Shown: positions 1 through 64,000 of the stretch, piece after piece
How the letters are laid out: every line of letters starts with the position of its first letter
How positions within the stretch are numbered: position 1 is the stretch's first letter
Origin: Pontibacter kalidii
GTDB taxonomy: Bacteria > Bacteroidota > Bacteroidia > Cytophagales > Hymenobacteraceae
Assembly (NCBI RefSeq): GCF_026278245.1
Contig: NZ_CP111079.1
Span: 4,894,501-4,958,500 of the forward strand
Length of the DNA stretch: 64,000 nt
Direction: 5' to 3'
Position numbers and translations under genes: made by a program
Notes under the pieces: generated by a model
What the model was told of the DNA's origin: nothing
Seen by the model: only the letters and a program-made list of their open reading frames with translations
Databases searched by the model: none

Positions 1-221
1 TTCTGCTCGTTCATGGCGCGCTCCAGATCAGCTAGCTTCTGCTCACGCTCTTTGAGAGAGTTAGACAGCTCGTCAACTTTAGCTTTTGATGCCTGTAGCT
101 CGCGCTCCTGGGCTTCCTTGCTTGCCTGCAGGTCTTCGTACTTTTTAGAAGACACACAAGATGCCATCATGGTAGAGCACATCACCAGGGCAAGAGATGC
201 TTTGAAGAAATTGGATTTCAT
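1..221 (-). CDS. OmpA-type coiled-coil lipoprotein, N-terminal part (cut by window edge)
   Basis: The reverse strand reads from an ATG at 221 to the window edge without a stop (73 codons). The protein starts with a lipoprotein signal peptide; the lipobox MMASC puts the lipidated cysteine at residue 22. It continues with VSSKKYEDLQ and a Lys/Glu/Gln-rich heptad region, clearly a coiled coil. Bacteroidota outer-membrane lipoproteins with this start often end in an OmpA peptidoglycan-binding domain, but that part is outside the window, so the OmpA assignment is inference. The plus-strand reading frame over the same bases is its antisense shadow. Confidence is high for the gene and moderate for the family. 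Confidence 0.75.
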   Translation of the reverse strand, partial: MKSNFFKASLALVMCSTMMASCVSSKKYEDLQASKEAQERELQASKAKVDELSNSLKEREQKLADLERAMNEQ

Positions 222-404
222 GGGTGATAGTTGTTTGTTTGGATAATGTTTGAGAATACTTTGCAAATATGGTAAAAGATAAGTCTACAAGCTAAGAAAA
301 CTCTATTAAAACCAATAATTTACCCTTTGTTTCTGCTTCAAAACGCAAGATTCTTTATAATATTGTATGATAGCTATATTTTTTCCAATCTATTTTCTAT
401 CCAG

Positions 405-953
405 CTAAGAATCTGCAAGATACAGCCTGCGCAGGCGGGGCTGCAGGAACCAGATGCCCACAGGCAGTAGCAGAAAAAGGAAAAAAGCTCCCCCGTATTC
501 TCCCATCTGCACCACCCGTTGCTGCTCCGCGCTAACCAGCGACCGGGCCGCAAAGTATACCGCATACAGATAGCAGAAGGTGGCAAGCAAGTGCAGGGGT
601 ACCAGTAGCGCGAGCATGCCAAAAGGCACTGTGCTCATGGCCACATTATCGCGCACCACGGCCAAAGTATACACAAACAATAGCGTGTAAAGCAGGATGT
701 ACAGGTTGCCCAGATGAAAGTATAGCGGCGTGATTTTTATACGTTGCGGCAGCCGACGGTAAAGCCAGCACCCCACCAGCCAAAGCCACAGCACGTACAC
801 CGCAGCCGGTAATGCATCCAGCAGCATGGCACTAATGCGGCCCGTGCGGACAGGCAGGGCATCGAGCAGCCAAAGCAGGCCGTGCTGCAGCAGAAACGGG
901 AGCACAAAAAGGAGCAAAAACGCTTGCCAGTGCCGAAGCAGGAGTAGAACCAT
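405..953 (-). CDS. Polytopic membrane protein of unknown function
   Basis: An 182-residue protein with about five hydrophobic segments, starting MVLLLLRHWQAFLLLF and ending in a basic tail (QPRLRRLYLADS). The frame stays open upstream to about 1040, but that extension is not hydrophobic and overlaps the presumed promoter region of the divergent peptidase gene, so I chose the ATG at 953, directly before the first membrane segment. I recognise no family motif. It is probably an inner-membrane protein; function is unknown. Confidence 0.6.
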   Translation of the reverse strand: MVLLLLRHWQAFLLLFVLPFLLQHGLLWLLDALPVRTGRISAMLLDALPAAVYVLWLWLVGCWLYRRLPQRIKITPLYFHLGNLYILLYTLLFVYTLAVVRDNVAMSTVPFGMLALLVPLHLLATFCYLYAVYFAARSLVSAEQQRVVQMGEYGGAFFLFLLLPVGIWFLQPRLRRLYLADS

Positions 954-1059
954 CAGTATAAATGGGTGTGTAAGCCTGCAAGATGAGAATTTTGTGCCTG
1001 ATACGCCAAAATGCACTATATTTATCAACGCGTAATCCATACTTCATCTTAACCTAACC

Positions 1060-2091
1060 ATGAAAAAGAGTTTATACTTTCTGTGCCTCTTTCTGCTGGC
1101 CGGCTTCGTGAGCCTGGCCCAAAGCAAGCCTGACTATAGTAAGATTACCCTGGTGATACACGGCGGCGCCGGCACCATCACCCGCCAGAACATGACCCCG
1201 GAGAAGGAGAAAGCCTACCGCGAGAAGCTGAACGAGGCACTGCAAGTAGGGTATGAGGTGCTGAAAAAAGGCGGCACCAGTATGGATGCCGTGGAGGCTA
1301 CCATCCACGTCATGGAAAACTCGCCGCTGTTTAACGCCGGCAAGGGTGCCGTATTCACCAACGAGGGCAAAAACGAGATGGATGCCGCCGTAATGGATGG
1401 CAAAACGCTGATGGCGGGCTCTGTGGCCAGCGTAACGACCATTAAGAACCCGATCACGGCCGCTCGTGCGGTCATGGAGAAATCAGAGCACGTAATGATG
1501 ATTGGCAGCGGCGCAGAGCAGTTTGCCAAACTGCAGGGCATTGAGCTGGTGGACCCTTCCTACTTCCATACCGAGACGCGCTACAACCAGCTGCAGAAGA
1601 TAAAGGACAAGGAGAAAACGCAGCTCGACCACGACGGCGGCACCAGCAGCAACGAGAACATCTTTACCGAAGGCAACAAGTTTGGCACAGTTGGCGCTGT
1701 GGCCCTAGATGCTTACGGCAACCTGGCAGCGGGTACTTCTACCGGCGGGATGACCAACAAGCGCTACGGGCGCGTAGGGGACGCCCCGATCATCGGAGCC
1801 GGTACCTATGCTGATAACAACACCTGCGCTGTGTCAGCTACCGGGCACGGCGAGTACTTTATCCGCTCGGTAGTAGCCCACGATATTGCTGCCCTGATGG
1901 AGTACAAAGGTTACTCTGTAAAGAAAGCTGCCGATGAGGTGGTGATGAAGAAGCTGGTGGAGCGCGGCGGCGAAGGCGGCGTGATCGCGCTGGATAAGAA
2001 AGGCAACATTGCCATGCCCTTCAACTCTGCGGGCATGTACCGTGGCTACATTAAAAACGGCAAGGCAGAGGTAGCGATTTACAAGGATTAA
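1060..2091 (+). CDS. Isoaspartyl peptidase / L-asparaginase (Ntn hydrolase), exported
   Basis: A 343-residue type 2 asparaginase (plant-type, IaaA-like). It has a signal peptide (residues 1-20, cleavage probably after SLA), then the family start VIHGGAGTI. The autocleavage site is NKFGTVGAVALD: the peptide bond before Thr210 is cut and Thr210 becomes the N-terminal nucleophile. GTSTGGMTNKRYGRVGD and TGHGEYFIR form the substrate pocket typical of the family. Known members hydrolyse isoaspartyl dipeptides and asparagine. The signal peptide implies periplasmic action on peptides, which is usual for Bacteroidota homologues. It is a single gene with a strong hairpin terminator directly downstream. 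Confidence 0.93.
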   Translation: MKKSLYFLCLFLLAGFVSLAQSKPDYSKITLVIHGGAGTITRQNMTPEKEKAYREKLNEALQVGYEVLKKGGTSMDAVEATIHVMENSPLFNAGKGAVFTNEGKNEMDAAVMDGKTLMAGSVASVTTIKNPITAARAVMEKSEHVMMIGSGAEQFAKLQGIELVDPSYFHTETRYNQLQKIKDKEKTQLDHDGGTSSNENIFTEGNKFGTVGAVALDAYGNLAAGTSTGGMTNKRYGRVGDAPIIGAGTYADNNTCAVSATGHGEYFIRSVVAHDIAALMEYKGYSVKKAADEVVMKKLVERGGEGGVIALDKKGNIAMPFNSAGMYRGYIKNGKAEVAIYKD

Positions 2092-2113
2092 GTAAAGTAT
2101 AACGTTTAGCAGC

Positions 2114-2143
2114 AAAGGCCAGCGGATAATTCCGCTGGCCTTT
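2114..2143. terminator. Intrinsic terminator after the isoaspartyl peptidase gene
   Basis: A perfect 13-base-pair stem (AAAGGCCAGCGGA / TCCGCTGGCCTTT) with a TAAT loop, followed by T-rich DNA, 22 bases after the stop codon. Confidence 0.85.
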
Positions 2144-2159
2144 TAGTTTTTAGTGGTAC

Positions 2160-2705
2160 TGTATCAACCACTCCTGGTTCCAACCACCCCTGCCCCTCTC
2201 CCGACACGAGTCCGGGATCTGAGACTTATCCAAAGATGGGAGCCTGTAATTGCTTTGGCTGATGTACAAGTTTCATTGTTGAAGGTATTGCGCGGACAGG
2301 TCGCGACCTGTCCCTACAAGTATAACCCACCCCCAGCCCCTCCCGAGAGGGGAATTCAGTACTTGTTGCTATACTTTGTTGTCATCTCGAGCAGGGCGAG
2401 AGATCTAGCGGGGATTCTAAAGAGATCTCTCCCAAAGGTCGAGATGACAAATAGCAGTGGCTATCGAACTGAACCCAGTCCTTGGGTTGAGCGCCTTGTA
2501 GATTTACGGTTTCGCTTCAGCGAAATTGCGGAGACCGCAGGTCAAGCAAAGGAAATGTACACTGCGCGATGCCCGAGGACGAGCCCTCTCGGGCCTGAGA
2601 GCACCAAAGCAGGAGGTGAAACGATAGCTATGCAAGTCTGGAGGATGAACAGTCGCTAGAAAGGATAGCTTGTATGAAGTTGCGGAAAGCAACGGCTAAG
2701 GAACT
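2160..2705 (+). repeat. Composite interspersed repeat, copy R1 (core 2453-2698)
   Basis: This gene-free stretch carries copy 1 of a composite repeat. The core, 2453-2698, is bounded by AGCAGTGGCTA (2453-2463) and AGCAACGGCTA (2688-2698). It holds CCCAGTCCTTGGGTTGAGCG and a GCCC-TCTC-GGGC hairpin. To its left lie the perfect palindrome GGACAGGTCGCGACCTGTCC near 2293, a CCCTCCCGAGAGGGG hairpin, and a block reading AAAGAGATCTCTCCCAAAGG. The same order occurs on the minus strand around 38.7-39.2 kb, with partial copies near 20.2, 26.1 and 52.7 kb. The reading frame through it is not conserved among copies, so I treat it as non-coding. Confidence 0.8.
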
Positions 2706-2770
2706 ATGACAGACCTAATAAGTATAACAGTAGCAATAACCCTCAGGTCGTTGCTGACTGCTAAAAACAC

Positions 2771-2802
2771 AAAAGGCCGGAAAGTATACTTGCCGGCCTT
2801 TT
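2771..2802. terminator. Terminator hairpin built around AAGTATACTT
   Basis: Arms AAAAGGCCGG and CCGGCCTTTT enclose AAAGTATACTTG, itself nearly self-complementary, so the stem extends inward. It lies 21 bases downstream of the STAS-like gene on the minus strand and has T-tracts in both directions. Confidence 0.8.
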
Positions 2803-2822
2803 GCTATATCCTACTTTCTATC

Positions 2823-3179
2823 TCACACATTAATCCACTCCCAGGCAAGCTGGCGCTGCGAGTGGTCAAAATACTTTACATCGGCACTGGTAAAAGGCTT
2901 GGCCATGATGGTCAGCCAGTCAATCCATTTCTTATCCCCCACCAAAGCCACCTTGCTGAAGTCTGAGGCGTGCTTGATGTCGAATTTGATATCTTCCCAC
3001 AGCGCCCGCAGCGTATAATCCGCCACGTCCTGCACCTCGGCATACACCCTGATCTTGCCGTGCTGGTTGATACGCTCCTGCAGCAGGGGCAGCATTACGT
3101 TATAGTCGCTGCGGTTCACGTTGCCGGAGATCCGGAAAGCGACCAGGTCGTCCTTAGATTGTTCGAGTAGCTGTAGCAT
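2823..3179 (-). CDS. SpoIIAA/STAS-like domain protein
   Basis: A 118-residue soluble protein resembling the SpoIIAA-like family. The pattern is an N-terminal beta-strand pair (DDLVAFRISGNVNRSDYNVM), a helix (LLQERINQHG), a strand (KIRVYAEV), then ALWEDIKFDIKHASDFSKVALVGDKKW and a C-terminal WEWINV. In this family the central strand and helix form a STAS fold, but the phosphorylatable serine of true anti-sigma antagonists is not evident. The cellular role is not known. It is followed by a convincing terminator and lies just downstream of the DUF5329 gene on the same strand, 60 bases away. Confidence 0.8.
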   Translation of the reverse strand: MLQLLEQSKDDLVAFRISGNVNRSDYNVMLPLLQERINQHGKIRVYAEVQDVADYTLRALWEDIKFDIKHASDFSKVALVGDKKWIDWLTIMAKPFTSADVKYFDHSQRQLAWEWINV

Positions 3180-3239
3180 GGCGGTGGTGGCTATATACTT
3201 CTGCCTTACGCATAAGAGGAAGGTTGCGTTCTGTAACTA

Positions 3240-3650
3240 CTACTGCTCCAGCTGGTTAAGTTCTGCCAGCAGCACCTCGTTAGTTGTCTTGGTGGTGCCG
3301 TCGGCAAAGCGTATCAGATAATCCTGTCCGGTGAGGCCGGAGCGGGAGGCAAGCTCCTCTACGAAGCCTTTGGCTGTTTTTATACTATCCCGGTGTTTTT
3401 CCCACTTCGACTCCAGGTGCTCGGCAGCCTGGCGGCAGGTATGCTCGCTGCCGTTGCGGATAAAGGTTGCCCCTTCCATCTTGGCAATCCGCTGTATCAG
3501 GTGCTCCACTTTCTGGGCTTCGGTCAGTTTAAGGGTGCTATTTTCTGTCGTGGCTGCGGTGTCAGACTGTGCCGAGGCAATTTGCGGGGAGGCAATTCCA
3601 ACGCAAAGTATAAAACCCAGCAGCACGTATGCCTTCATCTTCGATTTCAT
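3240..3650 (-). CDS. DUF5329 family secreted protein
   Basis: A 136-residue protein with a signal peptide (MKAYVLLGFILCVGIA, cleavage near ASAQ). The mature part has the pattern I know from DUF5329: EHLIQRIAKMEGATFIRNG, AAEHLESKWEKHRDSIKTA, FVEELASRSGLTGQDYLIRF. The single mature cysteine (HTCRQAAEH) sits at the usual position. No biochemical function has been assigned to the family. The start could also be the Met four residues in. It is probably periplasmic and may be co-transcribed with the downstream STAS-like gene. Confidence 0.8.
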   Translation of the reverse strand: MKSKMKAYVLLGFILCVGIASPQIASAQSDTAATTENSTLKLTEAQKVEHLIQRIAKMEGATFIRNGSEHTCRQAAEHLESKWEKHRDSIKTAKGFVEELASRSGLTGQDYLIRFADGTTKTTNEVLLAELNQLEQ

Positions 3651-3778
3651 ATTATTTTATGATTATAGCATTATTATTAGCATCTTTAATGCACTTAAGT
3701 TCAACCTTTAGCGTTTAGTGGTCTCAGCCGGGCTGGTGCAGTAAAAGCTACAGTCCTAACGACACAGCAACGTAATTT

Positions 3779-5710
3779 ATGAGAAGAATAATTTCAGCTT
3801 TAGTTATTTTACTGGTGTGCCAGCAGGCCGTTTTTGCGCAACGCAACATTGAAACCCGCTTGGGCTATAGTTACAACGATGATTTTCAGTTTTCGGATGA
3901 ATGGCAGTACCTCTCCACTGATATTTATCTCTACAACGGCAACAAGTTTACGCGTGTGCTGAATGAGCTGGAGACAGGCTCCCGTAAGCCCAAGAAGAAG
4001 TATGGCAACGTGCTGGAGTACCTCATGATCACGGCGCAACTGAAAAACATGAAGGTGTTCGGCAACGACGACATTGTGTACCCGCTCTACAATTTCGCCA
4101 TCGACCAGGATAAAAACGACTACAAAACCCAGGTGAGCGACCATCAGGAGGTGGTGCGCATCATCGATAAGATGCCCTTGGGCTCAGCCACCAACAACAT
4201 CGATGCCGTCATCAACGCCAAGGCCATTACCAACGGCCAAAGCGATCAGGTATTTAACCTGGTGGCTAACCAGCTGATGGCCATTTCCAAGCTTACCTCG
4301 CCCAGCACCGCGGTGCTCTCGCTGGTGGGGGAGTTCGGGAACCTGCTTAACTCCAGGGCCAGCCGCAAAGAGTATAAGTTCAGCTCCACCATCCGCCTCT
4401 ACGAGGGACAGGATTTTGACACGCGCCTGCACTCGGTGCGCATTTACGTGTTTGTGCCAAGCGATGTGAAGAAGGTGGACATTAAAACCGTGAAGCTAAC
4501 CGACTACCTGCAGAAGAACCCCAACAAGCTGGACCGCCGCCAACTGGAGGAGATGACGGGCTACAAAGACTATCCGTTTATGGTCGTGGCCAACTATAAA
4601 TCGCTCTATAAAATGGACGTGCTGACCGGCGATGAGGTAACGCTGGACCTGATAGAGAAGCGCAAGCTAAAGATACAGGCCGCCTACGACCAGCAGCTGA
4701 TAAACGATGAAACGTTCCGCCAGGAGAAGCTGTTCGTGGAGTTCCTGCGCTCGTTTGCCGATATGAAGCACAACTTGAACACCTATCGCCTGAACTACCG
4801 CAACAACAGCGCCGACATCAACGCCAAAAACCTGTTCGGCATCGTGCAGGAGTACAAGCGCCTGAAGGGGATCTTTGACGCCCGTGAGAAGGAGTTTGCC
4901 AAGAACAGCACTTACCAGAACATCTTTCGCTCCGAGTATGAATCCATACTTGTGAATGCTGACCTATACCTGGAGGGCGACCACAACCTGAAGAACGGTA
5001 AGCTGCTGGTGAACACGCTGCGTGAGCTGGAAAACGATCCTAAATCATGGAATACGCCGGAGAAGCGCGAGGCTGCCTTAACCAGGCTGTACGCCATCGA
5101 GCTGCCCAAGAAGGAGTTTCTGACAGCGTCGGTAGAGGGCGAGGCCATTGTGCGCCTTACCCAGAAGCTGGAGGAGCTACAGTACAACGAGGTGTTTATG
5201 AAGGAGGTGCAAAACCTGGGCAGCACCGAGGCCAATGACCAAACCATGCCGCAGCGCAACACCCTGTTAGAGAAGGCGGGCGCCACCAAGTGCCAGAGCT
5301 GCCGTGAGAAAGTGCGTGAAGCCATTACCGACTACAACAAGCGCTACGACAGCTTTAAGCTGAAGCAGGCCCTGAAAAAGAAGGAGGAGCTTAACCGGAG
5401 CGCAGAGGCAACGGTGTTTAAATACCTGAAGCGCCAGCTGTGCATTGAGAGCAATTTGCAGATGGCCACCGCCTCCACCAACGATACCCTGGACCAGTAC
5501 GTCAGCCGCATGCACGAGAAGAACGGTGAGTTGGGCAAATCCATCAAGATGCTCGACGCCCTGAATAAAAGGGAGTTGACCGAGGAGCGGCTGGACAAAG
5601 TGCAGGAATACAATGCACGCCTGCAGCACCAGATACAGGAGGTGGAGAAAAACTTTGAGGTGATTTATACTTTGGATAAAAGCCTCAGCAGCTGCGAAGA
5701 CGCCAGCTAA
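3779..5710 (+). CDS. Large secreted protein of unknown function with helical C-terminal half
   Basis: A 643-residue protein starting with a signal peptide (MRRIISALVILLVCQQAVFAQ). Residues 20-260 look like a mixed alpha/beta domain (TRLGYSYNDDF, YKFSSTIRLYEGQDFDTRL, VRIYVFVPSDVKKVDIKTV). Residues 300-640 are almost entirely Lys/Glu/Leu-rich helix, probably coiled coil. A CQSC motif at 505-508 in the helical part could bind metal or form a disulfide. I recognise no family. It stands alone, 41 bases before a DUF421 gene on the same strand. It is exported, but whether it is periplasmic or surface-bound cannot be told. Confidence 0.75.
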   Translation: MRRIISALVILLVCQQAVFAQRNIETRLGYSYNDDFQFSDEWQYLSTDIYLYNGNKFTRVLNELETGSRKPKKKYGNVLEYLMITAQLKNMKVFGNDDIVYPLYNFAIDQDKNDYKTQVSDHQEVVRIIDKMPLGSATNNIDAVINAKAITNGQSDQVFNLVANQLMAISKLTSPSTAVLSLVGEFGNLLNSRASRKEYKFSSTIRLYEGQDFDTRLHSVRIYVFVPSDVKKVDIKTVKLTDYLQKNPNKLDRRQLEEMTGYKDYPFMVVANYKSLYKMDVLTGDEVTLDLIEKRKLKIQAAYDQQLINDETFRQEKLFVEFLRSFADMKHNLNTYRLNYRNNSADINAKNLFGIVQEYKRLKGIFDAREKEFAKNSTYQNIFRSEYESILVNADLYLEGDHNLKNGKLLVNTLRELENDPKSWNTPEKREAALTRLYAIELPKKEFLTASVEGEAIVRLTQKLEELQYNEVFMKEVQNLGSTEANDQTMPQRNTLLEKAGATKCQSCREKVREAITDYNKRYDSFKLKQALKKKEELNRSAEATVFKYLKRQLCIESNLQMATASTNDTLDQYVSRMHEKNGELGKSIKMLDALNKRELTEERLDKVQEYNARLQHQIQEVEKNFEVIYTLDKSLSSCEDAS

Positions 5711-5751
5711 GGCCGTAGAACCCTCTGCTGGAACTGTGCGTTTGCAGGGGT

Positions 5752-6261
5752 ATGGAAGAGTATTTTGATCTGATTTTCGGCCTTGATGAGGACACATTGA
5801 CCTGGTGGCAGATGTCTGCGAGGGCGGTTTGGGTTTTCTTTGCCGCCCTGCTGATTATCCGGCTCGGGAACCATCGCATCTTCGGGAAAAGCTCAGCTTT
5901 CGATATTGTGCTGGGTATCATCTTTGGCTCCATTTTAAGCCGGGCCATAACCGGCAATTCCCCTTTTTGGCCCACCTTAGCTGCTGCCTTTGTGCTGGTT
6001 ATGCTGCACAAGCTGTTGGCTTCTTTCGCTTTTCATACCAGCTACGACGTGAGTGACTTTATAAAAGGTGCCTCTAAGACGCTGGTAAAGGATGGGGAGT
6101 TACAAAAAGAGACAATGGAGGAGAACAGTATAACGAAAAACGACCTGAAAGAAGCTGTCCGGAGTTCGGGCAGCCACGGAGGCGTAGAACGCATTAAGCA
6201 CGCTTACCTGGAGCGGAGCGGAAATATCAGCGTTATACTTAAAAATGAGGGTGAGGAGTAA
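5752..6261 (+). CDS. DUF421 (YetF/YcaP-type) membrane protein
   Basis: A 169-residue protein with three N-terminal membrane helices (residues 20-105) and a soluble C-terminal domain. The family block is clear: FFAALLIIRLGNHRIFGKSSAFDIVLGIIFGSILSRA, continuing into NSPFWPTLAAAFVLVMLHKLLA. The cytoplasmic end contains LVKDGEL, the first strand of the usual YetF domain, and closes with NISVILKNEG. In Bacillus, YetF-type proteins are linked to spore germination and envelope functions; in Bacteroidota the role is unknown. It follows the large secreted protein by 41 bases and may share its transcript. Confidence 0.85.
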   Translation: MEEYFDLIFGLDEDTLTWWQMSARAVWVFFAALLIIRLGNHRIFGKSSAFDIVLGIIFGSILSRAITGNSPFWPTLAAAFVLVMLHKLLASFAFHTSYDVSDFIKGASKTLVKDGELQKETMEENSITKNDLKEAVRSSGSHGGVERIKHAYLERSGNISVILKNEGEE

Positions 6262-6346
6262 ACAGTAACCCTTTTGAGCTGTTACTAAAGATAGTAGGCT
6301 TGGGGATAATCCCCTTCCTTTGTGCGAAGTAAATCCATGCGGGCAT

Positions 6347-7009
6347 ATGAGATATAGGGCAACCTGGCTGTTACTGTTGTTACTGCTGCTAAGCGTAGGC
6401 GGCTACGCCCAGGATGTGAGGCTGAAGGAGGTGGTGGTAAGGCCCGACCTGCGCAAGGCGGTGCTGGGCACCAAAATGAAAAAAGCTGACTACGGCCACG
6501 GCGGAAGCAAGAACTATCCCTATTACCAGACGGCTTACCATATTCCGGCCAGTGGTCAGGAGGGGTTTATAGATAGGATTGGTGTCTATATTTATCATAA
6601 GCGCTCTTTCCCCGACCTGTTCCGTAAGCCAAATAGCCTGCACGTGTACCTGTATGCCGTGGACTCCACAGGCTTACCGGGCAAGCCGCTGCTGCCGCAT
6701 CCAGTATCCTTCAGGCCCAGGAATAATACCTACTGGCATTGGATCGACATCTCAACATACAACCTTGTGCTGCCGGAGGAGGGCGTTTTTGCCGCTGTAA
6801 GCTGGCCCCATGCCACCAGGGATGATAGCGGCCCCTACGTGGGCATGACAAACGAGTGCGACAGCTGCCCGTTTTATGTGTACCGCTTCCTGACGGATGA
6901 TCCGGTTTGGATTGAGGTTGACCAGGCGAGGTCAGTAGAAAAGGGCAAGGGCAGCGAAGAGGAGTTTAACCAGAACCTGATGGTGCGGCTGGAGGTATCG
7001 GTTAAGTAA
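6347..7009 (+). CDS. Secreted protein of unknown function
   Basis: A 220-residue protein from the ATG at 6347. The frame extends nine codons upstream to 6320, but MRYRATWLLLLLLLLSVGGYA is a complete signal peptide on its own. The mature protein begins QDVRLKEVVVRPD, a start common in exported Bacteroidota proteins, followed by a domain with many aromatic residues (YWHWIDISTYNL, FAAVSWPHATRDD) that looks like a beta-sandwich. CDSC near residue 170 may form a disulfide. I recognise no family. A strong terminator follows, shared with the convergent trxA. Confidence 0.65.
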   Translation: MRYRATWLLLLLLLLSVGGYAQDVRLKEVVVRPDLRKAVLGTKMKKADYGHGGSKNYPYYQTAYHIPASGQEGFIDRIGVYIYHKRSFPDLFRKPNSLHVYLYAVDSTGLPGKPLLPHPVSFRPRNNTYWHWIDISTYNLVLPEEGVFAAVSWPHATRDDSGPYVGMTNECDSCPFYVYRFLTDDPVWIEVDQARSVEKGKGSEEEFNQNLMVRLEVSVK

Positions 7010-7020
7010 CAACAAAAAAC

Positions 7021-7054
7021 AAAACGGCCTCTCCGGTTTAGGAGAGGCCGTTTT
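7021..7054. terminator. Bidirectional terminator between the secreted protein gene and trxA
   Basis: A perfect 14-base-pair stem (AAAACGGCCTCTCC / GGAGAGGCCGTTTT) with loop GGTTTA. T-tracts on both strands suit the two convergent genes it separates. Confidence 0.9.
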
Positions 7055-7076
7055 TATACGTCTATCTGAAAACAGC

Positions 7077-7403
7077 TTACGCCATCTGAGCATCTAGTTT
7101 CTGGGACAGCACATTTTTCGGCACAGCGCCTACCTGCTTGTCTACCACCTCACCGTTCTTGAACACCAGCAGCGTAGGGATGCTGCGGATGCCGAACTTG
7201 GCAGAAGTCTGAGGGTTAGCGTCTACGTCTACTTTGCCGATAACGGCCTTGCCTTCGTACTCGCCAGCCAGCTCTTCCACGATCGGGCCTACCATGCGGC
7301 ACGGTCCGCACCACTCTGCCCAAAAGTCTACCAGCACTGGTTTATCTGAATTGATGATCTCATCAAAATTTGCGTCTGTGATTTCTATCGCCTTGTTAGC
7401 CAT
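7077..7403 (-). CDS. trxA: Thioredoxin
   Basis: A 108-residue cytoplasmic thioredoxin with active site WCGPC (Cys32, Cys35), cis-proline Pro76 in SIPTLL, and the buried Asp in LVDFWAEW. Length and motifs match classical TrxA. It reduces disulfides in ribonucleotide reductase, peroxiredoxins and other partners, taking electrons from thioredoxin reductase, which is not in this window. It is a single gene with a shared downstream terminator. Confidence 0.97.
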   Translation of the reverse strand: MANKAIEITDANFDEIINSDKPVLVDFWAEWCGPCRMVGPIVEELAGEYEGKAVIGKVDVDANPQTSAKFGIRSIPTLLVFKNGEVVDKQVGAVPKNVLSQKLDAQMA

Positions 7404-7683
7404 AATTTTATCGTTTTGTTGTGTTTATTTCAATGGTTAAATATAATAACAATTACAGGTTTGGCAAATACGGCACCAAACTTCGGTCGCCTGACAAGCT
7501 GTCGTACCTGGGATAGTAGAACACCTAAAGCCGGCGTTTGTTATACTTACGGCGCAAATTGCTCCGGGATACCTTGATGTTTGTATAAACAAATGTTGTT
7601 AAGAAAAGTTTCAGGAACAAGAGGTGTGGGAAAAAGGAGGGGGAGAGATGGCGACACAACATTAAGTAGAATCTATAACGTTT

Positions 7684-8229
7684 TCAGTCCAGCCACTCAA
7701 CTTCCAGTAAACCCGGTAAATCAGCATAATTTGCAGCGGAGCTATACCTGTAATGCTCGGGCTCGTCCACCCATTCCGCCCGCACCGGGTTCAGATGAAT
7801 ATACTCCAGCTTTTGATCTATGATGGAGTTGCTTAAAAGCTCCTTTGCTTCATTGCCGTCCTGCCATACTTTATAATGCCGTACTTTGGTGCTCAGGTGC
7901 GCATTGAACTCAAAGCGGTGGAGCATCCACTGCCTGCGGCTTTCTGGTTCTTCCTGTATCGTGGCTACAATTTTGCGGCTGGTAAACTGTTTAAAATCGC
8001 GGAGAATGTCTGATAAGCTTCTGTCTTCCTCTGCAGCGGCAATCAGGTGCAAGTGATTGCTCATCAATACCCAGGCGTATAGTTTCAACCCTTTCTTCTC
8101 CTGGCAGAATCTCAGGGCATCCACCATGATGTGCTTGTAAACAGGCCTCGTAAAAACATCCACCCAATCGACTACCGTCATCGTTAGAAAGTATAAACCA
8201 CCGGGTGCCATTCTGTTTTTGAGTCCCAT
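7684..8229 (-). CDS. REP-associated tyrosine transposase (RAYT, Y1 family)
   Basis: A 181-residue HUH endonuclease of the Y1 (IS200-like) superfamily. It has the HUH pair HLH (His59, His61) in LMSNHLHLIA, and the conserved YIHLNPVRAEWV block with candidate nucleophile Tyr143. The N-terminal GGLYFLTMTVVDW is typical of the domesticated RAYT branch rather than of IS200 itself. Family members nick single-stranded DNA at hairpins called REPs. Four such hairpins lie just upstream (8261-8378). It has no flanking terminal repeats or partner gene (tnpB), so it looks resident, not a mobile IS. It reads intact. Confidence 0.9.
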   Translation of the reverse strand: MGLKNRMAPGGLYFLTMTVVDWVDVFTRPVYKHIMVDALRFCQEKKGLKLYAWVLMSNHLHLIAAAEEDRSLSDILRDFKQFTSRKIVATIQEEPESRRQWMLHRFEFNAHLSTKVRHYKVWQDGNEAKELLSNSIIDQKLEYIHLNPVRAEWVDEPEHYRYSSAANYADLPGLLEVEWLD

Positions 8230-8260
8230 GAAGTTGCTGTACCTAATATTTCCATTTGCT

Positions 8261-8378
8261 GTTTCGGATTTCTTAATCCGAAACGGGGGCTGAAGCGGAT
8301 TTCCTAATCCGCGTAAACAAGAAAAATGGGGATTAGGAAATCCCCATCAGCCGGCTTTCGGACTGGGAAGTCCGAAAG
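8261..8378. repeat. Cluster of four REP-like hairpins upstream of the RAYT gene
   Basis: Four hairpins with 4-base loops: 8261-8284 (10 bp stem, loop TCTT), 8295-8312 (7 bp, TCCT), 8327-8346 (8 bp, AGGA), 8355-8378 (10 bp, GGGA). All stems contain GGAY next to the loop or its complement. The first two are in one orientation and the last two in the opposite one, the inverted arrangement usual for REP pairs. Matching hairpins occur near 19.9 and 26.4 kb. Confidence 0.85.
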
Positions 8379-8395
8379 AGCAAAAGCATGAAACA

Positions 8396-8432
8396 AAAAG
8401 AGGTGCACCACCCAAAGTAGTGCACCTCTTTT
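8396..8432 (-). terminator. Terminator downstream of dnaE
   Basis: A perfect 13-base-pair stem (AAAAGAGGTGCAC / GTGCACCTCTTTT) with an 11-base loop, 58 bases after the dnaE stop codon on the minus strand. Confidence 0.85.
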
Positions 8433-8490
8433 ATATTTTCAGTAGGTGAGCAAATCTATCTTCTAATCCCCTCATTCCTGAACCTTCAAA

Positions 8491-11400
8491 TTAAATCAGT
8501 TTACACTCTCCCAGCCCCAAGTCCTTTATCGAAGTCAAAAACAGCTTCGGGTCGATTCTATACTTGCGGGAGTAAGTTGGCAGCGCCAGTTTCTCCTCCG
8601 GCACGTGCAAGGTAATCTCCAGGCGCTTTTGGCCCGGGCTGGCTACGATGGAGTTTTCCAGTGCCTCGGCCAGGTTCGGCGTGAAGTGTTGCAGGTTAAT
8701 GTTGAGCTGCACGCCTTGTGCCATCTTGTCCATCACATCGCCCAACAATTGAATGTTCTGCGGTTTCAGTTCCCACTGGTCCTCGGTTTTATAGCGCAGC
8801 TGTACTTTGCCCCGGATAAACAAGTATAAACCCATCTTCAGGTAAGGCGAGAATTTTACGTAATCCTCCCCGAACAGCGCCATCTGCATGGAAGTATCAT
8901 AGTCCTCAATAGTAAACAGGGCAAAGGGATTGCCGTTCTTGGCTGTGCGGATGACCACGTCGGTTACCATGCCGGCTACGTTCACGTCGCGGTTTTTATA
9001 CTCTTCAATCCTGTCCAGCGGGCAGGTGCAGTATGAGTCGATCTCCAGTTTAAACTGATCGAGCGGGTGGCCCGACATGTAGAAACCAACTACCTCTTTC
9101 TCGCGGCGAAGCATCTCGGCCTGCGTCCAAACCGGCACTTCCGGAATTTTAGGAAGCGGAGCGGCTACGGCGGCACTTCCGCCAAACAGCGACTGCTGCG
9201 CCGCTTGTTGCTCTGCCTGGTAACTGTTGCCATAACGCACCGCCTTCTCCAGCACGCTCATGCTTTCGCCTTCCGGTATCTCGATCAGTTGGGCGCGGTG
9301 GTAGAGCTCCCAGGAGTCGAAGCAGCCGGCCAAAGCCATACTTTCAAACGTCTTTTTATTTACCGCACGCAGGTTGATGCGCTTGGCAAAGTCGAAGATA
9401 TCCTGGTACAGGCCTTTTTCACGCTCCGAGATGATAGCATCTACGGCAGCTTCACCAGTGCCTTTTATCGCACCTAAACCAAAACGGATCTGGCCCTGCT
9501 CGTTCACGTTGAACTTGAGCAACGATTCGTTCACATCCGGGCCCAATACGGCGACCCCTTGCTTGCGGGCTTCCTCAATAAAGAACGTCACCTTTTTGAT
9601 GTCGTTCATGTTGTTGGTCAGCACGGCGGCCATGTACTCGGCCGGGTAGTGGGCCTTCAGGTAGCCTGTCTGGTAAGCTACCACGGAGTAGGCAGCCGAG
9701 TGGGAGCGGTTAAAGCCGTACTGGGCGAACTTCTCCATCACGTCGAATACCTCAGAGGCTTTCTTGGCCGGGATCTTATGAATTTCGGCAGCTCCGGCGA
9801 TGAATTTCTCACGCTCCTCGGCCATCTTCTTCATGTCCTTCTTACCCATGGCGCGGCGCAGCAAGTCGGCACCACCCAGTGAGTAACCGGCTAGGATCTG
9901 GGCCGTTTGCATGATCTGCTCCTGGTATACCATGATCCCGTAGGAGTAGTTCAGGATCGGCTCCAGCAGCTCGTGCGGATACTCTACCTCTTCGCGCCCA
10001 TGCTTGCGGTTAATGAAGTTCGGAATGAACTGCATCGGGCCCGGACGGTAAAGGGCGTTCATGGCAATCAAATCTTCAATGTTGGTCGGCTGCAGGTCTT
10101 TGAGGTACATGCGCATGCCTTCCGACTCGAACTGGAACGTACCAATCGTGTCGCCGCGCTGGTAAAGCTGGTACGTCTTCTCGTCGTCAATCGGAATGGT
10201 ATCGATGTCAATCTCCACGCCGTGGTTCTTCTTGATGAGCTCCAGCGCATCTTTGATGATGGTCAGGGTTTTCAGGCCCAGAAAGTCCATCTTCAACATG
10301 CCTGCACTCTCGATCACCTTTCCGTCAAACTGCGTTACGAGCAGGTCAGAATCTTTGGAAGTAGAAACCGGGATGTAGTTGGTAATATCGTCCGGGGCGA
10401 TGATCACACCCGCCGCGTGGATACCGGTGTTGCGCACCGAGCCTTCCAGCTTTTCGGCCAGTTTCAGCACGGCTGCGCGGTGGTCGTCTCCTTCGCGGAT
10501 GGCGGCCAGATCCAGGTTCTCCATAAAAGCCTTGGCCAAAGTGGTACCCGGGGTGTCCGGTACCATTTTGGCCAGCTCGTTGGCTTCGGCAAGCGGCAGC
10601 GAGGTAGAACGCGCGACGTCTTTGATGGACGATTTGGCCGCCATGGTACCAAAGGTGATGATCTGGGCTACCTGCGTTTTGCCATACTTGTCCACCACGT
10701 AGTCGATTACACGCTGGCGGTTCACGTCGTCGAAGTCAATATCAATATCGGGCATCGACACACGCTCCGGGTTCAGGAAGCGCTCGAAGAGCAGGTTATA
10801 CTTGATCGGATCGATGTTGGTGATACCGATGCAGTACGCTACTGCAGAACCGGCTGCCGAACCACGGCCCGGTCCCACAAACACGCCCATGTCGCGGCCC
10901 CGGTTGATGAAGTCCTGCACGATCAAAAAGTAACCGGCAAAACCCATCGTCTCTACGATGCGGAGTTCATAGTCGAGGCGTTCCTCAATTTCTGGGGTGA
11001 TGTCGGTGTAGCGCTTTCTGGCCCCCTCGTATGTGAGGTGGCGCAGGTACGCGTCAGGACCGGCATGCTCCGGCGGAATCGGGAAGTTGGGCAGCAGGAT
11101 GTCGCGCTTGAGTTTGGGCGGCGTGATCTTGTCTACAATATCGTTGGTGTTATCCACGGCTTCCGGCACGTCCTTGAACAGCTCGTTCATTTCGGCCTGC
11201 GTCTTGAAGTAGAACTGGTCGTTGGGGAAGCCAAAGCGTGTTTTTGGTCCGGCCTCGTCGATGCGGTTCAGCATCTGGCGCACGCCCGGCTGATGGCCAT
11301 ACTTCTGGCGCACGTTCTCCACCGTATCGTAGATCACCTTCTGGTCATCCGACAGGAAGCGGTAGTATTTTGTATGAAAGTCACCCACCGGCGTGCTCTG

Positions 11401-12111
11401 ATCCTCACCCGTGTTCACGCACAGCAGGATGTCGTGCGCGTTCCAGTCTTCCTGGTCCACATAGTGCGAGTCGTTGGTGCAGATAACTTTTACGTTATAC
11501 TTTTTGGCCCATTTCAGCAGTACCTGGTTGATGTCTTCCTGGCTTTTTCCGGTGCCGTCAATGTTCATCAAACCGTGGCGCTGGATCTCGATGTAATAAT
11601 CCTCGCCAAACACATCGAGCCACCATTTAAAAATCTCCTCGGCTTCCTCTTCTGTTTTCCAAAGGATGGCCTGCGGTACCTCAGCGCCAATACAGCAGCT
11701 GGTGGCAATCAGCCCTTTGCTATACTTTAAAAGCAGCTCCTTATCGATACGTGGCCACTTGCTGTAGATACCCTCGATATAGGACATGGAGCAGAGCTTG
11801 GCCAGGTTCTGGTAGCCTTCCTGGTCTTTGGCGAGCAGCAGCTGGTGGTGGCGCACGTCTTTTACCTCTTTGCTAAAGGTTTTCTGGTGGCGGTCTTTTA
11901 CCAGGTAAAACTCGCAGCCCACGATCGGCTTCACGTTATACTTGTTGGCCTCGTTCACGAAGTTGAAGGCGGCGAACATGTTTCCGTGGTCGGTCATGGC
12001 AACGGCGGGCATGCCATCGGCCTGCGCCTTTTTCATGAGCGCGCCGATGCTGGCCTGGCCGTCGAGCAGCGAGTACTGCGTATGGGTATGTAAATGCGAA
12101 AAAACGGGCAT
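8491..12111 (-). CDS. dnaE: DNA polymerase III alpha subunit
   Basis: A 1206-residue replicative polymerase. The N-terminal PHP domain starts HLHTHTQYSLLDG. The polymerase active site is MPDIDIDF, with Asp455 and Asp457 as the first two catalytic aspartates and KMDFLGLKT carrying the third. The fingers region GPGRGSAAGSAVAYC is intact. A helix-hairpin-helix zone follows, then an OB fold near residues 985-1060 (VNVAGMVTDVVIRTAKNGNPF). Length fits Bacteroidota DnaE1. The protein copies both strands as part of the polymerase III holoenzyme. It is a single gene; a long plus-strand open frame over it is an antisense shadow. Confidence 0.98.
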   Translation of the reverse strand: MPVFSHLHTHTQYSLLDGQASIGALMKKAQADGMPAVAMTDHGNMFAAFNFVNEANKYNVKPIVGCEFYLVKDRHQKTFSKEVKDVRHHQLLLAKDQEGYQNLAKLCSMSYIEGIYSKWPRIDKELLLKYSKGLIATSCCIGAEVPQAILWKTEEEAEEIFKWWLDVFGEDYYIEIQRHGLMNIDGTGKSQEDINQVLLKWAKKYNVKVICTNDSHYVDQEDWNAHDILLCVNTGEDQSTPVGDFHTKYYRFLSDDQKVIYDTVENVRQKYGHQPGVRQMLNRIDEAGPKTRFGFPNDQFYFKTQAEMNELFKDVPEAVDNTNDIVDKITPPKLKRDILLPNFPIPPEHAGPDAYLRHLTYEGARKRYTDITPEIEERLDYELRIVETMGFAGYFLIVQDFINRGRDMGVFVGPGRGSAAGSAVAYCIGITNIDPIKYNLLFERFLNPERVSMPDIDIDFDDVNRQRVIDYVVDKYGKTQVAQIITFGTMAAKSSIKDVARSTSLPLAEANELAKMVPDTPGTTLAKAFMENLDLAAIREGDDHRAAVLKLAEKLEGSVRNTGIHAAGVIIAPDDITNYIPVSTSKDSDLLVTQFDGKVIESAGMLKMDFLGLKTLTIIKDALELIKKNHGVEIDIDTIPIDDEKTYQLYQRGDTIGTFQFESEGMRMYLKDLQPTNIEDLIAMNALYRPGPMQFIPNFINRKHGREEVEYPHELLEPILNYSYGIMVYQEQIMQTAQILAGYSLGGADLLRRAMGKKDMKKMAEEREKFIAGAAEIHKIPAKKASEVFDVMEKFAQYGFNRSHSAAYSVVAYQTGYLKAHYPAEYMAAVLTNNMNDIKKVTFFIEEARKQGVAVLGPDVNESLLKFNVNEQGQIRFGLGAIKGTGEAAVDAIISEREKGLYQDIFDFAKRINLRAVNKKTFESMALAGCFDSWELYHRAQLIEIPEGESMSVLEKAVRYGNSYQAEQQAAQQSLFGGSAAVAAPLPKIPEVPVWTQAEMLRREKEVVGFYMSGHPLDQFKLEIDSYCTCPLDRIEEYKNRDVNVAGMVTDVVIRTAKNGNPFALFTIEDYDTSMQMALFGEDYVKFSPYLKMGLYLFIRGKVQLRYKTEDQWELKPQNIQLLGDVMDKMAQGVQLNINLQHFTPNLAEALENSIVASPGQKRLEITLHVPEEKLALPTYSRKYRIDPKLFLTSIKDLGLGECKLI

Positions 12112-12114
12112 TTA

Positions 12115-12155
12115 TAAAGAATTAGGAATTACGAATGATGAATTAAGAATGACTT
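12115..12155. repeat. Degenerate short tandem word upstream of dnaE
   Basis: The unit GAATTA(A/C/G)GAAT is repeated with variation (GAATTAGGAATTACGAATGA, then TGAATTAAGAATGAC). It starts three bases before the dnaE start codon. It belongs to the low-complexity words described in the findings. Confidence 0.7.
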
Positions 12156-12259
12156 CTGTATCAGAAAGAATCTATACTTGACGGTCATTTTCGGGATGTT
12201 AAAATTACAGAAAATCGGTCGGCTGCCCAAACGAAATCCCGCCTCGGGTTAAAACAAAA

Positions 12260-12285
12260 ACGCGGCAGGAATAATCCCGCCGCGT
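12260..12285. terminator. Hairpin terminator downstream of the mscS-like gene
   Basis: Arms ACGCGGCAGGA and TCCCGCCGCGT pair with one mismatch around loop ATAA. On the minus strand T-rich DNA follows. It lies 39 bases after the channel gene stop codon. Confidence 0.75.
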
Positions 12286-12324
12286 CGTGTTATTTTGGCT
12301 TTGTCTGGCTCTTAAAATATTAGC

Positions 12325-13410
12325 CTAGAACATACGCTGAGGCTCCTTTACCTCTTCTGGCTTCTCGTTCACCACATATAACTTTTGGGTAGGATAGGCG
12401 AACTCGATTCCCTGTTTTTCAAACTCTCTGAACAGCTGCATGTTTATACTTTGCTGAGTGTCCATGTACTGATTAAAATCGGATGTGAGCACGTAGTAAA
12501 CGATCACAAAATCAAGCGACGAGTCGCCGTAGGAGGCAAAGTGTGCCCTGTCAAATTCGGCTAGTTTCTCGTTTGTTATAATCTCCTTGATAGTTGAAGG
12601 TATAGCCTCCAGCTTATCGGCAGGTGTTTCGTAGGTTACTCCAATACCAAACTGTATGCGGCGGCGCTCCATACGTTTGTAATTGTGGATGCGGGAACTG
12701 GTCAGGTCGCTGTTCGAGACGATTAGCTGCTCTCCGGTAAGGCTTTTGATTCGGGTTGTTTTCACGCCGATATGCTCAATGGTGCCACTTTTATCGCCTA
12801 ATGCAATAAAATCACCTACCTCGAAAGGTCTGTCCAGAAAGATGACGAAGTAGTTGAAAAGGTCGCCCAATATGTTCTGAGCCGCCAGCGCCACGGCAAT
12901 GCCGCCTATACCTAAACCTGCAATAATAGCCGTGAGGTCGTAGCCCATGTTGTCGAACAGAAAGCCGATGCCAATGAACCAAACTACAATATTAAGGATC
13001 AGGCTGATGGCACCTATCTCATTGGCACTGCTGCGGTCCGGGTGCTTGCGCCTGAAGTAGGTGCGGACCAACTGCATCAGGGTAGAGGTGATAAACCGGA
13101 TCACCATGAAAGTAACCGCCACTGTGGTGGCAATGGTGACGATACCAGCCAGGCGTGGTGTCAGATTGAGGGAGGTTATACCTATGTATAGGACGAAAAA
13201 GTGCAAAACCGGGACACCGAACTTCGCGAGGCTTTGTACAATATAATCGTCTAAATGGGAGGTAGACCTCTCAGCCCATTTCCGGATGCGGAGCAGTACG
13301 GAGCGCCTGAATATAGCAATCAGGAGGGAGCCCAGCAGGATAATGGCAAGGGCAATAAGATAATCTTGAACTGTATTCTGAAAATATACTCTGTTTAATA
13401 TATCAGTCAT
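12325..13410 (-). CDS. MscS-family mechanosensitive channel
   Basis: A 361-residue inner-membrane channel. Four hydrophobic segments lie before residue 170; the pore helix is the Gly/Ala-rich IIAGLGIGGIAVALAAQN. The beta domain follows with ILGDLFNYFVIFLDRPFEVGDFI, the signature of the family, then IKSLTGEQLIVSNSDL. MscS channels open on membrane tension and release solutes during osmotic downshock. Length suits a small MscS with one extra helix. It is a single gene in the opposite direction to the MFS exporter, with its own terminator. Confidence 0.95.
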   Translation of the reverse strand: MTDILNRVYFQNTVQDYLIALAIILLGSLLIAIFRRSVLLRIRKWAERSTSHLDDYIVQSLAKFGVPVLHFFVLYIGITSLNLTPRLAGIVTIATTVAVTFMVIRFITSTLMQLVRTYFRRKHPDRSSANEIGAISLILNIVVWFIGIGFLFDNMGYDLTAIIAGLGIGGIAVALAAQNILGDLFNYFVIFLDRPFEVGDFIALGDKSGTIEHIGVKTTRIKSLTGEQLIVSNSDLTSSRIHNYKRMERRRIQFGIGVTYETPADKLEAIPSTIKEIITNEKLAEFDRAHFASYGDSSLDFVIVYYVLTSDFNQYMDTQQSINMQLFREFEKQGIEFAYPTQKLYVVNEKPEEVKEPQRMF

Positions 13411-13612
13411 GTACTTGTTTAGTGGTTAATTTGGCTTAAATATACAAATTTTAGTTTTAGGGATTGGCAGGCCTGGGTGCTAACAGCTCTTAAACAAGGC
13501 ACGCCCTGGTTTTGCTTCGTGGGTTATACTTACAGCATTTCTAAAACTCTGGATGGGGCATGGTCCGTAAGCTAAAGTTTGTACATGAACGAAGGTAGCA
13601 ATAGTATCAGAA

Positions 13613-14941
13613 ATGGAAGTAGCAGCAAGTTCGGGTAAGTTAGGGGGGATGTTCAGGGCCTTGCACTATCGCAACTACAGGCTCTTTTTTGTGGGGCAGG
13701 GGATTTCGCTTATCGGTACCTGGATGCAGCAGATCGCGCTTAGCTGGCTCGTGTATCGCCTTACTGACTCTGTTTTCCTGCTCGGCGCCGTTACCTTCTC
13801 CAGCCAGATCCCCTCGTTTATACTTGGTCCTTTTGCCGGCGTGCTCGCCGATAAGTTTAACCGCCACAAGGTGCTGCTGGTAACGCAAACGCTCTCCATG
13901 GTGCAGGCCTCCACGCTGGCGGCGCTGGTGCTTACCAACACCATTGAGATCTGGCATATACTGGCGCTAAGTGCCTTTCTGGGCATCATAAACGGCTTTG
14001 ATATATCGACCCGGCAGGCCTTTGTGGTACAGATGGTGGATCGCCGCGAGGACCTGAGCAACGCCATCGCCCTGAACTCCTCCTTGTTCAACATGGCCCG
14101 GCTGGTAGGCCCAACGATTGCCGGACTGCTTATCGCAGCGGTGGGCGAGGGGATGTGTATCCTGATCAACGCCGTCAGTTACATTGCAGTGCTGGGGTCC
14201 TTGCTGCTCATGCGCCTGAAACCTTTTGAGCGGGTGCCGCAGCAGCACAAAGTATGGGCGTCGCTCCAGCATGGTTTCCAGTATGCCTTCGGGTTTGCGC
14301 CTATCCGCTCGCTGATCATGATCGTGGCGCTGCTGAGCCTGTTCGGGATGCCATTTACGGTGCTGCTGCCCGTTTTTGCCCGGGACATCCTGCATGGCGG
14401 CGCCAACACGCTGGGCTACCTAATGGGGGCTTCCGGCCTTGGGGCGCTGAGCGGGGCCTTGTTCCTGGCGCAACGGAAGTCGGTGGTGGGTTTGGGAAAG
14501 GTCCTCTTGTTTACCATGTCGCTTTTCGGGTTGGCCCTGATCGCTTTCTCCTTCTCCAAAGTGCTGCTGCTCTCACTAGTGCTCATGCTGTTCTCCGGCT
14601 TTGGCATGATCGTGACGATGGCCTCCTGCAACACGCTGCTGCAGACCTTGGTGGAGGATGACAAACGAGGCCGCGTGATGAGCCTTTATTCCACCGCTTT
14701 TATGGGGATGGCCCCGATCGGGAGTATGCTGGCAGGGTCGGTGGCGGAGATGGTTGGCGTAGGATATACGTTAGCGGGATGTGGCTTTTTGTGTGTGATC
14801 AGTATCATTCCTTTTGCAGTACAAAGGCCGCGCCTGCGCAAAATGGTGCAGCCTATTTATGAGCGCCTCGGCATCGTGCCCGAGATCGCCACCGGCCTGC
14901 AAACCGCCTCTAACCTGACTGCGCCGCCGGAAGAACGGTAG
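13613..14941 (+). CDS. MFS transporter (EntS-like / MFS_3 branch)
   Basis: A 442-residue 12-helix exporter. The family start FRALHYRNYRLFFVGQGISLIGTWM is typical of the MFS_3 (EntS-like) branch, with motif A-like GVLADKFNRHKVLL between helices 2 and 3 and a second copy DDKRGRVMSLY in the C-terminal half. Relatives export siderophores or drugs; the substrate here is unknown because no siderophore genes are nearby. The start at 13613 gives a short cytoplasmic N-terminus before the first helix. Confidence 0.92.
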   Translation: MEVAASSGKLGGMFRALHYRNYRLFFVGQGISLIGTWMQQIALSWLVYRLTDSVFLLGAVTFSSQIPSFILGPFAGVLADKFNRHKVLLVTQTLSMVQASTLAALVLTNTIEIWHILALSAFLGIINGFDISTRQAFVVQMVDRREDLSNAIALNSSLFNMARLVGPTIAGLLIAAVGEGMCILINAVSYIAVLGSLLLMRLKPFERVPQQHKVWASLQHGFQYAFGFAPIRSLIMIVALLSLFGMPFTVLLPVFARDILHGGANTLGYLMGASGLGALSGALFLAQRKSVVGLGKVLLFTMSLFGLALIAFSFSKVLLLSLVLMLFSGFGMIVTMASCNTLLQTLVEDDKRGRVMSLYSTAFMGMAPIGSMLAGSVAEMVGVGYTLAGCGFLCVISIIPFAVQRPRLRKMVQPIYERLGIVPEIATGLQTASNLTAPPEER

Positions 14942-15106
14942 GTTGGTTATTGGTTATTAGTTGTTGGACTAAAGTATAAAAGCTGGCTTTGCGGCCAGCT
15001 TTTATACTTTCATGAGATGCTCTCCGGAATGTAGTTGCTGCTCCCTTCGTGCCAGCCTTCTAACGGCTAATATCTAACACCTAATAACTAACAACCAGTA
15101 ACTAAA
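14941..15106. repeat. Inverted pair of tandem words flanking a terminator
   Basis: Just after the MFS stop codon comes TTGGTTATTGGTTATTAGTT (14944-14963). After the convergent LysM gene, read on its own strand, comes a related TTACTGG/TTGTTAGTTATTAGG tract (15061-15106). The two tracts face each other across the terminator at 14971-15010. Confidence 0.7.
14971..15010. terminator. Bidirectional terminator with AAAGTATA at the foot of the stem
   Basis: A perfect 17-base-pair stem (AAAGTATAAAAGCTGGC / GCCAGCTTTTATACTTT) with loop TTTGCG, between two convergent genes. The frequent motif AAAGTATA makes up the outer eight base pairs. Confidence 0.9.
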
Positions 15107-15107
15107 A

Positions 15108-17438
15108 CTACTTCTTTCGGATCTCCAGCTTTTCGCCTGCGCTTACCGCGAAGTCCGGCTTGTTGTTCCACTCCATGATATCCTTGATGGTTACATCATA
15201 CTTTCGGGAGATCTGGTACATGCTTTCGCCGGCAGCTACGGTGTGGTAAATAATGCCGGTTGGGGTGTTGCCTGTCGCTGCAGGCGCAGCAGCTGGTGCA
15301 GCGGGAGCTTTTACGCGCAGTTCCTGGCCAAGGCTCAGGCTGCTGCCCTGCAGGGTGTTCCACTGGCGCAGCTGGTCTACCGACACGTTATACTTTCGGG
15401 AAATCTGGTACAGCGTTTCGCCGGTTGCTACCGTGTGGTAGGCGCTGCTGGTGGGGAGCAGGGTGGCCGGTGTTTCTGCTGCATCCTCTGTAAACGGGGA
15501 GGCTGCCGGTTGCTGCAGCGGCTCTACTATAAGTAGCTCCTGACCCGGTTTCAGCGGCGCGTCGCCCAGGTTGTTCCAGGCTACCAGGTCATCAATACTT
15601 ACGGCGTACATTCTGGAGATGCCCCAAAGCGTTTCACCCGGTTTCACGATGTGCGTGGTGGTGTTAGATGTTGGTTGCTGTGCCGGGGCAGGCTCCTTTG
15701 CAGCGGCGACCGGCTTTTTTACCGGTGCAGCTGTCGCTGCTGGCGCCGGAGCTTTCTCTTCCTTAGCCACTTCTGTCACAAACGGATCTACCTCCATGTC
15801 TGGGGCTGGCTCCAGTTCCGGCTCCTGCTCAGAAAACAGTTCCTCTTCCTCAGCTGGAACCTCTTTAGCTTTAGCTGCCTCGGTTTTAGCTGCGCCCGGG
15901 TACAGCGTAGGCTTTTCTGTGGCCGGGGTTTTAGGGGATGAAGCCGCTGCTGCAGGTGCCTTTTCCACTAAAACTGTTTCCTCAAAGGCTTCCTCTTCAG
16001 GCGCTGCTTCCTCGGCAACAGGAGCGGTTGCCACTACTGCTTCTTGTTCAGCTTCCTCTGGCTGTGGGTTGCCTTTCAGTTTGTCTAGCAAACGGGTAAA
16101 GAAATTCTCTTTTTTAGGCTCGGCTGTGCTGGCCACCGGCTCATAGGTCTCTTTGGGAGCTGATGCGGTTTTCTGCCTGTTCGGGTCACGTACTTCCACT
16201 GGGGTGTGGGCGGGGCGGCGTTTCTGCAGCCACAGCACACGGCCCGGCACCGGCACCTCATTACGCTTCATGCGGTTCTTGTACAGCAGGTAGCTCAGGC
16301 GCATGCCGTAGTGCTGCGAAATCAGCTGCATCGTCTCACCCGGCTGCACCACGTGGAACTCCGCGTCGGCAGAAGTGCGCTTCGGCTCGATATAATACGC
16401 AGTGCCAGCCTCAATTTTATCGAAGCTGTGCATGTCGTTATACTTCAGAAACTTGCGGGTAGAAATGCCTGCCTGCAGCGCCAGTTTGTCTTTCGTGTCT
16501 TTCTCGCGGGCCACGAGCGCGTTCAGGTTATTGCGCTTCACGATGGCGGCAGAGGCCTTGCCGGAGTTGCCCTGGCGCGGCAGGGTTGGTGTTGTTTCCT
16601 TCGTTGATGCCACCACGTTCATGTCGCTGCCGTTGCGCACCGGAATCATCACGTAGTAATCCTTATCCGATGGGATGGAATTGCCCAGCAGCCACTTGTT
16701 ATACCTCTCCAGCTCGCTGTAATCGGTCTTGGTGGCCACGGCGATCTCTGAGAGGCTCTGGCCCGGGTTGGCGCGCAGCTCGCGCAGCGACACGGCCGGT
16801 GGGTTGGCCTTGCCTACAAAAGCATCATAGGCCACCTTATGCGCTAAAAAGGTTATGATGTAATCATTTGTCTTCTCGGTAATGTCCATTTGCCTGGCGC
16901 CGTTGTCGGATGGCTTGGTAAAGGCTTTGGCGCCGGTGTAGCCCAGGTAGTACGAGAGCAGCGAGTTGAGCCAGTTGTTGTAGTAGTTGTTGCTGCGCTT
17001 AAAGTACTTGGCAGCGCCACGGCTGGCCTCCACAATATGGCGGCGCTCATCCACATGGCGGTCCATGCGCAGGTTAAAGTCCAGGGCGGCTTCGCGCTTA
17101 AACTGCCAGTAACCCACCGCGTTGGAGGTAGACACGGCATCGCCAATCAGGCCGCTTTCCTGCAGGGCCAGGTACTTGTAATCGTCCGGAACGCCTTCTT
17201 CCTTAAACACACGCTCAATAATGGGGAAATAGGCATCTGCCAGGTCCACCTTCATCTGGAAGTATAGCTGGCTGCGCTGCAGGGCATCTACCTTTTTCTG
17301 GATCTCGGCCTGCGCCCTGTTGTTGAGCTTCAGGTGGATATCGGCAAAATAGATGTTGTGGGGTACGGTTACCCCTTGCGCCTGTGCCAGCAGGGGCAAA
17401 AGCAGGAGTGCAAGAAACGTGGCAAAGGATTTTCTCAT
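15108..17438 (-). CDS. Lytic transglycosylase with LysM repeats (MltD-like)
   Basis: A 776-residue exported murein hydrolase. It has a signal peptide (residues 1-20) and an SLT domain at about residues 60-200, with catalytic Glu94 in LALQESGL and the conserved AVGYWQFK and YYLGYTGA blocks. Four LysM domains can be read: FHVVQPGETMQLIS, THIVKPGETLWGIS, YHTVATGETLYQIS and YHTVAAGESMYQIS. A long Ala/Pro/Glu-rich linker separates the first from the last three. The enzyme cleaves glycan strands and LysM anchors it to peptidoglycan. It is a single gene. Confidence 0.95.
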   Translation of the reverse strand: MRKSFATFLALLLLPLLAQAQGVTVPHNIYFADIHLKLNNRAQAEIQKKVDALQRSQLYFQMKVDLADAYFPIIERVFKEEGVPDDYKYLALQESGLIGDAVSTSNAVGYWQFKREAALDFNLRMDRHVDERRHIVEASRGAAKYFKRSNNYYNNWLNSLLSYYLGYTGAKAFTKPSDNGARQMDITEKTNDYIITFLAHKVAYDAFVGKANPPAVSLRELRANPGQSLSEIAVATKTDYSELERYNKWLLGNSIPSDKDYYVMIPVRNGSDMNVVASTKETTPTLPRQGNSGKASAAIVKRNNLNALVAREKDTKDKLALQAGISTRKFLKYNDMHSFDKIEAGTAYYIEPKRTSADAEFHVVQPGETMQLISQHYGMRLSYLLYKNRMKRNEVPVPGRVLWLQKRRPAHTPVEVRDPNRQKTASAPKETYEPVASTAEPKKENFFTRLLDKLKGNPQPEEAEQEAVVATAPVAEEAAPEEEAFEETVLVEKAPAAAASSPKTPATEKPTLYPGAAKTEAAKAKEVPAEEEELFSEQEPELEPAPDMEVDPFVTEVAKEEKAPAPAATAAPVKKPVAAAKEPAPAQQPTSNTTTHIVKPGETLWGISRMYAVSIDDLVAWNNLGDAPLKPGQELLIVEPLQQPAASPFTEDAAETPATLLPTSSAYHTVATGETLYQISRKYNVSVDQLRQWNTLQGSSLSLGQELRVKAPAAPAAAPAATGNTPTGIIYHTVAAGESMYQISRKYDVTIKDIMEWNNKPDFAVSAGEKLEIRKK

Positions 17439-17739
17439 GACGAGAGACGCTTAAGTTTGATTAACTGTGATGATACGGAGGCTCTACTTCCTGTTGAGTT
17501 AACTATAGATAAATGTCTATATGTTAATGTGTTCAGAATAGAATATAGCTAATGCAAAATTAACGGAAAAAGCTTCGTATTCTAAAACGCCCCACTAAGT
17601 TCCTGCATTATTTTTTCGGGGAGAAAAGCAGGAATTTTTCTTCGGCAGAAAGGGCAGGTGCTTAAGCTGCAGAAGTATAGCAGGTTAGGGTAGGAGGGAA
17701 GAAAAAAGGGAGGCCCTAACAGCGCCTCCCCTCATCATT
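17439..17739. other. Gene-free stretch between the transglycosylase and O-methyltransferase genes
   Basis: About 300 A/T-rich bases upstream of the transglycosylase gene. Apart from the methyltransferase terminator at 17708-17730 and one AAGTATA at about 17674 I see no gene, repeat or RNA motif here. Confidence 0.6.
17708..17730 (-). terminator. Terminator of the O-methyltransferase gene
   Basis: Stem GGGAGGC / GCCTCCC with a 9-base loop, followed on the minus strand by TTTTTTC. It lies 10 bases after the stop codon. Confidence 0.8.
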
Positions 17740-18384
17740 TTATTTTTTTCGGGCAATCATCAGGCCGTCGCGCACGGGCAGCAGGATGCTCTCCACCCGC
17801 TCGTCCTGGTGCACGTGCTGGTTAAAGTCCATCACAGCCTTGGTGTCCTCGTCCAGCTTTTTGCGGTATTTCTCCAACACTTTGCCGCTCCAGAGCACGT
17901 TGTCGGCAATAATGTAGCCGCCGGGGCGCACTTTGTCTATCACCATATCATAATAGCGGCCGTAGTTGATCTTGTCGGCATCGATAAACACCAGGTCGAA
18001 TGCGTCCTCAATGGTGGGCACGATCTCCAGCGCATTGCCAATGTAGAACTTTATACTTTCGCCGTAGCCCGATTCTGCGAAATAGCCACGCACACGCTCC
18101 TCAAGTTCCTCGTTAATATCTACGGTGTGCAGGGTGCCGCCCGGCTGCAGGCCCTCTGCCATGCACAGCGCCGAGTAGCCGGTGTAGGTGCCGATTTCCA
18201 GAATCTGCTTCGGCCGTATCATTTTGGAGTACATAGCCAGCAAACGCCCCTGCAGGTGCCCCGACAGCATGCGCGGCCGCATTACGCTCAGGTGCGTCTG
18301 GCGGTTTATCTTGTGCAGTAGCTCGCTCTCCGGCGAAGTATGCTCTTCGGAGTAGCGCAGCAGGTCTTCGTCTATAAATTCCAT
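17740..18384 (-). CDS. O-methyltransferase (caffeoyl-CoA/catechol type, Methyltransf_3)
   Basis: A 214-residue SAM-dependent enzyme. The SAM site is ILEIGTYTGYSALCMAEGL, with LHTVDINEE for the ribose hydroxyls. FDLVFIDADKINY and IIADNVLWSGKV carry the metal-binding aspartates of this family, and it ends in the typical LPVRDGLMIARKK. Such enzymes methylate catechol-like hydroxyls, but bacterial substrates are mostly unknown. Length is normal. The gene is upstream of a good terminator and has short tandem words before its start codon. Confidence 0.93.
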   Translation of the reverse strand: MEFIDEDLLRYSEEHTSPESELLHKINRQTHLSVMRPRMLSGHLQGRLLAMYSKMIRPKQILEIGTYTGYSALCMAEGLQPGGTLHTVDINEELEERVRGYFAESGYGESIKFYIGNALEIVPTIEDAFDLVFIDADKINYGRYYDMVIDKVRPGGYIIADNVLWSGKVLEKYRKKLDEDTKAVMDFNQHVHQDERVESILLPVRDGLMIARKK

Positions 18385-18497
18385 AGTCTGATTGTTAATT
18401 GATGATTGTTAATTGCTTTTGTATACTGCTTCTGTTTTGGAGTGGCTGCATGATATCAGGTGAACCCCAAACAATCAACAATAAGCAATCAGCAATT
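18385..18497. repeat. Inverted pair of TTGATTGTTAATTG-type words
   Basis: CTGATTGTTAATTGATGATT (18390-18409) lies just before the O-methyltransferase start codon. The inverse, with AACAATCAACAATAAGCAAT (about 18470-18489), lies just after the M16 stop codon. The two tracts face each other about 55 bases apart. Confidence 0.7.
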
Positions 18498-19728
18498 AAT
18501 TAGGCACGTAATTCAGAATGCTCAGATTCTCCTCACGCAGCACATCGTTGGCGATGTCCAGCAGATCCTTAGCTTCTATGCTTTTGATCTTGTCGAAGAT
18601 CTCGTTGAGCGACTCTGCCTTGTCCTGGTCCAGTATACTTTTGCCGAGCATCATCATCAGGCCCATGTTACTTTCCTCGGCCATGGCCAGCTGCCCCATC
18701 AGCTGCTCCTTGGCGGTGTGCAGCTGCAGCGAGCCCAGTTGCTTTTCACGAAGCTTCTTCAGTTCCTTCATCACCAGCGAGGTGGTGCGCTTCAGCTGCT
18801 TTTTCTCCGTGCCAAAGTAAATGCTCAACAGTCCGGTATCGACGTAAGTGGCGTAGTTGGAGTCGATGGTGTACACCAACCCGTGCTTTTCGCGCACGGC
18901 CAGGTTCAGGCGCGAGTTCATGCCCGGACCGCCCAGCAGGTTGTTCAGCATAAAGAACGGGATGCGGCGGTCGTCGTCCAGGGCGTAGGCAGGGCAGCCG
19001 ATCACGCAGTGCGCCTGCGAGATCGGTTTCTCGATGGTGACGGCCTTGGGGGTATAGCTGGTAAAAGGCCCCCGCGCTCGATGCTTTTTTATACTTGGGA
19101 TGCCGCTGAGGTACTTCTCGGCCAACCTCACCACCTTCTCGAAAGGCAGGTTGCTCACCGAACAAAACACCAGCGCATCGGTGCTCAGGTTGCGTTCGAT
19201 AAAGCCTCTGAAGTCTTTTTTCTGGAAGCTCGACACACTCTCTTTGGTACCCAGGATGTTGTTGCCCAGCGGATGCCCGTCGAATACCACAGCGTCAAAC
19301 TCATCCACGATAGCCTCCTCCGGCGTATCCAGATACATCGACATCTCCTCCAGGATCACCCCGCGCTCCTTCTCAATCTCCTTCTCCGGAAAAATGGAGT
19401 GGAAGGTAATGTCTGTAAGCAGCTCAAACGACTTCTCGAAGTGCTTGTCCAGCACGGAGCTGTAGAAGCATATCTTCTCCTTGGTGGTGTAAGCGTTCAG
19501 CTCGCCGCCCACTGTCTCCAGGCGGTTGAGGATGTGGAAGGACTTGCGTTTTTGGGTGCCTTTAAAGGCCATGTGCTCCCAGAAGTGGGCCAGGCCCTGC
19601 TCCTGCGGCAGCTCATCGCGGCTGCCGATGTCCATCACGAAGCCGCTGTGGGCTATCTTGGTGTGCAGCACCTGCTTGTGTACAACCCGTATTCCGTTCT
19701 CTAAAGTATGAATATGATAATCAGGCAT
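18496..19728 (-). CDS. M16-family zinc metallopeptidase
   Basis: A 410-residue insulinase-type peptidase. The inverted zinc motif HxxEH is HFWEH (His48, Glu51, His52), and the downstream Glu ligand lies in RGVILEEMSMY. The second half has the expected LNNLLGGPGMNSRLNLAVREKHGLVY, which pairs with the active half. No signal peptide is seen, so it should be cytoplasmic. It resembles the processing-peptidase-like subgroup that degrades peptides. It is a single active subunit; no inactive partner gene is nearby. Confidence 0.95.
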   Translation of the reverse strand: MPDYHIHTLENGIRVVHKQVLHTKIAHSGFVMDIGSRDELPQEQGLAHFWEHMAFKGTQKRKSFHILNRLETVGGELNAYTTKEKICFYSSVLDKHFEKSFELLTDITFHSIFPEKEIEKERGVILEEMSMYLDTPEEAIVDEFDAVVFDGHPLGNNILGTKESVSSFQKKDFRGFIERNLSTDALVFCSVSNLPFEKVVRLAEKYLSGIPSIKKHRARGPFTSYTPKAVTIEKPISQAHCVIGCPAYALDDDRRIPFFMLNNLLGGPGMNSRLNLAVREKHGLVYTIDSNYATYVDTGLLSIYFGTEKKQLKRTTSLVMKELKKLREKQLGSLQLHTAKEQLMGQLAMAEESNMGLMMMLGKSILDQDKAESLNEIFDKIKSIEAKDLLDIANDVLREENLSILNYVPN

Positions 19729-19748
19729 TCCGTTCTAAAATTAGCCTG

Positions 19749-19756
19749 CAAAGGTA
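19749..19756 (-). promoter_or_regulatory. Probable -7 box of the M16 peptidase gene
   Basis: On the minus strand the bases read TACCTTTG, a perfect match to the Bacteroidota -7 box TAnnTTTG. The start codon follows 20 bases later. No clear -33 box is seen. Confidence 0.5.
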
Positions 19757-19889
19757 CGGAAAAAGTACCGGATTTTCCGGGGGAATAGCGGATGTATTGC
19801 AGACGGGGAAAGTATGGCGGATGCTGCAGGGACAGGCCCAGCTATACCTGTCGAATAGCATTATGGCCTGAGGGCAGGAGAGGGAGTAG

Positions 19890-20690
19890 TTCTGCTGTTC
19901 CGGACTTCTTTGTCCGGAACTTCTCCTGCTGCGGACATCCTTGTCCGCGTTTCTGCAACGCCGGGTCCAACCACCCCTGCCCCCTCCTTAGCAAAGGCGT
20001 GGAGCTTTCACCCCACCCCAACCCTCCCCTAAGAACAGGGGAGGGAGATCTGTCGGTAATTCTAAAGAGATCTCTCCCAAAGGTCGAGATGACAGTAAGG
20101 GCGGGAGCTATCGAACCTGTTCCTATTCCTTGTTCAGTATACGATTATCATCCCCCTACCCCCTTCGAAGGGGGACTTGGTTCAAGCTCTGTTGGCGGAG
20201 GCTATCGAACGATTCCCAGTCCTTGGGTTGAGCGCCTATGCGAGTTTTTCCGGTGCTGAACGAAGTGAGGCATTGCGACGTCAGGAGCAAAGGAAAAGCT
20301 ACCAGCGCGATGCCAAAGGACGAGCCTCCCGGGCTGGAGGGAGCCAAAGTATAAATGCAACTGTAGGCTTGTAAGTCTGGAGGATGAACAGAAGCTAGTA
20401 GGGATAGCTTGTGTCAAGCTGAAGGAAGCGGAAGCTATGGAAGTATAGCCCAAGTATGAAGTATGGCTCTATGAGCCAGTTGGGTTGCAAACCCAACGAA
20501 TAGGAAAGCATGGGTTGCAAACCCGCGGCAGCGAAGGGTATAAAGTATAGCTTAGATAAAAAGTATAGCCCAAGAAGAAGTATGGCTTTTCAAGCCACTC
20601 GGATTACAGCCTCAACACCATCGTAGGACACAGGTCTGAAGACCTGCGCCAGAAGAGACTGGGAAGTATAAAGTATAGCAGCAGCCAACT
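19890..20690 (+). repeat. Composite repeat block, copy R2 (core 20195-20437) with REP and triloop hairpins
   Basis: This 800-base gene-free block holds several repeat types. Two REP-like hairpins lie at 19897-19920 (GTTCCGGAC arms) and 19931-19948 (GCGGACA-TCCT-TGTCCGC). A copy of the AAAGAGATCTCTCCCAAAGG flank lies near 20058. The R2 core, 20195-20437, contains CCCAGTCCTTGGGTTGAGCG. Mini-hairpins follow at 20479-20497 (loop GCA), 20512-20524 (loop GCA, tail GCGGCAG) and 20631-20652 (tail GCGCCAG). AAGTATA occurs repeatedly. No gene is seen. Confidence 0.8.
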
Positions 20691-21476
20691 TTACCGCTTC
20701 TTCTCCAGCCCACCCACATTAATCACAAAACCCACGGCAAATACCGAATAAGCCGCTGTAAGCGTATCGCGGTTTTTCAGGCCAATGGTGGTGCCGCTGG
20801 TGTACTGCAGCTGCACCGATGGGTTAAGCGTGAGGCGCGTGTAAAAGATCGGCTCCAGGAAAATATTGTCCTCCTCCTGGCCCGGCACGTTGTTTAAGGA
20901 ATACTCGTGCATGTTGAGGTAGCTGGCGCGCAGGGCGGTGCCGTAGTTCAGCGGGAACTCCCGGTTGAGCAGCCGCAGCGATTTTTTGCGCTTGGAGGTA
21001 AAGTTTACCTGCACAAAGTATTTGCTGAAGTTGGCGTCGTGGCGCTCGTAGGTCATTTCGCCGGTTTCCTTGTCTTCCTCTTTCTCGGTGCGCTCGGAAC
21101 TGCCGCCCCCAATGCCGCCATAGATCTCCAGGATGCGGTTGTTCTCAGGGCCGAACGTGGTAAAGTAACCACCGGCTGCCTCCAGCAGGTTGTGGCGCAT
21201 GTCGCGTTTGCGGCGCTCGGTGCTCAGCATGGATCCGTTCAGCAGCACGGCAAAGTGATCTGACACGGCATAGGCGGTATTAAACGTGATGTTGCCTTTC
21301 GGGGTAACGTGGCCCCCGGCGCTCAGTTCGCCCTTTTGGGTAAACATCGGCACGTTAGGCACATTGGGCATGTAGGCAGAGGTGCCGCAACCGGCCAGCA
21401 GCAGGGGCAGGGCCAGCAATACTGTGAACTGTTTTATACTTTTAAGGAGGGAAAGCGCGGTAAAGGGTGTGTTCAT
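20691..21476 (-). CDS. Outer-membrane lipoprotein of unknown function, beta-barrel-like
   Basis: A 261-residue lipoprotein; the lipobox LLAGC gives the lipidated Cys30. The mature part alternates polar and hydrophobic residues in strands (AVLLNGSMLST, ILEIYGGIGGGSS, SVQLQYTSGTTIGL) and ends VFAVGFVINVGG, as in small outer-membrane barrels of 8-10 strands. A Glu/Lys-rich loop sits near residue 135. I recognise no named family. The start could be 10 residues later, but the longer form still gives a good lipoprotein signal. Confidence 0.7.
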   Translation of the reverse strand: MNTPFTALSLLKSIKQFTVLLALPLLLAGCGTSAYMPNVPNVPMFTQKGELSAGGHVTPKGNITFNTAYAVSDHFAVLLNGSMLSTERRKRDMRHNLLEAAGGYFTTFGPENNRILEIYGGIGGGSSERTEKEEDKETGEMTYERHDANFSKYFVQVNFTSKRKKSLRLLNREFPLNYGTALRASYLNMHEYSLNNVPGQEEDNIFLEPIFYTRLTLNPSVQLQYTSGTTIGLKNRDTLTAAYSVFAVGFVINVGGLEKKR

Positions 21477-21641
21477 AAAATTATATTCTGCACAGCAAAG
21501 TCTGCCAACTTAAAGAATGCACGGTGCATTCACAAGCAGGCAACGATAGATTTAGTGAAATATTCAGATTATTGAGTTAAAAGCGGCGGCAGGGTATTGC
21601 ATTTTTAAGTAAGGCCGGTTTGGTGTAGTTTTGTCGGTAGC

Positions 21642-22646
21642 ATGAATAAAATACTCATCATACAAACGGCTTTCCTGGGAGACGTGGTGCTGGCCACGGC
21701 GCTGGTGGAGAAGCTGCATACGTTTTACCCGGAGGCGCAACTTGATTTCCTGCTGCGTAAAGGCAACGAGGGACTGCTGAAGGATCACCCGCTGCTGCGC
21801 CAGGTGCTGGTCTGGAACAAGCAGGAAGGCAAGTATAAAAGCCTGATGCGACTGCTCTCGCATATCCGTGCCGAGAAGTATGATCTGGTCGTAAACGTGC
21901 AGCGCTTCGGCGCCACCGGCTTGCTGACCGCTTTATCTGGTGCCAGGGAAACGGTGGGATTTGAGAAGAACCCGTTCTCGCGCCTGTTCACCCGCCGCTA
22001 CGTGCACGATGTGCGGTCGGGTACGCATGAGGTGGAGCGCAATAACATGCTCATCCAAAGTATAACCAACGCCATCCCGGCCAAGCCGAAGCTGTACCCG
22101 AGCCAGGTTGATTTTGCCAAGGTAGAGCAGCTGAAGCAGGAGCCGTTCATCTGCATGGCCCCCACCTCGGTGTGGTTTACGAAGCAGTACCCGCAGGAGC
22201 AGTGGGTGCAGCTCATCAACAGCCTCGACCCAAAGTATAAAGTATACCTGCTCGGTTCGCCTGCCGACAAGCAGCACTGCGAGGAGATCATCGGCCAAAG
22301 TATAAACCAGCGTGTGGAGAACCTCTGCGGACAGCTGAACCTGCTGCAGTCGGCGGCCCTGATGCGCGACGCGGTGCTGAACTACGTGAACGATTCCGGC
22401 CCGATGCACCTGGCCTCCGCCCTGAACGCGCCTACCTGCGCCATCTACTGCTCCACGGTGCCGCGCTTCGGCTTTGGGCCGCTGGCCGATTTTGCCGAGG
22501 TGGTGGAGCGGGAAGAGCCACTCTACTGCCGCCCCTGCGGCCTGCACGGCTACAAGGCCTGCCCGCAAGGCCATTTTAAGTGCGCCCGCGAGATCCGGAA
22601 TGAGCAGCTGCTGGAGGTGTTGAGAGTTAGAGAGTTTAGGAGTTAG
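21642..22646 (+). CDS. Glycosyltransferase family 9 (heptosyltransferase-like), copy 1
   Basis: A 334-residue GT-B enzyme. The start ILIIQTAFLGDVVLATALVE is the family 9 signature. The C-terminal half has NYVNDSGPMHLASALNAPT, the ADP-sugar-binding block. The C-terminus carries a Cys cluster, CRPC then KACPQGHFKC, also present in the second GT9 gene at 33.6 kb. Family members add heptose or similar sugars to the lipid A core on the cytoplasmic side. The last residues (LRVREFRS) are encoded by a TTAGAGAG-type tandem word that continues past the stop codon. Confidence 0.93.
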   Translation: MNKILIIQTAFLGDVVLATALVEKLHTFYPEAQLDFLLRKGNEGLLKDHPLLRQVLVWNKQEGKYKSLMRLLSHIRAEKYDLVVNVQRFGATGLLTALSGARETVGFEKNPFSRLFTRRYVHDVRSGTHEVERNNMLIQSITNAIPAKPKLYPSQVDFAKVEQLKQEPFICMAPTSVWFTKQYPQEQWVQLINSLDPKYKVYLLGSPADKQHCEEIIGQSINQRVENLCGQLNLLQSAALMRDAVLNYVNDSGPMHLASALNAPTCAIYCSTVPRFGFGPLADFAEVVEREEPLYCRPCGLHGYKACPQGHFKCAREIRNEQLLEVLRVREFRS

Positions 22647-22662
22647 AGGGTTTGGGAGTGGG
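22616..22662 (+). repeat. TTAGAGAG-type tandem word overlapping the GT9 gene end
   Basis: The unit (G)AGTT(T)AG(A/G)(G/A) is repeated with variation across the stop codon of the glycosyltransferase gene (TTGAGAGTTAGAGAGTTTAG and on). Related tracts occur at 28.26-28.33, 30.35-30.40 and 55.41-55.44 kb. Confidence 0.7.
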
Positions 22663-22828
22663 AATAATACAATGCTTTGCGTTTAAGTAGCCAGGACTCT
22701 CAGTATCAGAGCCCCCTCATTCGCTCATTCAAAACTCACCCCCGCCACACACTATACTTGCCCCACCTGCAGTTTTATACTATATTAGATGTATAAAGCA
22801 CCCGCTAAACCCTACAAAATAAAACTAC

Positions 22829-24130
22829 ATGAAATACGAGCCAATCGGGCAGGAGCTGTTTATCAATCACCGCCACAACTTCGTCAAGCAGCTCAAGCCT
22901 TCGTCCATCGCCATATTTCACTCCAACGATGTAATGCCCACCAACGCCGACGGCACCATGCCCTTCCGGCAGAACAGCGACCTGTTTTACCTCTCAGGCG
23001 TGGACCAGGAGGAAAGTATACTTTTGCTCTTCCCCGATAGCAAGGACGAGCGCATGCAGGAGATCCTGTTCATCCGCGAAACCAACGACCATATCCTCAC
23101 CTGGGAAGGATATAAGCTGACCAAGGAGCAGGCGCGGGAGACATCGGGTATCCCGACCGTTTACTGGACGCACCAGTTCGAGCAGGTGCTGCACACGCTT
23201 ATCTACGAGGCCGAACACCTGTATCTGAACACCAACGAGCACCTGCGCGCCGTGGTGGAAGTAGAGACCCGCGACGCCCGCTTCATCAAAAAAGTAAAGG
23301 AGCAGTTCCCGCTGCACAAGTATGAACGCAGCGCCCCCATTATGCATCAGCTTCGGGCTATAAAGTCAGTACGGGAGGTGGAGTTGATACAGCAGGCCTG
23401 CAACATTACCGACAAAGCTTTCCGCAGGCTGCTGGGCTTTATTAAGCCGGGTGTGATGGAATATGAGATCGAGGCGGAGATATACCACGAGTTCCTGCGC
23501 AACCGCTCCAGAGGGCCAGCCTACGAGCCAATAATTGCCTCCGGCGAGAACGCCTGCATCCTGCACTACACCGACAACAGCCGCGAGTGCAATGACGGCG
23601 ACCTGGTGCTGATGGACTTCGGGGCGGAGTACGCCAACTATGCCGCCGACCTGACGCGCACCGTGCCGGTAAACGGCAGGTTCACCAAAAGGCAGCGCGA
23701 GGTATACGAGGCGGTGCTGACGGTGATGAAAACCGCCATGCACATGCTGGTGCCCGGCAACACCCTGGACCAATACCACAAGTTTGTAGGCACCGTGATG
23801 GAGAACGAGCTGATTAAGCTCGGGCTGCTGAACGAGAGCGACGTGCGCAACCAGGACCCGGAGAGGCCACTGTATAAGAAGTACTTCATGCACGGCACCT
23901 CGCACCACCTGGGGCTGGACGTGCACGATGTGGCCAATAAGTTTCGCCCCTTTCAGGAGGGTATGGTGTTTACCTGCGAGCCCGGCATCTACATCCGGGA
24001 GGAGGGAATAGGCATACGCCTGGAGAACGATATCCTGGTTACGCACAACGGGCCAAAAGACCTCATGCAGCATATACCCTTGGAGGCAGAGGATATCGAG
24101 CGGCTGATGCGGGGTGGGGCTCAAGACTAA
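22829..24130 (+). CDS. pepP: Xaa-Pro aminopeptidase (aminopeptidase P, M24B)
   Basis: A 433-residue cytoplasmic metallopeptidase that removes the N-terminal residue from peptides with proline in second position. The N-terminal creatinase-like domain contains FRQNSDLFYLSG. The catalytic pita-bread domain has the five metal ligands: Asp in LVLMDFGAEY, Asp in YAADLTRTVPVNG, His in GTSHHLGLDVHD, Glu in TCEPGIYI and Glu in IRLENDIL. Length is as in E. coli PepP. It is a single gene about 180 bases after the GT9 gene. Confidence 0.95.
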   Translation: MKYEPIGQELFINHRHNFVKQLKPSSIAIFHSNDVMPTNADGTMPFRQNSDLFYLSGVDQEESILLLFPDSKDERMQEILFIRETNDHILTWEGYKLTKEQARETSGIPTVYWTHQFEQVLHTLIYEAEHLYLNTNEHLRAVVEVETRDARFIKKVKEQFPLHKYERSAPIMHQLRAIKSVREVELIQQACNITDKAFRRLLGFIKPGVMEYEIEAEIYHEFLRNRSRGPAYEPIIASGENACILHYTDNSRECNDGDLVLMDFGAEYANYAADLTRTVPVNGRFTKRQREVYEAVLTVMKTAMHMLVPGNTLDQYHKFVGTVMENELIKLGLLNESDVRNQDPERPLYKKYFMHGTSHHLGLDVHDVANKFRPFQEGMVFTCEPGIYIREEGIGIRLENDILVTHNGPKDLMQHIPLEAEDIERLMRGGAQD

Positions 24131-24501
24131 GACGTACGGATAGCTTAAGGGAGAAAAGTGGAAGCTGACGGCCTTTTTTGCTGTACTTACTCTATATTTT
24201 TGGCCCTTGAGTCAAAAAAAAATCAACTGTACAACCTTGCGGGTTGGTTTCAGTTTGAAGTATAGAAATGCGTACTGTCCAGTCCACGATGCCAGAAACC
24301 TGTGCAATTTAGATGGTGGTGTACAGTGGGTTATGTTCAACCCGGATAAATGAGAGCCTATGGGCGAACATTTACTTTTCCTGAAAAAGCATGTCAGACG
24401 GCTGCCTCAACTAGGGGCGGTGGGCAGAAATTTTTCTGCACAAAATAAACTCGTTTCGAAACATGCACGTATTGTCATATCAACATATACTTTGTAGAAT
24501 C
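24131..24501. other. Gene-free stretch upstream of the OmpA gene
   Basis: About 370 bases with no gene. It holds one AAGTATA (about 24258) and a small palindrome (CAGAAATTTTTCTG near 24425). TATACTTTG at 24486-24494, directly before the OmpA start codon, resembles a -7 box with one extra spacer base; if it is used, the mRNA would be nearly leaderless. No RNA motif is recognised. Confidence 0.5.
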
Positions 24502-25980
24502 ATGCAAACACATTTATCAAGATTTAAGAAACTTGCTTTCGCACTCGTGTTCCTGCTTATAGCAGGGCCGGATGTATTTGCGCAAAGCTCTGATCAAAAG
24601 ACAAACCTGCAAATATACGGAAGCGCCTTACAGTATAAAGGCGATATCACAGGCGATGATGGCTTTAGCGACCTAGAATGGGGCGGAGGCCTATCGCTGA
24701 ACCGTTACCTGAGCCCGTCTTTTGATGCAGGTCTGCACCTGACGTACGGCAGCACCGAGGAGGCTGGTGAAGGCTTGTATAATGGTGGTAAGTTTGATGC
24801 ACAGATGGGTACCGCGATGCTGGGCCTGCGCCTTAAAATGTATGGTACCATCCTGAAAGAAGATGCCTTTATTGGTCCATACCTGCAGGTTGCGGGTGGT
24901 GGCGCCTGGGCTAAGACCGATGCCACTGCTCCGGCTGGCGGTCCTGCCGTTCATAACGACGATAAGTTCTTCACCATGGCTGGCAGAGCCGGTGCGGGTA
25001 TCCGTTTCCGTTTCTCTGATGCCGTTAGTGCCTTTGTGGAGACAAACTACATGATCATCGGCCAGGATAAGATCGACGGCTATGATGTGGGCGATAACGA
25101 TCAGTTCCTGATGCACAACGTAGGCCTTGGCTTTAACCTTGGTAAGGCCAAAGACACTGACGGCGACGGCGTGCCAGACAGACGCGACGACTGCCCTGAC
25201 ACCCCAACTGGTGTGCAGGTAGACAAGAACGGTTGCCCTATTGACACAGACGGTGACGGTGTACCGGATTACCAGGATGAGTGCCCAAGTGAGGCTGGCG
25301 TGGCTAACCTGAATGGTTGCCCTGACCGCGACGGTGACGGCATTGCAGACAAAAACGACCAGTGCCCTGATGAGGCCGGTACTGCCGCTACAAACGGTTG
25401 CCCAGACTCTGACAACGACGGCGTTGCCGACGCACAGGATAAGTGCCCTGACACTCCTGCCGGCGTACAGGTTGGCCCAGATGGCTGCCCGGTAGATTCT
25501 GACGGTGACGGTGTTCCGGATAACGAGGACGCTTGCCCTAACTCAGCAGGTACTGCTGAAACCAAAGGCTGCCCTGAGCTGGATGAGGCTACTAAGAAAC
25601 TGATCGAAGAGAAAGTACGCTTCGAGTTCGACAGAGCCAGAGTGCAGGATAGCTACAAGCAGCTGCTCGATAGCATCACCATGGCCCTGCAGAAATACCC
25701 AGACCATGTGCTGCTGATCAAAGGCCATGCGGACCATATCGGTTCTGAGGAGTATAACCAGGCGCTGTCTGAGCGCAGAGCCGAGGCTGTGAAGGAGTAT
25801 CTGATCCAGCAAGGTGTACAGAATCCGGACCGACTGGTAACCAAAGGCTACGGCGAAACACAGCCACTCGTTAAAGTGAACGAGCGTCTGTCTAAGCGCA
25901 GAACGGAGAAAGAGCGTGCCAGAAACAGAAGGGTAGGCTTCGAGATGAACACGCCAGACATGCAATTAGACCTGGAGTAA
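24502..25980 (+). CDS. OmpA-family outer-membrane protein with thrombospondin type 3 repeats
   Basis: A 492-residue protein from the ATG at 24502; the frame extends 13 codons upstream but the signal peptide (FALVFLLIAGPDVFAQ) needs only this start. Residues 20-220 form a beta-barrel domain. Residues 225-370 are calcium-binding type 3 repeats of the DTDGDGVPDxxDxCP form, each closing with a GCP motif. The C-terminus is an OmpA domain that binds peptidoglycan (VLLIKGHADHIGSEEYNQAL, LSERRAEAVKEYL). It links the outer membrane to the wall. AAGTATA is absent here, as in other genes expected to be highly expressed. Confidence 0.95.
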   Translation: MQTHLSRFKKLAFALVFLLIAGPDVFAQSSDQKTNLQIYGSALQYKGDITGDDGFSDLEWGGGLSLNRYLSPSFDAGLHLTYGSTEEAGEGLYNGGKFDAQMGTAMLGLRLKMYGTILKEDAFIGPYLQVAGGGAWAKTDATAPAGGPAVHNDDKFFTMAGRAGAGIRFRFSDAVSAFVETNYMIIGQDKIDGYDVGDNDQFLMHNVGLGFNLGKAKDTDGDGVPDRRDDCPDTPTGVQVDKNGCPIDTDGDGVPDYQDECPSEAGVANLNGCPDRDGDGIADKNDQCPDEAGTAATNGCPDSDNDGVADAQDKCPDTPAGVQVGPDGCPVDSDGDGVPDNEDACPNSAGTAETKGCPELDEATKKLIEEKVRFEFDRARVQDSYKQLLDSITMALQKYPDHVLLIKGHADHIGSEEYNQALSERRAEAVKEYLIQQGVQNPDRLVTKGYGETQPLVKVNERLSKRRTEKERARNRRVGFEMNTPDMQLDLE

Positions 25981-25994
25981 GACAACTGATAAAT

Positions 25995-26040
25995 AACGCA
26001 AAAAGCGCCGCAGACGAAAGCCTGCGGCGCTTTTTGCGTT
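25995..26040 (+). terminator. Terminator of the OmpA gene
   Basis: A perfect 19-base-pair stem (AACGCAAAAAGCGCCGCAG and its complement) with loop ACGAAAGC, 15 bases after the stop codon. It is one of the strongest hairpins in the window. Confidence 0.92.
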
Positions 26041-26655
26041 AATTCTAAAGAGATCCCCACCCAAAGGTTGAGATGACAAATAGCAGCGGCTATAGAAATG
26101 ATACCCAGTCCTTGGGTTAAGCGCCTATGCGAGTTTTTCCGGTGCCGAACGATAGTGAGGCAGCCCAAGGTACGAGGGCAGGAAAAGCTCCCAGCGCGAT
26201 GCCCGAGGACGAGCCCTCTCGGGCTTGAAAGAGCCAAAGTATGAAATGAAACTATGGGTTTGTGGGAACTAGAGGATCAGCGGTAGCTAGAAAGTATAGC
26301 TTGTGTCTAGTGGAAGGAAGCAGCGGCACATTGAAGGCATAAGCGGACGCTTGCGCCAGCAAAGTATAAAGTATAGCAGCAAGTATAAAAGTATGGCTTA
26401 TGCGGATTTGGAAATCCGCATAAGCTTTGGTTCCGGACAAGGATGTCCGGAACAGCGGGAAGTATAAAGTATAGCCAAAGTTAAAATCCTGCTCAACCCT
26501 TCATCCTCAAAATCCTGATTCAGACAAGTATAAAAGTATAGCCGAAGCAAGTATGGCTTTTCAAGCCAGTCGGGTCGAAAAGCCAACATCATAGTAGGAC
26601 ACGAGTTGCAAACTCGCGCCAGCGGGGGAAGGCTTATACTTCTGAAACAGTTATA
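26041..26655 (+). repeat. Composite repeat block, copy R3 (core 26082-26328) with REP and triloop hairpins
   Basis: The core runs from AGCAGCGGCTA (26082-26092) to AGCAGCGGC (26319-26327) and contains CCCAGTCCTTGGGTTAAGCG and the AGCCC-TCTC-GGGCT hairpin. Its left flank is the AAAGAGATC...CAAAGG block. On the right follow AAGCGGACGCTTGCGCCAG (26341-26359), two REP-like hairpins at 26398-26423 (loop TGGA) and 26430-26453 (loop AGGA), TGGCTT-TTC-AAGCCA (near 26555) and CGAGTT-GCA-AACTCG with tail CGCCAG (26602-26622). Many AAGTATA copies lie between them. No gene is seen. Confidence 0.8.
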
Positions 26656-26660
26656 GAGTT

Positions 26661-26704
26661 AAAGTATAAACCCCGCCCTTATGTGAGAGCGGGGTTTATA
26701 CTTT
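26661..26704. terminator. Terminator of pyrB with AAAGTATA in the stem
   Basis: A perfect 16-base-pair stem, AAAGTATAAACCCCGC with GCGGGGTTTATACTTT, and a 12-base loop. It lies 21 bases after the pyrB stop codon on the minus strand. Confidence 0.88.
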
Positions 26705-26724
26705 AAGCATGTCTATACTTCACA

Positions 26725-27648
26725 TTACCCTTTCTGAGCAAGCAAGTACAGCACGGCCATGCGTACGGCCACGCCGTTCTCCACCTGGTTAAGTATGATG
26801 GAGTGGTGCGAGTCGGCGGCATCGGAGCTGAGTTCTACGCCGCGGTTTATCGGGCCCGGGTGCATCAGCACGATCTCCTTGTTGAGGCTGTCGAGCAGCT
26901 TTTTGTCGATACCGTAGTATAAAGTATACTCGCGCAGCGAGGGGAAGTACTTCATCTGCTGGCGCTCCAGCTGTATGCGCAGCACGTTGGCCACGTCGCA
27001 CCACTCCAGCGCCTTGCGCACGTTGGTCTCCACCTTCACGCCCAGCTGTTGGATATACTTTGGCAGCAGCGTGATCGGGCCGCATACCATCACCTCGGCG
27101 CCCTGCATCTGCAGCGCAAAAATGTTGGAGAGCGCTACCCGCGAGTGCAGGATGTCGCCGATGATCACCACCTTCTTGCCGGCCACCTCGCCTAAGCGCT
27201 CCCGGATGGAGAAAGAATCCAGCAAAGCCTGGGTGGGGTGCTCGTGGGTGCCGTCGCCGGCGTTCACGATGTTGGCCGGGATGTGCTTGCTCAAAAAGTG
27301 CGGTGCCCCGGGGCTGGAGTGGCGCATCACGATCATGTCCACCTTCATGGCCAGGATGTTGTTCACCGTATCGAGCAGGGTTTCGCCTTTCTTTACGGAG
27401 CTGCCGCTGCTGCTGAAGTTGATCACGTCGGCAGAGAGGCGCTTTTCGGCCAGCTCAAAAGAGAGACGCGTGCGCGTGGAGTTCTCGAAAAATACGTTGG
27501 CGATGGTGATGTCGCGCAGCGAGGGCACTTTCTTAATGGGCCTGTTCAGTACATCCTTAAAATTATCGGCAGTCTCAAAAATGAGCTGGATGTCTTGTGG
27601 GGTGATGTCTTTGATACCTAACAGGTGCCGGACGCTGAGCTCTTGCAT
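26725..27648 (-). CDS. pyrB: Aspartate carbamoyltransferase catalytic subunit
   Basis: A 307-residue enzyme of pyrimidine synthesis that joins carbamoyl phosphate and aspartate. The carbamoyl-phosphate site is FFENSTRTRLSFE; other family blocks are HPTQALLDSF and VLMHPGPINRGVE. The frame is open 25 codons upstream, but that part is basic and overlaps pyrR; MQELSVRHLLGI at 27648 is the normal start and lies 14 bases after the pyrR stop codon. No regulatory subunit (pyrI) is adjacent. It forms a two-gene unit with pyrR. Confidence 0.97.
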   Translation of the reverse strand: MQELSVRHLLGIKDITPQDIQLIFETADNFKDVLNRPIKKVPSLRDITIANVFFENSTRTRLSFELAEKRLSADVINFSSSGSSVKKGETLLDTVNNILAMKVDMIVMRHSSPGAPHFLSKHIPANIVNAGDGTHEHPTQALLDSFSIRERLGEVAGKKVVIIGDILHSRVALSNIFALQMQGAEVMVCGPITLLPKYIQQLGVKVETNVRKALEWCDVANVLRIQLERQQMKYFPSLREYTLYYGIDKKLLDSLNKEIVLMHPGPINRGVELSSDAADSHHSIILNQVENGVAVRMAVLYLLAQKG

Positions 27649-27662
27649 GTATGAGTAAGTGT

Positions 27663-28211
27663 TTATTCGTCGGTTTTGGTAATTAGCCAGATGGCGTCTT
27701 CTTCGGCCTGCTGCCCCTTCCACTCCACCAGCACCCGCTGGCTCAGCAGCGAGTTCACCTTGCGGCCCACGTACGTTGGCTGAATGGGCAGGTGGCGCGT
27801 GTAGAGGCGATCTATAAGCACCAGCAGCTCCACGCTGGCCGGGCGGCCGTAGGCAATCATCGCGTCCAGAGCGGCGCGCACCGAGCGGCCGGTGTAGAGC
27901 ACGTCATCCACCAAAATCACGTTTTTGCCCTCCACCAAAAAATCAATCTTGGTGGCGTTGGCCGTGATGGGCGTGTCGCGTCGGCGGAAGTCGTCGCGGT
28001 GAAAGGTGGTGTCCAGAAGGCCGATAGGAACTTGCTTGCCAAGTATACTGCTTAGGGTGCTCTGGATGCGCTGCGCCACATACTTGCCGCGCGGCTGCAG
28101 GCCCAGGATCACAGAATCAGAAAAGTCGCCATGGTTCTCAATGAGCTGGTGGCACAGGCGCATCACCATGATATCGAGCAGTTGGTGGTTTACGATGAGT
28201 CTTTTCTGCAT
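27663..28211 (-). CDS. pyrR: PyrR: pyr regulator / uracil phosphoribosyltransferase
   Basis: A 182-residue type I phosphoribosyltransferase. The PRPP-binding loop is NVILVDDVLYTGRSVRAALD, and IGLLDTTFHRDDFRRR and LIDRLYTRHLPIQPTYVG are the PyrR-specific blocks. In Bacillus, PyrR binds pyr mRNA and causes attenuation in response to UMP. Here it sits directly before pyrB. I chose Met at 28211; seven more residues upstream are possible. The probable promoter leaves a leader of only about 12 bases, too short for a classical PyrR attenuator. Confidence 0.94.
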   Translation of the reverse strand: MQKRLIVNHQLLDIMVMRLCHQLIENHGDFSDSVILGLQPRGKYVAQRIQSTLSSILGKQVPIGLLDTTFHRDDFRRRDTPITANATKIDFLVEGKNVILVDDVLYTGRSVRAALDAMIAYGRPASVELLVLIDRLYTRHLPIQPTYVGRKVNSLLSQRVLVEWKGQQAEEDAIWLITKTDE

Positions 28212-28229
28212 AGCCGGGATAATTGAATG

Positions 28230-28237
28230 CAAATATA
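28230..28237 (-). promoter_or_regulatory. Probable -7 box of the pyrR-pyrB unit
   Basis: On the minus strand the bases read TATATTTG, a perfect TAnnTTTG box, 18 bases before the pyrR start codon. A TTTCC about 20 bases upstream may act as a weak -33 box. Confidence 0.5.
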
Positions 28238-28257
28238 GAAAGGATTGGGGGAGTTGG

Positions 28258-28330
28258 AAAGGTAGAGAGTTAAAGAGTAAAAAAAGTTAGAGAGTTGGGG
28301 AGTTAAAGCGTTAGGGCGTTAGAAAGTTAA
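28258..28330. repeat. TTAGAGAG-type tandem words between pyrR and the next gene
   Basis: Units of AGAGAGTTA, AGAGTTGGGG, AGTTAAAGCG and TTAGAAAG follow each other with variation and reach the stop codon of the minus-strand gene at 28327. It is the same word type as at 22.62 and 30.36 kb. Confidence 0.7.
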
Positions 28331-29817
28331 AACGTGATCTTATTGATGGAGAATGCCTGCCGGGTGCCCTTTCCCTTCGTTTTGATGTGCTGGAATCCGA
28401 AGGCCGCCATGCTATTGCCGTACCAGCGGATCAGGCCGGGGTACTCGACCAACTGTATCTTCTCGTTTTCATCAAAGGGCAGCAGCTCCAGTTCTGTCTT
28501 TTCCTCGTTGTAGCGGTTGTCGTCCATCAGCTGGTACACGATCCTGGTGTCTTCGGGGTAAGCCATCACCACGCGCCCGTCGGCCAGCTGCTGCACCTCC
28601 ACCACGTGCCGCAGGAAATAGGTGGTGATACCTGTTAAAGGCATGGCGTTGTCCCAGAGCAGCTGGCCTTTTTTATCGAAGCCCAGGGCTACGGCGTGGC
28701 TGCGTTTAAACCCATCCTCTAACTTGTAAGGCCTGAGGCTGCTCGGAGTCATACTTAGGATACTGTTGCGCTCGCTGCCGTGCTGTGGGTAGTATGCCTC
28801 TGCTGCCAGTATGTAGCCGTAGGGGGTTTCGATGAGGTCGTGGAGGAGCAGGCGGTAGTTCAGGCCTGAGCCACGGCCGGACCTCAGGCGCTGTTCCTGG
28901 CGGCGGCGGGCGCGCTCCTCGCGGCGGGGCTTCATGTACTTGAGGAAATTGTTAAGCTCGAGGATGCTGTAAAAGTTGCCCTCCACCACCTGTGAAGCCA
29001 TCAGGGTGGCAAAGAAGCCCTGGGAGTAGCGCAGGTCGCGGGTGCCGTAGGTGCCGATGAGCAGTTTTCGGGTCGTGTCGCCGGGGGTCACCTCGGCGTT
29101 CAGCAGGCTCTTATCCTCCTTCTGAAGTATGAAGTAGCTCTTGAGCAGCTTCCCATTGGCGTCAAAGCTCTTTACCTGCAGTCTTGAGATGCGCCCGTTC
29201 GACTCCGAGATCACCACATCCAGCTGGTTTTGCCCGTGGTCGGCCAGCATGTCCGTGAACGAAGACTCATCGCCATAAAGAGAAGGCAAGGGCGTTATCT
29301 CGGCGGTTTTAGGGTTCAGGTGCAGCAGGAGTGACTTGCCGTCTTTGCGGTTGCGCCCGATGAGAAAGAAGTTGTCCTGAAGCACCCTGTACTCATAGAT
29401 CTGATCCAGTTGCTCAATCTCAAACTTTTTATGCCAGATATCACCGGTGTTATGGCTCAGGCGCACAAAGTTATAATCGCGCAGGTTATCCCCACCATAT
29501 ACCAGGTACGTATGCGGGCCAACCGTATAAGAGCGGATGTAGTCGTTGTCGGGGGCGAGGGCGGCGGTATCGGTCCATACCTCCTGCAGCTGGCTGTTAT
29601 ACTTGGTGAAGTGGAAGGAGGCCTCGGTTTCCCAAAGGTTGCTGGTTTTGTGGTACACCAGCAGGCTGCTGTCGGGTAGGGCGATCACCTCCACGTCCAC
29701 GTCCTCGGCCTTGAGCGGCAGCTCCAGCCGCACGGGCTGTGTGGGCAGCTCCTGCGCCAGCAGGGGCACAAGTATAAACGAGAACAGCAGGGCGAGCAGG
29801 TGGCGGATGTGTGGCAT
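28327..29817 (-). CDS. Secreted protein of unknown function, probable beta-propeller
   Basis: A 496-residue exported protein (signal peptide up to about LLAQELP). The mature part repeats short strands with Asp/Gly turns (SSLLVYHKTSNLWE, TYLVYGGDNLRDYNFV, NFFLIGRNRKDGKSLLL, RLQVKSFDANGKLLKS), as in propeller-like proteins, but I see no defined repeat motif. A basic Arg/Glu stretch (EERARRRQEQRLR) interrupts it near residue 310. I recognise no family. The gene is followed by tandem words rather than a clear terminator. Confidence 0.65.
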   Translation of the reverse strand: MPHIRHLLALLFSFILVPLLAQELPTQPVRLELPLKAEDVDVEVIALPDSSLLVYHKTSNLWETEASFHFTKYNSQLQEVWTDTAALAPDNDYIRSYTVGPHTYLVYGGDNLRDYNFVRLSHNTGDIWHKKFEIEQLDQIYEYRVLQDNFFLIGRNRKDGKSLLLHLNPKTAEITPLPSLYGDESSFTDMLADHGQNQLDVVISESNGRISRLQVKSFDANGKLLKSYFILQKEDKSLLNAEVTPGDTTRKLLIGTYGTRDLRYSQGFFATLMASQVVEGNFYSILELNNFLKYMKPRREERARRRQEQRLRSGRGSGLNYRLLLHDLIETPYGYILAAEAYYPQHGSERNSILSMTPSSLRPYKLEDGFKRSHAVALGFDKKGQLLWDNAMPLTGITTYFLRHVVEVQQLADGRVVMAYPEDTRIVYQLMDDNRYNEEKTELELLPFDENEKIQLVEYPGLIRWYGNSMAAFGFQHIKTKGKGTRQAFSINKITF

Positions 29818-29861
29818 AGCGTACAAGGGGTTAATACTATCCGGTGAGGGAAAAGTATAAA

Positions 29862-29900
29862 AATAGCAGCTATTTCATTTTACTGTAAATAGCTGCTATT
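29862..29900. terminator. Hairpin downstream of the EVE-domain gene
   Basis: AATAGCAGCTATTT pairs with AAATAGCTGCTATT (one looped base) around a short loop. It lies 28 bases after the EVE gene stop codon on the minus strand. Confidence 0.65.
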
Positions 29901-29928
29901 CGTTGTTCTATGCCTTGGTTTTTGCGGC

Positions 29929-30339
29929 TTAGTTGCCCAGTGCCAGCAGCACGTCGAACTCCTCGGCCTTTAGCGGCATAACCGAGAGGCGCGACTGGCG
30001 CAGCAACGCGATGTCCTGCAGGCGCTCGTCTTTTTTGATCTGCTCCAGAGTAACGGGGTCCTTAAAGTCGCGGAAGGGTACCAGGTCTACCACCACCCAC
30101 TTGCCTTTGTCGTCTTTGGCAGTTGGGTCCGGGTAAGCGGCTTTATCCACTTTGGCAATGCCCACGATGGCCTTCTCGGAAACGCTGTGGTAGAACAGCA
30201 CGAGATCACCGGGTTGCATTTGCTGCATGTTGTTACGGGCCTGGTAATTGCGAACGCCGTCCCACATGGTGCGCCCCTCTTGCACAAACTTTGCCCAGGA
30301 ATAGGTTTCAGGTTCTGATTTTACTAACCAGTGTTGCAT
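29929..30339 (-). CDS. EVE-domain protein
   Basis: A 136-residue single-domain protein. The EVE start MQHWLVKSEPETYSWAKF, WDGVRNYQARNNMQQM, PGDLVLFYHS and IVGIAKV are all present. EVE is related to YTH and PUA folds and binds modified bases in DNA or RNA; stand-alone bacterial members resemble eukaryotic THYN1. Such genes sometimes lie next to modification-dependent restriction genes, but no such partner is here. It is likely a cytoplasmic single gene. Confidence 0.93.
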   Translation of the reverse strand: MQHWLVKSEPETYSWAKFVQEGRTMWDGVRNYQARNNMQQMQPGDLVLFYHSVSEKAIVGIAKVDKAAYPDPTAKDDKGKWVVVDLVPFRDFKDPVTLEQIKKDERLQDIALLRQSRLSVMPLKAEEFDVLLALGN

Positions 30340-30352
30340 TGGTGTAAGGGTG

Positions 30353-30402
30353 AAAAGAGTTAGAAAGTTAGAGAGTTAGAAAGTTTGGGAGTTAGAGAGC
30401 CG
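30353..30402. repeat. TTAGAGAG-type tandem word upstream of the EVE gene
   Basis: AGAGTTAGAAAGTTAGAGAG is followed by TTAGAAAGTTTGGGAGTTAG, 14 bases upstream of the EVE start codon. It is the same word type as at 22.62 and 28.26 kb. Confidence 0.75.
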
Positions 30403-30531
30403 CCTTGCATCTTTATAAACCGAGTGTTAACGGAAAGCAGCAGCAGAAAAGCTCTGATCAGCCCTCTGGTGTTGTTAGACAGTTTCTCAAACGATTTCAT
30501 CTTTGGCTAGAAGTATGACGTATGGGTGGAG

Positions 30532-30942
30532 TTAATTCTTCTTGATCGTGACCTTTTGCTTCCGGCGCTGGTAGCGGATAAGGTCATCGGCGAGCAGCGC
30601 CAGCAGCACTCCGCTGATCATGCCTCCCCAGAAAGCGTCCAGCATGTCGGCAAGTATAAGTATAAAAACAAGGACCTGTAAGCCGGCCTTCAGCTGAAAT
30701 TTACGTTCCGGGCTCAGGTCGGAGTAAGTTTTTAGGAGCCCGGCAATTTTTGAGCTGTAGCCTGCTGAGCGCCTGAAAAATCGCTGCACCTCCATCTCGA
30801 ACTGCACCAGCAGCAGGCCCAGCACCACCCCCCCGAAAAAACTGATGAAAAGATCGGCTACCGCGAGCACCATGAACAGCAGCAACAGCAGCATGGCCGT
30901 CCTGGTTCGGGTCGATTTGGATAGCTTCTCGTAGTTGAGCAT
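30532..30942 (-). CDS. Small membrane protein of unknown function
   Basis: A 136-residue protein with four hydrophobic segments (MLLLLLFMVLAVADLFISFFGG, VVLGLLLV, VLVFILILADML, GGMISGVLLALLADDL) in two similar pairs, each followed by a basic helix (RFFRRSAGYSSK, IRYQRRKQK). The pairwise similarity (FFGGVVLGLLL and FWGGMISGVLL) suggests an internal duplication. No family is recognised. Confidence 0.65.
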   Translation of the reverse strand: MLNYEKLSKSTRTRTAMLLLLLFMVLAVADLFISFFGGVVLGLLLVQFEMEVQRFFRRSAGYSSKIAGLLKTYSDLSPERKFQLKAGLQVLVFILILADMLDAFWGGMISGVLLALLADDLIRYQRRKQKVTIKKN

Positions 30943-31139
30943 GGGCTTTTTTGTTATGGTGTTCTTTTAAAATATGAAGTTGCCAGAATCACCAGGGCAA
31001 CAAAAGCTGCGAGCAGAAATAAGGGCAGGGATTTCTTTAGTCTCCTTTCTATGGCTAAGAGTATACTTGCGGGTTAACGAAGGAGTTATATTTATGCAAG
31101 TATAATTTATACTTATAAAGTATAGTTAACGTTCAGGAT

Positions 31140-31532
31140 TTATTCTATGCGCTTCACTTTTAATAAGTCATTGCTCAAAGAAACGATCTGGATGCGGTAT
31201 TCGGTGGGCGGGGTGCTTCCCTCGGCCATGCGTACCTGTACCAGGTCTTTCTGCAGCTGCTCCCACTCGCCCTCCTCTTCCTGCAGGCCATCGGTAGGGG
31301 CTATCTCGAAGCGTTTGAATACCCCTCCCGGCTCTATGCTGAAACCGGTGCGGCCCCGCGACGGCGGAAAGTCATAGGTGTTGGGCCGGTACACCCATAG
31401 CCCCTCTTCGTCTTCCTCAAAAGAGTGCAGCCATACTTTCCCGGCCAGCTGCGCAGCCACTTTATCGTTTTTCTTGCACGTTACCGCCATAAATAGCAGG
31501 CAAAGCAGGCAAAGCACAGACGTATATCTCAT
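31140..31532 (-). CDS. Small lipoprotein of unknown function
   Basis: A 130-residue lipoprotein with lipobox MAVTC (Cys19). The mature part (LAGKVWLHSFEEDEEGLWVYR, FSIEPGGVFKRFEIAP, EGEWEQLQKDLVQVRM, LKVKRIE) has the strand pattern of the small lipocalin-like lipoproteins common in Bacteroidota. That assignment is inference from the pattern only. It is a single gene. Confidence 0.65.
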   Translation of the reverse strand: MRYTSVLCLLCLLFMAVTCKKNDKVAAQLAGKVWLHSFEEDEEGLWVYRPNTYDFPPSRGRTGFSIEPGGVFKRFEIAPTDGLQEEEGEWEQLQKDLVQVRMAEGSTPPTEYRIQIVSLSNDLLKVKRIE

Positions 31533-31707
31533 AAGTATAAATCAGGTTTATATGCTAAGGTAGGGAATTATGGCGGTATATGTAAGTATAAACATACAAC
31601 TATTCTGCCCCTTGGTTGCTAACGGCAAGGGCTGATGATTATTACGAAAGAAAGTATGCAGCGGGCAAGGCGGGCGTCGGAAAGGACCAAGGTTCGGGCG
31701 CTTTTCC

Positions 31708-31715
31708 TATCTTTG
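31708..31715 (+). promoter_or_regulatory. Probable -7 box of the PolX-type gene
   Basis: TATCTTTG matches TAnnTTTG exactly and lies 24 bases before the TTG start codon. No clear -33 box. Confidence 0.5.
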
Positions 31716-31739
31716 TAACACACCGACAAGACGCAGGCT

Positions 31740-33443
31740 TTGGAAAACAAGAAGATCATAAAACAGTTTAAGCTGGCAGCCGAGCTCATGGAGCTCCACG
31801 ACGAGAATCCGTTCAAGATTCGCTCCTACACCAACGCGGTGGGGGCGCTGGAACTGGTGGAGGAACCGCTGGAAACGCTGGCGCAGGCGCAGCTAGAAAG
31901 TATACAGGGCGTTGGCAAGGGCATCGCGGCCAAGATTGTGGAGATAAACGAGAAAGGCACCTTTGCCGAGCTCGACCAGATGCTGCAGGTAACGCCGCCG
32001 GGCGTGGTGGAGATGCTGCGCATCAAAGGCATCGGCCCGAAGAAAGTGCGTAACCTCTGGAAAGAGCTGGGTGCCGAAACGGTGGAGGAGCTGCTGGAGG
32101 CCTGCGAACTGGACAAGGTGAGCAAGCTAAAAGGCTTCGGCGCTAAAACGCAGGAGAACATCAAGCAGGCGCTGCTCTTTACCCAGCAGAATCGGGGCAA
32201 ATTATTGTACGCCGAGGCCGAGCTAGTGGCCGAGCAGCTATTGCAAAGTATAAAAAATGCCGTGCCGGAGGCGCAGGTAGAGCTGGCAGGAGAAATGCGC
32301 CGCCGCATGGAGATCATCACCGTGCTGCAGTTTATACTTGCCACTGATGCCCCGGCGCAGGCACATGAGGCACTGCAAGGTATAACGGAGCTGCAGGAAG
32401 ACCAGAAAAACTCCGGCCCCTTTGCCTGGCGCGGTGCACTGGCCGAAAGCGGCATGCCGGTGGAGGTGAAGCTGGTGCCGGAAGAGCGTTTTGCCAATGA
32501 ACTGCTGCTGACTTCTTCGAGCGTGGAGCACCTGGCGCAGCTGTTTACGGGCAGCACCAACCTGCTGACAGTGGTGCGCGAGCAGGGCTATGCCTCGGAA
32601 GCGGATATTTATAAATCGGCAGGTATGGCTTACGTAGCGCCGGAATTGCGCGAAGGCACGAACGAGCTGGAACTGGCGCTGCAAAACAAGCTGCCCCAGC
32701 TGCTGGAGCTCTCCGACCTCAAGGGCATCCTGCACAACCACAGCACTTACTCCGATGGCGCCCATACCCTGGAGCAGATGGCCACCTACTGCCGCGACAT
32801 GGGCTACGAGTACCTGGGCATTTCGGACCACAGCAAGACAGCCGCTTACGCCGGTGGCCTGCGCGAGGGCGATGTGCTGCGCCAGCAAAAGGAGATCGAC
32901 GAGCTGAACAAGAAACTGGCCCCGTTCAGGATCTTCAAAGGTATTGAGTCGGATATCCTGGGCGACGGCTCGCTGGACTACGACGCGGACATCCTCAAGA
33001 CGTTTGACTTTATCGTGGCCAGCATCCACAGCACCCTGAACATGGATGAGCAACGGGCTACGGCGCGTTTGATCACAGCCATCGAAAACCCTTATACCAC
33101 CATGCTGGGCCACCCCACCGGCCGCCTGCTGCTGCGCCGTGAAGGCTACCCGATCAACCACAAAATGGTGATCGACGCCTGCGCGGCCAACAACGTGATC
33201 ATCGAGATAAACTCCAACCCGTGGCGCTTAGATCTAGACTGGCGCTACGTGCAGTATGCGCTGGAACGCGGCGTGATGCTAAGTATAAATCCCGACGCCC
33301 ACCACACCAGCGGCTACGACGACATGAAGTATGGCGTGCTGGTTGGCCGGAAAGGTGGCCTGACGAAAGAGATGACCTTCAACGCCAAGCCATTGGAGGA
33401 AGTGGAAAAGCATTTCAGGGAGCGGAAGGAGAAGATAAAGTAG
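31740..33443 (+). CDS. PolX-family protein with PHP phosphoesterase domain; polymerase site degenerate
   Basis: A 567-residue protein. It starts with TTG at 31740 (ENKKIIKQFKLAAELMELH aligns with the usual PolX start). Residues 1-140 hold the helix-hairpin-helix elements (ESIQGVGKGIAAKIVE, KGIGPKKVRNLWKELG). The palm is abnormal: where PolX enzymes have GDxD, this one reads RRRMEIITVLQF, so both catalytic aspartates are Val195 and Gln197; the third appears as Glu in VEVKLV. The C-terminal PHP domain is intact (LHNHSTYSDGAHTL, YEYLGISDHS, ESDIL, SIHST, GHPTGR, NPDAHHTS). It is likely a 3'-5' exonuclease/phosphoesterase in repair, not a polymerase. Confidence 0.9.
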   Translation: MENKKIIKQFKLAAELMELHDENPFKIRSYTNAVGALELVEEPLETLAQAQLESIQGVGKGIAAKIVEINEKGTFAELDQMLQVTPPGVVEMLRIKGIGPKKVRNLWKELGAETVEELLEACELDKVSKLKGFGAKTQENIKQALLFTQQNRGKLLYAEAELVAEQLLQSIKNAVPEAQVELAGEMRRRMEIITVLQFILATDAPAQAHEALQGITELQEDQKNSGPFAWRGALAESGMPVEVKLVPEERFANELLLTSSSVEHLAQLFTGSTNLLTVVREQGYASEADIYKSAGMAYVAPELREGTNELELALQNKLPQLLELSDLKGILHNHSTYSDGAHTLEQMATYCRDMGYEYLGISDHSKTAAYAGGLREGDVLRQQKEIDELNKKLAPFRIFKGIESDILGDGSLDYDADILKTFDFIVASIHSTLNMDEQRATARLITAIENPYTTMLGHPTGRLLLRREGYPINHKMVIDACAANNVIIEINSNPWRLDLDWRYVQYALERGVMLSINPDAHHTSGYDDMKYGVLVGRKGGLTKEMTFNAKPLEEVEKHFRERKEKIK

Positions 33444-33576
33444 GTAAAGGTCAACCTACTTCAAGCTTTCAGCCTGCGAAAGAATTGCTGTAGTCTATAA
33501 AACCCGTAAGCTGAAAGCTTACCTCAAGTATAGCCACAAGTTGAAAACTTGCGGCAGCGTTTGCTTAAAGTATAAC
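33444..33576 (+). repeat. Triloop hairpins between the PolX and second GT9 genes
   Basis: GTAAGCT-GAA-AGCTTAC (33506-33522) and CAAGTT-GAA-AACTTG (33537-33551) are hairpins with 3-base GAA loops. The second is followed by CGGCAG, the tail seen at other copies. Two AAGTATA copies lie within the stretch. Confidence 0.75.
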
Positions 33577-34563
33577 ATGCCAAAAATCCTCATACTACGT
33601 TTTTCCTCCATTGGCGATATCGTGCTCACCACGCCTGTTATCCGCTGCATCAAGCAGCAGGTGCCGGGGGCGGAGGTGCATTATGTCACCAAAAAAGCCT
33701 TCCAAAGTATACTTGCTAACAACCCGTACGTGGACAAAGTGCATGTGCTGGGCGAGAAGTTGGGCGACCTGGTGCAGGAGCTGAAAGCCGAGAACTTCGA
33801 CTATGTGGTAGATTTGCACAACAATCTGCGCACGCGCATTATCAAAACAAGACTAGGCAAGCCAAACCGCAGCTTCAACAAGCTTAACTACGAGAAGTGG
33901 CTGATGGTGAACTTCAAACTAAACCGCCTACCTGACGTGCACATTGTGCAACGCTATTTAGATGCTGCCGCTGCGCTGGGTGTGAAAGACGACGGCGGTG
34001 GCCTGGACTACTTTATACCTGCCCCGGATGAGGTGGATGTCCATACCTTGCCGGAAGGATTTCAGAACGGCTACGTAGCCTTTGCCATTGGGGCGCAGCA
34101 CTACACCAAGCGCCTGCCCACGGAGCGTATCATAGAGCTGTGCGACCGCCTGCAGCAGCCGGTTATACTTTTGGGAGGTAAGGAGGATGCCGCCACCGGC
34201 GAAGAAATCGCTGCGCACTTCCACAATCGATCAACGAACAACAAGCAACGGACAACGATCTTCAACGCCTGCGGCAAGTATAACCTGAACGGCTCGGCCT
34301 CGTTGGTGAGGCAAGCGGAGAAAGTGGTAAGCCACGATACAGGCCTGATGCACATTGCGGCAGCTTTCCGGAAAGAGATTATCAGTGTGTGGGGCAATAC
34401 CATTCCGGAGTTTGGCATGTACCCCTTCCGGACCAGGTATAAAGTGCTGGAAGTGCACGGCCTCAGTTGTCGCCCTTGCTCCAAAATCGGCTACAGCAAG
34501 TGCCCCAAAGGCCATTTTAAATGCATGCGGGATATATCGTTTGAGGATCTGAAAATCAGTTAA
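33577..34563 (+). CDS. Glycosyltransferase family 9 (heptosyltransferase-like), copy 2
   Basis: A 328-residue GT-B enzyme; the start MPKILILRFSSIGDIVLTTP is the family 9 signature and fixes the ATG at 33577. KVVSHDTGLMHIAAAFRKE is the nucleotide-sugar block. The C-terminus has CRPC followed by KCPKGHFKC, as in copy 1. Between a beta-strand (VILLGGKED) and FNACGKYNLNG lies NRSTNNKQRTTI, encoded at about 34226-34260 by an A-rich tract like the tandem words of intergenic DNA; it is in frame. Function should be sugar transfer to a lipopolysaccharide core. Confidence 0.93.
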   Translation: MPKILILRFSSIGDIVLTTPVIRCIKQQVPGAEVHYVTKKAFQSILANNPYVDKVHVLGEKLGDLVQELKAENFDYVVDLHNNLRTRIIKTRLGKPNRSFNKLNYEKWLMVNFKLNRLPDVHIVQRYLDAAAALGVKDDGGGLDYFIPAPDEVDVHTLPEGFQNGYVAFAIGAQHYTKRLPTERIIELCDRLQQPVILLGGKEDAATGEEIAAHFHNRSTNNKQRTTIFNACGKYNLNGSASLVRQAEKVVSHDTGLMHIAAAFRKEIISVWGNTIPEFGMYPFRTRYKVLEVHGLSCRPCSKIGYSKCPKGHFKCMRDISFEDLKIS

Positions 34564-34578
34564 AGAGAAAATAAGACT

Positions 34579-34986
34579 ATGCCTAAATATAACTTAACCT
34601 GGCAGGGAACGGATGTGCAATTGCTGGAGGCGCTGCTTCTGGCATCCGGTGAAGAAAGTGGTGCGCCGCTGCCTGAAGTTCTGCTCATGGCCGACGCCCT
34701 GGACGGTACCGTGCTCTCACAGAAAGAAGTGGAGCAGGGGCTGGAGAAACTGATGTCGGTGGGCTACGTGGCGATACAGAAGAACAAGCTGCTGCTAACT
34801 CCCGCCTTTCTGCATGACTATGAAAGTATAGACGGTACTGAGGATGAGCAGCAGGCGCTGGTGCAGTTGCTGCAAACCAAAGAGCTCAAGGCCGAGAACT
34901 TCGACGAGCCCAAAATCCTGATCAAGAAGTATAAACTCAAAAATCAGTACCAGGCTTACCTGGAGCAGTTCGGAGGGGAAGAGTAG
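34579..34986 (+). CDS. Small cytoplasmic protein of unknown function
   Basis: A 135-residue protein starting 15 bases after the GT9 stop codon, so probably co-transcribed. It is helix-rich, with LLEALLLASGEE, LSQKEVEQGLEKLMSVGYVAIQKNKLLLTP resembling a winged-helix (helix, helix, beta-hairpin), and a Lys-rich C-terminal helix. The winged-helix idea is inference from pattern. No family is recognised. Confidence 0.6.
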   Translation: MPKYNLTWQGTDVQLLEALLLASGEESGAPLPEVLLMADALDGTVLSQKEVEQGLEKLMSVGYVAIQKNKLLLTPAFLHDYESIDGTEDEQQALVQLLQTKELKAENFDEPKILIKKYKLKNQYQAYLEQFGGEE

Positions 34987-35006
34987 GAGATTTGAAAATG
35001 CTTCTT

Positions 35007-35049
35007 AAAGCAAAAGCCGCTGAAGTATACATCCAGCGGCTTTTGCTTT
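35007..35049. terminator. Bidirectional terminator with AAGTATA in the loop
   Basis: A perfect 16-base-pair stem (AAAGCAAAAGCCGCTG / CAGCGGCTTTTGCTTT) with loop AAGTATACATC. It separates two convergent genes. Confidence 0.9.
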
Positions 35050-35098
35050 ATTTGATTCGGAGCATCTTCATATCTCCAAACCTTCTCATTTCCAAATC

Positions 35099-36373
35099 TT
35101 AAGAAATCTTCTCAAACCCTAAGTAGGAGTGCAACACCTTTGGCATATTAATGCCATCCGGTGTCTGGTTATTCTCCAGTATGGCGGCTACAATGCGTGG
35201 CAGGGCCAGAGCGCTACCGTTTAAGGTGTGCAGCAGCTGTGTTTTGCCCGATTCCGTTTTGTAGCGCAGCTTCAGGCGGTTGGCCTGGTAAGTCTCAAAG
35301 TTTGAGGCGGAACTTACCTCCAGCCAGCGGCCCTGGGCGGCAGAGTATACTTCCATGTCGTAGGTGAGGGCAGAAGTGAAGCCCATGTCGCCGCCGCACA
35401 GGCGCAGCACGCGGTAAGGCAGCTCCAGTTTCTGCAACAGTCCCTGTATGTAGCTGCTCATCTCCTCCAGCGCCTCATACGATTTCTCTGGCAACGTTAC
35501 CTGCACAATCTCCACCTTGTCGAACTGGTGCAAACGGTTCAGGCCACGCACATCGGCTCCCCACGAGCCGGCCTCGCGGCGGAAGCATGGTGTATGGCCC
35601 GTGTTTTTGATGGGCAGTTGCTCTACCGGAACAATTTCATCGCGGTACATGTTCGTAATAGGAACCTCCGCTGTAGGGATCAGGTACAGGTTGTCTGCCG
35701 TGGCATGATACATCTGGCCGTCCTTGTCGGGCAACTGGCCTGTGCCGTAGCCAGACGCCTCGTTTACCACAATCGGTGGCTGCACCTCCATGTAACCGGC
35801 CTTCATGGCCTCATCCAGGAAAAAGTTGATAAGCGCGCGCTGCAAGCGTGCTCCCTGCTTCTTGTAGAACGGAAAACCAGCCCCGGAAACTTTATTACCC
35901 AACTCAAAGTCAATGATATCGTACTTCTGAATTAGTTCCCAGTGCGGCTGCGCGCCTTCGTGCAACTTAGGTATCTGGCCATGCTCCAGCACTACCTCGT
36001 TGTCTTCGGCACTTTTGCCAAACGGCACGCTCTCGTGCGGCAGGTTCGGCAGCTTGTACAGGGCTTTCTGGATTTCCTCCTCTATAGAGGAGAGTTGCTC
36101 AGCTAAGGATTTTGTCTGCAGCTTCAGTCCGGAGGTTTCGGCTTTGGCGGCCTCGGCCTTTTCGCGTTCCCCGTTCTTCATCAGCAGGCCAATCTCCTTT
36201 GAGAGGGAGTTGGCGCGGCTCTGAAGTGTATCGTGCTCGTTCTGGATCTGACGTCGCTGCTGGTCGAGCTCCAGCAAAGCGGCAACTTCCTGGTCCGCGT
36301 TTTTGTAGTTTTTCTTGTTCAGGCCTGCAATTACGTGCTCGGTCTGCTCTCTTAAAACTGTTAGCTGTAGCAT
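35099..36373 (-). CDS. serS: Seryl-tRNA synthetase
   Basis: A 424-residue class II synthetase. The N-terminal long coiled-coil arm covers residues 1-110. Motif 2 is NTGHTPCFRREAGSWGADVRGL, LIPTAEVPITN precedes it, and motif 3 is NGSALALPRIVAAILENNQ. It charges tRNA-Ser with serine. Length is normal. It is a single gene in the opposite direction to rho, with a shared promoter region between them. Confidence 0.98.
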   Translation of the reverse strand: MLQLTVLREQTEHVIAGLNKKNYKNADQEVAALLELDQQRRQIQNEHDTLQSRANSLSKEIGLLMKNGEREKAEAAKAETSGLKLQTKSLAEQLSSIEEEIQKALYKLPNLPHESVPFGKSAEDNEVVLEHGQIPKLHEGAQPHWELIQKYDIIDFELGNKVSGAGFPFYKKQGARLQRALINFFLDEAMKAGYMEVQPPIVVNEASGYGTGQLPDKDGQMYHATADNLYLIPTAEVPITNMYRDEIVPVEQLPIKNTGHTPCFRREAGSWGADVRGLNRLHQFDKVEIVQVTLPEKSYEALEEMSSYIQGLLQKLELPYRVLRLCGGDMGFTSALTYDMEVYSAAQGRWLEVSSASNFETYQANRLKLRYKTESGKTQLLHTLNGSALALPRIVAAILENNQTPDGINMPKVLHSYLGFEKIS

Positions 36374-36395
36374 AATTAAGTATAATGTATAAACA

Positions 36396-36403
36396 CAAAA
36401 ATA
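36396..36403 (-). promoter_or_regulatory. Probable -7 box of serS
   Basis: On the minus strand TATTTTTG matches TAnnTTTG and lies 22 bases before the serS start codon. Confidence 0.45.
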
Positions 36404-36518
36404 GAGCTTTTTAACTATTTAGCGGCTTTTACGAAATCTTTTAAACAAAAATTGAAACTTTTTATCTAAAACAACCGGTAATATTTGTTAATTAAGAGGC
36501 ATTGCAATAACATTGCGG

Positions 36519-36526
36519 TACATTTG
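36519..36526 (+). promoter_or_regulatory. Possible -7 box of rho
   Basis: TACATTTG matches TAnnTTTG. If used, it would give rho a leader of about 125 bases, in which autogenous control by Rho is possible. No good -33 box is seen. Confidence 0.4.
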
Positions 36527-36659
36527 AAGAAGGCCATAGTTCCCGTGCCTCTCTGACTCTTTCGCAACCTATTCTTTTTCCTGAAATAAACGAAAATCTC
36601 TCGCTTTGTTCGCTCACCGCGATACCTGGCAAGTTAAGTTAACTACCATACCATTATTT

Positions 36660-38441
36660 ATGTATAAAATTGAAGAATTGAAAGATAGGCTTCTTTCAGA
36701 GCTCAAAGAGATTGCTGAGCACTTAGGTGTTAAGAACTTTAAGAAGCTCAGCAAACAAGACCTCATTTACAAGATACTCGATCAGCAAGCCGTTTCCCCT
36801 TCAGAAACCATCTCAAAAAAATACAATCCTGTAAAACAAGCCGAATCTGCTGGTAGTGAAGAGTCTGCTGATGTTGCAGTTGCTGTAGAAGTGGAAGAGG
36901 CTCCTGCCAGGCCTGAAAAACGTCCCCGCATGCAAGCCGCTGCCAGAAGCGAAGAGAGAACCCCGGTTGCTGTGCCAGCCGAGGCTCCTGCCAAAGACCA
37001 CGGCGCCCAGGGGCAGCGCGAGCGCGTTCGCCGCGACAATAACAGAGATGAGAACCGCACCGACGCCCGCGACACCCGCACGGAGGCGCGTGAAAACCGC
37101 ACCGAAACCCGTGAGAACCGGTCTGAGGCGCGTGATAACCGCGGCAACGATAACAGGGGAGAAAGAGAGAGCCGCAACGATAATCGTGGAAACGATAACC
37201 GCGGCAATGATAATCGTGGTAACGACAACAGGGATAACCGTGGCGACAACCGCAGCAGCGACCGTAGCGATAACACGCGCCGTAGCAGTCAGCAGAATGC
37301 CGCCAACACCAATAACTTTAAAGAGTTTGATGGTATCATCCTGAACGAGGGTGTGCTGGAACTGATGCAGGATGGCTACGGCTTCCTGCGCTCTACCCAC
37401 TACAACTACCTGGCCTCCCCGGATGATATTTACGTTTCTCCTTCGCAGATCAAATTATTTGGTCTCAAAACGGGTGACACCGTGAAAGGTCAGATCCGTC
37501 CGCCGAAAGAAGGGGAGAAGTACTTCGCCCTGCTGAAAGTGGAGACCGTGAACGGACGTACCACCGAGGAGATCCGCGACCGTATCCCGTTCCAGCACCT
37601 GACGCCACTCTTCCCGGAGGAGCGCCTGAAACTGACAACCCGCCCAAGCCAGCTATCCACCCGTATCCTGGACTTGTTTGCCCCTATCGGTAAAGGCCAG
37701 CGTGGTATGATCGTGGCACAGCCGAAAACAGGTAAAACCGTGCTGTTGAAGGAAATTGCCAACGCTATTTCGGAAAACCACCCGGAAGTATACCTGATGA
37801 TCCTGCTGATCGACGAGCGCCCTGAGGAGGTAACTGACATGGCCCGCAGCGTAAAGGCAGAGGTGATTGCCTCTACCTTTGACGAGCAGGCCGAGCGCCA
37901 CGTCAAAGTATCGAGCATTGTTCTCGACAAGGCCAAGCGCATGGTAGAGTGCGGCCACGACGTGGTGATCCTGCTGGACTCCATCACGCGTCTGGCACGT
38001 GCCTATAACACGGTGGTTCCTTCTTCCGGTAAGATCTTATCAGGTGGTGTGGATGCCAACGCACTGCACAAGCCGAAGCGCTTCTTCGGCGCTGCCCGTA
38101 ACGTAGAGAACGGCGGCTCGCTTACCATTATCGCCACAGCCCTGATCGATACAGGTTCTAAGATGGATGAGGTAATCTTTGAGGAATTCAAGGGTACCGG
38201 TAACATGGAACTGCAGCTGGACCGCAAACTGGCCAACCGCAGAGTGTACCCGGCCATCGACGTTCCGGCTTCCGGTACGCGCCGCGAGGACCTGCTCATG
38301 GACCGCGACGAACTGAACCGTATCTGGATCCTGCGCAAGTTCATGTCCGACATGAATTCGATCGAAGCCATGGAGTTCCTGAAAGAAAGAATGAAGGGCA
38401 CCAAGAGCAACGAAGAGTTCCTGATCTCGATGAACGGATAA
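36660..38441 (+). CDS. rho: Transcription termination factor Rho with long disordered insert
   Basis: A 593-residue Rho. The N-terminal helical domain (residues 1-45: [20 protein letters not shown]) is followed by an Ala/Glu/Pro stretch and then, at about 125-207, an insert rich in Asn, Arg, Asp and Gly with tandem RGNDN units. The RNA-binding domain follows ([27 protein letters not shown]). The ATPase has Walker A P355-KTGKT and the Q- and R-loop regions. Such inserts occur in Bacteroidota Rho, and in Bacteroides thetaiotaomicron the insert drives phase separation. The ATG at 36660 fits the family start; the frame continues 18 codons upstream without support. Confidence 0.97.
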
Positions 38442-38469
38442 AGAGAGGAGTTAGCTTAACATACACTGA

Positions 38470-38500
38470 CAGCCTGCCAGACTTCGTGTTTGGCAGGCTG
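38470..38500 (+). terminator. Terminator of rho
   Basis: Stem CAGCCTGCCA / TGGCAGGCTG with an 11-base loop, followed by TTTTGTTTTG, 29 bases after the stop codon. Confidence 0.9.
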
Positions 38501-38509
38501 TTTTGTTTT

Positions 38510-39245
38510 GGTCATACTTCAGTATGCTATTTCTGGCGCAAGCGTCCGCTTGTGCCTTTACTTAATTTATGGTGCAAGTCTTAAGACTTGTATCCTACCA
38601 TGGCGTCGGGTCTGTGACTCGACTGGCTTCAAAAGCCATACTTTATACTTACTGCTATACTTTATACTTGCCAGCTTATACTTTCCTAGCCGCTGCTTCC
38701 TGTTTTTGACACAAGCTATACTTTCTAGCGTCCGTTCATCCTCTAGACTTACAAGCCTACTGTTTCATTTCTGGCTTTGGCTCCCTCTAGCCCGGGAGGG
38801 CTCGTCTTCCCGCATCGCGCTGTGTTCCCTCCTGCCTCCGCTGCGCTACGGCTGCTCAACAAGTTGAGCACCGGATCTCACAAGGCGCTCAACCCAAAGA
38901 CTGGGATCATATTCGATAGCCGCTGCCTTCTGCAACTGTCCCCTTGAGGGGACTACAGGGGTGTAATCGTTACCAGAACTCCCTCTCCTGTTCTTAGGAG
39001 AGGGCTGGGGTGAGGTTAAATTCCCCTCTCGGGAGGGGCTAGGGGTGGGTTTATACCTGTAGGGACAGGTCGCGACCTGTCCGTGCGAGAACAGCAACTA
39101 TGAAACTTATACTTTAGCTAAAGCAATTTCAGGCTCCCTTAGACAAGTCTCAGATCCCGGACTTGTTTTGGGGGAGGGGCAGGGGGGGAGCCCCGGTACT
39201 ATCGCCAGACACTCGCAGGAGCTGCGCACGCTGCGAGGTCTTTAG
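38510..39245 (-). repeat. Composite repeat block, copy R4 (core 38687-38927), reverse orientation
   Basis: This 735-base gene-free block is the reverse counterpart of R1. The core is bounded by AGCAGCGGCTA-like ends (38687-38697 and 38917-38927, minus strand). Beyond it lie the perfect palindrome GGACAGGTCGCGACCTGTCC (near 39063), the CCCTCTCGGGAGGGG hairpin, and AAGTCTCAGATCCCGGACTT, all in the order seen at R1. CTGGCGCAAGCGTCCGCTTG (38533-38552) is a mini-hairpin with the GCGCCAG tail in reverse. CTGTCCCCTTGAGGGGACTA (38935-38954) also occurs near 41.68 kb. No gene is seen. Confidence 0.8.
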
Positions 39246-39281
39246 ACTAGATAAAGAGAATAGATAATTCTTCCTCCCTGC

Positions 39282-39755
39282 CTACCACCAAAAACTATAA
39301 TCCGGCCTTGCCAGCAGGTAAAAAGTATAAGTGGCGACAAAACCGAAGAGGATGTGCGCAAAAATGAGGGAGGTGAGGTAGCTGCGGAGCGTGATGAGCG
39401 GCGGGCGCGGGTGCATCATGAAAAAGAAATACCATATTACCATCGCAACCAGCCCGTGCGCCAACCCGAATAACAGTCCCCAGGAGGCTGTGGGCACACC
39501 TACGCCCGAATTCCAGAGCGCCAGGTAAGTCACGGCAAAGAAAATTCCCGCGGCATAGTGTGCAATTGTGCCCGCTACTTTCGTGCCGGTGAGCTCTGAA
39601 AGGCTGCCATCGGGGTGGGTGCGGTTCAGCAACATAGTGCCCAGGATGCGCACCACCTTCATCACGCGGTGCGTGGCAAACGAGAGCAGGTACAGAAAGG
39701 CAGTCATGGCGGCGGTGCCGGCTATGCCCGCCACTACGGCGTCTAAGAACTTCAT
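39282..39755 (-). CDS. Small polytopic membrane protein of unknown function
   Basis: A 157-residue protein with four hydrophobic segments (VVAGIAGTAAMTAFLYLLSF, AGIFFAVTYLALW, GLLFGLAHGLVAMVIWYFFFM, LIFAHILFGFVATYTFYLLA). Histidines in FGLAHG and FAHILFG lie in or near the membrane. No family is recognised with certainty. It lies 43 bases after the UbiA-type gene on the same strand, so the two and the methyltransferase gene may form one unit. Confidence 0.65.
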   Translation of the reverse strand: MKFLDAVVAGIAGTAAMTAFLYLLSFATHRVMKVVRILGTMLLNRTHPDGSLSELTGTKVAGTIAHYAAGIFFAVTYLALWNSGVGVPTASWGLLFGLAHGLVAMVIWYFFFMMHPRPPLITLRSYLTSLIFAHILFGFVATYTFYLLARPDYSFWW

Positions 39756-39797
39756 GGGCGTTGTGCTTTGTAGTTATTCGCTACTACGGAACCAGGT

Positions 39798-40679
39798 TTA
39801 AGTCGGCCATGTCCGGGCTAGTAACATCAACACAAAAGCTCCACTAAGGCACAAAGAAGAGAGCTTGTTCATCTGCATGGTATTCTCAAAGTTAACCTCG
39901 CTGCGGTCGTGCTGCGCGCGCAATACCCATCCGCCAAAAAAGTATAAAACAGGCGCGGTGCAGAGCAGGAAGATGAAAATGTTGCCTACCTGCCCCGTGC
40001 TGAAGTATAACCATAGCAGCAGCGCCGTACCCGCCAGCAAACTGACAGCGGCAAACAGATAGGTTCCGTTGATACCCAACAGCAGGCTGAGGGTGCGGTC
40101 GCCGCGGCGGCTGTCCTCCTCGTGCTGGTAGATCTGGGTAAGGGGGTAGGAGCCGCATAGGAAGAGCGTGCTTACCAGCGCAAACCAAACATTTGGCGGC
40201 TGCAGCACTTGCTGTAGCTGCAGCCCTGTGCCTATCTGCACCATCCCGTACGTAAACGCCCCTTGAAAAAACGTGACTACAACTGTGCTCAGGATCGGGT
40301 ACTTCTTCAGGCGGATGCCCTCGTAACTATAGGCTTTGGAGATGAGCAGGTACAGCGCCACCAAACTGGCGAACAGCGGTGAGAGCAGCAAACTGAAAAG
40401 TATGGCCAGCACATCAAAGAGCAGGACCAGGTGCATGAGTTGCCGGTTGGGTTTGGGAGGTCTTTTTAGGCCGCCTATACTTCCCTCGTCGCGGTCGTAG
40501 TAAGAGTTATAGCCGTTGCTGGCGGGGTATACCAGCACGTGCAGCACCAGGAACACCGCCACCGCCCGCCATACCTCCACATGGGGCAGCGTGCTCAGCG
40601 CAAACCAGAAGATCGGCATCAGGTATACCGAAAACGGGATGCGCATCAGCGTCAGGGCAGTGCTATACTTGCTGTTCAA
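39798..40679 (-). CDS. UbiA-family prenyltransferase
   Basis: A 293-residue integral membrane enzyme with about eight or nine helices. The first Asp-rich motif is NGYNSYYDRDEGSIGG and the second is YQHEEDSRRGDRTLS, which bind the magnesium-diphosphate of an isoprenoid donor. UbiA enzymes attach prenyl chains to quinone rings, heme or other acceptors; the acceptor here is unknown because none of the usual menaquinone or heme neighbours is present. The gene lies between a methyltransferase with membrane helices and a small membrane protein, on the same strand. Confidence 0.9.
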   Translation of the reverse strand: MNSKYSTALTLMRIPFSVYLMPIFWFALSTLPHVEVWRAVAVFLVLHVLVYPASNGYNSYYDRDEGSIGGLKRPPKPNRQLMHLVLLFDVLAILFSLLLSPLFASLVALYLLISKAYSYEGIRLKKYPILSTVVVTFFQGAFTYGMVQIGTGLQLQQVLQPPNVWFALVSTLFLCGSYPLTQIYQHEEDSRRGDRTLSLLLGINGTYLFAAVSLLAGTALLLWLYFSTGQVGNIFIFLLCTAPVLYFFGGWVLRAQHDRSEVNFENTMQMNKLSSLCLSGAFVLMLLARTWPT

Positions 40680-40738
40680 TTGCGAGGTTCGTTTATCGTT
40701 GTTTGTTGTCCGCAGTGCACACTCCAGTAGTCACTCAT

Positions 40739-41527
40739 TCAAAATTCCTCCGGATACCCGATCAGGTATATCACGTCTTTTCCCGGGCCGGCACCGGTGC
40801 GGCCGGAGCGCCAGGTATAGTTTGTTGTTTGTACTTCTGATGCCATGCGCTGCAGCTGCTCCGGCGTATAGATGCGTAGCAGCGACACTGTTCCGTCCCA
40901 GATAATCCCCAATGGTATAAGTGGTAGGATATACGTGAAAAAGAGCCTGCTGAGCCGGAACGGCCGGATGAAGGGCGTTACCAGAAGTATAACCAACGGG
41001 AAGAACAACCACAGTAGCAGCAGCTCCAGCCAGCTTTTCCTGGCCCCCTCAAAAATGCCGATGGCGGCGCGCTTGTCGGCGGCGTCCTGAAGGATAGCTT
41101 TGGCCAGGTGCGGCGGAAAATGGTGGAAGGAGGAGAAGATGGTGCGCACACCTTTTATACTTTGGGGCACAGCCGTGGCATCTACGGGCTCAGGTATAAA
41201 ACTGATGGCGCCGTCTGCGCTCTCCTGCAGGTATCGGTACGCGTCGAGGTTAGGGTAAAGGTCGGAGAGCGTGACGCGGACGGTGTTGCCCATGCGTTGG
41301 CTCAGCTGCTCCCGGATGGCGGCTATACCGCCCCCTGCCCCGGAGCAAAGGTCTGTGATGTGGCGCTGGTGGGTGCGCTCCAGCAGTTCCTGCAGCAGCG
41401 GCAGCGCGGCTTCGTAGGCATTCAGCCGCGTAATCATAAAGCGCAGGAAGTCGAGCATGCCCTGCCGGATAACGTGCGGGAACCAGCGCTGGTCTTCGAG
41501 CTCGAAAAGTTGGAGGCGGATGTTCAA
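40739..41527 (-). CDS. Class I SAM-dependent methyltransferase with membrane helices
   Basis: A 262-residue protein. The SAM-binding motif is ITDLCSGAGGGIAAI, followed by VTLSDLYPNLDAY and ISFIPEPVDATAVP. After the Rossmann half come two hydrophobic segments (LLLLWLFFPLVILLVTPFI, LFFTYILPLIPLGIIWDG), which should fix it to the membrane. It lies 59 bases before the UbiA gene. A membrane-bound methyltransferase beside UbiA suggests a methylated prenyl lipid, but this is inference. Confidence 0.8.
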   Translation of the reverse strand: MNIRLQLFELEDQRWFPHVIRQGMLDFLRFMITRLNAYEAALPLLQELLERTHQRHITDLCSGAGGGIAAIREQLSQRMGNTVRVTLSDLYPNLDAYRYLQESADGAISFIPEPVDATAVPQSIKGVRTIFSSFHHFPPHLAKAILQDAADKRAAIGIFEGARKSWLELLLLWLFFPLVILLVTPFIRPFRLSRLFFTYILPLIPLGIIWDGTVSLLRIYTPEQLQRMASEVQTTNYTWRSGRTGAGPGKDVIYLIGYPEEF

Positions 41528-41903
41528 GGGCTGTTTTTTGCTGAGTTACTCCTGAGCAGCATCAAAGGTTTTCCATGCGCCTAAAAGTATGGGCGCAAGT
41601 ATGATGTCTTATACTATCCTATAACTTTTCAGGAAAGGGTAACAAAGACTGTAAGGTAATAGAAGCATGCAGAGACTGTCCCCTTGAGGGGACCACAGGG
41701 GGGTAAAACTACGGAGGGGGCTGCTTGTCTGCGCAAAAACGGGTGAATCTGCAGGTGTAAACACCCCTATAGTCCCCTCAAGAGGACTGTCTACTATACC
41801 TGAAGGCACCCTGTTGCCTAAGGAACAGCCTAATCTGTGAAAGTTATGACACAGGCGCAAGTATAAAAGCAGCCGGGCTATACTTGCGCCAAGGTATAAA
41901 ATA
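41528..41903. repeat. Gene-free stretch with an inverted CTGTCCCCTTGAGGGGAC pair
   Basis: GACTGTCCCCTTGAGGGGAC (41674-41693) and its inverse with CCCCTCAAGAGGACTGTC (about 41774-41791) face each other; the same word is at 38.94 kb in the R4 block. GGCGCAAGTATA (41854-41865) pairs with TATACTTGCGCC (41879-41890), a hairpin that can end the following minus-strand gene. No coding region is seen. Confidence 0.7.
41854..41890. terminator. Hairpin with AAGTATA in the stem, downstream of the 183-codon frame
   Basis: A perfect 12-base-pair stem GGCGCAAGTATA / TATACTTGCGCC around a 13-base loop, 13 bases after the minus-strand stop codon. T-tracts are weak, so termination is likely but not certain. 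Confidence 0.6.
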
Positions 41904-42407
41904 TTACAGCAGGCCCTGCTCGCCGGCGCCCACCCGCAGCCCGTCGCCGGTGTTGCTGAAGAACTGCCAGTACTCTGCGGCAGGTTTTTCCGGCTCCGGC
42001 AACACGGAGAGGGTAGAGCCGTCACTGAAGTATAACAGCAGGCCCCCGTTGTCCTGTTGCTCCGCGCGCTCCACCACCAGGTTCGGGTTGTCGTTCACCA
42101 GTTCCATCAGGCGCTGGTCCAGCATGCTGGAGCCGGGCTTTTTCCAGTCCCAAACCGGGGTTGGCAGTCCCGCCTCGCGCTTGCGGATGTACATCTCGCT
42201 TTGCTTTATCAGGCCGCCGTCAGTCAGTTGCAGCTCCCAGGGGCAGTTAACGGCAAGGGTCATCTCACCCACATCCAGCACCAGGCCCTGCGGCGTGGTG
42301 TAGTGGGTGTGGCCAAAGTGGAAGTATACGACTTTCTCGGTGCGGGTGGTCTTGTTGAGTGGGAGCCCGATGGTCTGGTTAAAGGCCTGTTGAAGTGTAT
42401 CTTGCAT
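41904..42407 (-). CDS. Cytoplasmic protein of unknown function
   Basis: A 167-residue protein from MQDTLQQAFNQT; the frame continues upstream to 42455, but the extra residues look like promoter DNA. The sequence alternates strands (VVYFHFGHTHYTT, GLVLDVGEMTLAVN, GLLLYFSDGSTLSVLPEP), suggesting a small beta-rich fold. It ends GDGLRVGAGEQGLL. No family is recognised and no signal peptide is seen. Confidence 0.6.
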   Translation of the reverse strand: MQDTLQQAFNQTIGLPLNKTTRTEKVVYFHFGHTHYTTPQGLVLDVGEMTLAVNCPWELQLTDGGLIKQSEMYIRKREAGLPTPVWDWKKPGSSMLDQRLMELVNDNPNLVVERAEQQDNGGLLLYFSDGSTLSVLPEPEKPAAEYWQFFSNTGDGLRVGAGEQGLL

Positions 42408-42510
42408 TTTTGTGAAGATCTTAGGTGCGACTTGTGGAACAAATATAGCCAGCACACGTCAAAGTATACTTGTTCTAACAATATTTGCGAAGTAATACAG
42501 GGTGTACTTC

Positions 42511-42539
42511 TTGGAAGTTGTGTACAAAAAGTATCTTTG
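42511..42539 (+). promoter_or_regulatory. Promoter of the penicillin-binding protein gene
   Basis: TTG at 42511-42513 and TATCTTTG at 42532-42539 are 18 bases apart, close to the Bacteroidota -33/-7 arrangement. The ATG follows 60 bases later. Confidence 0.6.
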
Positions 42540-42599
42540 TGATCGTTTTGTATTAAGTGCGATTGGGAATTTAACCGGAACAGCCGCTATTTGCTAAAG

Positions 42600-44933
42600 A
42601 TGCCGAAGGAGCAAGAGAAAGTACAAGAGCCTAAAACATCATCATCCATAGCCCATAAGGTAATAAGCTTTACCTGGAAAATATTTTTCCTGGGGATTGC
42701 TGTGGTGGTGGGCTACCTGCTGAGCGTGGAGCACAACGTGCTGTATCTGTTTGGCGCATCCCCGAGCCTGGACAGGCTGGAGAACCCGCGCTCCGACCAA
42801 GCCTCCGAGCTGTATACTTCCGACGGCAAGCTGATCGGCAAGTACTTCCGGGAGAACCGCAGCCCCGTAACCTACAAAGAGCTGTCGCCGCAACTGGTGC
42901 AGGCGCTGCTTGCCACCGAGGATATCCGCTTTTATGAGCATGCCGGCATCGACCCGGAGGCGATCGTATCGGCGTTGTACGGCACCTTTCAGGGGGAGGC
43001 GCGCGGGGCGAGCACTATTACCCAGCAGTTGGCCAAGAACCTCTACAAAACCCGCACCGACGACTCCAAAGGCGTGCTGGGCCACGTTCCCGGACTCAGC
43101 ATCGTGATCTCCAAAACCAAGGAGTGGCTTACGGCCATTAAGCTGGAGCAACGCTACACCAAAGAGGAGATCCTGACGATGTACCTGAACACGGTGGACT
43201 TTGGCTCCAACTCCTTTGGTATAAAGGTAGCGGCCAAGACTTTCTTCAACACCTCACCGGAGAAGCTGAAGATGGAAGAAGCCGCCGTGCTGGTGGGGCT
43301 GCTGAAGGCCCCGACCTACTACAGCCCCCGCTTTAACCCCGAAAACGCCACCCGCCGCCGCAACGTGGTGCTGGGGCAGATGGTAAAGTACGGCTACCTG
43401 GATAAGACCGAAGCAGACTCGCTGAGCCAGGAGCCGCTGGTGCTGGATTACAACGTGGAGAACCATTACGACGGCCCTGCGACCTATTTCAGGGGAGCCG
43501 TGGCCGATTACCTGCAGGAGTGGTGCAAGGACAACGGTTACGACCTCTACCGCGACGGGCTGAAAGTATACACGACCATCGACTCCAGGATGCAGGCCCA
43601 CGCCGAGGCAGCCATGGAGGAGCAGATGCGTAAGCTGCAGCGCCGCTTCGATAACCACTGGAAAGGCAAGAACCCGTGGGTGGATGAGAAGAACCGCGAG
43701 ATACCAGGCTTTATCGAGACAACCATCAAGCGCACCGCCTATTATAAGCGCCTGCAAAAGAAGTACGGCGACGATATACAGGCGATAAACAAGGAACTGA
43801 ACCGCCCGCGCGAGATGAAGGTCTTTACCTGGGACAACGACTCGCTGGAGAAGACCGTGACGATGAGCCCGCTGGATTCGCTGGCTTACTACAAGCACTT
43901 CCTGCATGGCGGCATGATGACCATGGATCCCTTTTCAGGGCACATCAAGGCCTGGGTGGGGGGCATCAACTACAAGTATTTTAAGTACGACCACGTGAAA
44001 CAGGCGCGCCGCCAGCCGGGCTCCACCTTCAAGCCGTTCGTTTATGTGGCCGCTATAGACAACGGTTACTCGCCCTGCGACAAGATCGTGGACCAGCGCG
44101 TCACCATCAACTACGTGGAAAAGGGCGAGAAGAAAAGCTGGTCGCCGAATAATGCCGACTGGGAGTATACGGGCGCCCCGATGACGCTTCGCCGGGGGAT
44201 GGGCAAATCGGTGAACTCTGTAACGGCCCAGCTGACTGAGAAGATAGGATGGGAAACGGTGGTAAAGTACGCCCACAAGCTGGGCATCAAGAGCCCGCTG
44301 CAGGCGGTGCCCTCGATAGGCCTTGGTCCAAGCGACGTGTCTGTCTTCGAGATGGTAGGCGCCTACAGTACTTTTCCCAACTACGGGTTCCATACCGAGC
44401 CGATGTTCATCACCCGCATCGAGGACCAGAACGGCAACCTGCTGCACCAGTTCACGCCCAAGCAGGAGAAAGTGCTGAGTGAGGAGACCGCTTTCCTGAT
44501 GATGCACATGCTGAAGGGAGGCATGGAGGAGCCGGGCGGCACCTCGCAGGCACTGTGGGAGTACGACCTCTGGAAGGGCAATGAGATAGGTGGCAAAACC
44601 GGTACCAGCTCCAACCACTCTGACGGTTGGTTTATGGGCGTAACCAAAGACCTGGTGACGGGCGTGTGGGTTGGCGGCGAGGACCGCAGCATCCACTTCC
44701 GTACCTCACAGCTGGGCGAGGGCTCTAAAACAGCGCTGCCGGTGTTTGGGCTATACATGGAGCGTATTTACCAGGACAAGGACCTGGGCTATACCATGGG
44801 CCGCTTCCCGAAGCCTACCGTAAAGATCAGCAAGAAGTATAACTGCACCACCGTGCTGCCGAAGCAAACCATGCCAGACTCCACGCAGATGGACTCTATA
44901 CTGGAACTGCTGAATGTGGGGGATATTCTGTAA
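42600..44933 (+). CDS. Penicillin-binding protein 1A (bifunctional transglycosylase/transpeptidase)
   Basis: A 777-residue class A PBP. One N-terminal membrane helix lies near residues 25-45. The transglycosylase domain has catalytic Glu107 in ATEDIRFYEHAGID and GASTITQQLAKNLYKTR. The transpeptidase domain has the acyl-serine Ser475 in PGSTFKPF, SVN at 537-539 and KTGT at 666-669. The enzyme polymerises and cross-links peptidoglycan in the periplasm. The frame starts with a TTG nine bases upstream, but the ATG at 42600 is preferred. A long hairpin follows the gene. Confidence 0.97.
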   Translation: MPKEQEKVQEPKTSSSIAHKVISFTWKIFFLGIAVVVGYLLSVEHNVLYLFGASPSLDRLENPRSDQASELYTSDGKLIGKYFRENRSPVTYKELSPQLVQALLATEDIRFYEHAGIDPEAIVSALYGTFQGEARGASTITQQLAKNLYKTRTDDSKGVLGHVPGLSIVISKTKEWLTAIKLEQRYTKEEILTMYLNTVDFGSNSFGIKVAAKTFFNTSPEKLKMEEAAVLVGLLKAPTYYSPRFNPENATRRRNVVLGQMVKYGYLDKTEADSLSQEPLVLDYNVENHYDGPATYFRGAVADYLQEWCKDNGYDLYRDGLKVYTTIDSRMQAHAEAAMEEQMRKLQRRFDNHWKGKNPWVDEKNREIPGFIETTIKRTAYYKRLQKKYGDDIQAINKELNRPREMKVFTWDNDSLEKTVTMSPLDSLAYYKHFLHGGMMTMDPFSGHIKAWVGGINYKYFKYDHVKQARRQPGSTFKPFVYVAAIDNGYSPCDKIVDQRVTINYVEKGEKKSWSPNNADWEYTGAPMTLRRGMGKSVNSVTAQLTEKIGWETVVKYAHKLGIKSPLQAVPSIGLGPSDVSVFEMVGAYSTFPNYGFHTEPMFITRIEDQNGNLLHQFTPKQEKVLSEETAFLMMHMLKGGMEEPGGTSQALWEYDLWKGNEIGGKTGTSSNHSDGWFMGVTKDLVTGVWVGGEDRSIHFRTSQLGEGSKTALPVFGLYMERIYQDKDLGYTMGRFPKPTVKISKKYNCTTVLPKQTMPDSTQMDSILELLNVGDIL

Positions 44934-44990
44934 AGTATAAACTGCGGGTGTTGCCGTCAGCAATGGCACTAAAAGCACCTGCAAAGCATC

Positions 44991-45033
44991 AAAGAAGAAG
45001 GGCCGGCTAAAGTATAGCCGGCCCTTCTTCTTT
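44991..45033. terminator. Bidirectional terminator, 19-base-pair stem, AAGTA loop
   Basis: A perfect 19-base-pair stem (AAAGAAGAAGGGCCGGCTA and complement) with loop AAGTA, between the convergent PBP1A and epimerase genes. Confidence 0.92.
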
Positions 45034-45048
45034 GATGGAATGGTTTCT

Positions 45049-45966
45049 TTAGTCTTCCTCTTCCTCATAAAACGAATCCAAGGCATCCTCCAGGTAGTTA
45101 TACTCAAACGTGAAGCCGGTCTGCAGCACCTTGTTGGCGCTTACGCGCTGGCTGGCCAGCACCACCTCGCTCATCTCGCCCATCATCAGGTTAATAGCAA
45201 AGGCAGGCACCTTGGGCAGCACCAGGGGCTTATTCATGGCCTCTGCCAGCTCTTTTGTAAATTCTTTGTTGGTAACCGGGTGCGGCGCTACGGCATTGTA
45301 CACCCCCTCAAACTGCGTGTCCTCAATGGCGCGGATAAACAGGCGGCACAGGTCATCAATATGAATCCAGGACATGTACTGCTTGCCGGATCCAAGCGGA
45401 GCGCCCGCCATCATCTTCACGGGCCGGGCCATCAGGGGCAGGGCGCCTCCCTTTATGCTCAGCACGATGCCCAGCCGCAGGATAACCGTGCGCAGACCCA
45501 GGTCGCGCATCTGCCAGGCTGCTGCCTCCCAGGCCTTGCATACTTCCGCCAGGAAATCATCGCCGTAGGTGCTCTCCTCAGACACTAACTGGTCCCCGGA
45601 GTCGCCGTAGATATCCTTACCCGACACAGAAATGAAGCCTTTGACGTGGTGCTCCGACTGGCTCAGGCACTTGTGGAGCAGGTTTAAACTGTCCACGCGG
45701 CTGTGCAGCAGCTCTTTCTTGCGCTCATCGGTCCACTTTTCAGCGGCGATGCTGGCGCCAGCCAGGTTCACGATGTAGTCGGCATAGGTGAGGGCGCTCT
45801 CATCAATATGGCCTGCCTTTACATCCCATTTAAAAGTTTTGTAGGTAGATACCTTGTCGGGGTCGCGGCTAAGGTGCGCCACCTCGTAGCCCTGGTCTAT
45901 CAGCAGCTCCGATAAACGCATCCCTACTAATCCCGAGCCTCCTGTTATGAGTATTTTTCCTGGCAT
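45049..45966 (-). CDS. TIGR01777-family NAD(P)-binding epimerase (extended SDR)
   Basis: A 305-residue SDR protein. The nucleotide site is ILITGGSGLVGMRLSELLIDQGY; NLAGASIAAEKWTDERK is the TIGR01777 block; WIHIDDLCRLFIRAIED and YNAVAPHPVTNKEF follow. The C-terminal DUF1731 region ends with VLQTGFTFEYNYLEDALDSF. The family (YfcH-like) has no proven substrate. It is a single gene with a shared terminator. Confidence 0.93.
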   Translation of the reverse strand: MPGKILITGGSGLVGMRLSELLIDQGYEVAHLSRDPDKVSTYKTFKWDVKAGHIDESALTYADYIVNLAGASIAAEKWTDERKKELLHSRVDSLNLLHKCLSQSEHHVKGFISVSGKDIYGDSGDQLVSEESTYGDDFLAEVCKAWEAAAWQMRDLGLRTVILRLGIVLSIKGGALPLMARPVKMMAGAPLGSGKQYMSWIHIDDLCRLFIRAIEDTQFEGVYNAVAPHPVTNKEFTKELAEAMNKPLVLPKVPAFAINLMMGEMSEVVLASQRVSANKVLQTGFTFEYNYLEDALDSFYEEEED

Positions 45967-46087
45967 AAGCTTGTGTTTGTTGGCACAGTAAGTTCACCTA
46001 TACGCAACTTAGGTATATTTAAGTTTTCTTATATTACTTTGGAATGTAAGAAGTCGGCGCTGGAAGGCGTGCCAGCAGGGGCAGGGG

Positions 46088-46753
46088 TTAACGTTTGGTG
46101 CGGATGTGGCCCAGAAACTCCGTGCGGTATTGCTCCTGCTCAAACAAGCCTGAGTATTCCGCCGTAATGGTGCTGCTGCTCACATCGTTCACACCGCGGC
46201 TCATCACGCACAGGTGGTCGGCCTCTATCAGCACGGCCACGTTCTCTGTCTGCAGCGCCTGCTTCAACTCGTTGGCTATCTGCATGGTCATGCGCTCCTG
46301 CACCTGCGGGCGGCGGGCATAGTAGTGCACAATGCGGTTGAGTTTAGAAAGCCCGATTACGTGCTCGTTCGGGATATAGGCCACGTGTGCCTTTCCAATA
46401 ATCGGGACAAAGTGGTGCTCGCAGGAGGAGTACACCGTAATGTCGCGCTCCACCAGCATTTTGTTATACTTATACTTGTTCTCGAAGCGGCGCGCGTGCG
46501 GCTTATTGTCCGGGTGCAGGCCGCTGAAGATCTCCTTCACGTACATCTTGGCCACACGGTGCGGCGTGCCCTTTAGGCTGTCGTCCTTCAGGTCCAGGCC
46601 CAGCGTGTGCATGATCTCGCGGAAGTGCCCCTCAATGATGGTGATTTTCTCGTCGTCGGAAAGGTCAAACGCGTCAGCGCGCATGGGCGTCTCCAAAGAG
46701 CTCATCACGTGGTCGTCCATCGCCTCTTCGTTCTCCAGGTCGTGGTTATCCAT
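46088..46753 (-). CDS. folE: GTP cyclohydrolase I
   Basis: A 221-residue enzyme that opens GTP to dihydroneopterin triphosphate, for folate, queuosine or tetrahydropterins. Zinc ligands are in SSCEHHFVP and DHLCVMSRG; other blocks are GLSKLNRIVHYYARRPQVQERM and TPHRVAKMYV. The ATG at 46753 overlaps the queD stop codon as ATGGATAA, which suggests translational coupling; a start 10 codons upstream would overlap queD by 38 bases. Confidence 0.96.
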   Translation of the reverse strand: MDNHDLENEEAMDDHVMSSLETPMRADAFDLSDDEKITIIEGHFREIMHTLGLDLKDDSLKGTPHRVAKMYVKEIFSGLHPDNKPHARRFENKYKYNKMLVERDITVYSSCEHHFVPIIGKAHVAYIPNEHVIGLSKLNRIVHYYARRPQVQERMTMQIANELKQALQTENVAVLIEADHLCVMSRGVNDVSSSTITAEYSGLFEQEQYRTEFLGHIRTKR

Positions 46754-47153
46754 TATATTCCACAAAGTTTCTTTCAGTTTCATACAGTTGTACTGCTAAT
46801 TCGTAATCGGGGCTGATCTTGCCACGTAGTTTGTTCCAGATCACTACCGCTATGTTCTCGGCGGTTGGGTTCAGCTCCCGGAACTCGGCAGTATCCAGGT
46901 TCAGGTTCCGGTGGTCAAACTTGCTAATCACCTCCTCCTTTACCAGGTCGCTCAGCTTCTTCATGTCGTACACATACCCGGTCTCGGGGTCTACAGGGCC
47001 CGTCAGCTTCACGATCAGCTCATAGTTGTGCCCATGGTAGTGGGGGTTGTTGCACAGTCCGAAAACCGCGCTGTTCTGCTCCTCCGTCCAGGCGGGGTTG
47101 TGCAGCCTGTGCGCGGCGTTGAAGTGTTCCTTCCGGCAAACGGTTACTCTCAT
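46746..47153 (-). CDS. queD: 6-carboxytetrahydropterin synthase / 6-pyruvoyl-tetrahydropterin synthase family
   Basis: A 135-residue enzyme. Zinc ligands are His15 (FNAAHRLH) and His40/His42 in HYHGHNYEL, with catalytic Cys34 in GLCNNPHY. LDHRNLN-like FDHRNLNLD and PTAENIAVVIWNKL are the other family blocks. It uses the product of FolE, encoded just downstream, so the two form a pathway unit. The usual role is queuosine synthesis, but a pterin role cannot be excluded because queC and queE are not in view. Confidence 0.9.
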   Translation of the reverse strand: MRVTVCRKEHFNAAHRLHNPAWTEEQNSAVFGLCNNPHYHGHNYELIVKLTGPVDPETGYVYDMKKLSDLVKEEVISKFDHRNLNLDTAEFRELNPTAENIAVVIWNKLRGKISPDYELAVQLYETERNFVEYNG

Positions 47154-47230
47154 AGTGCTTTAAACAGCTATTGGTCGGTAAAGTTTGGCTCCATCCCCGA
47201 TCACTTCTGACTGCGAGTGCCATAAGTTTG

Positions 47231-47261
47231 CAAAGTTAGCGTTGCTTGCCCTAATCCCAAA
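47231..47261 (-). promoter_or_regulatory. Promoter of the queD-folE unit
   Basis: On the minus strand TTTG (47261-47258) and TAACTTTG (47238-47231) are 19 bases apart, a full match to the Bacteroidota consensus. The queD start codon is 78 bases downstream of the -7 box. It is the clearest promoter in the window. Confidence 0.7.
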
Positions 47262-47365
47262 CCAAAAGGGTTCTAAATTAATTCGTTTTGCCTTCGCCCA
47301 TCTGCCGCCTATTCTTTAACTTCGTGTATCAATCAAACCTATCGGAGTACAAAAACAGGAGCCGT

Positions 47366-48067
47366 ATGAGAGGATGTATACTTGCCATTTTTATGTTGGT
47401 GGCCGGCGTTTGCCAGGCGCAGTCGGTGCAGGTAAAAGAGGTGGAGCAGGAGGTGCTGGGCGTGGCAAGGCGCGGACAGCAGCTCTCGGTGCAGCTGGAC
47501 CCTAAAACCGTGGAGCGATCCTGGAAGGATTACCTGGGCGAGGAGGCCGGTCGGGTAAAGGTGTCAAAGGGCGTGATAACAGTAGACGCAGCCAAGCTGG
47601 AGGTTATCTCAAAGGAGCCCATGCGCCTTTACTCGGTGGTAAGCAGCGATGCCATGGGCAGCAACGTGTGGTGGACGCTGGACCTGGGGACTGATTACCT
47701 GAACAAGACTGCCACCCCCAAGGAATATGCCGCCGCAGAGAAATTCATGCGGGCCTTCGCCCAAAAACTGTACCGCGAGGATGTGTTCCGGCAGATAAAT
47801 GCCGCAGAGGACGTGTTGAAGGCCACCAAGGCAGAGCAGGACCGTGTGGTGAAGGAGGCCAACAGCATACAGTTAAGTATAGAGCGCAACAAGCAGCGCC
47901 GTAAGGAGCTGGAGGCCGAGTTGGTGCGCAACGCCGAGGAGCTAAAGCAACTGGAGCAGGAGGTGCAGGTGAACCAGCAGAAGCAGGAGCTGAGCCGCCT
48001 GCGCGTGCAGGACATGGAGAAAGCCGTAGATGCCGTCCGGGCCAAGCTGCTGCAGGTGGGTAAGTAG
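47366..48067 (+). CDS. Secreted coiled-coil protein of unknown function
   Basis: A 233-residue protein from the ATG at 47366; the signal peptide is MRGCILAIFMLVAGVCQAQS. The first half has a small alpha/beta domain (VARRGQQLSVQLDPKTVERSW, VSSDAMGSNVWWTLDLGTDYL). From residue 140 on it is one long Glu/Lys/Arg/Leu coiled coil. The upstream extension of the frame uses a TTG and adds nothing hydrophobic. No family is recognised; it should be periplasmic. Confidence 0.65.
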   Translation: MRGCILAIFMLVAGVCQAQSVQVKEVEQEVLGVARRGQQLSVQLDPKTVERSWKDYLGEEAGRVKVSKGVITVDAAKLEVISKEPMRLYSVVSSDAMGSNVWWTLDLGTDYLNKTATPKEYAAAEKFMRAFAQKLYREDVFRQINAAEDVLKATKAEQDRVVKEANSIQLSIERNKQRRKELEAELVRNAEELKQLEQEVQVNQQKQELSRLRVQDMEKAVDAVRAKLLQVGK

Positions 48068-48121
48068 TAGGGTTATACTTTTTTGACTTTCCTAAAAGCG
48101 ATAACTTAAAAAGTTTGTGCG

Positions 48122-48589
48122 ATGCCTCATTCTCTTCTAATCCTAACAATGCTATTCCTTGCTTCATTTTCTCATCCGGAAAATCCCTGGCAATCAGCAA
48201 TCAGTGATGCACCTGAAACCATTGTTATGGAAAACGAAGAGGAGATTACCCTGCACAAAGTATGGAAGTATAAGACCTTCAACAGGCTCCCGCACATGTT
48301 CGCGGATGGAAGCGGCATTTACAGCGTAGAGCCATTTACGACATTAGATTTTAGAGATAAGAGCACCTTTCGCTACAATACCCACAAGAAGCGCAGAATG
48401 CGCAGCGCCTCTTATAAAATCAGTGACAATGCCATTGTAATGGAGCAATTCGGCGAGTAGGTGAAGTTTAAGGTTTCTAAGCTGACAGCAGACGAATTAG
48501 TGCTAACAGTTAGCATAGAGATTGAAGAGGGGGAGGTTGATATTAAGGGCGATATGGTGGAGTTAGTATACATCGCTACTATTCCGTAA
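48122..48589 (+). pseudogene. Lipocalin-like secreted protein interrupted by one in-frame amber stop
   Basis: From the ATG at 48122 the frame reads 112 codons to a TAG at 48458-48460. It then continues in the same frame for 42 codons to a TAA at 48587-48589. The first part has a signal peptide (SLLILTMLFLASFS) and a strand pattern (ITLHKVWKYKTF, YKISDNAIVMEQFGE). After the stop comes VKFKVSKLTADELVLTVSIE, the expected next strands of a lipocalin-like fold. The full frame is 155 codons. A strong terminator follows at 48630-48657. It is a recent pseudogene, a readthrough case or a base error. Confidence 0.7.
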
Positions 48590-48629
48590 TTATTCGAATC
48601 GCCTAAGCTAAGGAAGGATTTATACTTGT

Positions 48630-48657
48630 AGAGACGCAACACCTTGCGTCTCTTTTT
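48630..48657 (+). terminator. Terminator after the lipocalin-like gene
   Basis: AGAGACGCAA / TTGCGTCTCT with loop CACC, followed by TTTT. It lies 41 bases after the second stop codon of the interrupted gene. Confidence 0.85.
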
Positions 48658-48728
48658 TATGGCTTGTGCATCGTATGGGCAAGGTAAAGCCGTAGCATAA
48701 GCTATGAATCTTGATGAACTATGTTTAG

Positions 48729-49082
48729 TTAAGGGGTTATGAACTTGTAGTTATACTGTGGAAAGTCGCTGCTGCCATTTAAAGCTTTTATGCTGCTAAT
48801 AACCTTCTCAAGCTGTTGCCTTGAGCCTTTCAATGTATACTGTTCATCCTGATATACTACTTCTATTCCTGAAATTAATGCTTCGAAATAGACCAAGCCC
48901 CTAAAGTCATATTCATAGTTAATGATTTGGTTTATTTTTCTTACCTCCCTTAAGATTGATTCATTCACAAAACCGCTGCTCGGGTGCCAGCTGTCACCCA
49001 ACTCTTTCACTTCAACCTTGTCTTCTGGTTGAAACAGCTTTAGAAATAGCTTAAGAGGTATGTCTTCTAAAATCAATTTCAT
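48729..49082 (-). CDS. Small cytoplasmic protein of unknown function
   Basis: A 117-residue acidic protein (MKLILEDIPLKLFLKLFQPEDKVEVKEL at the start, read in two parts: MKLILEDIPLKLFLKLF and QPEDKVEVKEL). It has lower GC content and more AT-rich codons than its neighbours, which may point to transfer. No motif or family is recognised. No signal peptide is seen. Confidence 0.5.
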   Translation of the reverse strand: MKLILEDIPLKLFLKLFQPEDKVEVKELGDSWHPSSGFVNESILREVRKINQIINYEYDFRGLVYFEALISGIEVVYQDEQYTLKGSRQQLEKVISSIKALNGSSDFPQYNYKFITP

Positions 49083-49183
49083 ACTTTCGAATTCAGCCCG
49101 ACAAGGTATAAAGCAGAAGTATAAGTATAACCCGCAGGAGATGCAAAGTACGGCGCGTCTCTACAATCAGGGCAGAAACCTAC

Positions 49184-49765
49184 CTACAGCTTCATCCAGC
49201 GCTGTATCTCCTTTTCGGCGAATTTCTCATCGCGCCAGCCTACAAACTTGGTGTTCGATGATTTGTTGTAGTTCGAGAACCAGATCTGAAGGATGGCCTT
49301 GGCGCCCGGGTAATTCTTGCTCAGGCTCTCGTAGCTGGTGGCGTCGACCCTGCGCTCGCTTGGCCGCGACGGTACGGCTACAATGATGTGGCGCAGCTCC
49401 CCGTAGTTTTCGAGCTGTATCAGGCCTACCGGAATCACCTCCATCTCCGTGCCCGGCTCCCGCCGCTCCGCCAGCACCAATACCTCCAGCCCTCTGCCAT
49501 CTTTGTCTATCTCCGTGGAAGGTATAAAGCCCAGGTTGCCCGGGTAGGGGAGGAAATCTACCTCACGCTCATGGCCCGCGTTCAGGTCCGGCACAAACTC
49601 CCGCTGCTCCCTGTCATACACCAGCCTGCGGGTATTTCCTGCGGGCGTCTCCACCACAGCCTGCAGTTGCTTGTTTGCCGAGTAGGTGGGCAGCTCGGCG
49701 TAGTCGGTTTTGCAGGAGGCCAGGAACAGCAGCAAGGGTAGCAAGTATAAAGTATGGCGTTTCAT
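49184..49765 (-). CDS. Pyrophosphatase-like lipoprotein with degenerate active site
   Basis: A 193-residue lipoprotein from the ATG at 49765 (lipobox LASC, Cys18); the longer frame upstream is not supported. The fold of family I inorganic pyrophosphatase is visible: AVVETPAGN, FLPYPGNLGFIPSTEID, LEVLVLAE, VIPVGLIQLE, IIVAVP, YPGAKAILQIWFSNY, FVGWRDEKFAEKEI. The metal site is not normal. DGDPLDV reads Asp89-Gly-Arg91-Gly-Leu-Glu94, so the second Asp is Arg and the third Glu; the active-site Lys near residue 47 is Arg. It may bind phosphate without hydrolysis. Confidence 0.8.
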   Translation of the reverse strand: MKRHTLYLLPLLLFLASCKTDYAELPTYSANKQLQAVVETPAGNTRRLVYDREQREFVPDLNAGHEREVDFLPYPGNLGFIPSTEIDKDGRGLEVLVLAERREPGTEMEVIPVGLIQLENYGELRHIIVAVPSRPSERRVDATSYESLSKNYPGAKAILQIWFSNYNKSSNTKFVGWRDEKFAEKEIQRWMKL

Positions 49766-49792
49766 GGTGCGGAAAAGCTTGAGGTTACACTG

Positions 49793-49800
49793 CAAATATA
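49793..49800 (-). promoter_or_regulatory. Probable -7 box of the pyrophosphatase-like gene
   Basis: On the minus strand TATATTTG matches TAnnTTTG, 27 bases before the ATG at 49765. This also supports the chosen start. Confidence 0.5.
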
Positions 49801-49859
49801 AGAAGCGTCGGCGGCAGGGTAAAGTATGGCTGGCTGCCCAAGTAGAAGTATAGGCACAA

Positions 49860-49890
49860 AAAAAGGAGCCGAGGTCGTCGGCTCCTTTTT
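49860..49890 (-). terminator. Terminator of rplS
   Basis: A perfect 13-base-pair stem (AAAAAGGAGCCGA / TCGGCTCCTTTTT) with loop GGTCG. On the minus strand it follows rplS by 36 bases and ends in a T-tract. Confidence 0.9.
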
Positions 49891-49926
49891 GCAAAAACTA
49901 TGGAAAACTTATGAAAACAGGTATTC

Positions 49927-50280
49927 TTATCTTCTTTCCTTGATACGAGCCGCCTTGCCCTGAAGCCCTCTCAGGTAGTACAGTCTTGCTCTTCTTACTT
50001 TACCTCTTCTTACCAGCTCGATTTTTTCGATGGAAGGTGAAAGAAGTGGGAAGATACGCTCTAAGCCGATCTGGTTAGATACTTTTCTTACAGTGAACGT
50101 TTCTCCGTTTGTGTTCACGTTCTTACGCTGAATCACAACACCCTGGAACTGCTGAATACGCTCTTTGTTACCCTCACGGATTTTCACGTGAATGTTTATA
50201 GTATCACCCGCCTGGAAAGTTGGGAAAGAGGCGCGCTTGTCAGTAGATTCCTGCTCAATGAATTTAATTAGTTCGCTCAT
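49927..50280 (-). CDS. rplS: 50S ribosomal protein L19
   Basis: A 117-residue ribosomal protein: [74 protein letters not shown] are all diagnostic. It sits at the subunit interface of the ribosome. It is the last gene of the rpsP-rimM-trmD-rplS group, but 170 bases and its own -7 box (50325-50332) separate it from trmD. Confidence 0.98.
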
Positions 50281-50324
50281 GATGGCTATGTTCTCTTAAA
50301 GTATCTTCTTCAAATTTCGGACTG

Positions 50325-50332
50325 CAAAGATA
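50325..50332 (-). promoter_or_regulatory. Probable -7 box of rplS
   Basis: On the minus strand TATCTTTG matches TAnnTTTG, 44 bases before the rplS start codon. rplS may thus be transcribed apart from trmD. Confidence 0.5.
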
Positions 50333-50454
50333 TGTAAATATTTATTACATAAGAACATTTGCAGAAAAAAAATATAGTTTCTAGCGGCCACCTCAGCAAA
50401 ATTTTGCCTATGACCCTCCTCGTTTCTTTTCCGACCGGCCTTCACCGGTTCTGC

Positions 50455-51132
50455 TTACTCGCTTAGCAGGTCGGGACGGCGCTGTTTGGTGCGCTCCACG
50501 GCTTGCTCAAAGCGCCACTGCTCGATCCTTGGTGTGTCGCCCGACATCAGGATGTCCGGCACTGTGAGGCCTTTGTACTCGGCGGGCCGGGTATACACGG
50601 GTGGGGCCAGCAAACCATCCTGGAAAGAGTCTGTCAGTGCCGAGGTCTCGTCGTTCAGCACACCCGGAATGATGCGGATAATGGCGTCTGCCAGTACGGC
50701 TGCACCCAGTTCCCCTCCGGAGAGTACATAGTCCCCGATGCTGATCTCGTGCGTCACGAAATGCTGCCGTACGCGCTCATCCACACCCTTGTAGTGGCCG
50801 CAAAGTATGATCACGTTCTCCAGCAGCGAAAACTGGTTGACAATGCCCTGGTTCAGCGTCTGTCCGTCCGGCGTCATGTAGATGATGGCATCATACGTTC
50901 GCGCGGCCTGCAGTTCCGAGATGCACTTGTCAATCGGCTCGATCATCATCACCATCCCGGCACCGCCCCCAAAGGCATAGTCATCAATCTGGCCATGCTT
51001 GTTTACGGCATACTGGCGCAGGTCGTGGATGTGGATCTCCACCAGGCCTTTTTGCTGCGCCCGCTTCAGGATAGAATGGCTGAAGGGGCTTTCCAGCAGG
51101 TCGGGCTGGCACGTGATGATGTCGAAGCGCAT
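50455..51132 (-). CDS. trmD: tRNA (guanine-37-N1)-methyltransferase
   Basis: A 225-residue SPOUT enzyme that methylates G37 next to the anticodon with SAM, preventing frameshifts. The start [21 protein letters not shown], the [12 protein letters not shown] loop, [13 protein letters not shown] and [20 protein letters not shown] form the knotted SAM site. [14 protein letters not shown] residues and the C-terminal [23 protein letters not shown] are as in E. coli. Its start codon shares one base with the rimM stop codon (TAATG). Confidence 0.98.
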
Positions 51133-51719
51133 TATTTTTTCTCCTCCTCAGTGTCCTCTGCGTCAAAGTCATCAGCTTCGTCGGGTCCGGATGGCTGCGT
51201 GTATACTTCCAGCAGGCCTTCCGGCAGGCTCACGTGCAGTTGCTTTGCTTCGTGGTCGGCACGCAGGAAGATCTCATCCATCACCGGTACCAGCATCTCC
51301 TGGTCCAGGTACTCCATAACCATCAGCTGCTGCTGCGGCAGGTCGTAGAACTCCTTCACAGTACCCAGTGCCCCATGCTGCTCGTCTACCACCTGATAAC
51401 CGATCACGTCGTGGAAGTAGAACTGGCCTTCCTCCAACTCAGGTAACTCTCCAAGCGGCAGGTAAAGCGAGGTGTTGCGCAGCGCCTCGGCCTGTTCGAT
51501 GGTGTTCACATCCTCGAACTTGATAATGAAGCGTCCTTTCTGCACCGGCTCCATGGTCGTTATAAAAAAAGGAATCAGTCTTCCCTTTTGCTCCAGGAAA
51601 ACTGATTCCAGATCTTCATAATCTTCGGGGTAGTCTACGTCAAAAAACGCGACCACCTGCCCCTTGGTGCCATGGGTCTTGACGATATAGCCTAATAGGA
51701 AGCATTCATCAACATGCAT
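51132..51719 (-). CDS. rimM: Ribosome maturation factor RimM
   Basis: A 195-residue 16S rRNA processing protein. The N-terminal beta-barrel ([20 protein letters not shown]) and the PRC-barrel ([33 protein letters not shown]) are clear. It has an acidic C-terminal tail ([16 protein letters not shown]). RimM helps assemble the 30S head around S19. It overlaps trmD by one base and follows rpsP by 11 bases. Confidence 0.97.
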
Positions 51720-51730
51720 GGCACACCAAA

Positions 51731-52279
51731 TTATGCTTGCTCTTCAGTAGACTCGCCTTCACCGCCTTCCGCAGGGGCTTCAGTAGCCTCTTCTGCAGCA
51801 GGAGCGTTCGCAGCAGCTTTCTCAGCCTCACGCTGACGGATAGCCTCTGCACGAGCCTCTTTCACTTTACGCTCAGCCTCCAGAGCGGCTGCACGCTTGG
51901 CTTCTTTCTCAGAACCTACCTTCTGGCGTTTCTCCTCGATCTTAGCCTCTTTCGTTTCTTTCCACTCGTTAAAACGAGCATCAGCAGTTTCCTGAGAGAT
52001 GGCGCCTTTCGCAACACCGATCTGCAGGTGTTTCTTGAACAGGATGCCTCTGTAAGAAAGCATAGCTTTTACGGTGTCAGTTGGCTGTGCACCGTTCATT
52101 ACCCACTGGAACGCCTTGTCTTCGTTGAAGTCGATGAAGGCTGGAACAGTGTTCGGGTTGTAAGTACCCAGTTTCTCGATAAATTTACCATCACGTGGTG
52201 CTCGAGCGTCTGCTACTACGATATCGTAGATAGCGGCTTTCTTGCGGCCTCTGCGGGCCAGTCTGATTTTTACTGCCAT
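51731..52279 (-). CDS. rpsP: 30S ribosomal protein S16 with Ala/Glu-rich tail
   Basis: A 182-residue protein. Residues 1-80 are S16 ([56 protein letters not shown] [20 protein letters not shown]). Residues 100-182 are a Lys/Ala/Glu helix and an acidic tail ([20 protein letters not shown]). Bacteroidota S16 proteins usually have such extensions, whereas E. coli S16 has 82 residues. It is the first gene of the group. Confidence 0.97.
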
Positions 52280-52303
52280 TTTAAAATGTGTTTTTTCAGT
52301 CGG

Positions 52304-52340
52304 CGGAACCCGTCCGCCAGTTTTTAGAACCGCAAAATTA
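52304..52340 (-). promoter_or_regulatory. rpsP -7 box and leader hairpin
   Basis: On the minus strand TAATTTTG (52340-52333) matches TAnnTTTG. The leader then contains GGCGGA-CGGGT-TCCGCC (52320-52304), 25 bases before the start codon. The hairpin may stabilise the mRNA or mediate control; this is inference. Confidence 0.45.
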
Positions 52341-52479
52341 GGGAAATAATTTCTGATTATCTATAGCCCTCTGTTATTTATTAATGACTTGTGCCTCAGT
52401 GATAAGTATAAAGCCTAGATAGCGATTTACAGGCAGTCTTGTTTTGGCCATTTTTAGCAGGGGTTTGCTGCTTTGTGCG

Positions 52480-52860
52480 CTTCTGTACTGGTGTGGTTGT
52501 AAAGCGACTGGCCGGAATTTATCCTTCCGGTCTATACTTTCATAGCCGCTGCTTACCGCAACTGGACACAAACTATACTTACCTACCACTGCTGATCCTG
52601 CAGTCTTACAACCTGCTCGTTTCATTTCTGGCTTTGGCTCCCTCCAGCCCGGGAGGGCTCGTCCTGGGGTAGGGGCCCTCGATAAGGGCATCGCGCTGTC
52701 TATTGAAGCTGCTCCTCGCTGGCGCTCCGGGCTGCTGAGCAAGCTCAGCACCGCAACAATAGAAGGCGCTCAACCCAAGGACTGGGATCAGTTCGATAGC
52801 CGCTGCTGACGAAGCCTCAGCCAAGTCCCCCTTTGAAGGGGATAGGGGGATGTTAATCTT
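52480..52860 (-). repeat. Composite repeat block, copy R5 (core 52543-52807), reverse orientation
   Basis: The core is bounded by AGCAGCGGCTA at both ends (minus strand, 52553-52543 and 52807-52797). Inside are CCCAGTCCTTGGGTTGAGCG and AGCCC-TCCC-GGGCT, as in R1-R4, plus an extra 20 bases near 52665 (GGGGTAGGGGCCC). To its right is a CCCCTTTGAAGGGG hairpin near 52830. With the upstream T-rich DNA it fills the space between rpsP and the desaturase gene. No gene is seen. Confidence 0.8.
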
Positions 52861-52901
52861 CTGCAGACGATTCCTCTACTAGGAGGAGTAGCAAGCATAA
52901 A

Positions 52902-52927
52902 AAAGCCCTCCGCAGTGGGAGGGCTTT
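52902..52927 (-). terminator. Terminator of the desaturase gene
   Basis: Stem AAAGCCCTCC / GGAGGGCTTT with loop GCAGTG; on the minus strand TTTTTT follows. It is 9 bases after the stop codon. Confidence 0.88.
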
Positions 52928-52936
52928 CAAGTATGA

Positions 52937-53707
52937 TTAAGCGTTGGCTTTTACTCTTGGAGGCTTGGCAGCCTTTACTTTCACAGGCTTCAGCTTGATA
53001 ATGCTTAGCTTGTCGAGCGTCCAGATCACCGGCCAGGTAGGGTCCACCTCCCACCATTTCACACCGAAGTTCACGCGGTTAGGCAGCTTGTGGTGGTTGT
53101 TTTGGAACAACTCGCCGCCCGTCAGGAAGTCAAAGAAAAGTGAGTTTCTGGATTTGTCGTTGTTGTCGAAGTTCTGATAGCCATACTTGTGGCCGCTCCA
53201 GTTCACGATGGCGCCGTGCACCGGGCCCATCAAAAAGTGTAGCGGCAGCAACAGGAACATCCACCACTGCGTGGCAAAGGCGATGTAGAACAGCACATAA
53301 CCTACACCCCAGCCAATGCGGGAGAAGTAAGAGTCTCCGATTCTTTCCAGCAGCGGCCACACCGGGTAGTTGCCTTCGAAGCGGCGCTCCGGCTCCACGC
53401 GGTTGTTGAGCACGTTGTTGTAAATCTCCTTAGTCTTCCACATCATCGTGAAGGCGTTGTTGGAGAAGTGCGGCGAGTGTGGGTCGCGCTCCGTATCGGA
53501 GAAGGCGTGGTGCATGCGGTGCAGGATAGCGTAAGCGCGCGGCGACAGGAACGAGGAGCCCTGCGCGATGTAAGTGAGCAGGTAAAATGCTTTCTCCCAG
53601 AACGGGTTCATGGTAAACATTTTATGTGCTGCGTAGCGGTGCAGGTAAAAGGTCTGCACAAAAAGCGACAGGTACCAGTGCACCACAAAAAAGATAAGTA
53701 TGGCCAT
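52937..53707 (-). CDS. Membrane fatty-acid (acyl-CoA) desaturase
   Basis: A 256-residue di-iron membrane enzyme. The three His boxes are HRYAAH (His23-His28), HRMHH (residues 63-67) and QNNHH near residue 204. Hydrophobic helices flank them. It puts a double bond in acyl chains, helping to keep the membrane fluid at low temperature. It is shorter than many desaturases but complete, with a basic C-terminal tail (KPVKVKAAKPPRVKANA). It is a single gene with its own terminator. Confidence 0.93.
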   Translation of the reverse strand: MAILIFFVVHWYLSLFVQTFYLHRYAAHKMFTMNPFWEKAFYLLTYIAQGSSFLSPRAYAILHRMHHAFSDTERDPHSPHFSNNAFTMMWKTKEIYNNVLNNRVEPERRFEGNYPVWPLLERIGDSYFSRIGWGVGYVLFYIAFATQWWMFLLLPLHFLMGPVHGAIVNWSGHKYGYQNFDNNDKSRNSLFFDFLTGGELFQNNHHKLPNRVNFGVKWWEVDPTWPVIWTLDKLSIIKLKPVKVKAAKPPRVKANA

Positions 53708-53872
53708 TAATGTATCGGGTATAAAGTGATTTGATTCTTCTCCTGCGGCAGTAAACGCGCTTTAAAAACACGCCTTGCTATACGCAAAGCTACAACACGA
53801 AATTAAAAGTAAAATAGTAATGGTGGGGTAAAAGTTCAGAAACTGATGAAGATCATCTTTTCTGTATGCCTC

Positions 53873-54574
53873 TTAGGAGCAACAGCCATCGTCGCAGGAG
53901 CTGTTCAGGTCTGAAGTCTTGGCTTTCTCCCAGGCCTCTTTCCCCTCTTTGTAGGCAAAATACGCGATGCCCGCCGAGCCGATCAGGTCAACATAGCCGA
54001 TATGGAAAAGCTCATACAGGCCGCTGGCCAGCAGAAGTATAACCGACAGCTGCAGGCAGGCCCTGGTGCAATGTGCGTCCGCGATAATCGGGGCAGAGTT
54101 CAGTTTGTTGCCAACGTCTAGTTTATACCGCATCAGAAAGAACATGGTAAAGATGGAAATGAGGGAAACGATGATGCCTACTACCGTAGTTTCCGGTTGC
54201 GCCCCCTGTATGGCTTTTAAAGCGCTGCCGACTATCAGGCTTGCTGCCAGCAGGAAAAAGCTGGTTCCGGTAATCTTCAGCGCCTGCCTCTCAAATCTGT
54301 CGCGTTGCTGCAAGGGGCGCTGCCGCATGCGCCACACCATGTGCGCAATACCCACGCCTGAGATTACCTCTACAAAGCTGTCCAAACCGAAGCCTAACAG
54401 GGAGAGGGTGTCATCCTCCAAGCCAAAGTATACTGATACCAGCCCTTCAGCCAGGTTGTAGATAATAGTGATGATACTAAGTATGAAGGCTGCCTGTAGT
54501 AGCCTTGAGACGGTTGCCAGGGACTCTCGCTCCCTAAACCCGGTTTCTGATGTTTCCGTTTGCGGATTGGTCAT
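53873..54574 (-). CDS. Cation transporter (CDF-like) with Cys-rich C-terminus
   Basis: A 233-residue protein with five or six membrane helices, from the ATG at 54574. Helix 2 has the DxxxE site in GFGLDSFVEVISG (Asp65, Glu69). Helix 5 reads IADAHCTRACLQLS, where CDF zinc exporters would have HxxxD; here His and Cys take the place. The C-terminus is SSCDDGCCS rather than the usual cytoplasmic ferredoxin-like domain. These differences suggest a soft metal, perhaps Cu(I), but the substrate is unknown. It follows the RluA-type gene by 51 bases on the same strand. Confidence 0.82.
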   Translation of the reverse strand: MTNPQTETSETGFRERESLATVSRLLQAAFILSIITIIYNLAEGLVSVYFGLEDDTLSLLGFGLDSFVEVISGVGIAHMVWRMRQRPLQQRDRFERQALKITGTSFFLLAASLIVGSALKAIQGAQPETTVVGIIVSLISIFTMFFLMRYKLDVGNKLNSAPIIADAHCTRACLQLSVILLLASGLYELFHIGYVDLIGSAGIAYFAYKEGKEAWEKAKTSDLNSSCDDGCCS

Positions 54575-54625
54575 AAGCAGGTAACGTATCCGGGGGCAAA
54601 ATAGCTCCGTTAAGTGCAACCTTGG

Positions 54626-55297
54626 TTACTTGAACGGGGCCCACACGGGCGCGGCAGGGGGCGGGGCACTTACTGTAACCTGTGTCTTTAGCGTGGGGTG
54701 CGTAAACTGCAGCCGGCGGGCGTGCAGGGCGATACTTTTGTCTGGAAGCGGTTGGGAAGCGCCATACTTTAGATCGCCTAGTATAGGGCAGCGCATGGAA
54801 GACAACTGCACCCGTATCTGGTGTGGTCTGCCGGTGATGGGGTTTACCTCCAGCAGAAACTTGCCCTGTTGCGTGCTCAGTAGTTTGTAGTTAAGCTCGG
54901 AGCGGGAGCCGGCGGTGTTCTCTTTGGCGTAAGCTTTGGTTATGTTGCGGGAGCTGTCTTTCACGAGCCAGTGCACCAGGGTGCCCTGCTCCTGCTGCGG
55001 GCGGTTTTGGACCACAGCCCAATAGGTTTTAGTGGTTTTCTTGCTGCGGAAGAGCTCGTTCAGACGCGCCAGGGCCTTGGAGGTTTTGGCCAGTAGCACT
55101 ACACCACTCACGGGCCTGTCGAGGCGGTGCACCACGCCTATAAAGACATTACCCGGCTTGTTATACTTCTCCCTGATGTACTCTTTCGCCAGGTCGGCCA
55201 GCGTTACGTCGCCTGTCTCGTCGCCATGCACCAGCAGGCCCGCAGGCTTGTTTACCGCCAGCACATGGTTATCCTCAAAAAGTACTTCTATACTCAT
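54626..55297 (-). CDS. RluA-family RNA pseudouridine synthase
   Basis: A 223-residue enzyme. The catalytic Asp is in VHRLDRPVSGVVLLAKT. VLAVNKPAGLLVH at the start and NPITGRPHQIRVQL are family blocks. It turns uridine into pseudouridine in rRNA or tRNA. There is no S4 domain, which places it with the RluA/RluC short forms; the target cannot be told from sequence. It lies upstream of the CDF gene on the same strand. Confidence 0.94.
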   Translation of the reverse strand: MSIEVLFEDNHVLAVNKPAGLLVHGDETGDVTLADLAKEYIREKYNKPGNVFIGVVHRLDRPVSGVVLLAKTSKALARLNELFRSKKTTKTYWAVVQNRPQQEQGTLVHWLVKDSSRNITKAYAKENTAGSRSELNYKLLSTQQGKFLLEVNPITGRPHQIRVQLSSMRCPILGDLKYGASQPLPDKSIALHARRLQFTHPTLKTQVTVSAPPPAAPVWAPFK

Positions 55298-55410
55298 AAG
55301 TATAAGTCAGGGAGTAGTAAGAAGGAATAAGTATAAAGTGTAGATACGGATAGGGAAATATGTTAGAAAGCTGGAAGGCTATACTTCAAAAATGTGTCAA
55401 AGCATAACTT

Positions 55411-55440
55411 TCTAACTCTTTAACTCCTAAACTTTAGTAC
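55411..55440. repeat. TTAGAGAG-type tandem word (reverse) at the end of panB
   Basis: AACTTTCTAACTCTTTAACT is followed by CCTAAACTTTAG, which overlaps the panB stop codon. It is the inverse of the words at 22.62, 28.26 and 30.36 kb. Confidence 0.65.
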
Positions 55441-56252
55441 GCTTCCTTCTCGCTCGGGAAGTCCTTGCTCTTTACATCCTTTACATAGTTCTGAACCGCA
55501 TCCGTCATGATGCTGTGCAGGTCAGCATAGCGGCGCAGGAAGCGCGGCTTAAACTCTTTATTGATGCCCAGCATGTCGTGCACCACCAGCACCTGCCCAT
55601 CCACGTGCGGGCCAGCGCCTATGCCGATGATCGGAATCTGTAGCGTCTCTGCTACACGCTTGGCCAACTCTGAGGGGATCTTCTCCAGAACGATAGAGAA
55701 ACAACCTAGCTCCTGCAGCAGCAGCGCATCGTCAATCAGTTTCTGCGCCTCTGCCTCCTCTTTGGCGCGCACAGTATAGGTGCCGAACTTATAAATAGAC
55801 TGCGGCGTAAGGCCCAGGTGGCCCATCACCGGCACGCCCGCGCTAAGGATACGCGTAATAGATTCCTTTATCTCGGCGCCACCCTCCAGCTTTATGCCAT
55901 GCGCCCCGGACTCCTTCATGATGCGGATCGTGGAACGCAGCGCCTCCGAAGAATTTCCCTGGTATGACCCGAAAGGCAGATCCACCACCACAAAAGCCCT
56001 GCTCACCCCTCTTATAACGGAAGAGGCATGGTAGATCATCTGGTCCAGCGTAATGGGCAGCGTGGTCTCGTGGCCCGCCATTACGTTAGAGGCAGAGTCG
56101 CCTACCAACAGCACGTCTACCCCGGCGGCGTCTAGGATAGTGGCCATGGAGTAATCGTAGGCGGTAAGCATGGAGATCTTCTCGCCACGCTCCTTCATGT
56201 TCTGTAACTGGTGCGTGGTAACTTTCTTTATATCGTTTTTGTGTACAGACAT
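55434..56252 (-). CDS. panB: 3-methyl-2-oxobutanoate hydroxymethyltransferase
   Basis: A 272-residue enzyme of pantothenate synthesis; it adds a hydroxymethyl group from methylene-tetrahydrofolate to 2-oxoisovalerate. [50 protein letters not shown] and [22 protein letters not shown] are diagnostic (read as separate blocks). Asp and Glu ligands for magnesium are in VGDSA and LEGG. Other pan genes are not in the window. It is a single gene. Confidence 0.97.
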
Positions 56253-56303
56253 GGCTCTTGGTGGATTTAGATTGTAAAGCTATAAAATCTAGAAACAAAA
56301 ACA

Positions 56304-56322
56304 GCCACCTTTTGTTGGTGGC
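56304..56322 (-). terminator. Hairpin downstream of lptD
   Basis: GCCACC / GGTGGC with a 7-base loop, followed on the minus strand by TGTTTTTGTTT. It lies 11 bases after the lptD stop codon. Confidence 0.7.
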
Positions 56323-56332
56323 CGTCCTGGTT

Positions 56333-59023
56333 TTAGTAGTTGTATCCGGTTCTGCTGCGTTTGGTCAGCTTCAGGTCCTGCAGCAGGGCAGAGCGGGCGT
56401 TTATTGTTAGGTTATAGCCGCGCTGGAGGCCGAATGGCACCCAGCCGATGCTCATGTCCCAGCAGTGCAGGTCGCGGTAAATCTGCACGTTGGCGTAGGA
56501 GATGTTCTGGTTCGAGATGTCGTAGGTGGCGTTGTAGGTTACTTTCCACTTCTCCGTCACGTTCAGGGAACCGTCTATACCCACGGTCTGTGTCAGGTTC
56601 GTACGGCCTGTCAGCCCGAAAGAGCGGTTATAGCTCATGGTATAGTTCAGGTTCAGCGTCCACGGAATCTTAAAGTCCACGTACTCCGGCAGCAAGGGGT
56701 CGAACGGCTCCCGCTCCAGCGACGGCAGGTTGTCCGGCGTCGGCGCCTCCGAGCGTATGGCCTCCGGGTTCAGGCTGGCTGTCAGGTTCAGGCCCGCATT
56801 CGTGATTCTTCCCAACCGTCCTCTGGATAGATCAAAGTAGTACCTGTCAATGTCCCGGCCTGTGCTGTCGTTCTTCTGGTACGGGTCCAGTGTCGCGTTG
56901 AAGTTCATGTTGATGAACCGGAAAAGCTTCGTGTTCAGGGACATTCTGATATCTGCCAGCTTCAGCGAGTCGCGGGCAAAGTCGTAGCCGGAGGAAAGGC
57001 GCAGGTTATCGATTATACTTACTTTCTCCGTCTTCACCTCCGCTGTGTCACTCTTGGCCCTCACCTTCATTTCTATACTGTTATCGATGCTGAAGTTAAG
57101 GGCGGAACTGAGGCCGGTGGCTGGTAAGCCGCTCCTGAAACGGCCCAGGTCGCGGTATTGGGCCTGGTTTAAGTTAGGGTCCACACCGACCAGGGTGCGC
57201 TGGTAAAAGCCGAAGCGCTCATCGGCAAAGTCAGGACGAAAGTTGTAGCTGATGCTAGGTCTGACCAGGTGGCGGATAGCCTCCACTTTGCCGCCGGGCT
57301 TAAAGTTTACCGTGCCGTAAACAGTAGTGCTCAGGTTAGCGCCGGCGCTGTACTGGTACACGCGGCCAAAGTTGGTGGTGTCGATGTCCACGCGCTGCGA
57401 GTCCGGGTTGAAGTTGAACGTATACTTCTCATCGAGCCAGGTTTCGCTGTAGTTCACGCTGGGGCTGAAGTTAAAGAAGCGGGCAATCTTGTAGTTGCCC
57501 AGGCCGATGCCGAACGCGTGCACGGCCTGTTTCTGCCCACTCTCCCACAGGCGCTGCAGGTTGTTAAAGTCGACGTCAATCGTATCGGCAGGGGCCGACT
57601 CCAGCAGCGGAAAGTCGGAGCGGGTGCGGGCGGGCTGCAGGTTCGAGATCGTGTTGGATGCCCGCACGTTGTAAGAAAGCGTGAACTTCTCGTACCACTT
57701 GTTTGTGGCGGGAGCATCAGAAAACAGCTCGGACACGGATACCTGCGACATGCTGAAGTTAAGGTCCGGGAGCACGAAGTTCATCGTCCCCGTTTGGGTG
57801 CTCTGCCCCTGGCTTGCCTTTACAGTATAACTGAAAGGGGAGTTGGGGATGGTTTTCTGGTAAGAAATATTCGAGTTAAAAGTTGGCGACAGGTACTGCG
57901 CGGAGCTGTTATAATTAATGCGCTGGTGCAAGGCACTACCGGCATTCACGCTGGCGCTGAAAGAGCCGCGGCCCGGCTTGGTAACGGGGCTGTGGCTCCA
58001 GTTGATCCAGAAGGTCTGCCTGGATGAAGGCAGCTGGCTCAGAGGGTTGTCTGTCGTTCTGGATCGCTCGATGTCCGCCTCGTCATTCTTAAAGTTATCA
58101 TACGTGAAGCGGAAGTTGCCGCGGTAGGCGTAGCGTTTCACATAATCGGTGCTGGCCTCAGCGTTCCATCCTCCCAAAGAGTAGATATCACCCGTGAGCC
58201 TGGTGCCCATGTATTCGTTCCAGGCAAAGTAGTAGCCGCCATTATTGAGGTAGAAGCCCCGGGCGTTCTCGCCGTAGCTGGGCACAATCACGCCGGAGGC
58301 GCGCTTGGCCTTCGGCGTAGGGAAGAGGCCGAACAGGAAGCCCAGCGGCGTGGGTATGTCGCCGATCACGAGGTTAAAGGGGCCGGCCATTACCTTATCG
58401 TTGGGGATGGCCTTTATCTTGTCTGCACTGATGTAGAAGTGGGGGTGCTCCAGGTTACAGGTGGTATACTTGTTGTGCAGGCCGAAAAACTCGTTGTTTT
58501 CGTTACGTTTAACCACCTCCGAGTGTATGTATCCCTCGCCTTGCTGCGTTACTACCTCAGATATGCGGCCCCTGCGGGTTTTGTAGTTGTAGGCAATGCG
58601 CTTGGCTGCGTAAGTCTCAGCGCCCTGCGTAAAAACCGGGGTGCCGGTTTCTTTGCCTGTCGAGTCGGGGAGGGTGGTAGCGGTAAGGGTGTTGGTTTCG
58701 TAGTTGATCTGGATGTAGGCGGCCTCCAGGTTCATGTCGCCGTAGTTTATCTTGGCCTCGCCGTAGAGGTGCACCACCTTGTTGTCTACCTCAAACTGCA
58801 TGGAGTCTCTGGCAGAGTATTTGATGGTGGTGGCGATATCACCCTTCGGGGCGGCCAGGTTCAGGGAGTCCAGCCCGGCCACGAGAGCCGTATCTGGCGA
58901 AGCTATCGTGGGGGTGTCTTGTGGTACTACAGCAGGGGCGGTCACCTCCTGGGCAAAGGCCGGCGGGGAGGGGAGCAAGCTGAACTGTAGCAGTAGTAAA
59001 AAAATAAAAATGTAGTGGCGCAA
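56333..59023 (-). CDS. lptD: LptD-like LPS-assembly outer-membrane protein
   Basis: An 896-residue protein. The signal peptide ends near AFAQE. Residues 60-200 are the OstA/LptA-like periplasmic domain (ARDSMQFEVDNKVVHLYGEAKI, LEAAYIQINYETNTLTAT). Residues 210-890 form the C-terminal beta-barrel with the block GLFPTPKAKRASGVIVPSYG and ENARGFYLNNGGYYFAWNEYMGTRL. It ends in RSRTGYNY. The protein places lipopolysaccharide in the outer leaflet, together with LptE and the LptA bridge. It is divergent from the amidase gene. Confidence 0.92.
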   Translation of the reverse strand: MRHYIFIFLLLLQFSLLPSPPAFAQEVTAPAVVPQDTPTIASPDTALVAGLDSLNLAAPKGDIATTIKYSARDSMQFEVDNKVVHLYGEAKINYGDMNLEAAYIQINYETNTLTATTLPDSTGKETGTPVFTQGAETYAAKRIAYNYKTRRGRISEVVTQQGEGYIHSEVVKRNENNEFFGLHNKYTTCNLEHPHFYISADKIKAIPNDKVMAGPFNLVIGDIPTPLGFLFGLFPTPKAKRASGVIVPSYGENARGFYLNNGGYYFAWNEYMGTRLTGDIYSLGGWNAEASTDYVKRYAYRGNFRFTYDNFKNDEADIERSRTTDNPLSQLPSSRQTFWINWSHSPVTKPGRGSFSASVNAGSALHQRINYNSSAQYLSPTFNSNISYQKTIPNSPFSYTVKASQGQSTQTGTMNFVLPDLNFSMSQVSVSELFSDAPATNKWYEKFTLSYNVRASNTISNLQPARTRSDFPLLESAPADTIDVDFNNLQRLWESGQKQAVHAFGIGLGNYKIARFFNFSPSVNYSETWLDEKYTFNFNPDSQRVDIDTTNFGRVYQYSAGANLSTTVYGTVNFKPGGKVEAIRHLVRPSISYNFRPDFADERFGFYQRTLVGVDPNLNQAQYRDLGRFRSGLPATGLSSALNFSIDNSIEMKVRAKSDTAEVKTEKVSIIDNLRLSSGYDFARDSLKLADIRMSLNTKLFRFINMNFNATLDPYQKNDSTGRDIDRYYFDLSRGRLGRITNAGLNLTASLNPEAIRSEAPTPDNLPSLEREPFDPLLPEYVDFKIPWTLNLNYTMSYNRSFGLTGRTNLTQTVGIDGSLNVTEKWKVTYNATYDISNQNISYANVQIYRDLHCWDMSIGWVPFGLQRGYNLTINARSALLQDLKLTKRSRTGYNY

Positions 59024-59060
59024 CTTCTTCAGAGTTCCCTAAAAGTTTACTTAATTTGTA

Positions 59061-59068
59061 CAAAGTTA
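59061..59068 (-). promoter_or_regulatory. Possible -7 box of lptD
   Basis: On the minus strand TAACTTTG matches TAnnTTTG, 37 bases before the lptD start codon. No clear -33 box is present. Confidence 0.4.
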
Positions 59069-59096
59069 TTGTTTTAGCTTTTAACTAACGAGCGTT

Positions 59097-59879
59097 GTGA
59101 AAAATATTGTTACTGTATCAATTCTGGCTTTTGTTTTTTTGCTGTGCTCCTCTAACACCCTTGAATTTAAGAAAGAGTACAAAGTTCGCACAGTTGTGAT
59201 TGATGCCGGCCATGGCGGCAAAGACGTAGGGTGCAACGGTAAATTCTCGCATGAGGCCATTGTCGCGCTCGATATTGCCAAGCAGGTAGGTGCCCTGATA
59301 GAGAAGAACGTGCCTGGGGTGAAAGTTGTTTACACCCGCACTGAGGATAAGTTTGTGGAACTGATAGACCGCGCCGGCATAGCCAACAAGAATAACGCTG
59401 ACCTCTTCATATCCATCCACCTGAACGCGGGCCCGCCCACTGCTTACGGCACCGAGACCTATACCATGGGGCTTCATACTTCCAACGGGAACCTGGAGGT
59501 CGCCAAGCGTGAGAACTCCGTAATCCTGCACGAGGAGAACTATGAGGCCAATTACAATGGCTTCGACCCGAACTCCCCGCAAAGTCATATTTTGTTTGCC
59601 CTGCACCAGAGCGCCTACATGGATAACAGCCTTCGCTTCGCCGAAAAAGTGGAACGCGAGTTCAGCACCCGTGCCGGCCGCAAAAGCCGCGGTGTGAAGC
59701 AGGCAGGCTTTCTGGTCCTCTGGAAATCATATATGCCGAGCGTGCTGATCGAGTGCGGCTTCCTGACCAACCCTACAGAAGAAAAATTTCTTAACGATAA
59801 GACCGGGCAATCGTATATTGCATCAGGTATATATCGTGCCTTCCGGGAGTATAAGCAAGAGATGGAGGCGATGAACTAA
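59097..59879 (+). CDS. N-acetylmuramoyl-L-alanine amidase (Amidase_3)
   Basis: A 260-residue zinc amidase, starting with GTG at 59097 (KNIVTVSILAFVFLLCSS is the signal or anchor). The ligands are His39 in DAGHGG, Glu53 in SHEAIVALD and His108 in SIHLNAG; the catalytic Glu is in LIECGFLTN. The enzyme cuts the bond between muramic acid and the peptide, for cell separation. There is no AMIN or LysM domain. MlaD follows 12 bases downstream, so the two are one unit. Confidence 0.94.
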   Translation: MKNIVTVSILAFVFLLCSSNTLEFKKEYKVRTVVIDAGHGGKDVGCNGKFSHEAIVALDIAKQVGALIEKNVPGVKVVYTRTEDKFVELIDRAGIANKNNADLFISIHLNAGPPTAYGTETYTMGLHTSNGNLEVAKRENSVILHEENYEANYNGFDPNSPQSHILFALHQSAYMDNSLRFAEKVEREFSTRAGRKSRGVKQAGFLVLWKSYMPSVLIECGFLTNPTEEKFLNDKTGQSYIASGIYRAFREYKQEMEAMN

Positions 59880-59891
59880 GCACACCCCTAC

Positions 59892-60965
59892 GTGAAAATA
59901 TCAAAGGAACTTAAAGTTGCGCTGCTGGGAATTGCGGCACTGGTTATCCTATACTTCGGGTTCATGTACCTGAAAGGGTCAGACGTGTTCTCTGACTATC
60001 GCCGGTACTATGTTGTTTACAATAACGTAGACGGACTTACGCCTTCTAATCCTATATTTCTGAATGGTATACCGGTAGGAACGGTGCGCGACATGAAGCT
60101 CCTGACCGATCAGGATAACAAAATCCGGGTGGAACTGGAGGTGATGAAGGAGTTGCAGGTAGGAGATTCCACCATTGCCGCCATCGGCAGCTCCGACATC
60201 CTGGGAAGCAAAGCCATTACCTTATACTTAGGCAACAGCTCCACGCTGTATGAGGGCGGCGAAACGCTTATCCCATTCACGCAAAGCAGCATCACGGAGA
60301 TGATCTCAACCAAGACAGTACCGATCATCGATAAGGTGGATACCACGCTGGCACGGATAAACCGCCTGCTCGATGCGGAGGCAAAAGGCAACATCCAGGA
60401 TATCCTGGCCAATACGGCAGCCTCCACAAAAGCTGTAAACGATCTGCTGCGCGCCAACCAACAGAACATCAACCAGATCACCGGCAACATAAACGATCTG
60501 ACCAACTCCATGAAGTCGACGCAGCGCCACATAGACCGCCTGGCGCTGAACATAGCTGAGATTACCGACACCCTGAAGCAAGTGGAGATTAACCAACTGG
60601 TGAACAACGCCAATGAGGCAGTAAAGGAGATGCAGGCTGCGGCAGCCCAGCTAAACTCGACCGAGGGCTCCTTGGGCAAGCTGATGTACGACGAGCAGCT
60701 GTATGAGAACATGAACCGCTCCACGCAGGCACTGAACCTGCTGCTGCGCGATATACAGGCCTATCCGAAACGCTACGTCAGCTTCTCTGTGTTTGGCCGC
60801 AAAGACAAGTATAAAGTAGACGAGACCGGCCGTGTGATCACCCTGGAGGAGGTGAAGGAGCTGCAGGATCAATACCCGGAGGAGTTCAGGACCGTGCCCG
60901 ATACGGTTTATGTGCCTGTGCCTAAAGGGGATAATGTGAAGGCGGACACACCCGGCAATAAATAA
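59892..60965 (+). CDS. MlaD/MCE-family lipid transport protein
   Basis: A 357-residue protein starting with GTG at 59892. One N-terminal membrane helix (VALLGIAALVILYFGFMYL) is followed by the MCE domain (residues 38-120: YYVVYNNVDGLTPSNPIFLNG, IPVGTVRDMKL, DSTIAAIGSSDILGSKAITL). Residues 140-260 are a long helical zone with many Asn/Gln/Thr. In the Mla system such proteins carry phospholipids between the membranes together with an ATPase and permease; those genes are not here. It lies in one unit with the amidase and near lptD, an envelope neighbourhood. Confidence 0.92.
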   Translation: MKISKELKVALLGIAALVILYFGFMYLKGSDVFSDYRRYYVVYNNVDGLTPSNPIFLNGIPVGTVRDMKLLTDQDNKIRVELEVMKELQVGDSTIAAIGSSDILGSKAITLYLGNSSTLYEGGETLIPFTQSSITEMISTKTVPIIDKVDTTLARINRLLDAEAKGNIQDILANTAASTKAVNDLLRANQQNINQITGNINDLTNSMKSTQRHIDRLALNIAEITDTLKQVEINQLVNNANEAVKEMQAAAAQLNSTEGSLGKLMYDEQLYENMNRSTQALNLLLRDIQAYPKRYVSFSVFGRKDKYKVDETGRVITLEEVKELQDQYPEEFRTVPDTVYVPVPKGDNVKADTPGNK

Positions 60966-60986
60966 GCAAGCTACATGTGAAAATTG

Positions 60987-60994
60987 TATATTTG
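60987..60994 (+). promoter_or_regulatory. Possible -7 box of the carboxylase gene
   Basis: TATATTTG matches TAnnTTTG. The start codon is 70 bases away, with the hairpin at 60998-61019 between them. No -33 box is seen. Confidence 0.4.
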
Positions 60995-60997
60995 TAG

Positions 60998-61019
60998 AAT
61001 CCGCTTTTATGGGCGGATT
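60998..61019 (+). terminator. Hairpin after mlaD
   Basis: AATCCGC / GCGGATT with an 8-base loop and T-rich DNA after it. It may end the amidase-mlaD transcript or lie in the leader of the carboxylase gene. Confidence 0.6.
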
Positions 61020-61063
61020 TTCGCATTTTATACTTTCCTGAAAACTAATCAACCTAACCCTGG

Positions 61064-62692
61064 ATGGATATCGAATTCAACAAAAACGAGGACGCACTGA
61101 AGCAGCTGGTCTTCCAGCTGAATAGTAGACTGAAGAAAGTACACCTGGGCGGTGGTGAGAAGCGCATCGAGAAGGAGCACCAAAAAGGCAAAATGACGGC
61201 CCGCGAGCGTATAGACTACCTGCTGGATGAAGGCAGCGAGTTCCTGGAGATCGGGGCTTTTGCCGGAGACGGCATGTATGAGGAGGTGGGTGGCTGCCCG
61301 AGCGGCGGCGTGGTTACCGGCATTGGCTACATTAAGGGCCGCCAGTGCGTGGTGGTGGCCAACGATGCCACCGTAAAAGCGGGGGCCTGGTTCCCGATTA
61401 CGGCCAAGAAGAACCTGCGCGCCCAGGAAATCTCCATTGAGAACAAACTGCCCATCGTTTACCTGGTGGATAGCGCCGGCGTGTTTCTGCCGATGCAGGA
61501 TGAGATCTTCCCGGATAAGGAGCACTTTGGCCGCATTTTCCGCAATAACGCCGTGATGAGCTCAATGGGCATCGTGCAGATTGCCGCCATTATGGGCAGC
61601 TGTGTGGCAGGAGGCGCTTACCTGCCTATCATGAGCGACGAGGCCCTGATTGTGGAGGGCACCGGGTCGGTTTTCCTGGCCGGATCATACTTAGTGAAGT
61701 CCGCTATCGGCGAAAGTATAGACAACGAAACGCTGGGTGGCGCGACCACGCACTCGGAGATATCAGGCGTTACCGACTACAAGTGCAAAGACGACCAGGA
61801 GGCGCTGGACCATATCCGCAACATTTTTGACAAGATGGGCGACAAGCCGGTGGCCGGCTTCAGCCGCGTGGCGCCTGCCGCGCCAAGGCTGGATGAGAAA
61901 GAGATCTACGGGCTGCTGCCATCCGACCGCGTGAAGCCTTACGACATGATGGACATCATCCTGCGCCTGGTGGATAACTCGGAGTTTGAGCCCTACAAAG
62001 AGCTTTACGGGCAGACGCTGATCTGTGGATTGGCCCGCATAGACGGCTGGGCCGTGGGCATTGTGGCCAACCAGCGCAAGATCGTGAAGAGCAAGAAAGG
62101 CGAGATGCAGATGGGCGGCGTTATCTACTCCGACTCTGCTGACAAGGCCGCGCGCTTTATCATGAACTGCAACCAAAAGAAGATACCGCTGGTGTTTCTG
62201 CAGGACGTGTCTGGTTTTATGGTAGGCAGCAAGTCGGAGCACGGCGGCATTATCAAAGACGGAGCCAAAATGGTGAGCGCCATGGCCAACTCGGTGGTGC
62301 CGAAGTTTACGATCCTGATTGGCAACAGCTACGGGGCCGGCAACTACGCCATGTGCGGCAAGGCCTATGACCCGCGCCTGATCTACTCCTGGCCAACGGC
62401 GCAGCTAGCCGTGATGAGTGGTGCCGCAGCGGCCAACACGCTGCTGCAGATAGAGGTCTCGTCTAAGAAGGCGAAGGGGGAGGAGGTAAGCCCGGAGGCG
62501 GAGAAGGAGCTGCTGGAGCGCATCACCAACAAGTATAACGAGGAGCTCTCACCCTACTATTCCGCTGCCCGCCTGTGGATAGACGGCATCATCGACCCGC
62601 TGGAGACGCGCAAGGTCATCTCGATGGGCATCGAGGCGGCTAACCATGCGCCTATCGAAAAGCCCTACAACGTGGGCGTGATCCAAACCTGA
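61064..62692 (+). CDS. Acyl-CoA carboxylase beta subunit (carboxyltransferase)
   Basis: A 542-residue carboxyltransferase most like methylcrotonyl-CoA carboxylase beta. The two crotonase-type halves are visible: KMTARERIDYLLDEGSEFLE, CVVVANDATVKAGAWFPIT, VYLVDSAGVFLPMQDE, GSCVAGGAYLPIMSDEALIV in the first; LVFLQDVSGFMVGSKSEHGG, ILIGNSYGAGNYAMCGKAYD in the second. It moves the carboxyl group from biotin to an acyl-CoA. The biotin-carrying alpha subunit is not in the window, so the exact substrate (methylcrotonyl, propionyl or other) is open. Confidence 0.94.
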   Translation: MDIEFNKNEDALKQLVFQLNSRLKKVHLGGGEKRIEKEHQKGKMTARERIDYLLDEGSEFLEIGAFAGDGMYEEVGGCPSGGVVTGIGYIKGRQCVVVANDATVKAGAWFPITAKKNLRAQEISIENKLPIVYLVDSAGVFLPMQDEIFPDKEHFGRIFRNNAVMSSMGIVQIAAIMGSCVAGGAYLPIMSDEALIVEGTGSVFLAGSYLVKSAIGESIDNETLGGATTHSEISGVTDYKCKDDQEALDHIRNIFDKMGDKPVAGFSRVAPAAPRLDEKEIYGLLPSDRVKPYDMMDIILRLVDNSEFEPYKELYGQTLICGLARIDGWAVGIVANQRKIVKSKKGEMQMGGVIYSDSADKAARFIMNCNQKKIPLVFLQDVSGFMVGSKSEHGGIIKDGAKMVSAMANSVVPKFTILIGNSYGAGNYAMCGKAYDPRLIYSWPTAQLAVMSGAAAANTLLQIEVSSKKAKGEEVSPEAEKELLERITNKYNEELSPYYSAARLWIDGIIDPLETRKVISMGIEAANHAPIEKPYNVGVIQT

Positions 62693-62806
62693 GATTATAC
62701 CGCGGCGGTGAATCAAAACTAACGGAAGACGTGTTATAAATTTATACTTTGCGGGCAGCCCCTTTAAGGGGGCTCCTGTAATTTTAGTTTTTATTACGGA
62801 GGAGAA

Positions 62807-63655
62807 GTGACAAAAGGAGAAATTAAGGCGCTGATCTCGCTGCTGGACGATAGCGATTTTGAGGTGGCGTCGTATGTGGAGAAGCAGATTGCTTATTTAG
62901 GCGAAGGTATCATTCCGTTTCTGGAGGAGGAGTGGGAAGAAACTCTGAGCACAGACCTGCAAAAGAAGATTGAAGACCTGATACACAACCTGCAGTTCGA
63001 CGGGCTGACCAAGCGCCTGCTGGACTGGAAGAACAAGGGGGCTGAGAACCTGCTGGAGGGCATGTTTCTGGTGAACTCCTACTTGTATCCGGACGTAGAT
63101 TTCGCCGCCATCAACAAAGCCATAGACCAGCTGTACTTTGATGCCTGGACGCACATGAAGGACGAGATGCACCCCTACGACCAGGTGAAGTCGCTCAATA
63201 ACGTGCTGTTCCGGGAGAAGCGCTTTTCGGCCAATACCAAGAACTTTCACTCGCCGGCCAACTCTATGCTACACCTGGTGCTGGAGACCAAGCGGGGCAA
63301 CCCGCTTACGCTCTGCGTAATCTACATGACGCTGGCGCAACGCCTGAACATGCCGGTATACGGCGTAAACCTGCCCAACCTGTTTATACTTACCTATAAG
63401 CTAGGGGATCTGCAGTTCTACATCAACGTGTACAACAAGGGCCTCATCCTCAGCAAAGCCGACATCGATAACTACATTCTGCAGCTGAGCCTGAACCCTG
63501 TGGATATCTTCTACGAGCCCTGTGCCAACATCGACATCGTGAAGCGCGCGCTCCGCAACCTGGCCTTCTCGTTCGAGAAGATGGACGATCCGGAGAAAGC
63601 CACCGAGGTGAATAAACTGCTGGACGCTATGATGGATGAAGGTGCCGGGATCTGA
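62807..63655 (+). CDS. Transglutaminase-like / SirB1-type protein
   Basis: A 282-residue protein starting with GTG at 62807, preceded by a strong ribosome-binding site (GGAGGAG), rare for this phylum and decisive for the start. Residues 90-230 match the Transglut_core2 (SirB1) family: LNNVLFREKRFSANTKNFHSPAN, GNPLTLCVIYMTLAQRLNMPVYGVNLPNL. The Cys is within the LTLC part. The N-terminus is helical, possibly HEAT-like. Function of the family is not known in detail. A perfect 22-base-pair hairpin follows. Confidence 0.85.
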   Translation: MTKGEIKALISLLDDSDFEVASYVEKQIAYLGEGIIPFLEEEWEETLSTDLQKKIEDLIHNLQFDGLTKRLLDWKNKGAENLLEGMFLVNSYLYPDVDFAAINKAIDQLYFDAWTHMKDEMHPYDQVKSLNNVLFREKRFSANTKNFHSPANSMLHLVLETKRGNPLTLCVIYMTLAQRLNMPVYGVNLPNLFILTYKLGDLQFYINVYNKGLILSKADIDNYILQLSLNPVDIFYEPCANIDIVKRALRNLAFSFEKMDDPEKATEVNKLLDAMMDEGAGI

Positions 63656-63664
63656 TCTTAATGT

Positions 63665-63711
63665 ATAAAGGCAGCGGCCGCTCTTACTATAAGAGCGGCC
63701 GCTGCCTTTAT
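63665..63711. terminator. Bidirectional terminator, perfect 22-base-pair stem
   Basis: ATAAAGGCAGCGGCCGCTCT with two further bases pairs perfectly with its complement around loop CTA. It separates two convergent genes and is the longest perfect stem in the window. Confidence 0.9.
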
Positions 63712-63733
63712 ATCTTATACTACTAAAGTAAGT

Positions 63734-64000
63734 TTAGTATTTCTTGATCAAACAGCCCGTGGCGCGCTTATCGCCGGCGGAAACAGGGCGGTTAGCCAGA
63801 ATTTCGTCAATCACGCTGCGGAGGTAGAAGTTCTTCACCCCGCTTTCCATCTGTGGGTTATCATCAATTGCCCCTTTATACTTGAGTGTAAACTCGCCGT
63901 CCGTGTTGTGCAGCACGAACACCTCCGGAGTTTTAGTGGCACCGAACTGGCGGCTCACCTTCTGCCCTTCGTCTGCCAGGTATGGGCTATAGTTTCTGCT
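63734..64000 (-). CDS. Redoxin (AhpC/TSA-thioredoxin family), C-terminal part (cut by window edge)
   Basis: The reverse frame is open from the window edge to a stop at 63734 (88 residues). It reads RNYSPYLADEGQKVSRQFGA, then TKTPEVFVLHNTDGEFTLKYKGAIDD and ends TGCLIKKY. The cis-proline TPEVFVL and the GCLIK end are typical of the thioredoxin-fold redoxin proteins of Bacteroidota. The active-site cysteines would lie upstream, outside the window. Confidence 0.8.
   Translation of the reverse strand, partial: SRNYSPYLADEGQKVSRQFGATKTPEVFVLHNTDGEFTLKYKGAIDDNPQMESGVKNFYLRSVIDEILANRPVSAGDKRATGCLIKKY

What the first reader, a model, noticed from the sequence alone, without database searches (positions are those of the whole stretch)
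1..64000. Heptamer AAGTATA/TATACTT is strongly over-represented in intergenic DNA, terminators and coding regions
By eye the heptamer occurs about twice per kb over the window. Between 21,431 and 23,023 I counted nine occurrences (21435, 21831, 22058, 22233, 22240, 22298, 22753 and a palindromic pair at 23014-23023), where random sequence at 50% GC would give about 0.2. In genes it appears in whatever frame is open. It repeatedly forces Ser-Ile as AGT-ATA (GAA-AGT-ATA or CAA-AGT-ATA at about 22057, 22297, 23013, 31896, 32244, 33702, 34823 and 61713) although neighbouring codons are GC-rich. I saw none in rpsP, rplS, trxA or the OmpA gene. Selection therefore acts on DNA, and highly expressed genes may be spared. 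Candidate roles are a binding site for a nucleoid or segregation protein, an uptake or Chi-like sequence, or a target of a methylase. It also resembles the -7 box.
Basis: partly seen in the sequence, partly recalled or inferred. Interest (0 to 1): 0.85.

Follow-up and report, generated by a model that had tools for sequence, protein, structure and literature searches.

The report
Genome-wide DNA word with dialects
A seven-letter DNA word is repeated about nine thousand times across this bacterium's genome, and related species keep a slightly different word instead, as if their DNA carried a species password; what reads it is not yet known.

Summary
AAGTATA occurs 151 times in the window (8.7 expected) and 8,861 times in the genome (356 for the reversed word). 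It is enriched in all six coding frames (429 vs 53 after synonymous shuffling) and in all three classes of spacer.

The word is one dialect of a pattern NNN-TATA-R. Of 50 genomes of the genus (Pontibacter, inferred), 20 carry AAG, 4 AAC, 3 both, 12 AGG, 1 GGTATAA, 1 TATATA and 9 none. Same-dialect genomes keep their word above shifted controls (AAG 73% vs 40%); across dialects conservation falls to about control level. Some dipeptides shift with dialect.

The pattern behaves like the DNA uptake sequence dialects of Neisseriaceae, but no full-length type IV pilus ATPase was found. The reader protein is unidentified. AddAB (Chi) does not track the dialects better than the species tree does, and two methyltransferase families are not required. 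Best guess: sequence-biased transformation or recombination, confidence 0.4.

The parts
1..64000 (.). whole window: 83 + strand and 68 - strand copies of AAGTATA
   Evidence: 151 observed, 8.7 expected by order-2 Markov
21435..21441 (-). AAGTATA copy
21831..21837 (+). AAGTATA copy in coding sequence
22058..22064 (+). AAGTATA copy read as Ser-Ile (CAA-AGT-ATA)
   Evidence: sequence print
22233..22239 (+). AAGTATA copy, first of a tandem pair 7 bases apart
22240..22246 (+). AAGTATA copy, second of the tandem pair
22298..22304 (+). AAGTATA copy read as Ser-Ile
22753..22759 (-). AAGTATA copy, intergenic by my gene calls
23014..23020 (+). AAGTATA copy, half of the palindrome AAGTATACTT
23017..23023 (-). 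AAGTATA copy, other half of the palindrome
26292..26720 (.). intergenic cluster of 12 copies (26292, 26362, 26369, 26381, 26460, 26467, 26526, 26534, 26662 on +; 26635, 26697, 26714 on -)
   Evidence: position lists; gene calls
31898..31904 (+). AAGTATA copy, Ser-Ile frame
32246..32252 (+). AAGTATA copy, Ser-Ile frame
33705..33711 (+). AAGTATA copy, Ser-Ile frame; overlaps a - strand copy at 33708
34824..34830 (+). AAGTATA copy, Ser-Ile frame
38644..38723 (-). cluster of five - strand copies (38644, 38656, 38663, 38677, 38717)
   Evidence: position lists
44933..44939 (+). AAGTATA copy overlapping the stop codon TAA of the gene ending at 44933
   Evidence: one search printed spacer
45010..45016 (+). 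AAGTATA copy in the loop of a terminator-like hairpin
   Evidence: one search printed spacer
61714..61720 (+). AAGTATA copy, Ser-Ile frame, in a carboxyl transferase gene
8491..12111 (-). dnaE (DNA polymerase III alpha), used to fetch orthologous loci; holds 6 copies

Best explanation
AAGTATA(R) is a genome-wide iterated recognition word of the form NNN-TATA-R, of which most lineages of the genus keep their own dialect (AAG, AAC, AGG, a GG form, a TATATA form) while others have none. Shown: the word is kept by a bias that acts on DNA on both strands and in all frames, site by site and mainly through base substitutions, and that bias is dialect-specific. Inferred: the word is read by a DNA-binding component of natural transformation or homologous recombination, so that DNA carrying the local dialect is taken up or recombined more often and the word spreads through the chromosome as a by-product (molecular drive), as is thought for the DNA uptake sequences of Neisseriaceae. 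A change in the reader protein would start a new dialect, and loss of the process lets the word decay.
For: Density 0.8-3.1 per kb of whole genome for the own word in the AAG, AAC, AGG and mixed genomes (my division of the counts), like DUS (5,918 kingDUS in 2.4 Mb; passage of Frye 2013, PMC3630211). Dialects differ by one or two bases round a shared core, follow a nine-gene tree, and two dialects can share one genome; the same is reported for DUS (abstract; passages). Own-dialect sites are kept 73% against 40% in windows shifted 31-45 bases (AAG), 69 vs 38% (AAC), 78 vs 49% (AGG); across dialects 50 of 277 AAG sites are kept against 309 of 2,261 control words. Of changed AAG sites 32 of 179 have a gap; over all sites gaps are 4.8 vs 5.0% in shifted controls for AAG, 3.8 vs 6.2 for AAC, 3.7 vs 2.2 for AGG. 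The resident plasmid is hardly enriched (20 vs 14.0 expected). ComEC is present in 50 of 50 genomes. dnaE disagrees with most other genes sampled and looks exchanged between clades, so recombination between species happens. The 9 genomes without a word are larger (median 5.8 vs 4.6 Mb).
Against: No full-length T2SSE/type IV pilus ATPase: hits cover 38-66 of 370 model positions in 50 of 50 genomes, 3 of them just over the family cut-off, so the known DUS receptor route seems missing. Natural competence is not shown for this genus. ComEC has a full-length frame in all 9 genomes without a word, and carries a stop in two genomes with one (G089, G046). No reader protein was found. The size difference is not corrected for phylogeny. 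Enrichment in genes is as high as in spacers, which mutation bias would also give.
Confidence: 0.4

Rival explanations
1. Chi-like word: AddAB reads the word on single-stranded DNA, stops degrading and starts recombination. Dense copies protect and repair the chromosome. Dialects arise when AddAB changes.
For: An AddB-type nuclease (PF12705, about 970-1,020 aa) is in 50 of 50 genomes and a RecB/AddA-like helicase beside it in 49 of 50 loci. Chi-like words are short, asymmetric and over-represented. AddAB is divergent in the genus. Wordless genomes are less scattered on the AddB tree (3 changes against 5 on the species tree) and on the AddA tree (3 against 4). With three loci of ambiguous skew left out, 446 of 813 sites lie in leading orientation (54.9%, z 2.8).
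Against: Polarity is weak (481 of 928 over all samples, summed by hand), whereas E. [quoted passage not shown] Over all dialects the AddA and AddB trees need 7 and 7 changes against 7 and 8 on the species tree. G111 has an AddAB nested among AAG types but no word. All 9 wordless genomes keep AddB.
Confidence: 0.2
2. HIP-like word: a methyltransferase or a mismatch-repair process acts on the word and creates and keeps it, as Elhai (2015) proposes for HIP1 in cyanobacteria.
For: HIP1 reaches about one site per 1,000 bases and is replaced by alternate HIPs in some relatives, each with its own methyltransferase (PMC4390886: abstract; section 3.4, first of two parts).
Against: AAGTATA, AACTATA and AGGTATA are not palindromes. 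N6_N4_Mtase (PF01555) is absent from 19 of 50 genomes, among them word-rich G083, G064, G079, G099. G079 (9,120 copies) lacks it and has only two weak partial N6_Mtase (PF02384) hits. Copies cluster (13.1% of gaps under 20 bases, 4.1% expected), which a spacing-limited repair signal does not predict. Other methyltransferase families (such as PF00145, PF02086, PF07669) were not searched.
Confidence: 0.15
3. Nucleoid or segregation protein: a sequence-specific DNA-binding protein organises the chromosome through thousands of sites.
For: Chromosome-wide, both strands, an 8-10 base footprint with A preferred next to the core; hardly enriched on the plasmid.
Against: No gradient from origin to terminus is apparent by eye in the 20 samples. 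Dialect turnover and absence in several lineages are unusual for an architectural protein (inference). No candidate was looked for or found.
Confidence: 0.15
4. Pure context-dependent mutation bias creates the word, with no recognition protein.
For: Enrichment is alike in genes and in most spacers (14.5, 12.4, 16.2, and 6.6-fold between divergent genes), and sites change mainly by substitution.
Against: Existing copies are lost 2-3 times more slowly than controls (ratios computed); most one-base neighbours are at or above expectation (lowest AAGTGTA, 28 vs 43.4), where a strong pull into the word should deplete them; the plasmid is hardly enriched; and a 7-8 base word that switches dialect is hard to make by mutation alone (inference).
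Confidence: 0.1

Closest known systems
DNA uptake sequence (DUS) dialects of Neisseriaceae
   Same: Thousands of copies, about 1-3 per kb, dialects that differ by few bases round a fixed core, follow the core phylogeny, two dialects in one genome (S. muelleri) (abstract and passages).
   Different: 7-8 bases instead of 10-12; AT-rich core TATAR instead of CTG; no full-length type IV pilus ATPase found in the genus; competence not shown; a different phylum.
USS of Pasteurellaceae (recalled)
   Same: Short, dense, genome-wide, asymmetric word (recalled).
   Different: No sequence relation; uptake there uses type IV pilus genes (recalled).
HIP1 and alternate HIPs of cyanobacteria
   Same: About one copy per kb; replaced by alternate words in relatives.
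   Different: HIPs are GC-rich palindromes linked to methyltransferases; this word is AT-rich and asymmetric, and two methyltransferase families are not required.
Chi and Chi-like sequences (RecBCD/AddAB)
   Same: Short asymmetric over-represented word; AddAB-type proteins present.
   Different: Little strand polarity, far denser than E. coli Chi (1 per 5 kb, passage), enzyme phylogeny does not track dialect better than the species tree.

Membership tests
DUS/USS | Thousands of copies, far over expectation, genome-wide | tested here: met
   8,861 copies vs 356 of the reversed word; 928 vs 58.9 in 464 kb
DUS/USS | Dialects round a common core, congruent with core phylogeny | tested here: met
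   Triplet-TATAR dialects on a nine-gene tree of 48 genomes; AAC (with mixed) and AGG each form a clade
DUS/USS | No dependence on orientation or reading frame | tested here: met
   Six frames; sense and antisense alike downstream of genes
DUS/USS | Type IV pilus machinery with a specific receptor | tested here: not met
   PF00437 matches only 38-66 of 370 positions in 50 of 50 genomes, 3 just over the cut-off; the receptor and other pilus genes were not searched
DUS/USS | Word raises uptake or transformation | not testable with these tools
   needs a transformation assay
Chi | Over-represented short asymmetric word | tested here: met
Chi | Polarity with replication | tested here: inconclusive
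   446 of 813 (54.9%, z 2.8) with three ambiguous loci left out; 481 of 928 with all, summed by hand
Chi | Cognate AddAB/RecBCD present | tested here: met
   AddB-like in 50 of 50, AddA-like beside it in 49 of 50; best NCBIfam matches are below their cut-offs
Chi | Enzyme type tracks the word | tested here: not met
   7/7 dialect changes on AddA/AddB trees vs 7/8 on the species tree; G111 has an AAG-type AddAB and no word. Wordless genomes alone fit AddB somewhat better (3 vs 5)
HIP | Palindromic GC-rich word | tested here: not met
   AAGTATA, AACTATA, AGGTATA are AT-rich and not palindromes; only TATATA in G002 is a palindrome
HIP | Cognate methyltransferase present where the word is abundant | tested here: inconclusive
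   PF01555 and PF02384 are not required; other families not searched

The most novel reading that the evidence does not exclude
Bacteroidota lineages without type IV pili have an uptake or recombination password of their own: a NNN-TATA-R word read by an unknown protein, whose specificity has changed at least four times inside one genus and each time rewrote one to two percent of the chromosome, down to the amino-acid pairs of its proteins.
Probability: 0.35. Interest if true: 0.93.

Novelty: new variant of a known kind. Interest (0 to 1): 0.84.

Why it matters
Genome-wide words with dialects are established as uptake sequences in two groups of proteobacteria (one cited here, one recalled). 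An independent case in another phylum, in genomes where no full-length pilus ATPase was found and with 50 sequenced species in several dialects plus losses, would show how such words arise, switch and die. If the word gates DNA exchange, it is a species barrier that can be tested directly; if it is Chi-like, it would be the first such word proposed for this phylum that I know of (recalled).

Tried and rejected
AddAB as the determinant: at first it looked proven, because AddA and AddB group the AAC genomes against the dnaE tree. Flanking genes and further genes at the dnaE locus showed that dnaE is the discordant gene and that AAC genomes form a clade for most genes sampled (identities). On the nine-gene tree AddAB has no special link over all dialects. 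The early note is corrected in the notebook. AddB's Chi pocket could not be mapped: a profile found no AddB structure by sequence; passages of PMC4027173 and PMC4824097 on Chi recognition were seen.

Local same-orientation clustering of copies (103 same, 14 opposite at 5-20 bases in G000) looked like polar cooperation, but control words not touching the motif show it too (9-24 bases: control 0.65-0.81 same against 0.72-0.83). Rejected as a special feature.

Enrichment at gene ends: 9.8 per kb in 3'-3' spacers becomes 16.2-fold against 14.5-fold in genes once composition is allowed for. Not a terminator element.

Insertion of a mobile element: gaps at sites are no commoner than in shifted controls for AAG and AAC, a little commoner for AGG (3.7 vs 2.2%). 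Some AGG copies sit in short tandem arrays.

GGTATGG in G117 is mostly a 5-base tandem repeat. The paper search for the letters gave 1,650 papers, of which the 20 listed were irrelevant.
Full report
What was checked. The word is the top 7-mer by z of the window (151 vs 8.7) and of a 464-kb sample of the chromosome (928 vs 58.9; the window plus 20 stretches of 20 kb), and reaches 8,861 copies in the 5.05-Mb genome against 356 for the reversed word.

The word itself. Of its 21 one-base neighbours AAGTATG is 5.3-fold enriched; the others lie between about 0.6- and 2.6-fold. A is preferred just before and in the two places after the word, and T right after it is avoided (2.2-fold for AAGTATAT against 37-fold for AAGTATAA). 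The footprint is thus 8-10 bases.

It acts on DNA. In 366 called genes all six frames are enriched over synonymous shuffles (3.8- to 38-fold; 429 vs 53.2 in all). My gene caller covers 77% of the bases, so some genes are counted as spacer. By order-2 expectation the enrichment is 14.5-fold in genes, 12.4 between codirectional, 16.2 between convergent and 6.6 between divergent genes (spacers of 20-500 bases). Downstream of genes both orientations are alike. The resident plasmid has 20 copies against 14.0 expected.

Only one genus, but with dialects. In a family sample of 150 genomes the 100 from five other genera have at most about 2.5 times the control count (ratios read by eye). Among 71 named Bacteroidota loci of at least 12 kb, four have a 7-mer with z over 10 (counts 12-17, best CCATCTC in L080, z 14.3), and of eight 20-kb stretches from the five other genera three do (best CTTCTTC in G004, z 11.3; AACGCTA in G001, 18 vs 2.1). 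Most AAG, AAC and AGG loci of the genus have counts of 27-85 and z of 12-40 for their word (G073 21). Those lesser words were not followed up, so other iterated words elsewhere are not excluded. Within the genus the 'poor' genomes mostly turned out to hold another word. By about 20-40 kb per genome and fixed thresholds: AAG 20, AAC 4, AAG+AAC 3, AGG 12, GGTATAA 1, TATATA 1, none 9, of 50. Whole-genome counts agree: AACTATA 12,524-13,168 in the four AAC genomes, 6,094-11,674 in the three mixed ones, 3,531 in G043, 532-1,969 in the other 42; AGGTATA 5,748-9,303 in the 12 AGG genomes, 3,132 in G117, 720-2,584 in the other 37 (sums and extremes taken by eye). All fit NNN-TATA-[AG] with a dialect triplet: AAG 21.8-fold, AAC 37.2, AGG 17.0, GGG 11.9 (G117), ATA 9.4 (G002). 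Wordless genomes keep weak excesses (AAC 4.0, AAG 3.4-fold), perhaps decaying remains.

Maintenance. In same-dialect pairs AAG sites are kept 507 of 821 (control words 2,088 of 6,046), AAC 283 of 486 (1,119 of 3,578), AGG 267 of 373 (1,833 of 4,677); across dialects AAG 50 of 277 (309 of 2,261), AAC 11 of 161 (106 of 965), AGG 10 of 95 (211 of 1,170). Pairs share genomes, so these counts are not independent. Identity rises over the motif columns and falls back in the flanks in same-dialect pairs. Windows shifted by 31-45 bases give the same answer. In mixed genomes G058 and G018 AAG sites are still kept (84 of 136, both directions counted; control 386 of 1,311), so both dialects seem to be maintained there; stray AAG sites are kept 45 of 71 in AGG genomes (control 854 of 1,722) and 27 of 45 in AAC genomes (497 of 1,197), less clearly above control. 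Changed sites are single substitutions in 77 of 179 (AAG), 54 of 121 (AAC) and 55 of 90 (AGG); the rest are multiple changes or gaps, partly in poorly aligned stretches. If the excess were a selection balance, ln(15.8) gives a scaled coefficient near 2.8 (inference); the observed slow-down of loss (2-3 fold) is smaller than the 5-fold this predicts.

Protein scars. Ser-Ile pairs are 497 against 404 expected in the own genome, of which 87 lie in the word. Over the two sampled loci (observed/expected) Thr-Ile is 1.43 in AAC genomes (1.13 AAG, 0.83 AGG, 1.00 none), Asn-Tyr 1.52 (1.17, 1.26, 1.16; but also 1.58 in G002, 21 cases), Ser-Ile 1.21 in AAG (1.11 AAC, 1.02 AGG, 1.09 none), Gly-Ile 1.16 in AGG (0.99 AAG, 0.80 AAC, 1.02 none). 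Not all predicted pairs move (Tyr-Thr is 1.01 in AAG), and orthologues recur between genomes, so this is suggestive.

History. A nine-gene tree of 48 genomes without dnaE and addAB (three of the genes known for 30 genomes only; G127 and G131 not in it) makes AAC (with the mixed genomes) and AGG each a clade, AAG paraphyletic and probably ancestral, and needs five changes for the wordless state, some at weakly supported nodes. dnaE disagrees and looks exchanged.

Which machine. AddAB: present throughout, but over all dialects no better than the species tree, and G111 is a counter-example; wordless genomes alone are less scattered on the AddB tree. Type IV pilus ATPase: only partial matches, mostly in proteins of about 640-700 aa. 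ComEC: 50 of 50, with a stop in G089 and G046 and a shorter frame in G121. Methyltransferases: PF01555 in 31 of 50; PF02384 matches in 50 of 50, but the best E-value is weaker than 1e-20 in G079, G105, G109, G043 and G061, all word-rich (the place list is capped). Riemerella anatipestifer, in the same phylum, is transformable with ComEC, DprA, ComF, RecA and four proteins of unknown function (PMC8459023: abstract; passages), so lack of pili does not exclude uptake.

Judgement. The phenomenon is certain; its mechanism is not. The closest match in behaviour is the DUS dialect system; it is not filed as a member because the pilus ATPase was tested and no full-length one found. Searches of the held open-access library for the letters (20 of 1,650 listed), for such a word in Bacteroidetes (1 paper), in Pontibacter (1 paper on LexA, listing only) and for competence or a methylome of the group (8 of 20 listed) showed no earlier report.

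Noticed in passing
window 8491-12111 and orthologues in L101-L148: dnaE looks exchanged between clades: 97-98% protein identity in G099-G083 and G058-G043, whose neighbouring genes are mostly 56-87% identical (one neighbour, at window 13649-14941, is 96% in G043-G058 too).
   Followed up: partly
50 genomes of the genus: The 9 genomes without a word are larger (4.9-6.5 Mb, median 5.8) than the 41 with one (median 4.6, largest 5.6); not corrected for phylogeny.
   Followed up: partly
own genome, 464 kb: Several palindromic hexamers are about 2-7 fold under-represented (CCTAGG 18 vs 131, CATATG 56 vs 262, GGATCC 80 vs 274, ATGCAT 68 vs 227), like restriction-site avoidance.
   Followed up: no
L010 and L014 (G000 C1 2.35 and 3.35 Mb): Two 20-kb stretches of lower GC with only 18 and 16 copies of the word, possibly recently acquired islands.
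   Followed up: no
G125:C13 near 33-36 kb, G046:C54 near 158-161 kb: Second pairs of PD-(D/E)XK matches in open frames of 958-959 and 1,106-1,136 aa, perhaps an extra AddAB-like or defence system.
   Followed up: no
L185 4583-6868 and similar ORFs between addA and addB in other genomes: A bacteriophytochrome-like histidine kinase sits between addA and addB in G028; unscanned ORFs of like size lie there in G052, G115, G117, G127, G129.
   Followed up: no
G046:C76, G089:C1, G121:C23: ComEC frames carry a stop (G046, G089) or are shorter (G121) in three genomes that carry a word.
   Followed up: no
L141 (G117): Array of a 5-base tandem repeat GGTAT.
   Followed up: no
L216 (G001, another genus of the family): AACGCTA is 18 vs 2.1 expected in 20 kb, with AAACGCTA 13 vs 0.8: perhaps a repeat, perhaps another iterated word.
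   Followed up: no
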